Shown piece by piece: positions 1 through 34,947 of a stretch of 34,947 nt of DNA. The stretch's first letter is position 1. Each line of letters opens with the position of its first letter. A program made the translations under genes and the position numbers. Source of the DNA: a virus. The notes under the pieces were generated by a model. It worked only from the letters and a program-made list of their open reading frames with translations, was not told the DNA's origin and did no database searches. Location of the stretch: positions 1-34,947 of IMG/VR virus record IMGVR_UViG_3300032069_000033; one strand, given 5' to 3'.

Positions 1-447
1 CTCGATCGTGTTGCTTGCCGGCTTGCGCTCGAAGCGGAAGATTTTCCCGAGCGAGCCGTTGCGTGCCTCGACGATCTGATGCCCGCCCGGCTGCAGGATG
101 TCGCGCCAGATCAGCGCCTTCCGCAGCCGGCCGAAAGCGGAGCCATTGTACGGTTGAGCTTGGACCTTATTGGGATTCGGGAGGCGGAACTCGAGGGAAT
201 GATCGACGTTGAAGAAACGGACCTCGCCGTAGAGGCCGACCTGGGCCTCGTACGACGCTTTGATCATTTCGAAGGTCTGTGATGCCCGATTGAACTCGAG
301 CGTCGTGTCAATGTCACGGAAGACGCCGTCCTTCAGCGCGCCGTCGCGGAAATGGATGTGCCCCAGGTGCGCTTCAAGAAGGCACCTGCCTGGACTGACC
401 TCGAAATGCTTCGCCGTGAACGTTCGTTTGGCAAGCAGCTCGCGCAT
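1..447 (-). CDS. Partial phage structural protein (unknown), runs off the left edge
   Basis: The minus strand is open from an ATG at 447 to the window edge (149 codons visible) and starts with MRELLAKRTFTAKHFEVSP. Its ATG shares one base with the TGA of the upstream 130-residue gene (TGATG), so the two are translationally coupled. Its place downstream of the tape measure and tail tip genes makes a distal tail or fibre-associated protein likely. No domain is recognised. The visible part is rich in beta-type sequence and aromatic residues. The C-terminus is missing, so length cannot be compared with any family. Confidence 0.6.
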   Translation of the reverse strand, partial: MRELLAKRTFTAKHFEVSPGRCLLEAHLGHIHFRDGALKDGVFRDIDTTLEFNRASQTFEMIKASYEAQVGLYGEVRFFNVDHSLEFRLPNPNKVQAQPYNGSAFGRLRKALIWRDILQPGGHQIVEARNGSLGKIFRFERKPASNTIE

Positions 448-839
448 CAGACGTGAACCTGGACGTGCAGTTTCCACTTCTCGCCGCCGACGATCCGCAG
501 GCCCATCACTTCACCCTGCTCTTCACGGAGTTTAGCCGTGAAGAACTTGCGGGCGATCTCGAGCGCCTTTGCTCGAGCAAGGACCTGATTATTACTGAGA
601 CCGTCGATGCCTTTATCTCGCAAGGCATTGATCCATGCGTCCCCAGGCAGCTTGCTCGCAAGTTGCAGATAGAACCTTTCTGACTCAGTGTTGGACCGCT
701 TTGCCGGAAGCGCCAGCAAATCCTGGATGTGTCCGATCATCGCCGGATACATCTCGTCGGCATCGGTTTCAAACCATGCCTCGCCTTGACCCTCAAATTT
801 CCGAGGTTCAGTCGGCTTCACAAATTGCTTCGCGATCAT
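447..839 (-). CDS. Unknown protein of the tail operon, 130 aa
   Basis: Soluble, mostly alpha-helical protein with an acidic N-terminal half (GEAWFETDADEMYP) and a basic helical middle (RAKALEIARKFFTAKLREE), ending in a short beta-like tail. It lies 9 bases downstream of the 152-residue gene and overlaps the next gene by one base, so it is part of the late left-arm operon. I recognise no family. Its place suggests a tail-tip or fibre accessory protein, but that is inferred only from position. Confidence 0.6.
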   Translation of the reverse strand: MIAKQFVKPTEPRKFEGQGEAWFETDADEMYPAMIGHIQDLLALPAKRSNTESERFYLQLASKLPGDAWINALRDKGIDGLSNNQVLARAKALEIARKFFTAKLREEQGEVMGLRIVGGEKWKLHVQVHV

Positions 840-848
840 GCTTCCTCC

Positions 849-1307
849 TTAGGATTCGTTGATCTGGATCTCAGCGTCGATCAGAGTCAACGTCTGCGTG
901 TCCGAGATGATCCGGTTCGATCCCAGGCTCCAGTAGTTAATCAGTTGCCGGTTCGCGGGCGTCGCGTTATCATCGAGAAGTGCCGCATAACGCGCGCCGG
1001 TCCCGCTGGCTGGCAAGTTCCCGCCGCTGGCGGTCCAGGAAAAGTTTTTGAGCTGGATCAGGCCCCTGTCGTTGACGTCATCCTCGGTGTACACGTCGAA
1101 GTCAGTCGAGTTCCGGTTCACCTGCTGCCCGCCGGCCGTGTACCCGTTGCCCGCTGGGATCTCCGACACATCGCTCAACAGATTGTGATCCGGACCGGGC
1201 GCGGTCGTCTCCGCGAGAAGCGCCAGGTAAAACTTCGTGGTCGCCGTCACCGCGCGATAGTAGACGCCCAGCTCAAGATATTTACCTCTGTTTGTCCATC
1301 CGCTCAT
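849..1307 (-). CDS. Phage structural protein of a widespread tail-region family, 152 aa
   Basis: The sequence starts with SGWTNRGKYLELGVYYRA and contains AGNGYTAGGQQVNRNS and NRQLINYWSLGS. From memory, a family of phage hypotheticals starting TNRGKYRLL and containing AAGNGYTSGG sits near tail genes. The composition (Gly, Asn, Thr, alternating hydrophobics) fits a beta-sandwich virion protein. A purine-rich stretch (AAAGAAAGGG) lies just upstream of the ATG at 1307. The biochemical role is unknown; a tail-tip or fibre-related structural role is inferred from position. Confidence 0.65.
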   Translation of the reverse strand: MSGWTNRGKYLELGVYYRAVTATTKFYLALLAETTAPGPDHNLLSDVSEIPAGNGYTAGGQQVNRNSTDFDVYTEDDVNDRGLIQLKNFSWTASGGNLPASGTGARYAALLDDNATPANRQLINYWSLGSNRIISDTQTLTLIDAEIQINES

Positions 1308-1320
1308 TTGTTTTCCCTTT

Positions 1321-1348
1321 CTTTTTACTTTTTACATTTTACTTTCGT
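1321..1348. repeat. Heptanucleotide tandem repeat tract 1 (4 units)
   Basis: Four consecutive 7-base units, CTTTTTA CTTTTTA then CATTTTA and CTTTCGT, fill most of the 41-base gap between two tail genes. The exact 7-base phase is visible directly. It is one of five tracts in the window whose unit sequence differs but whose period is always 7. Confidence 0.75.
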
Positions 1349-3562
1349 TCATCCTCCGCCAATCAGTATCTCTTCAACCTTCTTCACCTTTCCTGTTCCC
1401 GTCCGCCCGACAATGAGCGATCCGTTGAATACCCGTTTCTGCAGGAACAACAACTCTGCAAACGATGCGCTTCCCCTCACGTCCAGCATATCGATCGTAA
1501 GCTTGTATTTGCCATTCACTTTCTCGATCCTCCAGCCACTGCCGAGGAAGCCGTCCGCGTACGTCTTGGAGCCGACAACATTGCCATCACCGTACTTTGT
1601 ATCTCGCTTCACGACGTTCTCGCCGCTCTCTTCCACGATCGCCTCGACCGTCGTGACCAGGTCATCATCGTCGGCCCGGATCTCAACCCATTCGCCGCCA
1701 GAATGACCGGCAAGCAGGTCCCTCTCGAGATAGGTGAAAGCATACCGCTTCGACCCGATCACGAGCACGTTGTGAGCCTCGATCAGTGCCCCGGCGGCCG
1801 ACCGCGCGATATATGTCGCATTGTGGATCTCAAGGGGCTGCTTCTGAGCTCGCAGCCAGGTCTGAGCGAGCATTTCATCGATCGTCGTGTTTGTGGGCTG
1901 TTCAGCTCCATAGGGCCCACGTTTCCAGTTGCCCGTCGGCGTCTCGAATCCGATTGTCAGATGGCTGATTGTCGCTGAGGTCGGTCCGTCTCCGATCCGC
2001 AGCGTCGCCTCATCGCGGTTCACACTGTTCGGCAGAACGACAGAATTAGAGACGGTCTTCGTTCCGGTGACCGCTGCCACATCGCCGCTCGCTTTGATCA
2101 CATCGATCGTAAAAGCATCATATTTGACCGCCATGTGCATCGGCTCGCTTCCGGAATATTCGAACTCGACGGCTTGCCACAATCTCACCGTGAGCAGGCC
2201 AACATTCTGCGGCAGCTCCGGAGTGATGAGCTCCCACGTCTGCGTGCCAATCGAAGGACTTTGTAGGCCGACATCATTGAAAACGATCAGATCCTCGTAG
2301 GGCAGGCATTCGCTGCTGAGCTTCCAGGAATTCACGCGATCGTGTCGCTTGAGGAAGTAGTCGCCGAAGTAGATGGAGAAGTATGCCTTGCGCGGCGTTG
2401 GCGATGGATGGTAGTAGTCGAGCGCGAGCAATGACTCGCTCGGAATAATTGCTGCAGCCAGTTTGATCCATAATGCTCTTCCAGTCGCACTCACGGCGCC
2501 GGCTTCGCCATCAATATGATACGGAGGCGGATCGTCTTTGTAACTGCCGGCATAAATGCTGAGCTGGGCAGAATAGACGCCTTCCATTGCCTCGCCGGTG
2601 CGTATTACCTCGAGTGCCGGATCCGATTTTGTCCAGCCCGTCGGCATCTGATTCGGATCGGGCCAGTCCTCGAAATCGCCGTTAGGTATCTGCACGCTGA
2701 CCGCCTTCGGCGTGTAGATGACCGTCGTCGTTTTGAACGCCTTTTTGTACGGCCTTCGACCGTCGCTCAGACGCTTACCATATTGCGTATCCTCGGCGAT
2801 CGTCACAGCAGGATTGTAGTTGCTCACCGACGCGACGAAGACTCCATCCTGGTCGTACTCGAAATATTTGAACGACGCCGCGCCAAGCAGCTCGCGTTGA
2901 ATGACCCACCAGACGTTGTCCGATTGATGAAGCTGCAACCCAAACCGGAGGAGATATTCCTCGAAGACTTCCCTAGCGGAAAGGATCTCATTGCTATCAC
3001 CGCGCTCGGCCAGTCTCTCCGTGTAGATTCTAGCGAGAGGATCCTCAGACGCCAGGATGTCCGGCGTAAACCAATTCGAAGCGAAGCGGATGTTGAGGCC
3101 CAATCCGATCTTCTTGAGCAGATCTGCAGCGCATTGGACGATCGATACTCTGTCCTCATTATCGAACGCATAATTCTCGAGCTGGCCCAGGCCGTCGATA
3201 GCGCTGATTTTTGTCGACTCCGGACGGAGGTTCAACGAGTCTTCGAACACGTCAGTGAGGATCTTTCCATTCCAGTAAACATTCGCTCCCTTCAGGATGA
3301 GGAGCCGGAAAAGTTCTTCATCCGCGTCTTTGATTTCCGCCTGGAGCACCTTCGCCTTGTCGAACACGAGCAGCTCGGCGCTCGACGGACGGATCGGCGT
3401 ATAGACGTCGTCGCCCTGTTGTCCCCACTGGACTACGAACGCCGGCGTCGCCGGTACGATCGTTGTCACCCCGTTGGCATGAGCTTTCTTCCAGATCTCA
3501 GCAGTATACGTCGATCCATCCAGCGATTGACCGGATCCAATATATTTGAGGCCGTATATCAT
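1349..3562 (-). CDS. Tail tip / baseplate hub-like protein, 737 aa
   Basis: Large virion protein encoded directly downstream of the tape measure gene, the usual place of distal tail or tail-tip proteins in siphophages. The N-terminus (MIYGLKYIGSGQSLDG) leads into beta-rich sequence with AIDGLGQLENYAF near residue 140, of the kind found in tail-associated hub proteins that bind the tip of the tape measure. A central segment around residues 300-480 looks like a carbohydrate-binding type beta-sandwich (NGDFEDWPDPNQMPTGW). The C-terminal part (YADGFLGSGWRIEKVNGKYK) resembles fibre-attachment regions. The function is inferred from context; the hub assignment is tentative. Confidence 0.65.
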   Translation of the reverse strand: MIYGLKYIGSGQSLDGSTYTAEIWKKAHANGVTTIVPATPAFVVQWGQQGDDVYTPIRPSSAELLVFDKAKVLQAEIKDADEELFRLLILKGANVYWNGKILTDVFEDSLNLRPESTKISAIDGLGQLENYAFDNEDRVSIVQCAADLLKKIGLGLNIRFASNWFTPDILASEDPLARIYTERLAERGDSNEILSAREVFEEYLLRFGLQLHQSDNVWWVIQRELLGAASFKYFEYDQDGVFVASVSNYNPAVTIAEDTQYGKRLSDGRRPYKKAFKTTTVIYTPKAVSVQIPNGDFEDWPDPNQMPTGWTKSDPALEVIRTGEAMEGVYSAQLSIYAGSYKDDPPPYHIDGEAGAVSATGRALWIKLAAAIIPSESLLALDYYHPSPTPRKAYFSIYFGDYFLKRHDRVNSWKLSSECLPYEDLIVFNDVGLQSPSIGTQTWELITPELPQNVGLLTVRLWQAVEFEYSGSEPMHMAVKYDAFTIDVIKASGDVAAVTGTKTVSNSVVLPNSVNRDEATLRIGDGPTSATISHLTIGFETPTGNWKRGPYGAEQPTNTTIDEMLAQTWLRAQKQPLEIHNATYIARSAAGALIEAHNVLVIGSKRYAFTYLERDLLAGHSGGEWVEIRADDDDLVTTVEAIVEESGENVVKRDTKYGDGNVVGSKTYADGFLGSGWRIEKVNGKYKLTIDMLDVRGSASFAELLFLQKRVFNGSLIVGRTGTGKVKKVEEILIGGG

Positions 3563-3586
3563 ACATCTTTTTGGCGGAGGGAGAGG

Positions 3587-6334
3587 TTACGTCAGCCCCT
3601 TTCTTGTATCAAACTCATCCTGGTTTCTCAAAACGGCTTTGAGATCTCGTCCGATAACCTTCAGCTCCCCGGTCAGCTTCAAATTTTCCAGCTTGTCGAC
3701 CGCTTGCGCAAATCTTTCCACGAGTTCCCTGGACATCCCGCCGCCTCCGGCCGTTTGTATCTTCTCGGCCATTCTTTGCGCAAACTTCACGTTGAGTTGC
3801 CTATCCTGCTCGAGGATCAGCCTCGGGATGATCTCGGCCCGCGCGATCTTGTAGAAGTCTTCCTCAGGAGCGATGATCTCGGGATAAAATCCCTCAATGA
3901 AGCCGGCCTGACCTCTCTTTGTTTTTCCTCCCTCTTCGAATCCCACGATCGATGCAGCCCTCACTGTTCCAAGTCCTGCCAACACGGCGCCGGTCCCGAT
4001 GCCAGCAGCTCCGCCGAAACTGGCAATCGAAACGAGTGTTGCTGCGGTGGACGCTGCAGGAATGATGGCAGTCATCGCGGCATTCGTTGCGGCCACAGAT
4101 CCCGCCATTAACACCTGATCGATAAGCCAATTCTCAATTGCCTTCACGGCAAGTTCCGAAAGCGCTTGAATGACAGTGTTCTCCATCGAGAGCCAGATCG
4201 CGTCCCACTGGTCCTTTGCCTGTCTATGGACACTCAAGAATTGATCGAACATCGATCGGACGCCGGCTGTCATTCCGTTGATCATTGACATCTCGAACTG
4301 ATGCGTCTCTCTCCATGCCTGCCGTCGTTGCTCCTGGTCCTGGCGCTCTTTGGCCACGAGCTCGTCGCCGAAGAGTGTCATCTTGTCCAGCTTCTGTTGT
4401 TCCAATCTGAGCTCCGTGTCGATCCGCTGTCGGGCTCCGGCATCCGTCTCCCGGTTGAATGTGTTCTGTAGGTCCTGCACTTTTTGCAGCTGCGCAGCAA
4501 TGGATCCGACCGGCAGGATTTTGACATTCGCCTCGATATTGACGCTCTGCTCCTTCGCGCGCAGAAGTTTGGTATACTCCGACATGTAGACTTTTAATTG
4601 CTCCAGCCTCTTCTGCTGAGCCTGTGTTAGCGGGCCTTCGATTGCATAGATCTGATCCATCTCAAGCCGGGTCAGATAAAGCGCAGCATCCCTCTCGATC
4701 TGCAAGCGCATCAGTGCATACTGGCGGCTGATCTCGGTTTTATTCTCCTCATTCGTCTCCTGCGCGAGTTGCGATTTTTCTGCGGCATCAAGCTCAGCCA
4801 GCAATGCCTGTTTGCGCAAATCTCGAATGGCAGTCTCGTTTTGGACGTCCAACTGTGCCAATTTTTCGTTCGTTGCTGCTCGGATATTCGCGCGCTTGTC
4901 GCCATACTCCAAGTCCAACTCGGTCAGCACGCTGTTGAGGCTCTCAATCTTCCTTTCTGCTTCGGGTCCGCCAATCGCGTTCAGTCTCTCAATCTCAAGT
5001 TTAATACTTCGCTTTGCCGCCTTCTCTTCGATGTCCAGCCGCTGCGTAGCATAACGTTCCTGGATGGCCATTCGCGCGATCTCCGTCTGAGCGGTCGCGA
5101 GTTCCAGCTTTTCTTGCACGTCAATGAAGGCCGTCTTCCTCCGGTCTTCGATCTCGGCCAGGCGAAGGACATGCTGATCCCTTTCCTGCCGTTCATCGTC
5201 ATCGATCTTCTTGACCGCATTGTTGTGCGCGATGCCCGCCGCCTTGATCGCCTCTTCTTTCTGCTTATTGGCGGCATTCGATGCGATGATCCGCTCGACT
5301 TCGTCTGTATAATCCTTCTCAGCCATCAACCGCCGCTGCTGAAAAGCGTTTTGCTCGGTCTGGATCTGCAGCTCGAGAGTTCTCTTCCTTGTCTCGACTG
5401 CGTTCATCTGGCTTGCCTCTTGCTGCTCATCCAACTTCTTTAATTCGTCGACAGAGAGTTTGCGTTTCTCTTTAACTTCATCAAGCATCTTGTTGATTTT
5501 GCCGTAAGCAGTGATCGATGTGCCGGCCAGGGCGTCGATCCCCTCTACTATCCCATAGAGCCCGCCTTGTTCCAGTGCCGCGATTGCCCGCATTTTTTCG
5601 AGAGACGCGATATTCTTGTCAATCGCGCTGATGTTCGATAGAAGCGCCTGCCGGTAATCCTGCATGTCCTTTGCTGTCGCCGAGCGCAAGGATTGCGTGA
5701 AGGATTCGACTGCACTAGCGGCAATTTTCGCCCTTGTCTCCGCACTGGAGAAAAAATTGAGCAGGGTAACACCCACAGTGACGAGAGCTCCGATGACTGC
5801 TGCCGTCCCACCGGTCGCAAGCCCGAGCAGTGACATCATCGACGCCAGGCCGAATCCCGCCGAGACGCCCTGAGCCATCGACTGTCCCATCTTCTGCAGC
5901 TTCTGATCGCCTCCCGTCGCGCTGCTCGCCAACTGGATGATGCTCTGGACTAGAAAGGAAACCCCGCCGAAGACCTCGAGCGATTCCCGCTTCATGTGCC
6001 GGAGCGACATCGTGTGCGAGTCGACTGCTGTGCCGGCTTTCCGGGTCTTCTTTTCGAGGTCGTCTACCTTGCCGCCGAGGTCTCCCGTCGCTCCCGTTTG
6101 TGTCGTGGCCGTCTTGATGGATTCAACCTGTGCGCCGATGTAGTCATCGACGGTCTTTGTAAGCCCCTTCAACTGCTCGTCAAAGACAGTGAAATCCGGC
6201 TTCGCCTGCAAGTTGAGGACCGGAAGAATTTGCTTGCCGGCCGCCTGGGTCATGGCAAGCATCGTCTTCAACCCGGCAGCGAACGGGTTCAGATCGATCG
6301 TGAATGTGGTCCGGATTTCAGAGATTGGTGGCAT
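3587..6334 (-). CDS. Tail tape measure protein, 915 aa
   Basis: Tape measure proteins set tail length and help DNA cross the envelope. A hydrophobic segment lies near residues 150-190 (GLATGGTAAVIGALVTVGVT). It is followed by a long charged coiled coil (about 265-560) and a second hydrophobic, Ala/Gly-rich segment near 745-800. A tape-measure-type C-terminus follows, with GFEEGGKTKRGQAG and EIIAPEEDFYKIAR. The length predicts a tail of very roughly 130-140 nm at 1.5 angstrom per residue. This and the absence of any sheath gene in the window point to a long non-contractile tail. It starts 9 bases after the frameshifted chaperone extension. Confidence 0.88.
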   Translation of the reverse strand: MPPISEIRTTFTIDLNPFAAGLKTMLAMTQAAGKQILPVLNLQAKPDFTVFDEQLKGLTKTVDDYIGAQVESIKTATTQTGATGDLGGKVDDLEKKTRKAGTAVDSHTMSLRHMKRESLEVFGGVSFLVQSIIQLASSATGGDQKLQKMGQSMAQGVSAGFGLASMMSLLGLATGGTAAVIGALVTVGVTLLNFFSSAETRAKIAASAVESFTQSLRSATAKDMQDYRQALLSNISAIDKNIASLEKMRAIAALEQGGLYGIVEGIDALAGTSITAYGKINKMLDEVKEKRKLSVDELKKLDEQQEASQMNAVETRKRTLELQIQTEQNAFQQRRLMAEKDYTDEVERIIASNAANKQKEEAIKAAGIAHNNAVKKIDDDERQERDQHVLRLAEIEDRRKTAFIDVQEKLELATAQTEIARMAIQERYATQRLDIEEKAAKRSIKLEIERLNAIGGPEAERKIESLNSVLTELDLEYGDKRANIRAATNEKLAQLDVQNETAIRDLRKQALLAELDAAEKSQLAQETNEENKTEISRQYALMRLQIERDAALYLTRLEMDQIYAIEGPLTQAQQKRLEQLKVYMSEYTKLLRAKEQSVNIEANVKILPVGSIAAQLQKVQDLQNTFNRETDAGARQRIDTELRLEQQKLDKMTLFGDELVAKERQDQEQRRQAWRETHQFEMSMINGMTAGVRSMFDQFLSVHRQAKDQWDAIWLSMENTVIQALSELAVKAIENWLIDQVLMAGSVAATNAAMTAIIPAASTAATLVSIASFGGAAGIGTGAVLAGLGTVRAASIVGFEEGGKTKRGQAGFIEGFYPEIIAPEEDFYKIARAEIIPRLILEQDRQLNVKFAQRMAEKIQTAGGGGMSRELVERFAQAVDKLENLKLTGELKVIGRDLKAVLRNQDEFDTRKGLT

Positions 6335-6343
6335 AACTCAAAG

Positions 6344-6658
6344 CTATCTCAGTTTTTGTAAGAGCAACGCCAGCATCAACGCCATCGGCTCTTCGACAGC
6401 CTCGAGCTGATTCTTCCACTTATCATTGCGCTTCACCAGATGTAAGCAAAATCGGACCGTTTCGCTGTATCGCCAGTTGGTCCAGATTTCCTTCCACTTC
6501 AGTGCATCATACTCGCAGCAAAATAAAACGAGGTCGTGAAGGAAATCGATGAATGACTTTTCCTCCGCGACCTCATCAACGTGGTCTCCGGATGCGTCAC
6601 GAAGTCTCAGGATAGTTGAATTCGCGACAACAAGGTCTTGCTCCGCTGCTCGAAAAAA
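6344..6658 (-). CDS. Tail assembly chaperone -1 frameshift extension (GT-like)
   Basis: This reading frame has no start codon of its own but is open from the slippery site at 6652-6658 to a TAG at 6344-6346. It encodes about 102 residues, including EKSFIDFLHDLVLFCCEYDA and KWKEIWTNWRYSETVRF. It lies in the -1 frame of the upstream 119-residue gene and ends 9 bases before the tape measure start. This is the layout of lambda G/GT and its equivalents, in which the fusion binds the tape measure and the short form binds tail tube subunits. The predicted fusion is about 207 residues. The frame and openness are seen directly; the frameshift itself is inferred. Confidence 0.8.
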   Translation of the reverse strand, partial: FFRAAEQDLVVANSTILRLRDASGDHVDEVAEEKSFIDFLHDLVLFCCEYDALKWKEIWTNWRYSETVRFCLHLVKRNDKWKNQLEAVEEPMALMLALLLQKLR

Positions 6659-6966
6659 TCCTGGATCACCTCGTCGCTTAGCCGGAGATCAAGGTTGGCA
6701 AAGTCGACGTCCGCGGATCCTTCGACCAGGCAGATGTCCAGAGCCTTTTTTAATTTCTCCGGATCCCGGCCGGTTTCGAGAACGAACATCGCGTAACTGA
6801 TCTGACCGTCTCCGGTTCGCAGCTCGTTGAAATTCTTCGCTCCAAACAGCTCGAGGAAATCCACAATCCGTTTGAGTGTCGGAGGAGCCAAAGTCTTTGT
6901 CACGGTGAGCGGAGTCGAACCCTCCCCTCCGCCGACCTTCGGAAACGTATACGTCTTCTCTGCCAT
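6607..6966 (-). CDS. Tail assembly chaperone, short form (G-like), 119 aa
   Basis: Small acidic protein (FPKVGGGEGSTPLTVTKTLA at the N-terminus) between the tail tube genes and the tape measure, the standard slot for lambda G-type chaperones that hold the tape measure during tail assembly. A strong AAGGAGG lies upstream of the ATG at 6966. Codons for D103-F104-F105 form a T TTT TTC slippery heptamer (6658-6652). Normal termination 14 codons later gives the 119-residue form; slipping gives the 207-residue fusion. No domain is recognised by sequence, so the call rests on position plus the frameshift. Confidence 0.82.
   Translation of the reverse strand: MAEKTYTFPKVGGGEGSTPLTVTKTLAPPTLKRIVDFLELFGAKNFNELRTGDGQISYAMFVLETGRDPEKLKKALDICLVEGSADVDFANLDLRLSDEVIQDFFEQRSKTLLSRIQLS
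6652..6658 (-). promoter_or_regulatory. Programmed -1 frameshift site T TTT TTC
   Basis: On the minus strand the zero-frame codons GAT TTT TTC contain the canonical X XXY YYZ heptamer with X=Y=T. The -1 frame is open from here for 102 further codons and contains a plausible helical protein, whereas the zero frame stops at 6607. Confidence 0.78.
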
Positions 6967-6992
6967 ATCATGGCCTCCTTCAAATTATCAAA

Positions 6993-7024
6993 CGTCCCCG
7001 TCCTCATAAGAGGGGGTAAGGTTC
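6993..7024. repeat. REP-like stem-loop repeat, copy G (degenerate)
   Basis: The tract contains CCCGTCCTCATAAGAGGGGG followed by TAAGGTTC, matching the plan of the other copies (pyrimidine arm, short loop, AGGAG/GGG arm, then a GAGGTT-type tail). It lies in the 62-base gap between the tail chaperone and a tail tube gene. It is oriented like every other copy on the plus strand. Confidence 0.6.
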
Positions 7025-7028
7025 GCCA

Positions 7029-7445
7029 TTACGGTGTCACTGTCACGATACCGGCTTCTGTGACGCCGAAACCGACCGCCGTGATCTTCCGGGCATGGAA
7101 TTTGCCTGCAGATTGGGGATCGAATTCGATGCGCGGCACGCACGGACCAACCTTGTAGTTCTGCGCGACGTTAATACCGGTGAACTTGAACCACATCGGC
7201 GTCAACGCGCTCTCAGCCGCTACGAGGTCCGTGTACACCGCCGCCGTCAGATCCGAACTCCGGATCGAGACCTTAGCCTTCTTGCCGGCGCTCGCCTCAT
7301 TCTCATTCCCCAGTGCCTCAACCGGCGTCTCGAATTCAACGCCCGTCCCGTCCTTTAGGACGTTTGGGATTTCGGTCGGCGTGGCCATGCCTGCGTTGTC
7401 ATCATACTCGACCTTCGACCAACCGCCGCGGATGAATGTACCCAT
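7029..7445 (-). CDS. Tail tube protein paralogue, short form, 138 aa
   Basis: Probable major or minor tail tube subunit. It shares the order of motifs with the adjacent 285-residue protein: an N-terminal GGWSKVEY, then LKDGTGVEFETPVE, SAGKKAKVSIRS and VAAESAL, and a C-terminal PQSAGKFHARKITAVGFG...VTP. The long paralogue has GGYKLVEF, LKDGTGIEPETPTE, SAGKGYKINIRS, KAAELAQ and PQQVGKFNAVKVTGKGYS...FTP. Both look like tandem duplicates of one tube fold. GAGGAG precedes the ATG at 7445. It lies directly upstream of the tail chaperone gene, the usual tube-protein position. Confidence 0.72.
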   Translation of the reverse strand: MGTFIRGGWSKVEYDDNAGMATPTEIPNVLKDGTGVEFETPVEALGNENEASAGKKAKVSIRSSDLTAAVYTDLVAAESALTPMWFKFTGINVAQNYKVGPCVPRIEFDPQSAGKFHARKITAVGFGVTEAGIVTVTP

Positions 7446-7459
7446 AGGTGTCTCCTCTC

Positions 7460-7487
7460 AAGTTGGAAATTGATAACTGACAATTCT
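7460..7487. repeat. Heptanucleotide tandem repeat tract 2 (4 units)
   Basis: Units AAGTTGG, AAATTGA, TAACTGA and CAATTCT follow each other in exact 7-base phase between the two tail tube paralogues. The last unit touches the stop codon of the 285-residue gene. The period is seen directly; the units are diverged. Confidence 0.6.
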
Positions 7488-8343
7488 ACGGCGTAAAAAC
7501 AATCACACTTGATTCCTGATACGAGTACCCCTTCCCGGTCACTTTCACGGCATTGAATTTGCCGACTTGCTGCGGATCCTGGTCCACCTTCGGCACGACG
7601 CCTTTCACGACAAAGTTTGCAACTACGGCGCGGACGTCGTCGATGTTCACGATGAACGCTCCCTTGTCGACGGCCATATTCAGGCCGACGGAAATCACCG
7701 CCGTCAAATTCGCCGGCGTTGCCAGCGTCAAATTGACCTTGGTCCAGACACCCGCAGACAAAGCCGGAATGTTGAGCGTCTCGAGAGGTGTAACGCATGC
7801 CGCCATGTCATCTAGCAGGAGTTGCAGATCGCCGGCGGCCAGTGAGATCGAACTCTTGATCTGGAGTGATACCTGCTTGCGCGCCGTCAGATTCATCGAG
7901 ACGATCGCTTCGGTAGCAAGCCGTCCAACACTTGCACCTACAGCGACGTCCAGTTTCGCCGAACCCGCGCCGACCTTTTTGTCAGTCGGGTCCAATGTCG
8001 AAGTGACATCCGCTCCAACGTATTCGTCCCATGCGTCTTCGCAATCATCAATGATCTGCTCGGTATCAATGCTCACGAAACGAAACGCGAGCTGACTCTG
8101 CGCCAGCTCAGCGGCCTTCAGCGCATCGAAAACGGTCTGATCTATGTTCGCGCTCCGGATGTTGATCTTGTATCCTTTCCCTGCCGACCTATCGGTCCCA
8201 TCCGCAAATTCTTCCGTAGGGGTCTCCGGTTCGATCCCCGTCCCGTCCTTCAAAAGATCGGTGATCTCCTGGACCGTCCCCAGGTTCGGATCCGAGGAAA
8301 ACTCGACCAACTTGTAACCGCCGCGTCGTTGGATTGTTGGCAT
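7486..8343 (-). CDS. Tail tube protein paralogue with inserted beta-sandwich domain, 285 aa
   Basis: Residues 1-95 and about 228-285 match the neighbouring 138-residue protein motif for motif, so this is the same tube fold. Between them sit about 130 extra residues. They start near IIDDCEDAWDEYVGA, contain SAKLDVAVGAS and IPALSAGVWTKVNLTLATPA, and end at FIVNIDDVRAV. The inserted segment has the look of a carbohydrate-binding-module type jelly roll (Asp-rich start, GxWxKVxL strand, final DDV strand). Such insertions in tube or capsid proteins decorate the virion surface. Which of the two paralogues is the major subunit cannot be told from the sequence. Confidence 0.72.
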   Translation of the reverse strand: MPTIQRRGGYKLVEFSSDPNLGTVQEITDLLKDGTGIEPETPTEEFADGTDRSAGKGYKINIRSANIDQTVFDALKAAELAQSQLAFRFVSIDTEQIIDDCEDAWDEYVGADVTSTLDPTDKKVGAGSAKLDVAVGASVGRLATEAIVSMNLTARKQVSLQIKSSISLAAGDLQLLLDDMAACVTPLETLNIPALSAGVWTKVNLTLATPANLTAVISVGLNMAVDKGAFIVNIDDVRAVVANFVVKGVVPKVDQDPQQVGKFNAVKVTGKGYSYQESSVIVFTP

Positions 8344-8361
8344 AGTCTCAACTCCGATCTA

Positions 8362-8796
8362 CTAAACTTCGTAATAAGAATACTCTGCACCGTAGACGAT
8401 CAACCCTCCAGCACTGAAAATGAAGATCTCTTCCTCAAGCGCAAGGTTCACGTCTCCCAGATCTGTTGCCAGTGCACCGCCGTCGTAGCGTGCGCGAAGC
8501 TCATCCAAGATTGAGTAGCATCCACGCTGTGCATCCGATTTGTCACGTAACGACGTCGAGCCGATCGAGAGAAAAAATCTCGGCTTCTTGATCCCGCTTC
8601 CTTCATCTGCCATCCGTTGATCCGGTTCCGGTTTGAGTCCTCCATATCTAAGCAAGACGAATGGCGCCAATGGCGTTAGGGCCATCAACGTTTTCTCATC
8701 GAACTCTGCCTCGTGTGTCTTCGCGAACCTAATCCCGCTAATGTGCGCCTTGATGTCGAGCATCCAGGGATCCTCTATTTTCGCGATTGGGATCAT
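8362..8796 (-). CDS. Mu gp37-like (DUF1834-type) tail terminator candidate, 144 aa
   Basis: The gene lies after the virion morphogenesis gene and before the tail tube genes, exactly where Mu gp37 (DUF1834) lies. Sequence marks are a short N-terminal helix (IAKIEDPWMLDIKAHI), LAPFVLLRYGG, and a C-terminal beta segment EEIFIFSAGGLIVYGAEYSY. Proteins in this slot usually cap the tail tube or join it to the head completion complex. Its ATG overlaps the TGA of the preceding gene by four bases (8793-8796). The family call rests more on position than on motifs. Confidence 0.6.
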   Translation of the reverse strand: MIPIAKIEDPWMLDIKAHISGIRFAKTHEAEFDEKTLMALTPLAPFVLLRYGGLKPEPDQRMADEGSGIKKPRFFLSIGSTSLRDKSDAQRGCYSILDELRARYDGGALATDLGDVNLALEEEIFIFSAGGLIVYGAEYSYYEV

Positions 8797-9374
8797 TCGC
8801 CTATCAGGAACCTCTGCAAGATCTCTCCAAACGTCTCCTGCGTCTCGGGCGGCATATAGGTGTAGTCGCGCTCCGGTATCGTGACTTCTTTCACGCTCAC
8901 GAACCCGCCGCCGGCGCCACGGAAGCGGAGATAGGGACTGTTCTTTGCCCGGATGATCCCGCCGAACGCCAGGATCCCCATGATCCTCGGATCCGTCAGA
9001 TGTTCCCGACCGACTGCAGTCGGTCCCGCCGCGACGGAATTCCCTTCGACTGCCGATGTCATCGAATTCATCAGCGTCCCGGAGTCACGGAGAGTCTGTC
9101 CTCCTCTCTGGACGGCTTCCTCACGGCTGTACTTGCCCGACTTGTATTTCAAATACGCTCTTCGCCTGCTGACATCCACGCGCCCCGATCGCGGCCAGCG
9201 GTTCGGGCGTCCGCCGACGTCGATGTTCGCCTTCATTTCATTCGCCATCAGAACGCCGATCTCAGCCAGCGGCTTCTGAGGATTCAGCGCGCGCTGCAGC
9301 ATCTCGCCTAACGTTCTCTGCAGTGCTCTATCATCCATGTATCCCACGGTTCGCGACTCACTGTTCACAATCAC
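8793..9374 (-). CDS. Phage virion morphogenesis protein (Mu gpG-like), 193 aa
   Basis: Resembles the phage virion morphogenesis / tail completion family (Mu gpG, P2 gpS). It has IGVLMANEMKANIDVGGRP, then WPRSGRVD, LRDSGTLMNSM and FGGIIRAKNSPYLRF, a pattern typical of that family ('L..sG.L..s', 'aiHqfGG'). It probably closes the head-tail joining end of the tail. A GTG at 9374 overlaps the preceding stop (GTGA). An ATG at 9338 (MDDRALQRTLGE) is an alternative start and would remove 12 atypical residues. Confidence 0.8.
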   Translation of the reverse strand: MIVNSESRTVGYMDDRALQRTLGEMLQRALNPQKPLAEIGVLMANEMKANIDVGGRPNRWPRSGRVDVSRRRAYLKYKSGKYSREEAVQRGGQTLRDSGTLMNSMTSAVEGNSVAAGPTAVGREHLTDPRIMGILAFGGIIRAKNSPYLRFRGAGGGFVSVKEVTIPERDYTYMPPETQETFGEILQRFLIGE

Positions 9375-9826
9375 AGGCTATCCAAGGAATCTTTCCCGAA
9401 CACCCGATCGTTCGCGCTGAATGTGCCTCCGGTCCTCTTCGTGTTTTCCGTCGGCACGACGGCGCCATCGATCACGGCGTTTCCTTTTGCCACGTCCTTC
9501 AAAAATGCGATCGCATCGTCATACATGTCACGGATCGACGTCGAGATCTCCCCGCCCAGGACGCCGATGCGCTTCTCATACAGCTTATAAATGGCGATTG
9601 CGACTGAGAGTTGCTTCACCTTTGCCGGGACTGGATTGAATGGCACAACGTATCGCCGGCCAGCATACGAATCGATGTCTGAGTCGGCCTCGGCGATCGC
9701 TCCGTCGACGACGCTTTGAACGACGCTCAAACCATCTTCACTCGTGAGCTGCTTGAGCTGCTCGACCGAGATCTTCGGCGGTGCGATGTCGCCGTCCTCT
9801 GAGCCAGTTTGTGTGCAATATGCCAT
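9371..9826 (-). CDS. Mu gp36-like head-tail connector protein (DUF1320), 151 aa
   Basis: The sequence fits DUF1320: an N-terminal YCT..., a SVEQLKQLTSEDG helix, then DSDIDSYAGRRYVVPFNPVP and a helical KQLSVAIAIYKLYEKR. The 'ID.Y...RY..P' signature is the hallmark of this family, which is found after the major capsid gene in Mu-like phages and forms part of the head completion/neck. It overlaps the next gene by four bases. The start at 9826 follows the hairpin-rich gap after the capsid gene. Confidence 0.85.
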   Translation of the reverse strand: MAYCTQTGSEDGDIAPPKISVEQLKQLTSEDGLSVVQSVVDGAIAEADSDIDSYAGRRYVVPFNPVPAKVKQLSVAIAIYKLYEKRIGVLGGEISTSIRDMYDDAIAFLKDVAKGNAVIDGAVVPTENTKRTGGTFSANDRVFGKDSLDSL

Positions 9827-9847
9827 ATCAATTGCCGATCATTGGTA

Positions 9848-9869
9848 GGACCGACATTCATGCCGGTCC
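9848..9869. repeat. Dispersed palindrome GGACCGACATTC-type, intergenic copy
   Basis: GGACCG and CGGTCC arms (6 bp, perfect) flank ACATTCATGC. The same core, GGCCGAC-ATTCTT-GTCGGTC, occurs inside the protease gene at 12794-12813. It lies in the gap between the capsid and gp36 genes. Confidence 0.6.
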
Positions 9870-9875
9870 AATAGT

Positions 9876-9905
9876 GGCCGTGCAGAGAGAAATCTCTGCA
9901 CGGCC
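9876..9905. repeat. Perfect 13-bp hairpin with GAAA loop after the capsid gene
   Basis: GGCCGTGCAGAGA and its exact complement flank a four-base loop (GAAA on the plus strand, TTTC in the gene-sense RNA). There is no T-tract, so it is not a classic terminator. It lies 43 bases downstream of the capsid stop and could protect the 3' end of capsid mRNA or lower read-through into gp36. The structure is seen directly; the role is inferred. Confidence 0.75.
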
Positions 9906-9948
9906 AGCCCGTCGGGAGAAGGAGAAGAAGCCCGAAGGGGGAATCAGT

Positions 9949-10992
9949 TCAGGCGTTGTTGATCTTGATCGAGTACGGCCACAACCCGAACGCAGCGTTG
10001 AAGCGTCCTTCAGTCGAGTATTGAAACTCTCCTCGCGTGAATACCGTCTCCGATGTCGGCTGATCCAGTGCCACCAGGTGCGGTCTGTCACGCATCTGCA
10101 TCACAAAGGGTCGAATGGCCGATCCAACATAGTCGAGATACCAATCAATCGTGTCGGTCAAATTCATGTCGACGCTATATGTGAACGCACCCTTTAGCAC
10201 GTTATCGGTCTGCGCAATCGTCGTCGCGACCGAGAGCAGCTCGAACATCCCTTCAAGATCGGGCGGACAGGTAATATGAAACTTCAGTTTGCCTGCCTGG
10301 CGGATGAAGGGTTTGCCCTGATCCGTTTTGAACTTCCGCATGGCCGCGCGAGCGGAACGGAAATCTGCCGTGATTTTGTCAATCGCTACTCCGGTCCCGG
10401 CCAGCAAATTGCTTTGCGCGCCGCTCTTGCCAGTCTGGTGATTTGCAGCATAAAAAGACTTGCCGTCGTAGATCACTATTCCGGTACCAGCCTCGCGCAG
10501 TTCAGACAACAGACTGTCCTGCTTTACCACGCCCTCTTCTGCAAGTTGTGCGATCTTGGGCCTGTACATGCCGAGGCGGTCGTCGTCGATGTCATCGCGC
10601 TTGACGCCGATCGTCACTTCCCATGACTTGTTGGGTACGGTATAATGAAAGCCTCCGACCTCCTTCACAAATTTGTCGCCGAGCCATTCGCGCATCGCCG
10701 GAGTGTCACCGAGCCACTGATAATCTTCCGCAGCGCCTGTCGATCCGACTTCCATCGCATAGTTGGGCCAGTTTGGCGGCATCGCGGCCAGGGTCTCATT
10801 GTAGATTGCGTTGAATGATTTCTGCAGGCTGGCGAGCGTGCCGAGACTAACGAGCCCCATTCCGACCGCTCCTGCTCCAAGTCCCAGCGACATCCACGCA
10901 GATCCGGCACTTGTCCCGGATGTGGTTGAGGCGAACACCGGCAACGTTAGCAAGATTGCCAGCATCGCAATCGAAAAAATCCGTTTCTTCAT
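9949..10992 (-). CDS. Major capsid protein (Mu gpT-like) with signal-peptide-like N-terminus, 347 aa
   Basis: The core matches the Mu-like major head subunit: SLQKSFNAIYNET, YQWLGDTPAMREWLGDKF, NKSWEVTIGVKRDDIDDDRLG and YDGKSFYAANH. These parallel Mu gpT 'YGWLGKFPTLKEWVG' and 'ISRDDFEDDNLG'. Mu gpT is about 305 residues; here the core is preceded by about 50 extra residues. The start is ATG 10992, 8 bases after AGGAG; a GTG at 10998 would be too close to it. The first 24 residues (MKKRIFSIAMLAILLTLPVF then AST) look like a type I signal peptide with a cleavage site after A21, followed by a second Gly/Leu-rich hydrophobic stretch. That is abnormal for a capsid subunit, which assembles in the cytoplasm. 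Confidence 0.88.
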   Translation of the reverse strand: MKKRIFSIAMLAILLTLPVFASTTSGTSAGSAWMSLGLGAGAVGMGLVSLGTLASLQKSFNAIYNETLAAMPPNWPNYAMEVGSTGAAEDYQWLGDTPAMREWLGDKFVKEVGGFHYTVPNKSWEVTIGVKRDDIDDDRLGMYRPKIAQLAEEGVVKQDSLLSELREAGTGIVIYDGKSFYAANHQTGKSGAQSNLLAGTGVAIDKITADFRSARAAMRKFKTDQGKPFIRQAGKLKFHITCPPDLEGMFELLSVATTIAQTDNVLKGAFTYSVDMNLTDTIDWYLDYVGSAIRPFVMQMRDRPHLVALDQPTSETVFTRGEFQYSTEGRFNAAFGLWPYSIKINNA

Positions 10993-11042
10993 TGTCACTT
11001 CTCCTATGATAGTGGTTGTTCTCTGCGCTCAATCCCTCAATG

Positions 11043-11079
11043 CCTCCCCCTTTCAATAGGGGGAGGTTCGGAGGGGGTC
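11043..11079. repeat. REP-like stem-loop repeat, copy F
   Basis: A perfect 8-bp stem (CCTCCCCC / GGGGGAGG, 11043-11050 and 11059-11066) is followed by TTCGGAGGGGGT. It fills the gap between the decoration protein and capsid genes. It has the same plus-strand orientation as the other copies. Confidence 0.75.
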
Positions 11080-11097
11080 GAAAACCAGCGTTCGCTC

Positions 11098-12039
11098 TTA
11101 CGTCTCGATGTAGACTGTGCCTTTCGCGGTCACGGTCGCATCCGTGTTCGCACCGCCAACCGTCAGTGATATGACATCACCGATTGCCACGACATTGAGG
11201 GCCGACGGTGTCGCGACATCTACATCACCAGCCGCAGAGCCGGCTTGCGTGATCGTCACGACTCCACCTGTGATCGCCACCGCGCCAATCTTCCCGGTGA
11301 GTGTCGCATCGCCGCCGGCAAGCGCAGCATCAATGACGGAATAGATCTTCTTGATCGTACCGGCGACAGGAGAGACGATCCGGTATACCTTTGCATCGGC
11401 TGCCTTCAGATCGAGCGCATGCAGTTCAAGCGTAACCTTGTTCGCCGCGATGTTCGCGCGTGCGGTAGCAGGGTTGGCCAGGTCGGACAGATTGTTTGCT
11501 GCGACTACATCGCCGTCTGCAGCCTTTGTATTCTTGAATTCGACCCAAACGCCGTCATCATCTACGGCTCGGATATAGCCGGCTGCCGGACGCGCCCCTG
11601 CACCATTGGTTTTTGCCACGGTCTGATCGTCGACGATATAGCATGTCTGGCCGAGTTCGGCAATTGTTATTTCATCCGCTGCGCCTGAATTGTCGCATTT
11701 GAATACGCCCTCACGGACCGAAACGGTCAGATCGCCATCCCCTCCATCCGTATTGTCCACGAATTGCTCCGAGATGCCGAGCGGGATCAGAGTGTTGTCC
11801 GCGGACCCTTTTACCGCGTAGCCGGTGGCATTCTTACACACTATGGCGCCGTGGAAGATCTTCGCTCCATCAGCCACACCATAGACGTAACTCTTGCTTT
11901 CTCGCGCTTCGAGCTGACGGTCCTCAGTGAGTACCGCCATCGCAAGTGGAAAGATCGGCAGTCCGGTGATCTTTTTCACCGCGAGAATGGCCAGCAACAT
12001 CACCATCATCACGATGAGAGAAATGATTTGAGGATTCAT
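11098..12039 (-). CDS. Head decoration-type protein with N-terminal membrane anchor, 313 aa
   Basis: The gene lies between the protease/scaffold and the major capsid gene. Residues 35-150 (AVLTEDRQLEARES, KIFHGAIVCKNATGYAV, IPLGISEQFVDN) resemble DUF2190-type capsid decoration proteins of Mu-like phages. The C-terminal part is a repetitive Ala/Gly/Thr/Val beta-rich domain (VSPVAGTIKKIYSVIDAALA, GGDATLTGKIG), like capsid fibre or stabilising domains. The first 30 residues (MNPQIISLIVMMVMLLAILA, then VKK) form a clear transmembrane helix. AAGGAG 7 bases before the ATG confirms this start, so the helix is part of the product. A membrane segment is unexpected in a virion surface protein. Confidence 0.75.
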   Translation of the reverse strand: MNPQIISLIVMMVMLLAILAVKKITGLPIFPLAMAVLTEDRQLEARESKSYVYGVADGAKIFHGAIVCKNATGYAVKGSADNTLIPLGISEQFVDNTDGGDGDLTVSVREGVFKCDNSGAADEITIAELGQTCYIVDDQTVAKTNGAGARPAAGYIRAVDDDGVWVEFKNTKAADGDVVAANNLSDLANPATARANIAANKVTLELHALDLKAADAKVYRIVSPVAGTIKKIYSVIDAALAGGDATLTGKIGAVAITGGVVTITQAGSAAGDVDVATPSALNVVAIGDVISLTVGGANTDATVTAKGTVYIET

Positions 12040-12122
12040 AACGCAACTCCTTTTAAGAAGTGAATGGTAAACCCTACTCCCGAATTTGAATCAATCCCGC
12101 ATTTCTCGCGGGTCCGCGATCG

Positions 12123-12761
12123 TCACTCCTGCTTGTTGTGCTTCTCAAGTTGCTCCTTCGTCACACCGAGCTTTGCTGCTATCTTGACATCCTCCGGCGT
12201 TATCCCCTTCGCCGCGATCGCCACATCGCCTCCGGTCGGGATCTTCTGCACCGGACCGATGATCGGCTGCTTGCCCCAAAACTCTTCGAATGCTTTGATG
12301 TCCTTCGCGAGGACCTTCTGCGCATCGACCCATTTCGGATCGTTCTTTTGCACCGGCAGGATCTTGCCGGCAATGAATGCTCCGTCGATGATCCGGTTGA
12401 ATTCGCGGTCGAAGTCTTTCATTTCAAGTGCCTGCACTCGCGCGGCCATTTGCGGAAGTTGTCCTGCACCGGCCTTTGCAACCACGATTGCAGCTTTGAT
12501 CTCTTCGAGGGTTGCTTCAGGCTTCAGCTCGAGCGCCTTCGCGAGCTCCGTGATGTTGCCCTTGGCAGCGACGACGGCCGCCTTCAGCTCCGCATCCGTA
12601 GCCTCGGCCTTCAGCCCGAGGGCTCCGATGACTTCGGCACGGCCCCCGATGATTTGCTGCGATGCAGTAAGATGCTGCTCGAGCTTCGCAAGGACCTCGT
12701 CCTCGGTCGCAGCCTCTGCGAGTTTGAACGTCGCGATCAGTTTTGCGATGACTTTCTTCAT
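12123..12761 (-). CDS. Nested scaffolding protein (Mu gpZ-like), 212 aa, internal start of protease gene
   Basis: An in-frame ATG at 12761 inside the protease gene is preceded at 8 bases by a perfect AGGAGG (12770-12775), stronger than the site of the full-length gene. The product starts MKKVIAKLIATFKLAEAATE and is Ala/Glu/Lys-rich and helical. It ends in a basic/amphipathic tail (TKEQLEKHNKQE), as capsid-binding scaffold ends often are. Mu makes gpZ by the same in-frame internal start within gene I, and the scaffold is expected in excess over the protease. Confidence 0.82.
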   Translation of the reverse strand: MKKVIAKLIATFKLAEAATEDEVLAKLEQHLTASQQIIGGRAEVIGALGLKAEATDAELKAAVVAAKGNITELAKALELKPEATLEEIKAAIVVAKAGAGQLPQMAARVQALEMKDFDREFNRIIDGAFIAGKILPVQKNDPKWVDAQKVLAKDIKAFEEFWGKQPIIGPVQKIPTGGDVAIAAKGITPEDVKIAAKLGVTKEQLEKHNKQE

Positions 12762-13526
12762 TGTTGACTCCTCCTGAGTTAGAAAGATCGTGGGGCCGAC
12801 ATTCTTGTCGGTCTTCTCTGTGGATTTGGACACAATTGGTTTTAACTCCGAAAAGAATGGTTGGTTTGTCAGCGCGGCATTGAGAAGCATCGCGCCAACC
12901 TTCCTGCCGCTCTTCGGATCGATCCCGTCGAGCGTAAAGACGGGAGAAAGAAATCGGTACTCTTTGTTGCGCAGATACTTGAGCGCCTGATCGGTCCATT
13001 CGACGGCCGCCCAGAGCCCTTCCTTCCCCTTATTGATGAGGCGTTTGATCCATCCGGCAGCCGGCGCCTGGTCGCCTGTCAGCGTCTGGTGCTCGTAGTC
13101 GATCACCAGGTCCCGGCCCAGATGGTTGAAATTGTCGGTCATCGCGGTGATGTCGCCCTCGGCGACCGTGAACTTCAGTTGCCGTAGCTTGCCTGTGTCA
13201 GGGTCCTCCTGCTGATAACCCTTCCACTCGCCGATCGGCACGAGCTGCACCTCGCTCATCCGGTCCGGAGATGATGCCATGCCCCCGAGATCGGAGCTCA
13301 TCACAAGGCGCGGCGAATTCTTCGCCACGGTAGTGTTTGGTTTCCTCTCGAGGTGCGGCGCCACGTTCTTCACGATCTCATCCCAGGAAGCCATGATGAC
13401 CTTCTCGTCCTCCGATCCATCCGCGGACAACGAAAGCGAGGTCCTGCAGATCGCATACGCGCTGGACTCGTCATGTCCCTGCTCCATAACGTGCGATACG
13501 CATCGATGTAGTTTTTCACTCGGCAT
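12123..13526 (-). CDS. Head maturation protease (Mu gpI-like) with in-frame scaffold, 467 aa
   Basis: The N-terminal 35 residues (MPSEKLHRCVSHVMEQGHDE then SSAYAIC) form a short motif commonly fused to phage proteases. The protease domain spans about 90-240 and has VQLVPIGEWKGY, then DLVIDYEHQTL (the D-Y-E-H element of Mu protease I) and GRKVGAMLLNAALTNQPFF. Such proteases trim the scaffold and sometimes the capsid N-terminus. The C-terminal 212 residues are a charged helical scaffold that also has its own start. The region between them carries the dispersed palindrome at 12794-12813, coding for about DKNVGPT. Confidence 0.88.
   Translation of the reverse strand: MPSEKLHRCVSHVMEQGHDESSAYAICRTSLSLSADGSEDEKVIMASWDEIVKNVAPHLERKPNTTVAKNSPRLVMSSDLGGMASSPDRMSEVQLVPIGEWKGYQQEDPDTGKLRQLKFTVAEGDITAMTDNFNHLGRDLVIDYEHQTLTGDQAPAAGWIKRLINKGKEGLWAAVEWTDQALKYLRNKEYRFLSPVFTLDGIDPKSGRKVGAMLLNAALTNQPFFSELKPIVSKSTEKTDKNVGPTIFLTQEESTMKKVIAKLIATFKLAEAATEDEVLAKLEQHLTASQQIIGGRAEVIGALGLKAEATDAELKAAVVAAKGNITELAKALELKPEATLEEIKAAIVVAKAGAGQLPQMAARVQALEMKDFDREFNRIIDGAFIAGKILPVQKNDPKWVDAQKVLAKDIKAFEEFWGKQPIIGPVQKIPTGGDVAIAAKGITPEDVKIAAKLGVTKEQLEKHNKQE
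12770..12775 (-). promoter_or_regulatory. Strong internal Shine-Dalgarno for the scaffold
   Basis: AGGAGG on the minus strand with an 8-base spacer to ATG 12761, inside the protease coding region. It decides the nested start. Confidence 0.8.
12794..12813. repeat. Dispersed palindrome GGCCGAC-ATTCTT-GTCGGTC inside the protease gene
   Basis: GGCCGAC and GTCGGTC flank ATTCTT. It shares the CCGACATTC core with the copy at 9848-9869. It is in frame and codes for part of the linker between the protease domain and the scaffold. Confidence 0.55.
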
Positions 13527-13546
13527 GGGAAATAACTCTCATTAGT

Positions 13547-13822
13547 TCATCCTTTGATCCGTTGTGAATCCCCTCGCCTTTTTCCCCACTTTATCAGTTT
13601 CTGGATGTCTCTGTCTTTCAGGATCTCCTGGATCGCTGTTGTGACAAGTTTGTTCACGACATACTCACGCAGCCAGGCGATCCTGAAGAGGATGTTGATC
13701 AGCGCCGTGACGAGCACGACGACCGAGATCACGTACACCTTCACGAGCTCGGTCCACTCCGGAACGAACATCACGCTCATCCCCACGCATGTGAGGGCCG
13801 CGACATAAACCTTCATTCTCAT
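13547..13822 (-). CDS. Holin-like membrane protein, 91 aa
   Basis: Two hydrophobic helices are visible (about residues 5-22, VYVAALTCVGMSVMFVP; and 27-47, VKVYVISVVVLVTALINILF). A basic, charged cytoplasmic tail follows, ending KWGKRRGDSQRIKG. The size and topology fit a small two-helix holin, which would permeabilise the inner membrane and activate the endolysin two genes upstream. The neighbouring endolysin supports a lysis cassette placed, unusually, next to the head genes. No family signature is recognised. Confidence 0.6.
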   Translation of the reverse strand: MRMKVYVAALTCVGMSVMFVPEWTELVKVYVISVVVLVTALINILFRIAWLREYVVNKLVTTAIQEILKDRDIQKLIKWGKRRGDSQRIKG

Positions 13823-13824
13823 GT

Positions 13825-14094
13825 TCAGGTCGCGGATTCACCGACCTCTGCCTCAAGCCGTTTGATCTCGGTGTTCAATTTGTGTAGGATCTTCATCTTC
13901 CGTTCGATCGTCTTCACGTACACAGAGAGCCGCTCAGGCATGATGTTCTGCACATACGCGAGATCGGCGTCCATCGGCTCGAAGTGCACCACGATCGCCT
14001 TTACCGCTGCGTCAATCTCAACGGAGACCGTCTGCCGTTGCTCCCGCAGCTCAACGAGCCTTCCCAGAATCATTTGCCGGTTTGTCGGTGCCAT
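13825..14094 (-). CDS. Small helical protein of the lysis cassette, 89 aa
   Basis: Almost entirely helical and charged, with two coiled-coil-like segments (GRLVELREQRQTVSVEIDAA and IERKMKILHKLNTEIKRLEA). It has no signal peptide or membrane segment. AGGAG lies just before the ATG at 14094. It sits between the endolysin and holin-like genes. It could be an antiholin or regulator of lysis, or a structural helper; no family is recognised. Confidence 0.55.
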   Translation of the reverse strand: MAPTNRQMILGRLVELREQRQTVSVEIDAAVKAIVVHFEPMDADLAYVQNIMPERLSVYVKTIERKMKILHKLNTEIKRLEAEVGESAT

Positions 14095-14108
14095 GTTCTC
14101 CTACCGTT

Positions 14109-14765
14109 TCAAAGTTTGTATCGTCTCATAATCGCGATGAGCTTGAGTCCATAGTCGGGATCCGTTGCATACCCATCGCTAGATAATTGGAGTGCGAACG
14201 CCTCTGGTGATTTCTTCAAGCGCGCGCTCGCGTACCTCGGCGACAGACTTAGATATTTGCCGTGCGTGACGAAACACTCTGATATACTTTTGTACGAGGC
14301 AAAACGCACAACCTGGCCTGTCGCAAATCCCCGGGCTTCCGTGTCCCGGATCTTCTCCCGTCGAAGCACGAATGACGAGTTCCCCTTGTAAGGCAGCACT
14401 GCGCTCAGTGTGTGCCCGAAATAGTTGCTGCAGCCTAAGTTGTTCCGTCCCCAGGACGATTCGATGGCCCATTGAGCGAGCGTCACTCCTTTCGGAATCT
14501 TGTATTGACTTTGGATTCGTTGAGCGAGAGCTTTGACGGTGTCGGGAAAGAATCCCGGCCGCGCGTCGGGGAGTTCGATGTGAGCGGAGAGCTGCGCCTT
14601 CCGTTCGTCGGCGATGTCCTCGCGCTGTGCGGTCCACTCGTCGATGAGGAAGTCGAGGGTTCGAAGGGCGATTGTATCTTCGTCGGGCGAGATTTGAATG
14701 AGCGCGAACCAAACCGCGCTTGCGATCCCAATGCCGAGGAGAAATGCAAGGAGAATTTTGCTCAT
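14109..14765 (-). CDS. Endolysin, glucosaminidase domain with N-terminal membrane anchor, 218 aa
   Basis: An N-terminal helix (KILLAFLLGIGIASAVWFAL, about residues 3-22) suggests a signal-anchor-release or tethered enzyme exported by the host Sec system. The catalytic domain covers about 75-218 and has the GH73/FlgJ-type glucosaminidase signature VTLAQWAIESSWG with the probable acid E102. It continues with LGCSNYFGHTLSAV, then FASYKSISECFVTHGKYL and YATDPDYGLKLIAIM. It would cut the peptidoglycan glycan chain. It is the first gene of the left late arm and starts directly after the leader-terminator module, with no obvious Shine-Dalgarno before the ATG at 14765. Confidence 0.85.
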   Translation of the reverse strand: MSKILLAFLLGIGIASAVWFALIQISPDEDTIALRTLDFLIDEWTAQREDIADERKAQLSAHIELPDARPGFFPDTVKALAQRIQSQYKIPKGVTLAQWAIESSWGRNNLGCSNYFGHTLSAVLPYKGNSSFVLRREKIRDTEARGFATGQVVRFASYKSISECFVTHGKYLSLSPRYASARLKKSPEAFALQLSSDGYATDPDYGLKLIAIMRRYKL

Positions 14766-14786
14766 TCATCGACAGTGCGTCGTGGA

Positions 14787-14839
14787 CAAAAAAAAGCCCC
14801 GATTCCTGATCGACTTTCGATCGATCAGGGATCGGGGCT
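14787..14839 (-). terminator. Rho-independent terminator before the left late arm
   Basis: On the minus strand AGCCCCGAT pairs with ATCGGGGCT and CCTGATCGA with TCGATCAGG, giving a long near-perfect hairpin (14795-14839) followed by a T-tract of nine. It lies downstream of the control operon and upstream of the endolysin start, so it either ends the former or attenuates the latter. Confidence 0.85.
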
Positions 14840-14858
14840 CCTTGTTATCGGATGACCC
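14834..14858 (-). promoter_or_regulatory. Conserved late leader element, left copy
   Basis: On the minus strand 25 nt, GGGTCATCCGATAACAAG then GAGCCCC, match the element at 27996-28020 at 23 of 25 positions. In both places the last bases form the 5' arm of a terminator immediately before the first late gene. A TATGCA lies 17 bases upstream, at nearly the same distance as the -10 box of the right copy, but no good -35 is seen because a REP-like repeat occupies that place. Confidence 0.7.
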
Positions 14859-14884
14859 GTCTTCCTTCCCTCTCCTGCATACGT

Positions 14885-14918
14885 CCCTCCCCCTCTACGG
14901 GGAGGTTAGGAGGGGGTT
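14885..14918. repeat. REP-like stem-loop repeat, copy E
   Basis: CTCCCC and GGGGAG arms around a short loop are followed by GTTAGGAGGGGGTT, as in copy F. It lies between the HTH gene and the left late leader. Confidence 0.75.
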
Positions 14919-14934
14919 ACATACCGTTGTTAAT

Positions 14935-15126
14935 CTACCTAGTCTTTTTGACTTTGTCAAGTCCCGCCGCCTGGATGCGCGCAATGGCGCCGTCAGGCAG
15001 TTTCCGTTTGCCGCGTGCTTCAAGCCGAGCGACATGCACCCGGTCGGAATAATTGAGCAGCTCGGCCAACTCGTCCTGAGTTTTACCCAGGCGGTCGCGG
15101 AGTTTGCGGAGATCGTTACCAGTCAT
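14935..15126 (-). CDS. XRE-family helix-turn-helix protein, 63 aa
   Basis: Small DNA-binding protein: NDLRKLRDRLGKTQDELAEL, then a recognition region LNYSDRVHVARLEARGKRKL, a compact Xre/Cro-type fold. AAGGAG lies 6 bases before the ATG at 15126, which overlaps the stop of the upstream gene. It is the last gene of the control operon and is followed by the terminator. It could be a second regulator (Cro-like) of the left promoter. Confidence 0.8.
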   Translation of the reverse strand: MTGNDLRKLRDRLGKTQDELAELLNYSDRVHVARLEARGKRKLPDGAIARIQAAGLDKVKKTR

Positions 15127-15575
15127 GGTCGCTCCTTAATCTTATCAGATATTGTTGCCAAGCTCTCAGTGACATGCGCCGGCATATTAACTATCGATCC
15201 AAGGCGGCCGAAAAATCCATCTGCGCCATATACTGTCCCACGGACCTTGTGATAGTCCTTCAGGGATTTGAGACCATTGCGCAATTTGACGGGTTTGTCC
15301 GTACGCGTGTCGATGATGCAGTCGGCATAGTATACGCCATCCGACCAGAGGATCCCCACTGCCAAGCCATCAGGCTGCCTGCATATCAACCAGCCATCTT
15401 GATAGCCGTAGATCACCATGCTCATCTGATTGTCGCCTTGCACCCAGAGTGCCCTGCCAGCTCTCGGCCGCTCGACCTCGATGGACCAGATCGGCTGACC
15501 GTAGCTTGATCGTGGATGATCGGTGGTGTGATGGGCAAGGATCGTCTTGCCTCGTGAGATCGTGATTGGTGTCAT
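15123..15575 (-). CDS. Unknown protein, 150 aa
   Basis: No family is recognised. The sequence is beta-rich, with repeated aromatic and Gly turns (VIYGYQDGWLICRQPDGLAV, GILWSDGVYYADCIID). It ends with a helical stretch, PAHVTESLATISDKIKERP. GGAGGA lies before the ATG at 15575. It overlaps the HTH gene by four bases and follows the 252-residue gene by 15 bases, so all three are one transcription unit. Confidence 0.6.
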   Translation of the reverse strand: MTPITISRGKTILAHHTTDHPRSSYGQPIWSIEVERPRAGRALWVQGDNQMSMVIYGYQDGWLICRQPDGLAVGILWSDGVYYADCIIDTRTDKPVKLRNGLKSLKDYHKVRGTVYGADGFFGRLGSIVNMPAHVTESLATISDKIKERP

Positions 15576-15590
15576 GGTCGTCCTCCTCCG

Positions 15591-16349
15591 TTAGTCGTTG
15601 ATACCATAATTGGACTCATCGCTCGCCTCGCGGGCCTCTCGCACAACAATGGCTCCCGTCCTCTTGGGTTGATAATTACCGCAATCTCCATAGCACCATG
15701 TCTGACAGCTATAGCAGTACCCGGCACCCATATCGCGGTCGTAGTATTCCTCTGCTTCTTTTTTCCGGCGTGGTTCGTCGGCCTTCCGCGCCCGCGCATT
15801 ATGGATCGCCGTCAAGATCTGCTCATCAGATTGCCTGGGATCGTCGACATCATGGCCTGTGGCCAAGAGATGCCTGCACTCCGCCAAGATCTCCACATCT
15901 GGTCTGCGCCCATCGCCGCTCCATTCCACCGGACTGTAATCACCCCAGCCCCGAGATGAGAGATACACGCTGATCGTATTAGTCTCAAGCTCCTTGCATT
16001 GTCGCTGCTCTTCGGCTTTGCGCGCCTCGATCTCCGTCTTGCGAGATTGATGATCGTCAATCGCGGCCTCCAAGGCGCTGCGTATCGGTACTGGTATTGC
16101 AAGTTGGCGCGCCAGCTTAGCCACCCGACGACCGCCCGACAGATCGACGTTGAGTGCACAGTATTGATTGATCTTGGAGCCCTGTTTGCGGAGATCCTCC
16201 AGCGTCTGGTTATCGGTCACCGCATCCTGGATGTCTATGACATTACACCAGGGCAAACGGACACTCGGTCGCCCAGTACGCGCGAAGACTATCTCATCAT
16301 CATCGACCAGGACCTCACGTTGCGTGTCCTTGTAGATTGTGCGTATCAT
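15591..16349 (-). CDS. Unknown protein with C-terminal Cys cluster, 252 aa
   Basis: The start is ATG 16349 (MIRTIYKDTQREVLVDDDEI), with AAGGAGG 6 bases upstream; the frame is open further upstream but without a good site. The N-terminal part is a short beta domain, the middle is a charged helix (SRKTEIEARKAEEQRQCKEL), and the C-terminus has CYSCQTWCYGDC, a likely metal-binding knuckle. It is the first gene of the leftward control operon. The function is unknown; a nucleic-acid binding or host-modulating role would fit the Cys cluster but is only a guess. Confidence 0.65.
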   Translation of the reverse strand: MIRTIYKDTQREVLVDDDEIVFARTGRPSVRLPWCNVIDIQDAVTDNQTLEDLRKQGSKINQYCALNVDLSGGRRVAKLARQLAIPVPIRSALEAAIDDHQSRKTEIEARKAEEQRQCKELETNTISVYLSSRGWGDYSPVEWSGDGRRPDVEILAECRHLLATGHDVDDPRQSDEQILTAIHNARARKADEPRRKKEAEEYYDRDMGAGYCYSCQTWCYGDCGNYQPKRTGAIVVREAREASDESNYGIND

Positions 16350-16402
16350 TGTGAGCCTCCTTACTCTGTCTGCGATTGAGTCTCTCTCAATCGTCTGTAT
16401 AC

Positions 16403-16431
16403 AACGTAACATAATGATACGTCAAAGTCAA
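16403..16431 (-). promoter_or_regulatory. Leftward promoter of the control operon
   Basis: On the minus strand TTGACT (16431-16426), a 17-base spacer and TACGTT (16408-16403) lie about 55 bases before the ATG at 16349. An overlapping alternative is TTGACG (16425-16420) with GTATAC. ATGATACG occurs inside the spacer on the plus strand and recurs nearby. Confidence 0.55.
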
Positions 16432-16741
16432 GGGAAATCGGCATACGTATGTCAATTTCTGTCGTTTTGCTAGAAATAACAACCCTCTAGGATGCGATAT
16501 AGGAGCGTAACATTTTGTTGCGAGGGGATCGATCTAGAGAAATAACCCCCAAAATCCGCTCATTTTCGAGGGTAGCAAAATGATACGGGCGCAATTCGCA
16601 CGATTTCGCAGGATGGCGAGGGGTGGTGATCATCCCGTCCCCCGAGAACATCCCGTCTAGCGCATCCTGGCGCCATTCAGAGGGGCTCAGAAACTGGGGA
16701 AATGCCCGCGACGTCGGGTATTAGTATGAGGGGATGGACTG
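16432..16741. other. Noncoding 310-bp control region
   Basis: No convincing reading frame. It contains a second ATGATACG at 16579-16586, a direct repeat CATCCCGTC (two copies, 16631-16639 and 16649-16657), and AT-rich tracts with AAATAACAACCC and AAATAACCCCC. In Mu the corresponding region between repressor and early genes holds operators and a transpositional enhancer. These repeats are candidates for such sites, but nothing proves it. Confidence 0.4.
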
Positions 16742-16909
16742 TCAGCCCCAGAGCGAACTGGGCAGGTCCCGGCCGCACTTCGAACATACCTTGGGCTTGC
16801 TACCCAGTGGAATGCGCGATTCACAATGCGGACACTTTTTTTGAAGCAACATCAAAATCGGAGCGATGACGATCGCTATGATTATTCCAACAATGAGTCC
16901 TTCAGCCAT
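16742..16909 (-). CDS. Small membrane-anchored zinc-ribbon protein, 55 aa
   Basis: The product starts MAEGLIVGIIIAIVIAPILM (one transmembrane helix). It continues with KKCPHCESRIPLGSKPKVCS and KCGRDLPSSLWG, a CxxC...CxxC zinc ribbon. Its ATG (16909) overlaps the end of the repressor gene by 8 bases, with GAGGAAGAG upstream, so it is coupled to the repressor and probably expressed in the lysogen. That expression and the membrane anchor suggest a lysogenic conversion or exclusion function, which is inference. Confidence 0.7.
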   Translation of the reverse strand: MAEGLIVGIIIAIVIAPILMLLQKKCPHCESRIPLGSKPKVCSKCGRDLPSSLWG

Positions 16910-17363
16910 TTCTCTTCCTCCCTTTCTTTTGTGCGTTGTACTTCGCAGGCTCTTCCGCTGCTTTCAATACGTTCATCACATTGGGCGTCCGTTCCATATC
17001 CAAGGCGATCGCCAGGTCCGTCGTGTTCGTGATGCCCAGTCCATGCAGCACCGTAAGCATCGCGCGATCCTCTCTTGTGATCGCTTCTTTCGCCCGACGC
17101 TCGATCATCTCCTCAAACTGATGATTGATCTCCTCCTGACGCTCACCGGTCATGAGCCATACGACATCACATCCTAGCTTCCTCAGGCGTTCTTCCATCT
17201 TATTGCCTGGCAGCCATCTCCCGCTTAAATAATCATTGAGTTGCTGGGGGCTGATAGTCAAGGCTTTCGCGAACTCGGTTTTCCAGCCTCGTGCCGATCC
17301 AAAGAGTTGCTGCCCAAAAAGCGCTAAACGCTCCGAAATTCCTGTTTTGGTTGCCAACATCAT
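16902..17363 (-). CDS. CI-like phage repressor, 153 aa
   Basis: The N-terminal DNA-binding domain covers about residues 20-72: GWKTEFAKALTISPQQLNDY, LSGRWLPGNKMEERLRKLGC, then DVVWLMTGE, the typical end of an Xre domain in phage CI proteins. The C-terminal half is charged and helical (EEINHQFEEMIERRAKEAIT) and has no S24 peptidase residues, so self-cleavage is not expected. The gene diverges from the early promoter. Two near-identical 15-bp sites flank that promoter and are probable operators. The start is one of two adjacent ATG codons at 17363/17360; no good ribosome site is seen. Confidence 0.8.
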   Translation of the reverse strand: MMLATKTGISERLALFGQQLFGSARGWKTEFAKALTISPQQLNDYLSGRWLPGNKMEERLRKLGCDVVWLMTGERQEEINHQFEEMIERRAKEAITREDRAMLTVLHGLGITNTTDLAIALDMERTPNVMNVLKAAEEPAKYNAQKKGRKRNG

Positions 17364-17366
17364 TTT

Positions 17367-17416
17367 ACGTGGATTCGCCTAGAAAATTAACTTGACAAAC
17401 GACGTGGAATCACCTA
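17367..17416. promoter_or_regulatory. Paired 15-bp direct repeats, probable operators
   Basis: ACGTGGATTCGCCTA (17367-17381) and ACGTGGAATCACCTA (17402-17416) differ at two positions and are 35 bp apart. The second covers the spacer of the early promoter and overlaps its -10 box; the first lies just before the repressor ATG. This is the arrangement expected for repressor (or Ner) binding that silences the early promoter and tunes the repressor gene. Confidence 0.7.
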
Positions 17417-17420
17417 TATT
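17392..17420 (+). promoter_or_regulatory. Early promoter (sigma70 type)
   Basis: TTGACA (17392-17397), a 17-base spacer and TATATT (17415-17420) make a near-consensus promoter 52 bases before the first early gene. It is overlapped by the proximal operator. Confidence 0.85.
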
Positions 17421-17471
17421 GCGCCATCTAGTTACCGCCTTAATCCATCATCAAATTAACAGGCTGAAGAT

Positions 17472-17684
17472 ATGCAAGAAGAGGCCCGGAATCAACTCGA
17501 CGGAGAATTCATCCGGTACAAGGCCCGCCGCAACGGATGGCGCAAAGTAAAGCAGATCGCCAGGCGCGTCAATCGCAGCAGCGCCGCCGTCTCCCGCGCG
17601 TTTAGTGGCGAGCTCCCAAAGCTCCTCGCCAGGATTGACAAGCTCGTGAGCAAACCGAAGAACTCAAAAAAGGCCGCGGCATGA
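17472..17684 (+). CDS. Ner-like small DNA-binding protein, 70 aa
   Basis: It is the first gene of the rightward early operon, the place of Mu ner, which turns down early transcription. It is very basic, with an HTH-like core (WRKVKQIARRVNRSSAAVSR) followed by AFSGELPKLLARIDKLVSK. Ner itself is about 75 residues. The fold cannot be confirmed by eye, but size, charge and place agree. It overlaps the next gene by four bases. Confidence 0.65.
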   Translation: MQEEARNQLDGEFIRYKARRNGWRKVKQIARRVNRSSAAVSRAFSGELPKLLARIDKLVSKPKNSKKAAA

Positions 17685-18367
17685 AACGAAAACCTGAGAA
17701 TTGCTGTCGCTCTTGCCGAACATCGTTGCCGATCTACGAGTTTAAAACGCTCCGCGGCAAGATCATCCACGTCTGCGGGCGCTGCCGGAACGATCTCCTT
17801 GAGATGGGAATATTCATCAAGGAAGTCCTTGAAAAGGAGAAGTTCGTCGGGCCGCCTCGCGTCATCGTCATGCCGCCAAGCAGTGCTGTCCGTTTCTTTC
17901 GGATTCCCTTCGTGCCCGACACCCCGTTGCCACCGCTCGACCGTAACGCTCTCATCCGCTCCAATCTCGTTGAACCTGAACTCCTGAAGAGATTCCCTGA
18001 ATCCGCTTTTGGTAAACCAGACATCGCGGCGCTGCACAAATTTGCGATGAGACGCGTGATGAAGAGCGATGGCATCAGCGGATTCTCCATCGCCAAGGAG
18101 ACGCGCGTGCTTCCACAGTATGCGGTGGACCGCTTTCTCGAGTTGCAAATCACGGATCCAAAGAGCCCTGAGTTTCATGGGTTCATGCGGTGGATTATTG
18201 ATCATGGTTACACGCTGAATCAGATCGTTCAACGCTCTGATCTCAAAAGACTGTTTACGACGCCCTCCGATGGCAGTCCAACCGCAGAATTAGGGAAATT
18301 CCCTACTACTGATTTCATTGAACCAAAGTCACCCGAAAACCCTTACCCGACCAATGACACGGTTTGA
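17681..18367 (+). CDS. Unknown early protein with N-terminal zinc knuckle, 228 aa
   Basis: The N-terminus has two Cys pairs, CCRSC (8-12) and CGRC (32-35), separated by about 20 residues, as in small treble-clef or ribbon modules. The middle is Pro/hydrophobic-rich, and the C-terminal 100 residues contain helical stretches (SIAKETRVLPQYAVDRFLEL, HGYTLNQIVQRSDLKRLF) that could form an HTH. The ATG overlaps the preceding stop (ATGA). A role in early regulation is inferred from position only. Confidence 0.6.
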   Translation: MKRKPENCCRSCRTSLPIYEFKTLRGKIIHVCGRCRNDLLEMGIFIKEVLEKEKFVGPPRVIVMPPSSAVRFFRIPFVPDTPLPPLDRNALIRSNLVEPELLKRFPESAFGKPDIAALHKFAMRRVMKSDGISGFSIAKETRVLPQYAVDRFLELQITDPKSPEFHGFMRWIIDHGYTLNQIVQRSDLKRLFTTPSDGSPTAELGKFPTTDFIEPKSPENPYPTNDTV

Positions 18368-18743
18368 GCGACTTCAGGCTTATCGACGGACACTCAAAGA
18401 GCGCGGGATCACGCTCTATCACCTCTCACAGATCCTTCGAATCGGCTACGATCGTGTCTATCACTATTTCAATGCCCGTTTCTCGAAAATCTCCAAGCGG
18501 GACCGCAAACTGATTTATCATTGGCTCGTCGACCAGGGCATTATCATTGTCAAGCGCCGTCCTCGCTGTTCCTGCCCGCATTGCGGCAGAGTACATGTCG
18601 AGGCGATCCCGTTCCGCTGCACCACAAAATCCCCTCTTCTTCTAGGAGAGGGTGAGGGTGAGGTTCGATCCCAATCTACGCAACCGCGCGACGGAGCGCA
18701 ATCAGAATCGCTCGACAGGAATCCCGCAAGAATTCCGCAATAA
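18354..18743 (+). CDS. HTH / zinc-motif early protein, 129 aa
   Basis: The ATG at 18354 (MTRFERLQAYRRTLKERGIT) overlaps the stop of the preceding gene by 14 bases. Residues 8-65 form an HTH-like unit (LYHLSQILRIGYDRVYHYFN) followed by CSCPHC, a possible zinc site. From about residue 92 the sequence is read through a REP-like repeat (KSPLLLGEGEGEVR) and low-complexity residues, so the tail is probably a repeat-derived extension rather than a folded domain. Confidence 0.55.
   Translation: MTRFERLQAYRRTLKERGITLYHLSQILRIGYDRVYHYFNARFSKISKRDRKLIYHWLVDQGIIIVKRRPRCSCPHCGRVHVEAIPFRCTTKSPLLLGEGEGEVRSQSTQPRDGAQSESLDRNPARIPQ
18629..18666. repeat. REP-like stem-loop repeat, copy D (inside coding sequence)
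   Basis: CCCCTCTTCTTCTAGGAGAG followed by GGTGAGGGTGAGGTTC. It extends the C-terminus of the 129-residue gene with a Gly/Glu tail. Confidence 0.75.
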
Positions 18744-18761
18744 GAAAACAGAGAGATCCCA

Positions 18762-19004
18762 ATGGCCACCACCGTGTTCACGACCGAAGAAAAGCAAATC
18801 CTCGCCAACAAAATCTTTGAGCTGACCGACAAGCTCAACGTCGCGATCCAGCAGGCGCACGCGGCCGGCCTCACCATCAATCTCATCGCGATCCCGAGCA
18901 TCGCGTCTATCTCTCCGATCATCAAGGCTTTCGTCAATGAGATCGTCCCGTTCGCCGATCCGAAAGAACAATCTCAAGTCAGAACTCTGGACTCTGAACT
19001 TTGA
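18762..19004 (+). CDS. Unknown small early protein, 80 aa
   Basis: Helical N-terminal half (TTEEKQILANKIFELTDKLN) and a hydrophobic centre (AAGLTINLIAIPSIASISPI). It has no known motif. The last ten or so residues (QSQVRTLDSEL) are encoded by the heptad repeat tract at 18976-19017, so the natural end may have been shifted by repeat growth. It lies between the HTH/zinc gene and the CII-like gene. Confidence 0.5.
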   Translation: MATTVFTTEEKQILANKIFELTDKLNVAIQQAHAAGLTINLIAIPSIASISPIIKAFVNEIVPFADPKEQSQVRTLDSEL

Positions 19005-19017
19005 ACTCGGAACTTCC
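18976..19017. repeat. Heptanucleotide tandem repeat tract 3 (6 units)
   Basis: Six units in exact phase: AAGTCAG, AACTCTG, GACTCTG, AACTTTG, AACTCGG and AACTTCC. The tract covers the 3' end of the 80-residue gene and stops exactly at the ATG of the CII-like gene (19018). Confidence 0.8.
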
Positions 19018-19353
19018 ATGCTTGATTACCATCTGATCTTATACGCCACGATCAAAGACTTCGAGCTGAAGGAGCGCATCCGCCGCGTGGATCTCACCTT
19101 CAACGGCTTCCCGCATCTCGCCGCGTGCATCGGGCACAAGAACGAAAGCACGCTCAGAAAGATGTGCGAGCCGCGCGCGAGCAGCAACGGCGCAAAACTC
19201 GGATTCGAGGACGCACTCGTGATCATGGCCGAGACCGAAGACTATCGTCTACTGTACTACCTGAAGGAGGAGCTCAAGCGTCGCCAACAATCCAACCAGC
19301 AGCAGCTCGGCCTTTTCTGCGAGCCGCTGCGCACACTCGAGGACCTCCCATGA
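19018..19353 (+). CDS. CII-like phage regulatory protein, 111 aa
   Basis: The start at ATG 19018 gives MLDYHLILYATIKDFELKER. Residues 20-90 resemble the phage CII / CP76 regulatory family: a 'nGF..LA..iGhk..tLr.k.....' segment (FNGFPHLAACIGHKNESTLR) and a 'lgfedal.Im..T.D...l..L..EL' segment (LGFEDALVIMAETEDYRLLY). Such proteins bind DNA and shift lysis/lysogeny choice. It is placed directly before the transposase and overlaps it by four bases (ATGA). Confidence 0.65.
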   Translation: MLDYHLILYATIKDFELKERIRRVDLTFNGFPHLAACIGHKNESTLRKMCEPRASSNGAKLGFEDALVIMAETEDYRLLYYLKEELKRRQQSNQQQLGLFCEPLRTLEDLP

Positions 19354-21290
19354 CCGAAGAAGTCGCAACCGTCAACCAGGATTCGCAAGTGATAACGTCT
19401 CACGTCTCACTTCTCCCGTCTCACGTCGACATGCCAAGCGTGCCCCACGATCGCATCACCCCGGAGATCCTCCGGAGGGTCGATGCTTTTTGGGGGTCCT
19501 TCTCGGCTGTCAACATTTCGGATGCCGAACGACGGATCGATGAGGAATTTTCGATCTCAGCCGGCCAACAGCGCCGATACAAAGCAGAGCTTCGAAAGCT
19601 TTTCAACCTTGCTTCAAGATCGCCTCTTTCTCTACTCGCAGGGCATCCTCAGATCAAACAAGCCATCGAATTCGTCCTGGTCCGGGACGAGCGAGCGGAC
19701 AAGAACACGCTGCGCAGCGCAAAGCGCCTGTCGGTCATCGTGCCGGCAACAGGAGAACAGATCTCCGTCGAGGAGTTCTTGAAGTCCCTCTATCCTCGAG
19801 AGGGAGTGAACGCCGCGAGCTGCTATCGGGCACTCAGGGCCTTGTGCCTGAAGAAACGAGTCCTCCTCGAACCTTCCGAAGGTTCTCCGCGCCCGTCTTC
19901 GGGCCCTTCGGAAGGTTCCCGCGCGGCAACACTCCAGGACCTTCCCAGCGAGGCGAGCGTGATTCGTTTCCTGCGCAACTGGCGCCAGGAATTCGTCGCC
20001 GTCCGGCGGGGAAGAAGCCGGCACCATGACTGGGAAGCGCAACAGGAGCCCTACGTCACGCGGGATGTCAACGAGTATCGCCCCGGCGAGCTCTGGATCG
20101 GCGATCACACCGAGCTCGACTTCATGGTCCTCAACGAGCGCGGGCAGCTCGACCGGCGCTGGATCTCTGCATTCATCGACATCCGTACCGGGCTGATGAT
20201 AGGTTATCACCTATCGTGGCAGCCGAATTCTCAAACGATCGCGCTTGCGTACCGCAACGGTGTCCTCGGCTCGCAACTCAAGGCATTCACCGGTGAGAAA
20301 TTCGAGGCGGTCCAACTCACCAACGTGCCGGAGATCGTGATGATCGACAATGGCAAGGATTACCGCTCGAAGTATACGAAGCGTGTCTTCGGCAAGATCG
20401 ACTTCGACGATGCCGCCCGTCTCAGCGTGCAACGTCTCACCAGATTGCATTACGTGCTTCGTTACCACGGCCAGTCGAAAGCCCAGATGGAGCGATGGTT
20501 CGGCGTCTACGAAACGATGATCAAATATCTCCCCGGCTATAAGGCGAACGAGTACCGGAACAAACCTGACTCGCTCGCCGAGGACCTCAAGGCCGGTAGG
20601 ATTCTTTCCGTTGCTCAATTCGACGCGATCACCGCCGTCGCCATCAACAGCTACAACAACCGAGTTCGCAAGTCCCTCAAGGACCAGTCGCCTTTGCAGT
20701 GCTATCTCACCAACCAGACTCAGCAGCGTTCGATCGATCTGCGCGTGCTGGATTTTCTGCTGATGAAGGTCCAGGGCCGCCGCATCCGCCGCTGCCAGGT
20801 CACGCTCCTCGGCAAAGAATATTACAGCGACGCGCTCATGGCAGCCAACGATCGAGTCGCCGATGTCTATTACGATCCCCAGGACCTCGGCTTCGTCTCC
20901 ATTTACGTTGACGGCAAGTTCGCGGCGGTCGCTTCGAACAAAGAGATGATCGGTCGCGATGAACGCGGATGGCTGAAGATTCTGCACGAGCGTAAGCACG
21001 CAGAAAAGCAGATGCAGACCGAACTCAAAGAGTACAAGAAGGGCATTACGAACATCGAGGCGAGGATGATGCTGCTCGAGGGGGAGCTGCTGAATGTGAC
21101 GCCGGTCTCGAATGAGCTGCTGCGGGGAAAGGCACCCACCGTAACATTTTTGACCGGCGTCGAGCAGCAGGCAAAGGAGAATCAACGAGAGCTCGAATCG
21201 GAAAAACAAGCCGTCGAGACCCGGAGGAAAGCGAAAGAACGAAATAGGCGTCAGCCGCTCACGCTCGCAATGGTTGATCGCATTAGATAA
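19350..21290 (+). CDS. Mu-type DDE transposase, 646 aa
   Basis: It catalyses integration and replicative transposition of the phage genome. The catalytic triad is visible: D252 in WIGDHTELD, D333 in EIVMIDNGKDYRSK and E381 in SKAQMERWFGVYE. C-terminal parts are a beta-barrel-like region (CQVTLLGKEYYSDALMAAND) and a basic helical end (RRKAKERNRRQPLTLAMVDR) that probably contacts MuB. MuA has 663 residues, so length is normal. ATG 19350 overlaps the CII-like stop. Two oddities: a heptad repeat tract codes for residues 16-27, and a 50-bp cruciform codes for a Ser/Gly/Pro linker near residue 180, just before the catalytic half. Confidence 0.93.
   Translation: MTEEVATVNQDSQVITSHVSLLPSHVDMPSVPHDRITPEILRRVDAFWGSFSAVNISDAERRIDEEFSISAGQQRRYKAELRKLFNLASRSPLSLLAGHPQIKQAIEFVLVRDERADKNTLRSAKRLSVIVPATGEQISVEEFLKSLYPREGVNAASCYRALRALCLKKRVLLEPSEGSPRPSSGPSEGSRAATLQDLPSEASVIRFLRNWRQEFVAVRRGRSRHHDWEAQQEPYVTRDVNEYRPGELWIGDHTELDFMVLNERGQLDRRWISAFIDIRTGLMIGYHLSWQPNSQTIALAYRNGVLGSQLKAFTGEKFEAVQLTNVPEIVMIDNGKDYRSKYTKRVFGKIDFDDAARLSVQRLTRLHYVLRYHGQSKAQMERWFGVYETMIKYLPGYKANEYRNKPDSLAEDLKAGRILSVAQFDAITAVAINSYNNRVRKSLKDQSPLQCYLTNQTQQRSIDLRVLDFLLMKVQGRRIRRCQVTLLGKEYYSDALMAANDRVADVYYDPQDLGFVSIYVDGKFAAVASNKEMIGRDERGWLKILHERKHAEKQMQTELKEYKKGITNIEARMMLLEGELLNVTPVSNELLRGKAPTVTFLTGVEQQAKENQRELESEKQAVETRRKAKERNRRQPLTLAMVDRIR
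19395..19429. repeat. Heptanucleotide tandem repeat tract 4 (5 units, in transposase)
   Basis: ACGTCTC ACGTCTC, then ACTTCTC, CCGTCTC and ACGTCGA in exact phase. It is translated as part of the unstructured N-terminus of the transposase (TSHVSLLPSHV). Confidence 0.8.
19869..19918. repeat. Palindromic element inside the transposase gene
   Basis: GAACCTTCCGAAGG (19869-19882) and its exact complement (19905-19918) flank a smaller hairpin GCCCG-TCTT-CGGGC. Each arm is itself nearly palindromic. The element codes for a low-complexity linker (EPSEGSPRPSSGPSEGS). Confidence 0.8.
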
Positions 21291-21310
21291 CCCCAGGATT
21301 CATCCTGGGG
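21291..21310. repeat. Perfect 8-bp hairpin between transposase and ATPase genes
   Basis: CCCCAGGA-TTCA-TCCTGGGG starts directly after the transposase stop and lies just before the ribosome site of the MuB-like gene. It has no T-tract. It could set the ratio of the two proteins or protect mRNA. Confidence 0.7.
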
Positions 21311-21324
21311 AGAAGGAGATCGCA

Positions 21325-22272
21325 ATGCAAACAACAAGCAAGCTCGCGCTCATCGAACAAGCCCAATTCACGACGGACAAGCCCGAGGAGATCCGAACCC
21401 GCCTGAAAAGCCTGATGGAATCCGGAGAGATTACGCTCCGGGCAATCGGCAGATTCACCGGATACAGTTCGCCGACGATCAGCCAGGCGTTGGACGGGAC
21501 GTACACAGGGGACGTCGAGAAATTGGAAGATGCTCTCGCTCGGTTCTACCGAAATTGGCTCGCGAGCAATCTGATCGTCGAGACGAGCGTCGTGAAGGAG
21601 ATCTATGCGACGATGATGTTGGCCTGGAAGCGCAAAGAGATGGCACAGATAACCGGGCGCTACGGCGTGGGCAAGTCGAAGGCGACGTCCCGGTTCGTCG
21701 CTCTCAATGGAGACTTCGCCGCGTATGTAGAGCTCACGTCAACGACCTCGCCGACGTCGCTCCTGCACCGGATTGCGGAAGCATTGAACGTCGAATCACA
21801 GATGGTCGGCAGCCAGGACGACAAGCTCTTCGCCATTATCCGCGCACTCCAGCGAAAGCCCAGGCTGCTGGTGATCGACGAAGCCGACAACCTGAAAGCC
21901 CGGACCCTGGCAATTCTGAAAGACGTGCACGGAGGCGAGGCATCGGAGCGTTGCGCCGTCATCCTGGTCGGAACCGAACGGCTCAAGAAGCTTCTCCAGG
22001 ACCCGATCCTAGGCTATCTGCGCCGGCGCATTCGGATCAAGCGTGAGGTACGCGACATCGGTTTCGAGGAGGCACGAAAGATTGCCGACTTCTGGCCGCA
22101 CAAGCTCGACAAAGACGAGCTGAGGGAAGCCTGGAACTGGTCGCTAAAACATTTCGGTGTTGCAAGCCTGGTTGCCCTGATGGCCCGAGCGTACGACGAG
22201 ATGCAGATCAACGAGAAGAAAAGGATTGACAGTGAATGCCTCGAAGGAGCGTACGGATGGCTCGTGGACTAA
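21325..22272 (+). CDS. MuB-like transposition target-capture ATPase, 315 aa
   Basis: AAA+ ATPase that coats target DNA and delivers it to the transposase. The N-terminus holds an HTH (ITLRAIGRFTGYSSPTISQA, about residues 32-52), as in MuB. Walker A is GRYGVGKS (111-118) and Walker B LLVIDEAD (D185, E186). The sensor region contains VILVGTERLKK, and LRRRIRIKREV follows. MuB has 312 residues, an excellent match. AAGGAG lies 6 bases before the ATG at 21325. It is separated from the transposase by 34 bases that hold a hairpin. Confidence 0.9.
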   Translation: MQTTSKLALIEQAQFTTDKPEEIRTRLKSLMESGEITLRAIGRFTGYSSPTISQALDGTYTGDVEKLEDALARFYRNWLASNLIVETSVVKEIYATMMLAWKRKEMAQITGRYGVGKSKATSRFVALNGDFAAYVELTSTTSPTSLLHRIAEALNVESQMVGSQDDKLFAIIRALQRKPRLLVIDEADNLKARTLAILKDVHGGEASERCAVILVGTERLKKLLQDPILGYLRRRIRIKREVRDIGFEEARKIADFWPHKLDKDELREAWNWSLKHFGVASLVALMARAYDEMQINEKKRIDSECLEGAYGWLVD

Positions 22273-22281
22273 GAGAACCAA

Positions 22282-22317
22282 TACCCTCTCCACCTAGGAG
22301 AGGGTAGGGTGAGGTTC
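22282..22317. repeat. REP-like stem-loop repeat, copy B
   Basis: A perfect 8-bp stem CCCTCTCC / GGAGAGGG (22284-22291 and 22297-22304) is followed by TAGGGTGAGGTTC. It lies after the ATPase gene and upstream of the next gene's AAGGAGG. Confidence 0.8.
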
Positions 22318-22346
22318 AAACAATCATCTACCACAAGGAGGACATT

Positions 22347-22703
22347 ATGAGTGAGAAGCGATTTCACATCAGCAAGGATGGCAAGGTGCTGACGGATCGA
22401 AAGAACAACACCACGATAAGCGTCGCGAAGTTCCGGATTGATCAGATGCATCGTACGCCCTCCGTTCTTTTCAACGAGGGGGTCGAAGGGAAGAAACAGC
22501 TCAAGATCGCACGGTGGACAATCGACGAAAGTGAATTCAATTTTGGCGCGGTCGAGCCGCCGACAGCTGGTCGTGAGAGAATGGCGCGCAGTGATGACAA
22601 AGCCTTTTTCACGAAAGACGAATTGATCTCGGTCCACCTAGCCCTGCAGACGGCCGCTGACATCACGCTCAAGAAATTGGTCGGGCTCATCCGTTCTGAG
22701 TGA
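22347..22703 (+). CDS. Unknown early protein, 118 aa
   Basis: It starts MSEKRFHISKDGKVLTDRKN after AAGGAGG. The N-terminal half is beta-like and basic, the C-terminal half helical (FFTKDELISVHLALQTAADI). It is placed between the ATPase and GemA genes, where Mu-like phages carry small semi-essential early proteins. No family is recognised. It overlaps the next gene by four bases (GTGA). Confidence 0.6.
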   Translation: MSEKRFHISKDGKVLTDRKNNTTISVAKFRIDQMHRTPSVLFNEGVEGKKQLKIARWTIDESEFNFGAVEPPTAGRERMARSDDKAFFTKDELISVHLALQTAADITLKKLVGLIRSE

Positions 22704-23281
22704 CCGTGACTCGCAACAAGTTCATACAGCGGATCCACGTCCTGAAGCGGGATCTCGGTCTCGACGACGAGACCTACCGCACGGTCCTCGACTCCGTTGC
22801 CGGTAAGACGAGCTGCACGAATCTCGAGGAGGAGGAACTCAACCTGGTCCTGCTGGCGCTGGAGAAGATGTCCCGAGGAGGCAACGGCGCGACTTCGGTG
22901 ACCCTTCGAAACCAGCGCCAGCAAAGATTCATCGCCCGTCTGATGGATTACCTCGGCTGGACCTGGAAGCAGACGTCGCACTTCTGTGTGCGCCAAACGG
23001 GCAAGCGGTCCACGAGGAGCTGCAACGCCGCCGAATTGAGCAAGGTGATCATCGGCATGATCAGGCTCATCGACGAGGACATTGAGAAGGGGCGTTTGAA
23101 GCTCAGCCCGGAGAAGCTCGAAGAGTACAGGCGATACACGAAGATGCAACGCGGAATGAACGACGAGCCGACTTGCAAGCACGAACGCTCAATCGATGTG
23201 CCCGGTAATTTCTGCTGGAAATGCGGACGCGAATACGATACTCCAACAGATCATCACTTAACGGAAGGAGCAACGACATGA
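22700..23281 (+). CDS. GemA/gp16-family protein (DUF1018) with C-terminal zinc motif, 193 aa
   Basis: The DUF1018 part is clear: KFIQRIHVLKRDLGLDDETY, RTVLDSVAGKTSC and, after a linker, QRFIARLMDYLGW with helical ELSKVIIGMIRLIDEDIEKG. In Mu, GemA modulates host gene expression and DNA topology. An added C-terminal module CKHERSIDVPGNFCWKCGRE is a likely zinc ribbon and is repeated as CQHRRSRGVPGRFCWKCGQE in the 67-residue protein at 26387. The start is a GTG in GTGA overlap. Confidence 0.82.
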   Translation: MTVTRNKFIQRIHVLKRDLGLDDETYRTVLDSVAGKTSCTNLEEEELNLVLLALEKMSRGGNGATSVTLRNQRQQRFIARLMDYLGWTWKQTSHFCVRQTGKRSTRSCNAAELSKVIIGMIRLIDEDIEKGRLKLSPEKLEEYRRYTKMQRGMNDEPTCKHERSIDVPGNFCWKCGREYDTPTDHHLTEGATT

Positions 23282-23631
23282 TCGGAATTCTCGTCGTCAT
23301 CGCAGTCGCTCTCGTTTTTTTCATCCTGGCCAACGTGCTCAGGCGCGAAGGTCAACCATCGGACGAAGAGCGCACGAAGCAGCTCATCATGCAGGCTGGG
23401 ATTCTCTATCCGGATCTTAGACTTACGGATGCGCTGGATAAACTTTTTGAATTCACTTACAAAAGCTTAGTCGCGGCGAAAAAGCGGGGCGAGGCGATTG
23501 AACGCTTCGTCCGCGATCATCGTCTGATCGTGAACGAGCGGCTTCATATTTGGAAAGAGGAAGTCGAACGGAAGCAGGCCGAGATTGAGCGCGATAGTGG
23601 ATTCAAAATTATCGAAGAGAAAAGAACATAA
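23278..23631 (+). CDS. Membrane-anchored helical early protein, 117 aa
   Basis: ATG 23278 (ATGA overlap with the previous stop, GGAAGGAG upstream) gives MIGILVVIAVALVFFILANV, a single N-terminal transmembrane helix. A cytoplasmic charged coiled-coil region follows (IWKEEVERKQAEIERDSGF). The family is unknown. An anchored coiled coil in an early operon could be a superinfection or host-takeover factor; this is inference. Confidence 0.6.
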   Translation: MIGILVVIAVALVFFILANVLRREGQPSDEERTKQLIMQAGILYPDLRLTDALDKLFEFTYKSLVAAKKRGEAIERFVRDHRLIVNERLHIWKEEVERKQAEIERDSGFKIIEEKRT

Positions 23632-23701
23632 CCCTCGCGCAGCGACCTCCGACTGTGATGGGCCCGCCCCGGATCTGGGAGAGCCGGGGCGGGTGCGAGG
23701 G
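23632..23701. repeat. Large GC-rich two-step stem-loop
   Basis: Outer arms CCCTCGC / GCGAGGG (7 bp) and inner arms CCCGCCCCGG / CCGGGGCGGG (10 bp) are both perfect. It begins directly at the stop of the 117-residue gene. There is no T-tract; a role as an mRNA 3' barrier or in differential expression of Gam is possible. Confidence 0.8.
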
Positions 23702-23705
23702 ACCA

Positions 23706-23733
23706 ACAGTTCACAGTTCACGCTTCACCTTTT
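23706..23733. repeat. Heptanucleotide tandem repeat tract 5 (4 units)
   Basis: ACAGTTC ACAGTTC, then ACGCTTC and ACCTTTT in exact phase, between the GC-rich hairpin and the Gam gene. Confidence 0.75.
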
Positions 23734-23751
23734 CCTAACAAGGAGTCACGC

Positions 23752-24273
23752 ATGGCAAAGAAAATTCAAACGACAACGCTCAAAACCTTCGAAGAGGTCG
23801 ATCAGGCACTTCTGAACCTCGGCAAGCAAGAAGTCTTTCTGCAGAGAGAAGAGGCGAGGCTCAATCAGGAGATCCAAAAGCTCCGGGAGGCCTCGGAGAA
23901 GATGACGGAGGAAGCTCGCAAAGAGAAGCTCGCGCTCGAAACGGACATCGAGCTCTTCTGCGATGAGCATAGGGACGAGTTTGAGAAGCCCCGCACGCGC
24001 GAGCTCATGCATGGCACAGTCGGCTTCCGGACGACGCCTCCGAAGGTTGCGTTGCTCAACCGGCAGCACAATTGGGCCACTGTCCTCGAGCTGCTCAAGA
24101 GGATGAAATGGGGTGCCCGCTACCTGCGGGAGATCTTCGAGGTCGACAAGGAAAGGATCCTGGCTGATGTTGCTATGAAGGAGATCAGCGACGCGAAGCT
24201 CGCTGCGGCTGGAATGAAGATCGCGCAGAGCGATGACTTCATCTATGAAATCAAATGGGAAAGTATCCCCTGA
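23752..24273 (+). CDS. gam: Host-nuclease inhibitor Gam, 173 aa
   Basis: Mu Gam family: it binds double-strand ends like a bacterial Ku and protects phage DNA from RecBCD-type nucleases. The N-terminal half is a long coiled coil (LNQEIQKLREASEKMTEEAR). Then come RELMHGTVGFRTTPPKVAL and VLELLKRMKWGARYLRE, both typical of the family. Mu Gam has 174 residues. Recognised by length, helical pattern and GTVGFR..P motif. AAGGAG lies before the ATG. Confidence 0.88.
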   Translation: MAKKIQTTTLKTFEEVDQALLNLGKQEVFLQREEARLNQEIQKLREASEKMTEEARKEKLALETDIELFCDEHRDEFEKPRTRELMHGTVGFRTTPPKVALLNRQHNWATVLELLKRMKWGARYLREIFEVDKERILADVAMKEISDAKLAAAGMKIAQSDDFIYEIKWESIP

Positions 24274-24298
24274 GATGGAGTATCGCGTTTAGAGAACC

Positions 24299-24556
24299 AT
24301 GGACGGACGCGAGATGATCGAGCTCAATACAAAAGAACTCCGCTCCGACATCATCCGTAGGGCGGGCGCCAAGCCGATCGGCGAGCAAGGGGGAATTGTC
24401 TGGTTCGTCGATCCGGTGACGCAATCGACTCTCGTGCTGCCACCAGATGAAGTCACGCCCAGCAACGTTAAATTAAAGATCAAGCAGTCAAGGCGGGCCT
24501 TCGGGATACGGCGCTGTTGGCTTCGGCAACTTGCTAGTTGGTGGCATTGGCATTGA
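24299..24556 (+). CDS. Unknown small protein, 85 aa
   Basis: It starts MDGREMIELNTKELRSDIIR. A short beta-rich middle (GIVWFVDPVTQSTLVLPPDE) is followed by a basic end with several Trp (RRCWLRQLASWWHWH), which may be an unselected read-through tail. Start support is weak. No family is recognised. Confidence 0.45.
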   Translation: MDGREMIELNTKELRSDIIRRAGAKPIGEQGGIVWFVDPVTQSTLVLPPDEVTPSNVKLKIKQSRRAFGIRRCWLRQLASWWHWH

Positions 24557-24570
24557 GAGATCTGGTAGTC

Positions 24571-24762
24571 ATGACGGCCGCAGAGCTCGAAGCGAAAATC
24601 TACTACGCGATCCGGTTTATCGTGAAACGCCAGGCGATCCCAGACACAATCGTGATGACCGCAGCAGATGCCGCCGCACGCGAGATTAGCAAGTACCAGA
24701 AGCAAGTTGATTCCCGCACGGAGAAGGAAAATGAAATCATATCGCAAAATGACGGAAGCTGA
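24571..24762 (+). CDS. Unknown small helical protein, 63 aa
   Basis: ATG 24571 gives MTAAELEAKIYYAIRFIVKR, with a second helix AADAAAREISKYQKQVDSRT. An upstream start at 24538 is possible but lacks a better ribosome site. It overlaps the next gene by 32 bases. No function is assigned. Confidence 0.45.
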   Translation: MTAAELEAKIYYAIRFIVKRQAIPDTIVMTAADAAAREISKYQKQVDSRTEKENEIISQNDGS

Positions 24763-25351
24763 GCGAAAGGCGAGCTGCGTCGAGGTCGTCAGTTCCTTTT
24801 ATCGCAGTCACAATCGAGTGCCAACGACCTCGGATGTCAGCGCCACCTTCATCAAGCGAGTCAGGAGCCATTGGGGATCCTGGGAGAACGGAATGAAGGC
24901 CGTCCTCCAGGTGAAGCCCGGCCGGCATCAGTGGAGCGATGAAGAGATCCTGCAGGTCCTCCGGGACCTCCGGGCGAAGCTGAACCGATTTCCCAAGGCG
25001 ACGGATCTGGAGAATGTCAAGAAGTCCCTCCGGCGGCATGTGACCATGCGCTTTGGCGGGCTAAACAACGCTCTCGAAAAAGGTCTCCACGACAGTCCTC
25101 GGATCCAGATCCTCAAAGCGCTGCGCGAACTCACGCCGCCGCTGTGCGACTCCGCTTCAACGCGTGAAATCGCTGCGCTCTTACAAGAGAAGAAGACCCC
25201 GCTCTCAACACAGGAAATTGGCGTCCATTTGGACGATGCGCGCAGAGCCGGCTACGTCGACTGCAAGCGATACTCTGAGACGAGTGCCTGGTGGTTGACC
25301 GGGTTGGGGAAAGGACTTTTGGAACAATGGATGATGAAGGATTCGAAATAG
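24731..25351 (+). CDS. DNA-binding protein with two HNH-associated repeats and a winged helix, 206 aa
   Basis: ATG 24731 follows GGAGAAGG. Two units of the homing-endonuclease-associated repeat type are visible: RVPTTSDVSATFIKRVRSHW with GSWENGMKAV, and RFPKATDLENVKKSLRRHVT with FGGLNNALEKG. The C-terminal 80 residues form a winged helix (STREIAALLQEKKTPLSTQE, DDARRAGYVDCKRY). There is no catalytic HNH motif here, so it looks like a sequence reader without a nuclease. A transcription activator of late genes (the slot of Mu Mor/C) is one possibility. Confidence 0.6.
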   Translation: MKSYRKMTEAERKASCVEVVSSFYRSHNRVPTTSDVSATFIKRVRSHWGSWENGMKAVLQVKPGRHQWSDEEILQVLRDLRAKLNRFPKATDLENVKKSLRRHVTMRFGGLNNALEKGLHDSPRIQILKALRELTPPLCDSASTREIAALLQEKKTPLSTQEIGVHLDDARRAGYVDCKRYSETSAWWLTGLGKGLLEQWMMKDSK

Positions 25352-25557
25352 TGCGACATAAGCGTGACAAGGAGTGCGCACCTGGTCTGCACAGCGATGT
25401 ACCGATCATCGAAGGCGACCAAACGGTAGGATTGGTCTGCACTATTTGCGGCCGGCGAGTGCGCGAGGCCATGGAGTACAGTTATCTGGTAGTATCGCCC
25501 GAGGGACTTATCGACACGCGCGAGCGGCCGCCGAGCCGGAAGGACCCGAGATTCTGA
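25327..25557 (+). CDS. Small Cys-containing protein, 76 aa
   Basis: ATG 25327 (MDDEGFEIVRHKRDKECAPG) overlaps the end of the preceding gene. CAPGLH and CTICGRRV could ligate one zinc ion. It shares one base with the next start (TGATG). Function unknown. Confidence 0.5.
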   Translation: MDDEGFEIVRHKRDKECAPGLHSDVPIIEGDQTVGLVCTICGRRVREAMEYSYLVVSPEGLIDTRERPPSRKDPRF

Positions 25558-26057
25558 TGTCCACGATCATCGTCTATGCGAACAACTCCGTCGCGGTCGA
25601 TGGCAAACCGAGCCGAATGGCAGAGAAGGATCTCAAGCGGCTCAGAATACCTATCATCCGGATAGCGCGCACATGGGAGGAGACTGATGGAGCGGAACGC
25701 CGATGGATCGGCCGCGACGATTACATAATCTTCCCGACGTGCACGGAACTTGGGCGCGGCAAAGCAAAGATTGAGCCGCACCGGCGTGTGCGACTCATTG
25801 GCAAGGTCCTTGCGGAATGCACGAAATGCCATCGGATGAAACCACGGGGGCAGTTCCCTCGGAATCGAGCGACTGCACTGGGGATCGATTCATGGTGTAA
25901 GTCATGCCATGCTACAGCAAATCGTCAGCGCCGCAAACAATCATCCTCTCCTCATAGGAGACGGCAGGGTGAGGTTAATGGCCCGGTATCGAAGAAACCC
26001 ATATCGCATGGAAGTGATCAATCGATTCGGCCAGACTGTCAATCTGCCGCTCTTTGA
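25557..26057 (+). CDS. HNH/zinc-finger-like protein, 166 aa
   Basis: The N-terminal 80 residues are basic and beta-like (MSTIIVYANNSVAVDGKPSR). Residues about 90-120 have CTKCHRMKPRGQFPRNRATA followed by LGIDSWCKSCHATANRQRR. The pattern 'CxxC..kp...F......g....CK.C' is common to zinc fingers that precede or degenerate from HNH nucleases. No complete H-N-H follows. The last 40 residues are read through REP-like copy C and overlap the next gene by 80 bases, so the natural end is uncertain. Confidence 0.5.
   Translation: MSTIIVYANNSVAVDGKPSRMAEKDLKRLRIPIIRIARTWEETDGAERRWIGRDDYIIFPTCTELGRGKAKIEPHRRVRLIGKVLAECTKCHRMKPRGQFPRNRATALGIDSWCKSCHATANRQRRKQSSSPHRRRQGEVNGPVSKKPISHGSDQSIRPDCQSAAL
25942..25977. 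repeat. REP-like stem-loop repeat, copy C, abutting a start codon
   Basis: ATCCTCTCCTCATAGGAGAC followed by GGCAGGGTGAGGTTA; the ATG of the next gene is the next three bases. The GGTGAGG of the repeat may serve as its ribosome site. Confidence 0.75.
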
Positions 26058-26403
26058 ACAGACCTCGAGACGACTTCCAGAGCCGACTCGAAGCCGGTTT
26101 GAAGGCGCGCCGAAATCAATCGCGGTGGCGACGGACACGCGCAAACTATCGCACCTTATTCTGACGCACGACAAGCGGCAGCTCACGAACAAGCAGCTCG
26201 CAGTCCTTGGGGCAATAATCGACATCGGTCCTGCATCGAACGAAGAGATCGCTCACCACCTTGGCTGGGAAATTAACCGTGTTGTAGGGAGGACTTTCGA
26301 GTTGAGACAATATGGCATTGTGGTCCTTGCAGGCAAAAGAAAGTGCCGAAGGACGGGCATGATCGTCTCCGTTTGGCAGAAAAAAAATGATCCGCTTAAA
26401 TAA
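25978..26403 (+). CDS. Winged-helix protein, 141 aa
   Basis: ATG 25978 (MARYRRNPYRMEVINRFGQT). The C-terminal half is a winged helix: DKRQLTNKQLAVLGAIIDIG, then PASNEEIAHHLGWEINRVVG and RTFELRQYGIVVLAGKRKCR. Proteins of this kind in phage operons bind DNA; the exact target is unknown. Its only ribosome-site candidate comes from the REP-like repeat directly upstream. Confidence 0.6.
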   Translation: MARYRRNPYRMEVINRFGQTVNLPLFEQTSRRLPEPTRSRFEGAPKSIAVATDTRKLSHLILTHDKRQLTNKQLAVLGAIIDIGPASNEEIAHHLGWEINRVVGRTFELRQYGIVVLAGKRKCRRTGMIVSVWQKKNDPLK

Positions 26404-26590
26404 GGATCTTGTGAAAGCGGCTTTTGGTGCTGGATTCAGCGTCGGGCAACCGTCTGGCAAAATGTCTCTGCGTGAATGGCTCGCGAAGTGGACGAGCAAG
26501 AAGCTGAACATCGCCGATCGAAATTGTCAGCATCGTCGCTCGCGTGGAGTGCCCGGGAGGTTCTGCTGGAAATGTGGGCAGGAGTTTTGA
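26387..26590 (+). CDS. Small zinc-ribbon protein, 67 aa
   Basis: MIRLNKDLVKAAFGAGFSVG is followed by a basic helix and CQHRRSRGVPGRFCWKCGQE. The latter is the same C-x-H...VPGxFCWKCGxE module as the C-terminus of the GemA-like protein at 22700. It overlaps the winged-helix gene by 17 bases. Likely a stand-alone version of that module. Confidence 0.6.
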   Translation: MIRLNKDLVKAAFGAGFSVGQPSGKMSLREWLAKWTSKKLNIADRNCQHRRSRGVPGRFCWKCGQEF

Positions 26591-26605
26591 ATTGCGGAGC
26601 TGGCA

Positions 26606-27259
26606 ATGACTCAAACTACACAAATCGAGCTTTTCCCATTGGTGAATATCTCGCGCGGAGTCTTCAGGGGATTCCTCGGAGATCTCCTGCGCGACGTCAA
26701 CCAGGGTCTCTTCGATGATTCGGAACGAGATTATGAGTTCTATCCGGTCAAAACACGAGTCCTGCGCAAGTATGGAAAGTTCGACGGTTATGACATCCAG
26801 AGGATACACGACCTTTGCTGGAGTTGTGACGGGACCGGCCGATGGCACTACTGGTATGACGACGGCGGAGATTGGTGCTGGAAGTGCAACGGGACCGGCA
26901 CGTATCGCCTTGCCTGGCATCTTCTGGAACGATGGCGCCTGGGAGAGCATGTCTTTCACCATCCGGTATGGGAAGTGGCCCGGCTCGGCCGAGTGGCGCA
27001 CTTCATCAAAGGCCGCATCGAAAGCAAGCATCCGGACCACATATTCGCGCACAGGGGGCTCCTGGTCCTCCTGGCTCTCTTTGATCTCAAAGGATGCCGG
27101 CGTGTCATCAAGAGGCGCATCCGGTTGCGAGCTCATTCACATCTGAATGCACTGATGTGCAGTGACCCGGTTATCAGGTTAGACAACTTACTGATCGATC
27201 TCAATGATTGGCTCAAGCGTCTCGGTCTCATAAGCGACATGACCGTGTACAAGGATTGA
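26606..27259 (+). CDS. DnaJ-type zinc-motif protein, 217 aa
   Basis: Two CxxCxGxG motifs (CWSCDGTGRW and CWKCNGTGTY, about residues 71-99) form one DnaJ-like zinc centre. There is no J domain, so it is not a DnaJ chaperone. The rest is basic and helical (FHHPVWEVARLGRVAHFIKG). It overlaps neither neighbour. The role is unknown; the zinc centre could bind partner proteins or nucleic acid. Confidence 0.55.
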   Translation: MTQTTQIELFPLVNISRGVFRGFLGDLLRDVNQGLFDDSERDYEFYPVKTRVLRKYGKFDGYDIQRIHDLCWSCDGTGRWHYWYDDGGDWCWKCNGTGTYRLAWHLLERWRLGEHVFHHPVWEVARLGRVAHFIKGRIESKHPDHIFAHRGLLVLLALFDLKGCRRVIKRRIRLRAHSHLNALMCSDPVIRLDNLLIDLNDWLKRLGLISDMTVYKD

Positions 27260-27282
27260 ATTACTATGAGAGGCAAACAACA

Positions 27283-27696
27283 ATGATCACTCTCCTTCTC
27301 GTCCTTTTCACCGCCGTCCTGTATGGAATGATCGAGGCGGTGGTGTACGATCACGGGTTTCAACCGCCGGACGACAAGAAACTCTTCGGCTGGTTCTCGC
27401 CGTCCTATCATATCCCGGCAGCGACGCTTTGGTTCCTGATTTGTTGCCTGGGCGGCCAACCGGAATTATTCTTCACATATTGCTTCGTCGAGGACCTCAG
27501 CTATTTTGTTTTCAGTCCCAAGGACAGTCTCGACGACGAGGATTGGGTGAATTGGAAGCTCGGCGGCTTCTATCTGAGCGATCTGGTGCCGGGGCTGTTT
27601 CCAAGTCTGGCCGGCTTTCCGAACACGAAAGCGGGCTATATGCCATGGACGTACGTCATCCTCAATGCGCTCACGATCATTCTTTATCTCATCTGA
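27283..27696 (+). CDS. Predicted membrane protein, 137 aa
   Basis: ATG 27283 (MITLLLVLFTAVLYGMIEAV). Hydrophobic segments lie near residues 2-20, 45-60 (PAATLWFLICCLGG) and at the C-terminus (YVILNALTIILYLI), with an acidic loop KDSLDDEDWVNWK. It has the look of a small multi-helix inner-membrane protein. Its family is unknown, as is its role; it is a late member of the early operon. Confidence 0.55.
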   Translation: MITLLLVLFTAVLYGMIEAVVYDHGFQPPDDKKLFGWFSPSYHIPAATLWFLICCLGGQPELFFTYCFVEDLSYFVFSPKDSLDDEDWVNWKLGGFYLSDLVPGLFPSLAGFPNTKAGYMPWTYVILNALTIILYLI

Positions 27697-27699
27697 CAA

Positions 27700-27903
27700 A
27701 TGCCAGCCGTTGAGACGTTGATCGAACTGCTGAGGAAGATCTCGAAGAGCACGGACCACGTCCGGGTCGAGGTGGACTATGATGGACGAGAGTTCCACTG
27801 GAAGCTCCCACAGAAGGATCTCACGGCGAGCGAGTGGACCCCAAAGGATAACAAACTTGAGAAGAAGTTCCCGGCTAGAGGCAGCCCGGAGGGTTGCGGC
27901 TAA
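27700..27903 (+). CDS. Unknown small charged protein, 67 aa
   Basis: It starts MPAVETLIELLRKISKSTDH. One helix then a short beta hairpin (HVRVEVDYDGREFHWKLP) and a polar tail. It begins 4 bases after the membrane protein and is the last gene before the late promoter. Being small, charged and placed just upstream of the late leader, it is one candidate for an antiterminator, but nothing in the sequence proves this. Confidence 0.5.
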   Translation: MPAVETLIELLRKISKSTDHVRVEVDYDGREFHWKLPQKDLTASEWTPKDNKLEKKFPARGSPEGCG

Positions 27904-27914
27904 CTCGCGGAATG

Positions 27915-27930
27915 ACGCAACTGGTTGCGT
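27915..27930. promoter_or_regulatory. Palindrome upstream of the right late promoter
   Basis: ACGCAA-CTGG-TTGCGT, a 6-bp dyad 21 bases before the -35 box; possible activator or repressor site. Confidence 0.4.
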
Positions 27931-27951
27931 TATCCCAATGGGTAGCACGGT

Positions 27952-27980
27952 TTGATTCGAGCGGCGGAAATTGTTACATT
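27952..27980 (+). promoter_or_regulatory. Probable promoter of the right late arm
   Basis: TTGATT (27952-27957), a 17-base spacer and TACATT (27975-27980) lie between the early operon and the leader-terminator module. Transcription would start just before the conserved leader. Confidence 0.55.
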
Positions 27981-27995
27981 GTGAGTGAAGTAATA

Positions 27996-28020
27996 GGGTA
28001 ATCCGATAATAAGGAGCCCC
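27996..28020 (+). promoter_or_regulatory. Conserved late leader element, right copy
   Basis: 25 nt beginning GGGTAATCCGATAATAAG and ending GAGCCCC, identical at 23 of 25 positions to the minus-strand element at 14834-14858. In both copies the final AGCCCC is the 5' base of a terminator stem. Confidence 0.72.
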
Positions 28021-28079
28021 GGTTTGGTGATGGACAAACAAGAATCTTTGTCCCACCAGATTGGGGCTTTTTCTTTTTT
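28015..28079 (+). terminator. Rho-independent terminator before the terminase genes
   Basis: AGCCCC (28015-28020) pairs with GGGGCT (28063-28068), TGGTG with CACCA, and GGACAAA (28032-28038) with TTTGTCC (28047-28053). A T-rich tract follows to 28079. It stands between the promoter and the first late gene, as in attenuated or antiterminated late operons. Confidence 0.85.
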
Positions 28080-28119
28080 ATCCCCTCTCCTCCTAGGAGA
28101 AAGTAGGGTGAGGTTCTGA
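28030..28119 (+). CDS. Possible leader peptide ORF overlapping the terminator, 29 aa
   Basis: ATG 28030 (or GTG 28027) opens a frame, MDKQESLSHQIGAFSF..., that runs through the whole terminator stem and ends in TGATG with the terminase start. The AAGGAG of the conserved leader lies 10 bases before the GTG. The last third is repeat-derived. It is a candidate attenuation peptide; the left copy has no matching ATG, which weakens the case. Confidence 0.3.
   Translation: MDKQESLSHQIGAFSFLSPLLLGESRVRF
28081..28118. repeat. REP-like stem-loop repeat, copy A, abutting the terminase start
   Basis: TCCCCTCTCCTCCTAGGAGA followed by AAGTAGGGTGAGGTTCTG; the terminase small subunit ATG comes next. As at copy C, the GGTGAGG may act as the ribosome site. 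Confidence 0.78.
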
Positions 28120-28589
28120 TGGCACGAAAGATCGAACGGCTCGACGCAAAACGAATCTATTGCGAGGAGCTGAAGGAGATCCCCGAGATCTCCAGGATGC
28201 TCAACGTCCCTGAGAAAACGGTCTACCGCTGGAAAACTGAGGACAAGGAGGGGGGCGTCGATTGGGACAAGGAACGCGAGGCGATTCGCAACACGTCCTA
28301 CAGCTCTGCGAAGCAAATGACCTTCGCCCTCAATTCCACGCTTGGCAAAATGATCGAGGAGATCAAGGAGACCGGCAAGATCAATGCGACGGATATGTAT
28401 GCCATCCGGCAGCTAATTCTCAGCATCAAGTCGATGGAAAAGGACGTCGACTCGTTCGGCAACATCATTTTAATGATGAACGAATTCACAAGTTTCATGG
28501 CCGATCGCGACCCTGACATCCTTCAGAAACTGCATCCATACATCGTCGAATTCGGCAACGAGATGAGTAAAAAGTATGGCAGGAAATGA
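28119..28589 (+). CDS. Terminase small subunit, 156 aa
   Basis: It recognises phage DNA for packaging. The N-terminal HTH (IYCEELKEIPEISRMLNVPE, then KTVYRWK) is followed by helical oligomerisation sequence (KMIEEIKETGKINATDMYAI, RQLILSIKSMEKDVDSF). The pattern resembles the small terminases of Mu-like phages (DUF1804 type). It overlaps the large subunit by four bases (ATGA). Confidence 0.8.
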   Translation: MARKIERLDAKRIYCEELKEIPEISRMLNVPEKTVYRWKTEDKEGGVDWDKEREAIRNTSYSSAKQMTFALNSTLGKMIEEIKETGKINATDMYAIRQLILSIKSMEKDVDSFGNIILMMNEFTSFMADRDPDILQKLHPYIVEFGNEMSKKYGRK

Positions 28590-30256
28590 TGAGCCTCTCA
28601 CAGAGAGAGTTCGATAAGCAATACAGCGAGCTGATCAGTCGCATCCAGAAACAGGCGACGCCTTTTCCGAACGACACGACTGCAAAGAAGATCGCCCGTA
28701 TCAAGCGCGCCAGCGAGGACGAGTTCTTTTTTGCCGTCACCTACTTCCCCCACTACATCCAGGTCAAAGAAGAGTACCGAGAGATCTGGAAACGCCCGGA
28801 TGAGAAGGTCAATTGGGTGGAGGCGGGGTTTGCCGATTGTCATGCGGAGTTTTTCAAGACGGCGAACCTGCTTCAGATTTTCAGCATCCTCGCTGCATTC
28901 CGCGAGAGTGGCAAAGACACGCTCCTCGGATTGATCGATCCGATCTTCAAACTCGTCACCGAAGAGCCGACGCGGATGCGTTGGTTCATCACCGTCATGG
29001 CGATGACGCAGGCGAAAGCCGAGGGCAAGATCATACCGATCAAACTCGAGCTCGAAAAGAACCTGCGGCTGATCAAGGATTTCGGCGATCTTGTAGCCAA
29101 GACAAAATGGGAGAACGATTACTTCATCCTCTCCAACGGCAGGGCGATGAAGTCTTACGGCCGCGAGCAATCGATGCGTGGCGAGGTCAATTTCGGACAC
29201 CGCCCCGATCACATCATGCTCAACGACATCAACGATCCGACGAAGCCCGATAGTCCCGCCGTGATAAAGAAATTCATCGACTCAGTTAAGCTGGATATTC
29301 TCCCATCAGTCAATTCTCCGCGATGGTCCGCACTCTATCTCTGCAACTACACGGTCAAAGGGGACATCGTCGATGAATTGCTCACCGGCAAAAACACGAA
29401 GCACTACAACAAACGTATATTCCGCAAGCTGGTCCCAAACGAGCTCGAAAGCAAGGCCGATCTGCGGATCGCACAACAATGCCGTGCCGCCGGCTTCAGT
29501 GACACAATGAAAAGCGATTGGGAATACCGGCATCCGACGCTGCAGTGCCTCAAGGATGAGAAGAATGATCCGGAGACGTTCGCGTGCGAATCGCAGATGC
29601 ATCCACGAAATCCAAAGGATCAGCGATTCAAAGATTCCTATTTTCGTTACCACACAAAACAGGAAATCCGAGGTGGAAAATATACATTCTACACGGCCGT
29701 CGATCCCACCTCAACATCAACAGGCGACGGCAAGGCGGTCATTACGATCGGAGTCGGCACTCGGTCAAGCGGCAACCTGCACATGCCGGTCGTGAAGGCG
29801 GACATACAGCAGGAATCGATCGATTGGATGCTCGATACTACCTGGCGCCATTTCGAGTTGTTCAAGATGAAGATCCTTGGAGTTGAGGAGAACGCATATA
29901 AAGATTTCGTCAGGCGCGAATATCTGCGTCTGATGGGCAAGAAAAGACAACCGTTGCCGTTCAAACCGATACAACAGAGCGGGAGCAAAATCGAGCGCAT
30001 CGACACACTTGTCTTCATGGTGAAAGAAGGGATCATGACATTCGACCTCGACGATCCCGACCAGGAGATCCTCATTCGACAGCTCAAAGCGCATCCCAAT
30101 CCCGGTTCTATTTCGAGCGGCGGTCTTGGCGACGATGGTCCAGATGCCCTGGCGACCGCCAAGCAACTGGTCGACCAGTATCCGGTTGGATCGAATGAGG
30201 TAGACTATGAGAGTCTGCAGAAACGAGAAGCCGTCTTTGGAAGAGGAGCCTACTGA
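28586..30256 (+). CDS. Terminase large subunit (Mu gp28-like), 556 aa
   Basis: ATP-driven DNA packaging motor and nuclease. The ATPase part has a P-loop-like FRESGKDTLL (about residues 105-114) and a Walker-B-like HIMLNDIND near 210. The C-terminal RNase H-like nuclease shows YTAVDPTSTSTGDGKAV with D373, LGVEENAYKDFVRREYL, and DDGPDALATA near the end. The length matches Mu gp28 (about 550). Mu-type packaging is headful and starts from the integrated end, which lies about 6 kb downstream here. Confidence 0.88.
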   Translation: MMSLSQREFDKQYSELISRIQKQATPFPNDTTAKKIARIKRASEDEFFFAVTYFPHYIQVKEEYREIWKRPDEKVNWVEAGFADCHAEFFKTANLLQIFSILAAFRESGKDTLLGLIDPIFKLVTEEPTRMRWFITVMAMTQAKAEGKIIPIKLELEKNLRLIKDFGDLVAKTKWENDYFILSNGRAMKSYGREQSMRGEVNFGHRPDHIMLNDINDPTKPDSPAVIKKFIDSVKLDILPSVNSPRWSALYLCNYTVKGDIVDELLTGKNTKHYNKRIFRKLVPNELESKADLRIAQQCRAAGFSDTMKSDWEYRHPTLQCLKDEKNDPETFACESQMHPRNPKDQRFKDSYFRYHTKQEIRGGKYTFYTAVDPTSTSTGDGKAVITIGVGTRSSGNLHMPVVKADIQQESIDWMLDTTWRHFELFKMKILGVEENAYKDFVRREYLRLMGKKRQPLPFKPIQQSGSKIERIDTLVFMVKEGIMTFDLDDPDQEILIRQLKAHPNPGSISSGGLGDDGPDALATAKQLVDQYPVGSNEVDYESLQKREAVFGRGAY

Positions 30257-30471
30257 TGTGCGAATGGGGCAATCAGAAACAAGTCAGGCTCTGTCAGCCG
30301 AGAGAAGTGAGTGGAAGAACGACGGCGATGGTTGACTCATGCATCGCTGATGCGGTTCAGAGGCTCAATGACGCCGGCATTCACACCCTGGGAAGTTGCT
30401 GCGGTCACGCGAAAGTCCCACCCAATGTGATCGTCGAGGAAAATGGCGCCATTAAGGAAGTTAAATTGTAA
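30256..30471 (+). CDS. Small CCGH-motif protein, 71 aa
   Basis: VDSCIADAVQRLNDAGIHTL followed by GSCCGHAKVPPNVIVEENG. The 'SCCGHg...p.V' signature is widespread in small phage hypotheticals and likely binds a metal. Its ATG overlaps the terminase stop by one base. Function unknown. Confidence 0.6.
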   Translation: MCEWGNQKQVRLCQPREVSGRTTAMVDSCIADAVQRLNDAGIHTLGSCCGHAKVPPNVIVEENGAIKEVKL

Positions 30472-30481
30472 GGAGACGAGA

Positions 30482-30535
30482 ATGGAAGAGGAGAAGAAGA
30501 CCCCGAACACCTGGCATTGGATCGAAAAAGCATGA
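30482..30535 (+). CDS. Seventeen-residue coupled peptide
   Basis: ATG 30482 follows AAGGAG at a good distance and encodes MEEEKKTPNTWHWIEKA. Its stop overlaps the next ATG (ATGA). It may be a translation-coupling leader rather than a functional protein. Confidence 0.4.
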   Translation: MEEEKKTPNTWHWIEKA

Positions 30536-30729
30536 CACACTGGCGCAGGTTGAAGGCGTTTGGTGTCGCGATCATCTCCCTCGTCCGACCAGTGCAGATC
30601 AAAAGGAAGAGAGGGCGCGCTTGGATTGAGCGGGTGGGTTACAAGTTCCGCAGATTCCTTTCGTTCTTCTATGACGTGCGATGGAGGCGGAGCGGGAAGA
30701 CATGGATACAATTGAGACAACACAGATGA
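30532..30729 (+). CDS. Very basic small protein, 65 aa
   Basis: ATG 30532 (MTHWRRLKAFGVAIISLVRP). It is strongly basic with several aromatic residues (RAWIERVGYKFRRFLSFFYD). No motif is known. It is coupled to the 17-residue peptide upstream and ends just before the methylase gene. Confidence 0.45.
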   Translation: MTHWRRLKAFGVAIISLVRPVQIKRKRGRAWIERVGYKFRRFLSFFYDVRWRRSGKTWIQLRQHR

Positions 30730-30735
30730 CGCTCC

Positions 30736-31605
30736 ATGCATAAACTCTTCGGCTATCCTGGCGGGAAATGGCCAGTGAGGAACCTGATCATCTCATCGTT
30801 CCCCGAACACAAGACCTATGTCGACGTCTTCGGAGGATCTGCTGCCATTCTGTTAACGAAATCGCCGTCAGATGGAGAGGTGTTCAACGACAAGAACGAA
30901 GAGATTGTGAATCTCTTCCGCGTCGTCAAACATCGCACGGCTGAACTTGCGGAGAGAGCTCGAGTCTGGCTGCACAGCCGTCTGCTCTTCAACGAGATGA
31001 AAGCATACACGTCCCCCGGCGATGAACTGGAGCGAGCCTTCAGATATTGGGTGCTCCTAGCTGATTCGTTTGGAGGCATCGGCGGAACCTACGGGACCGC
31101 CCGTGACGGAATCCGCTCCGTGACGAAGGCCAGAGCTTATCTCGTTGAAGTTGCTGAGCGCCTCCAGAATGTTCACATCGAGGGACTCGACTTCTCTAAA
31201 TGCATCAGCACGTATGACGCTCCGGAGACATTCTTCTACTGTGATCCTCCGTACCTCGGAACAAAGGGGGGCGATTCACACTATGAGCAACTGAGCGCAG
31301 ACGATTGGAAGAAACTCAGAGACATGCTCTCTGGAATCAAGGGCAAGTTTCTGCTCTCATCCAATGATGATAAATCGGTTCTCAAGTTGTTCAACCACTT
31401 TCACATCCGACCGATCAACGTACGCGTGACATTGCCGAAGAATCAGAAGGCGGCAACTCGGCGAGAAGTGTTGATCAGCAACTACGTCTTGCCCTGGACG
31501 CGGTCACGCAGCGGCAAGCCGCACTATGCGATCGATCGGAAATCAAATCGTTCGACACACTCAGCCGGATCGCTGAAACGAGTTCGGTCGATGGAACCGA
31601 CATGA
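30736..31605 (+). CDS. Dam-type (D12 class) DNA adenine methyltransferase, 289 aa
   Basis: It transfers a methyl group from S-adenosylmethionine to adenine N6. Visible motifs are the N-terminal LFGYPGGKWPVRNLI, motif I YVDVFGGSAAI (D30) and motif IV FFYCDPPYLG (D170-P-P-Y173), then LSSNDD. The D12 class includes Dam enzymes that act on GATC. The window is very rich in GATC. It is placed between terminase and portal and probably protects the genome or marks packaging DNA. The start follows within 7 bases of the preceding stop. Confidence 0.88.
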   Translation: MHKLFGYPGGKWPVRNLIISSFPEHKTYVDVFGGSAAILLTKSPSDGEVFNDKNEEIVNLFRVVKHRTAELAERARVWLHSRLLFNEMKAYTSPGDELERAFRYWVLLADSFGGIGGTYGTARDGIRSVTKARAYLVEVAERLQNVHIEGLDFSKCISTYDAPETFFYCDPPYLGTKGGDSHYEQLSADDWKKLRDMLSGIKGKFLLSSNDDKSVLKLFNHFHIRPINVRVTLPKNQKAATRREVLISNYVLPWTRSRSGKPHYAIDRKSNRSTHSAGSLKRVRSMEPT

Positions 31606-32261
31606 AGGAGTATGTGAAATATATCGCCTGGATCATTGTCGCTATTGTGGTCCTGGTCCTCATATTCAAGATCTCGAACCTGATTGAGGGCCCCGCACAC
31701 GTCGACTATACTGTCTCCACGCCGATCGATTCCGGATTTGTTCCTATCATCGAGAAGGACTACAAGCCGCGATCGACCCCCTTTGAACGGCCTTCAAAGC
31801 CTCCTGTGAAACTCCCTAAAGGCGTCAAAGAGAGCGACGTAAAACGAGCGATTGTTGTCGTCGACAGCATGGAGACCGGGTCCGGGCGGAAGTTTCTCGA
31901 TACCACCACGGTCATAGAGCTGAAGTCCGGGGAGATCTTCGTGCCGAAGAAAGATGGCAAAGAACTCAGCGTGGAGGAATACAGTTACAAACCCCCAATT
32001 CTCGCCTTCGGCCTCTTTGGATCTCTGGGAGCTTCATTGGGCCAATCCGCCGGCAAGCTCGCCGTGTCGCCGATCGTGGGCGCATCATTGGCCCAAATTT
32101 CTGGACTTGTCCAATTCCCGCTCTTCAGCGCGGATTTTGACGGCATTGGAGCCGGCATCGGCCTCCGATACGGGAGCGTGATGGTTGGAGCTCACTCACA
32201 TTGGCGGTTTGACGGCACACAAAGACAAATCAAGCTGTCTCTTCAATTTTGCATCAACTGA
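31602..32261 (+). CDS. Inner-membrane-anchored envelope protein with beta-barrel-like C-terminus, 219 aa
   Basis: One N-terminal transmembrane helix (YIAWIIVAIVVLVLIFKI) is followed by a Pro-rich periplasmic stretch (KDYKPRSTPFERPSKPPVKL) and a small alpha/beta region. A C-terminal Gly-rich amphipathic beta segment ends in an aromatic strand (DFDGIGAGIGLRYGSVMVGA, HSHWRFDG...LSLQFCIN). Such a tail resembles an outer-membrane protein end. A protein spanning both membranes would suit a spanin-like lysis role. No family is recognised. ATG overlaps the methylase stop by four bases. Confidence 0.5.
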   Translation: MKEYVKYIAWIIVAIVVLVLIFKISNLIEGPAHVDYTVSTPIDSGFVPIIEKDYKPRSTPFERPSKPPVKLPKGVKESDVKRAIVVVDSMETGSGRKFLDTTTVIELKSGEIFVPKKDGKELSVEEYSYKPPILAFGLFGSLGASLGQSAGKLAVSPIVGASLAQISGLVQFPLFSADFDGIGAGIGLRYGSVMVGAHSHWRFDGTQRQIKLSLQFCIN

Positions 32262-32268
32262 GGGAATC

Positions 32269-33669
32269 ATGGCAAAGACTAAGCCGTCCACGAAAGGTCA
32301 GCAAAAGAAAAATGCGCCACTCACCGATCGTGTAGCGCTCGTGAGCTTGCTGGATCGTTACTCAACCTATCCATCCAAGGGACTCACTCCGGAGAGACTT
32401 GCATCGCTCCTGCGCGAGGCTGACGGCGGAGACATTTATCGCCAAATGGAATTGTTCGAGGAGATGCTCGAGAAGGACGGGCACATCCAATCATTGTTCC
32501 AGGCGAGGCGTCTTGCTGTATCCCGGCGAAATTATACCATCATCCCCGCCTCAGATGACCAGGCTGACGTCGACATCGCCGACGCGGTAGATAAGATGAT
32601 CAAGAAGATTAAGGGATGGAAGAACGGGGTCAACGACATCCTGGATTGTGTGCCGAAGGGCTTTTCGGTGAATGAAATCTTCTGGACACCTACGGCCGAT
32701 CAATATAGCATCGAACGACTTAGGTGGATCCATCAGAAGAAATTCCGGTTCGGCAAGGTCACGGACATAGATGCTGATCCGGAGGAACTGCGGCTCCTGG
32801 TCGATCCAAGACAGGTAGACTCTTTCCGGGGCCTAGTGCCTGATTCTGTAGTATCAAATGCCGTGTCAGACGGTATCTCTCTTGAGGCCGATCCGCGGCT
32901 GCGTCAGCGCTTTGTCGTTGCATACTGCAAAGCCCGCAGCGGCAATGCGTCGCGGACATCACTGCTGAGAACGTTGACCTATCTGTTCCTGTTCAAGAAT
33001 TACGATGTCAAATGGTGGATCAGTTTCGCAGAGATCCAGCTTGGCTACCGCATCGGGAAGTATGATGCCTCTCAGCCTGAGCAGAAGACTCTCCTGGAGA
33101 AGGCGATCGCCGGCCTTGCAACCGACGCGGCCGCCGTCATCACGAAGGAATCCGAGATCGAGTTCAAGGAAATGCTGCAGAAGGCACAGAGCCACCAGGT
33201 CTATGGAGATCTGAAAGACTGGGCAAATTCGGAGATGTCTGAGGCCGTACTCGGCCATACAGGAACAACTACTGGCACGCCTGGCAAACTCGGGCAGGAA
33301 GACATGGCGAAGGAGGTCAAACAGGAGCTCGTCGAGGCAGATGCCCAAGTTGTCGATGAGGCCATCACTGATGACATTATCCGGCCGTACGTCGACTACA
33401 CCGCAGGGCTGCAACAAGAATACCCGTACTACCAGACAGATCTTAATCAGGCGCTTGATCTCCTTAAAGAAGCACAAACCGACCGTCAGTTGCAGCAGAT
33501 GGGATTCCCCATATCCAAGAAATACGTGAAAGAAAAATATGGCCGGCCCCTGCCAAATCCCAAGGACAACGAAGACGAGATTCTCCAGCCTATCAGCTTG
33601 CCAAGTCCGTTCGTCCAGGCGAAAACCGTCATAGGTGATAGCAAAAAAAAACTCCTGACCGGACGGTAG
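32269..33669 (+). CDS. Portal protein (DUF935, Mu gp29-like), 466 aa
   Basis: Portal rings hold the packaging motor and later the tail. The family pattern is visible: RLASLLREADGGDIYRQMEL, then FEEMLEKDGHIQSLFQARRL, FSVNEIFW and ARSGNASRTSLLRTLTYLFL, followed by FLFKNYDVKWWISFAEIQLG. 'LfeeMlekD.hi.s....R..av' and the 'R..g.a...W....k' part are typical of DUF935. ATG 32269 is preceded by GAGGGAATC. The last codons run through nine A residues and the zero frame stops six codons later; the -1 frame continues into MuF. Confidence 0.9.
   Translation: MAKTKPSTKGQQKKNAPLTDRVALVSLLDRYSTYPSKGLTPERLASLLREADGGDIYRQMELFEEMLEKDGHIQSLFQARRLAVSRRNYTIIPASDDQADVDIADAVDKMIKKIKGWKNGVNDILDCVPKGFSVNEIFWTPTADQYSIERLRWIHQKKFRFGKVTDIDADPEELRLLVDPRQVDSFRGLVPDSVVSNAVSDGISLEADPRLRQRFVVAYCKARSGNASRTSLLRTLTYLFLFKNYDVKWWISFAEIQLGYRIGKYDASQPEQKTLLEKAIAGLATDAAAVITKESEIEFKEMLQKAQSHQVYGDLKDWANSEMSEAVLGHTGTTTGTPGKLGQEDMAKEVKQELVEADAQVVDEAITDDIIRPYVDYTAGLQQEYPYYQTDLNQALDLLKEAQTDRQLQQMGFPISKKYVKEKYGRPLPNPKDNEDEILQPISLPSPFVQAKTVIGDSKKKLLTGR
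33645..33651 (+). promoter_or_regulatory. Candidate -1 frameshift site A AAA AAA in the portal gene
   Basis: Nine consecutive A residues (33643-33651) include the heptamer A AAA AAA with the zero-frame codons AAA AAA. Slipping back one base enters the MuF frame, which is open for 310 further codons. Confidence 0.65.
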
Positions 33670-34583
33670 ATGAGGAATCATACACTAGCCGAGTCGACAC
33701 CGTCGCCGACAATGCGATCGAAGCGGCGGTCCCAATCTACGAGCCTTTTGTCGACCAACTGAAGTGGCAGATTGCCGAATCCCGGGACGCCCCGAAAGCA
33801 CTCACTCTCGTTGACAACTACCATCTTGACGAATCTTTCCTGAAAAAGCTCTCTGATCATATTCTGGAGTGTCTCGTTACCGCAGAGTCTCTCGGCCGGA
33901 GTTTGGTCCAAAAAAAGAATGAGGCGATCAGTGCGAGAGTTGTCGCGGCAAGTCAGAACTGGTTCATTTGCGACGATAATGTTGTTCGAGTTGCCTTCGA
34001 TCTCATCCCGCAAGAGGCCCTGAAATTCCTTCGAGAGAAGGCCCTGACAATCGCTGGCATCGAGCATCAGCAGGTGCTCTTGGATGTCCGGAAATTGCTT
34101 ATTCAGGCTATCCAGGAAGGAAGGACATTTGACGAGTTGAAGACAGAGATCGACAAACTCTTCGAGAACTACGGCATCACGAAGTTGAATCCCTGGCACC
34201 TCGAGACTATCTTCCGTACGAATACGTTCACGTCCTACGCGGTCGGTCAGCTCGAGCAAGCAAAGTCGATGACTGACCAGTTTCCTCTATGGCGCTACTC
34301 GGCAATTAAAGACTCCCGGACACGTCCTGAACACCTTGCACTAGATGGCAATATTTACAAAGTCGGCGAAGGACCGGTCCCGCCAATCGACTACAATTGC
34401 CGCTGCACGGCGATCTATTTGCACATCTCGCAGGTCGAGAGCCAGGGTTTGAAACCGCTGGAGTGGGAGGGAAATCCCGACTTTGTTCGCTTTACAAGCA
34501 GCAAGGCGTGGGAGAAATGGAAGGAGTCGAGGCAGGAGGTCCTTACGCCCGACGTCAACGCGTGGATTCAAGCCAATCTGTGA
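33651..34583 (+). CDS. MuF-like head morphogenesis protein, probably made as a portal frameshift extension, about 310 aa
   Basis: The C-terminal half has the MuF (Mu gp30) signature: NTFTSYAVGQLEQAKSMTDQ, then YSAIKDSRTRPEHLALDGNI and PPIDYNCRCTAIYL, the classic 'D.rTrp.H...dG' plus 'P.n.NCRC' motifs. MuF proteins bind the portal and help start head assembly. In this frame no ATG, GTG or TTG occurs before TTG 33903, yet folded-looking sequence (NAIEAAVPIYEPFVDQLKWQ, DESFLKKLSDHILECLVTAE) begins at once after the portal stop. A -1 slip at 33645-33651 would join it to the portal, giving about 771 residues. A sequencing indel in A9 is the main alternative. Confidence 0.82.
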   Translation, partial: TPDRTVDEESYTSRVDTVADNAIEAAVPIYEPFVDQLKWQIAESRDAPKALTLVDNYHLDESFLKKLSDHILECLVTAESLGRSLVQKKNEAISARVVAASQNWFICDDNVVRVAFDLIPQEALKFLREKALTIAGIEHQQVLLDVRKLLIQAIQEGRTFDELKTEIDKLFENYGITKLNPWHLETIFRTNTFTSYAVGQLEQAKSMTDQFPLWRYSAIKDSRTRPEHLALDGNIYKVGEGPVPPIDYNCRCTAIYLHISQVESQGLKPLEWEGNPDFVRFTSSKAWEKWKESRQEVLTPDVNAWIQANL

Positions 34584-34867
34584 CGTACTGTCAGAGTGTC
34601 CTTGGACTCATGCCTTCGAAATCGGCGCAAAAATGGCCTGCGTACCCCTTGAATGATAATTTGAAGCGCGATTGAAAATCAAAGACTTACGGCAGCGTCG
34701 CGCGAATAATGTGATCGGTCGCTCTCACTTTCTCCCAGTTTCTCCCGCTAATTCTCATTTAAAGTGCGCGGTCATTTTTACCTGTCATCCCAACATCCCT
34801 CGACATAATAACAAGTTACAGCAGTCCGGTAAAAATAACCGTCGCGCGTTTAATGTGATCCCCTACA
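34584..34867. other. Right end of the prophage with transposase-site candidates
   Basis: Noncoding 284 bp after MuF. It contains a 21-bp direct repeat (34696-34716 and 34840-34860; CGTCGCGCG, two variable bases, TAATGTGATC) that is 19/21 identical. The element appears to end at ...CCCTACA (34867), giving the TG...CA terminus typical of Mu-like elements; the outer repeat ends 7 bases from it. These are the expected features of transposase binding sites. Confidence 0.75.
34770..34840. repeat. Inverted 13-bp repeat in the right end
   Basis: GGTCATTTTTACC (34770-34782) and GGTAAAAATAACC (34828-34840) are inverted copies, 12 of 13 matching. The second abuts the outer transposase-site candidate, so the pair may form part of a composite site. 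Confidence 0.65.
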
Positions 34868-34947
34868 ACGGATTTCCGAACGCGATCGCGATCACCGGCT
34901 TGCCGAGCGCGATGACCTTGCCCAGAAAATCCACCTGCTTCTTCGGA
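34868..34947 (-). pseudogene. Host gene fragment, glycoside hydrolase family 3-like, interrupted by the prophage
   Basis: The minus strand reads PKKQVDFLGKVIALGKPVIA then IAFGNP and is broken exactly at 34868; continued reading into phage DNA meets a stop two codons on. 'L...GKPVI.I.FGNPY' is a conserved stretch of GH3 enzymes (beta-N-acetylhexosaminidase / beta-glucosidase). The first five host bases, ACGGA, are the expected 5-bp target duplication and should recur beyond the left end. Confidence 0.6.

Follow-up and report, generated by a model that had tools for sequence, protein, structure and literature searches.

A putative RNA antiterminator at the head of both late arms in a family of Mu-like phages

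The window analysed here, a stretch of 34,947 nt, is a single IMG/VR record (IMGVR_UViG_3300032069_000033) of a Mu-like transposable phage. Mid-window, a MuA-like transposase (19125–21290), a MuB-like ATPase (21274–22272), GemA (22700–23281) and Gam (23752–24273) are encoded rightward, and repressor-like genes are located leftward at 14.9–17.4 kb. The leftward late arm starts with an endolysin (glucosaminidase; 14109–14765, minus strand; Pfam PF01832, E 9e-25; PHROG endolysin) and also includes a Mu-I-like protease and the major head protein. The rightward late arm starts with a DUF1804/terminase-small-subunit-like gene (28119–28589, plus strand; Pfam PF08822, E 2e-14; PHROGs), followed by the large terminase. 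No close isolate of this phage was found in the GenBank phage set, where the nearest isolates have a large terminase about 25% identical (Pseudomonas phages) and a MuB 28% identical (Mu). A MuB search of genome contigs identified no host, the single match being a distant one in Treponema (26%).

A short leader precedes each late arm. The leaders at 14858–14834 on the minus strand (GGGTCATCCGATAACAAGGAGCCCC) and 27996–28020 on the plus strand (GGGTAATCCGATAATAAGGAGCCCC) are identical at 23 of 25 positions, as the first-pass annotation of this DNA had reported, and the Pfam and PHROG assignments bear out its claim that they stand ahead of the first late genes, the endolysin and the terminase small subunit. 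Both sites are unique in the window: the second-best match to either 25-mer reaches 17 of 25, and the leader extended by one base (GGGTNATCCGATAAYAAGGAGCCCCG) occurs with up to three mismatches only at the two arm heads, with zero sites expected from 100 shuffles of the window. The sequence flanking the two leaders is otherwise unrelated. Each leader directly enters a strong intrinsic terminator, a further claim of the annotation that was confirmed by folding, shuffling and the presence of T-runs. The left-arm terminator spans 14787–14841 (minus strand) and the right-arm terminator 28013–28081 (plus strand); both fold at about −36 kcal/mol, with z-scores of −6.2 and −7.5, and have T-runs after the stem. 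About 22 nt separate the left-arm terminator from the endolysin start, and about 38 nt separate the right-arm terminator from the start of the terminase-small-subunit gene. Because gaps of 22–38 nt leave no room for another promoter, the first late genes need read-through.

Sigma-70-like promoters, which had been overlooked in the first-pass annotation, are located upstream of both leaders. Consensus scanning and promoter scoring place the left-arm promoter at 14932–14960 (minus strand), with TTGACA (14960–14955) and TAGATT (14937–14932) separated by 17 nt, 73 nt 5′ of the hairpin described below. The right-arm promoter, identified by promoter scoring and from its sequence, spans 27952–27980 (plus strand), with TTGATT (27952–27957) and TACATT (27975–27980) again 17 nt apart, 15 nt 5′ of the hairpin. 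Across the family, a sigma-70-type hexamer pair with 17-nt spacing precedes most leaders, and 13 of 23 sites reach a promoter score that 3.9% of random positions also attain; promoter scoring upstream of the right and left leaders of one relative (G009) gave no clear promoter. The distance from the −10 element to the hairpin ranges from 15 to 101 nt in the family, a variability that speaks for an element read as RNA over a promoter-bound DNA site such as that of Q.

Searches for the leader and for MuA, MuB, the I-like protease and the terminase yielded about a dozen related contigs of a phage family that is known from metagenomes alone. The leader with its terminator is present at both arms in all eight contigs that span both arms, namely the window, G005–G009 (contigs of L012–L016), N60 (L068/L148) and N117 (L072/L149). 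Contigs covering one arm also carry the leader, at the left in G001 and at the right in G004/N98, N584 (L146), N586 (L070) and L180. Relatives without the leader at an arm, which the first-pass annotation had named as grounds against its proposal, were thus absent from the eight two-arm contigs and from the one-arm contigs. The spacing between left leader and endolysin is about 0.6 kb in G007, N60 and N117 and 4.3 kb in G008, and additional tandem copies of the element occur in some contigs only. By eye, the frame between leader and endolysin in G007, N60 and N117 looks HNH/AP2-type. Loci of other phages, mostly Mu-like and 1.34 Mb in total, gave a single match to the element (E 3.6), which we did not count as present. 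Outside the family, a similar leader and terminator were observed among the head genes of another phage (L051); this sequence was found with a pattern prone to chance hits, and was not taken as a family member and was excluded from the repeat covariation test.

The leader also folds as a hairpin that uses the terminator 5′ arm, a feature overlooked in the first-pass annotation. This hairpin of 24 nt is the conserved feature, with an outer stem NGRU/GYCN (P1), a bulge NA, a 3-bp inner stem (P2) and a loop GAUMAYAA. In the left arm, the putative antiterminator hairpin occupies 14835–14858 (minus strand), with P1 formed by 14858–14855 and 14838–14835, the bulge at 14854–14853, P2 formed by 14852–14850 and 14841–14839, and the loop at 14849–14842 (GAUAACAA). 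Its right-arm counterpart occupies 27996–28019 (plus strand), with P1 formed by 27996–27999 and 28016–28019, the bulge at 28000–28001, P2 formed by 28002–28004 and 28013–28015, and the loop at 28005–28012 (GAUAAUAA). Both are supported by covariation, by their own fold and by covariance model matches of 40.4 and 39.0 bits, respectively.

Our structure alignment comprises 16 distinct elements. P1 consists of four pairs, N-G-R-U with G-Y-C-N, and its U·G wobble beside the bulge is invariant across the 16 elements, as is the A of the 2-nt 5′ bulge (N-A). The three pairs of P2 are nearly free in sequence, with UCC/GGA, CGC/GCG, GGC/GCC, ACC/GGU, UCG/CGA, UUC/GAA, GUC/GAC, GAC/GUC and CCC/GGG all observed. 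The 8-nt loop is mostly GAUAAYAA or GAUCAYAA, and the loop types in the family include GAUAACAA, GAUCAUAA and AACUA; loops are shorter in G005, N586, the right arm of N117 and G008, with the same logic kept. Compensatory, two-sided changes are found at five of the seven pairs, and 97.3% of the cells are paired. The covariation score is 0.498 compared with 0.113 ± 0.032 in shuffled alignments (0 of 500 reach it) and 0.158 or less in slid registers. When L051, a doubtful case, and the two elements that a pairing descriptor alone had detected are removed, five pairs still covary and again none of 500 shuffles reaches the score. RNAalifold, unaided, gives the same hairpin, and so does each element folded alone, with the outermost P1 pair absent in three elements; G008 retains only two P2 pairs. 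In a scan of the collection with P2 left unconstrained, P2 is fully paired (three of three) in all matches followed by a terminator, one of them in a relative not encountered before (L180), and matches without a terminator mostly lack full P2 pairing. The compensatory changes in the hairpin pairs indicate that the leader signal acts as RNA, in a structure incompatible with the terminator. We rejected the AAGGAG in the leader as a ribosome-binding (Shine-Dalgarno) site, as its GGA varies together with its pairing partner (GCG, GCC, GAA, GAC, GGT, CGA).

The 3′ strand of the hairpin, seven nucleotides long, is the start of the terminator 5′ arm in all elements, in agreement with the earlier claim that the first stem arm of the terminator is the end of the leader. 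Given this overlap, the two structures are mutually exclusive. The hairpin alone has a folding energy of −3 to −9 kcal/mol versus −27 to −49 kcal/mol for the terminator, and imperfect T-runs were noted at one left element of G009 (L1) and at the right element of G007. Although the hairpin forms first, it is far weaker, and therefore would need stabilising to win.

The loops of the two arms agree within a phage. Across eight phages, the summed edit distance between arms is 6, compared with 21.1 expected (p 0.0003), and 5 compared with 9.0 (p 0.017) when the two phages whose loops have 5 nt are left out, a statistic limited by the relatedness among few phages. The P1 and P2 sequences have no such agreement (11 versus 12.1, p 0.31, seven phages). 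Gene conversion of the whole element was rejected as the cause, since the stems would then agree too, yet they do not. As the loop and not the stem is common to both arms, a single trans-acting factor per phage is suggested, most simply a partner that would recognize the loop and bulge and that varies from phage to phage.

Together, these features suggest a switch in which the leader RNA of each late arm can hold two exclusive structures, the small antiterminator hairpin and the strong intrinsic terminator. RNA polymerase arriving from the leader's own promoter or from an upstream operon would normally halt at the terminator, leaving the late genes off. A phage factor, for which an early RNA-binding protein is the likeliest choice, would hold the antiterminator by binding its bulged A and GAUMAYAA loop, so that the terminator is prevented and transcription proceeds into the late genes. 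Because both arms carry the same loop, one factor could open both. We consider it likely that a hairpin/terminator switch with a phage factor controls both late arms. The elements, their conservation, the covarying pairs, the terminator overlap and the loops that agree within a phage are seen in the sequence; binding by a protein, read-through, and which factor acts and when, are inferred. The first-pass annotation had proposed antitermination through a shared RNA or DNA signal read by one phage factor; the compensatory changes favor the RNA form and argue against the DNA form, and the agreement of loops within a phage favors a single factor. The weak hairpin that needs a partner, the imperfect P1 and P2 pairs, the G009 leaders with no clear promoter, the imperfect T-runs and the number of contigs, about a dozen, weigh against this mechanism.

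Conserved in each relative whose contig includes the early region are GemA and the proteins encoded at 24668–25351, a basic HNH-repeat protein, at 25909–26403 and at 27700–27903. The last (plus strand), a 67-aa protein of unknown family, is encoded just upstream of the right-arm promoter and is found in all 13 family records covering the region. It has no match in Pfam, NCBIfam or GenBank phages, and its predicted fold is of low confidence (pLDDT 64) with no meaningful match in the PDB. Position and restriction to this phage family make it our first candidate for the factor, tentatively and with a chance well below even. An alternative candidate is the very basic 164-aa protein at 25909–26403 (plus strand; pI 11.1), which is kept in all relatives covering the region and has a predicted C-terminal winged helix of an ordinary kind. 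Comparing loop distance with protein distance across the conserved early proteins gave no significant correlation, the best being that of the 27700 family (rho 0.21, p 0.17).

Since that correlation singles out no phage gene and host-read examples exist among known antiterminators, the hairpin could be an antiterminator stabilised by a host protein or host signal, or act by kinetics alone. We consider this unlikely, as the loop varies between phages and agrees within a phage, which is expected of a phage-encoded partner, and as the late genes would leak in the lysogen whenever the host signal is present. Alternatively, the two leaders might be trans-acting small RNAs, short and terminated, whose placement is incidental, with promoter, short RNA and terminator yielding one small RNA per site. 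The terminator fold would dominate such a finished RNA, and pairing of the leader with the 5′ arm would be unselected, yet it covaries; in addition, only 22–38 nt separate the terminators of the window from the first late genes, and the position of the element at the two arms is kept. We give this reading almost no weight.

It also appears highly improbable that the leader is a DNA site for a regulator, whether Q-type, an activator site or a −10 element, with the RNA hairpin incidental. The GATAAT in the right leader of the window resembles a −10 element, the TNAT-CCG-ATNA core is nearly symmetrical, and Q uses a promoter DNA site ahead of a nearby terminator (PMC6606751). Against this, the P2 bases vary freely but as complementary pairs, the promoter spacing differs between sites (15 to 101 nt), and the spacers of the window promoters, where a Q site would sit, share no sequence. 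No homologue of Q or Mor was found in 14 family records. The −10-like letters are gone in relatives (GATCAT, GATCAA, GACAAC) and proper promoters lie upstream, so that GATAAT was rejected as a −10 element; a DNA palindrome was rejected as well, its symmetry being lost in relatives with the hairpin pairing kept.

Returning to the proposed switch between hairpin and terminator, its closest known parallels include RNA antiterminators. In CAT/RAT systems, a protein holds a short, asymmetrically bulged RNA hairpin that is mutually exclusive with a terminator (PMC3369936). The phage element is likewise a short bulged hairpin that overlaps the terminator 5′ arm, but the RAT of BglG, LicT and SacY has two asymmetric internal loops and controls sugar operons, whereas the phage element, which precedes late operons, has a single bulge of 2 nt and a conserved loop of 8 nt. 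The CAT domain (PF03123) was found in none of the 14 family records, with positive controls. In ANTAR systems (NasR, AmiR, EutV), the antiterminator stem takes part of the terminator 5′ strand (PMC3369936). They target pairs of tandem hairpins with A1/G4 loops, in contrast to the one hairpin that is conserved at each phage site and has the loop GAUMAYAA, and the ANTAR domain (PF03861) was absent from all 14 family records, a weak negative as no control genome scored above the cut-off. The element thus works like a RAT or ANTAR antiterminator and, on the tested features, is not a member of either class.

The lambdoid Q/pR′-tR′ arrangement similarly has a promoter, a short leader and a terminator before the late genes, with a small gene just upstream, and is opened by antitermination. 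Q binds a promoter DNA site and changes RNA polymerase (PMC6606751), whereas the signal here would be an RNA hairpin, at variable distance and used twice. Q homologues (PF06530 and PF03589) were found in none of the 14 family records, although Q families are diverse and distant ones could escape, and for a Q-type site between −35 and −10, the two 17-nt spacers of the window have no resemblance beyond chance. In Mu, a phage of the same group, several late operons are opened by the single factor C (PMC4461284), which activates transcription initiation; the family promoters are instead close to the sigma-70 consensus, and no Mor/C-type activator (PF08765) was detected in the 14 family records. 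Other mobile-element RNAs that prevent termination include HK022 put, Tn916 canT and pLS20 conAn (PMC11658703, PMC9378689). Both put and canT are cis-acting, with canT overriding several terminators, whereas the phage hairpin would compete with one adjacent terminator.

A search of the window against Rfam gave no match at gathering score and only chance-level ones at E up to 5, and no description of the hairpin or of such late-gene control turned up in the open-access papers searched. The suggestion that the leaders mark an undescribed regulatory system therefore held against Rfam, the CAT, ANTAR, Mor and Q families and open-access publications. We conclude that an apparently undescribed class of RNA antiterminator would drive the two-arm late switch. 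On balance, we favor the fuller reading that a new antiterminator class and an RNA-binding factor that is likewise new and phage-encoded (the 67-aa protein perhaps) form a late switch that releases two divergent operons in place of Mu C and Q, with loop and factor co-evolving. Known phage late switches rely on promoter activation (Mu C) or on factors that modify RNA polymerase (Q). If the proposed switch is correct, a RAT-like terminator/antiterminator switch that controls late operons and is present twice per genome would be a different solution, and would provide a compact antitermination part together with a probably new family of RNA-binding proteins. With short leaders and few candidate genes, it is suited to direct testing with reporters.

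A second structured RNA of about 150 nt, absent from the window, was observed in several relatives, close to where the early region ends. It has no Rfam match, often lies directly 5′ of the 67-aa gene or of the right-arm element, and usually has promoter-like sequence ahead of it; it may be part of the same regulatory circuit.

Several relatives carry a second conserved, structured RNA of ~150 nt, which lies on the plus strand in L070 (16349-16510), L146 (5553-5714), L068 (17543-17698) and L072 (two sites, 15282-15443 and 13533-13696) and on the minus strand in L035 (9409-9261), L038 (8075-7920) and L042 (7279-7145; L numbers denote loci from other contigs); none was found in the window. Its closing stem is formed by GUUCAA..GGCGUGAAC, a further conserved stretch reads CGGGCAACCYUCCCG, and the 3' end, GGGUUGCCCGUUUU, is complementary to a stretch inside the RNA. 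Compensatory pairs are present, and comparison with Rfam returned no match. What follows this RNA directly on its 3' side is often the 67-aa gene or else the antiterminator of the right arm.

The leader itself occurs in tandem copies in some relatives (L042:19846-19975 and L034:1368-1445, plus strand; L035 about 8620-8474, minus strand), where a full terminator stands after the final copy alone; each additional copy precedes a plain hairpin that lacks a T-run. Judged by eye, the gap that separates the endolysin gene from the left leader appears to hold an HNH/AP2-like, homing-endonuclease-type reading frame on the minus strand in three relatives (L040, about 11324-11860; L068, about 4233-4800; L072, about 4784-5350).

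Several leader promoters (upstream of the leaders in L036/L037, L068, L072 and L044) have the sequence TTG...TAnATTTG. This recalls TAnnTTTG, the -7 element of Bacteroidota-type promoters, a resemblance that may hint at the phage host. On an unrelated phage contig, a leader match with terminator (L051:1880-1940, plus strand) is flanked by head-morphogenesis and scaffold/capsid genes, possibly reflecting distant use of the same element, or chance.
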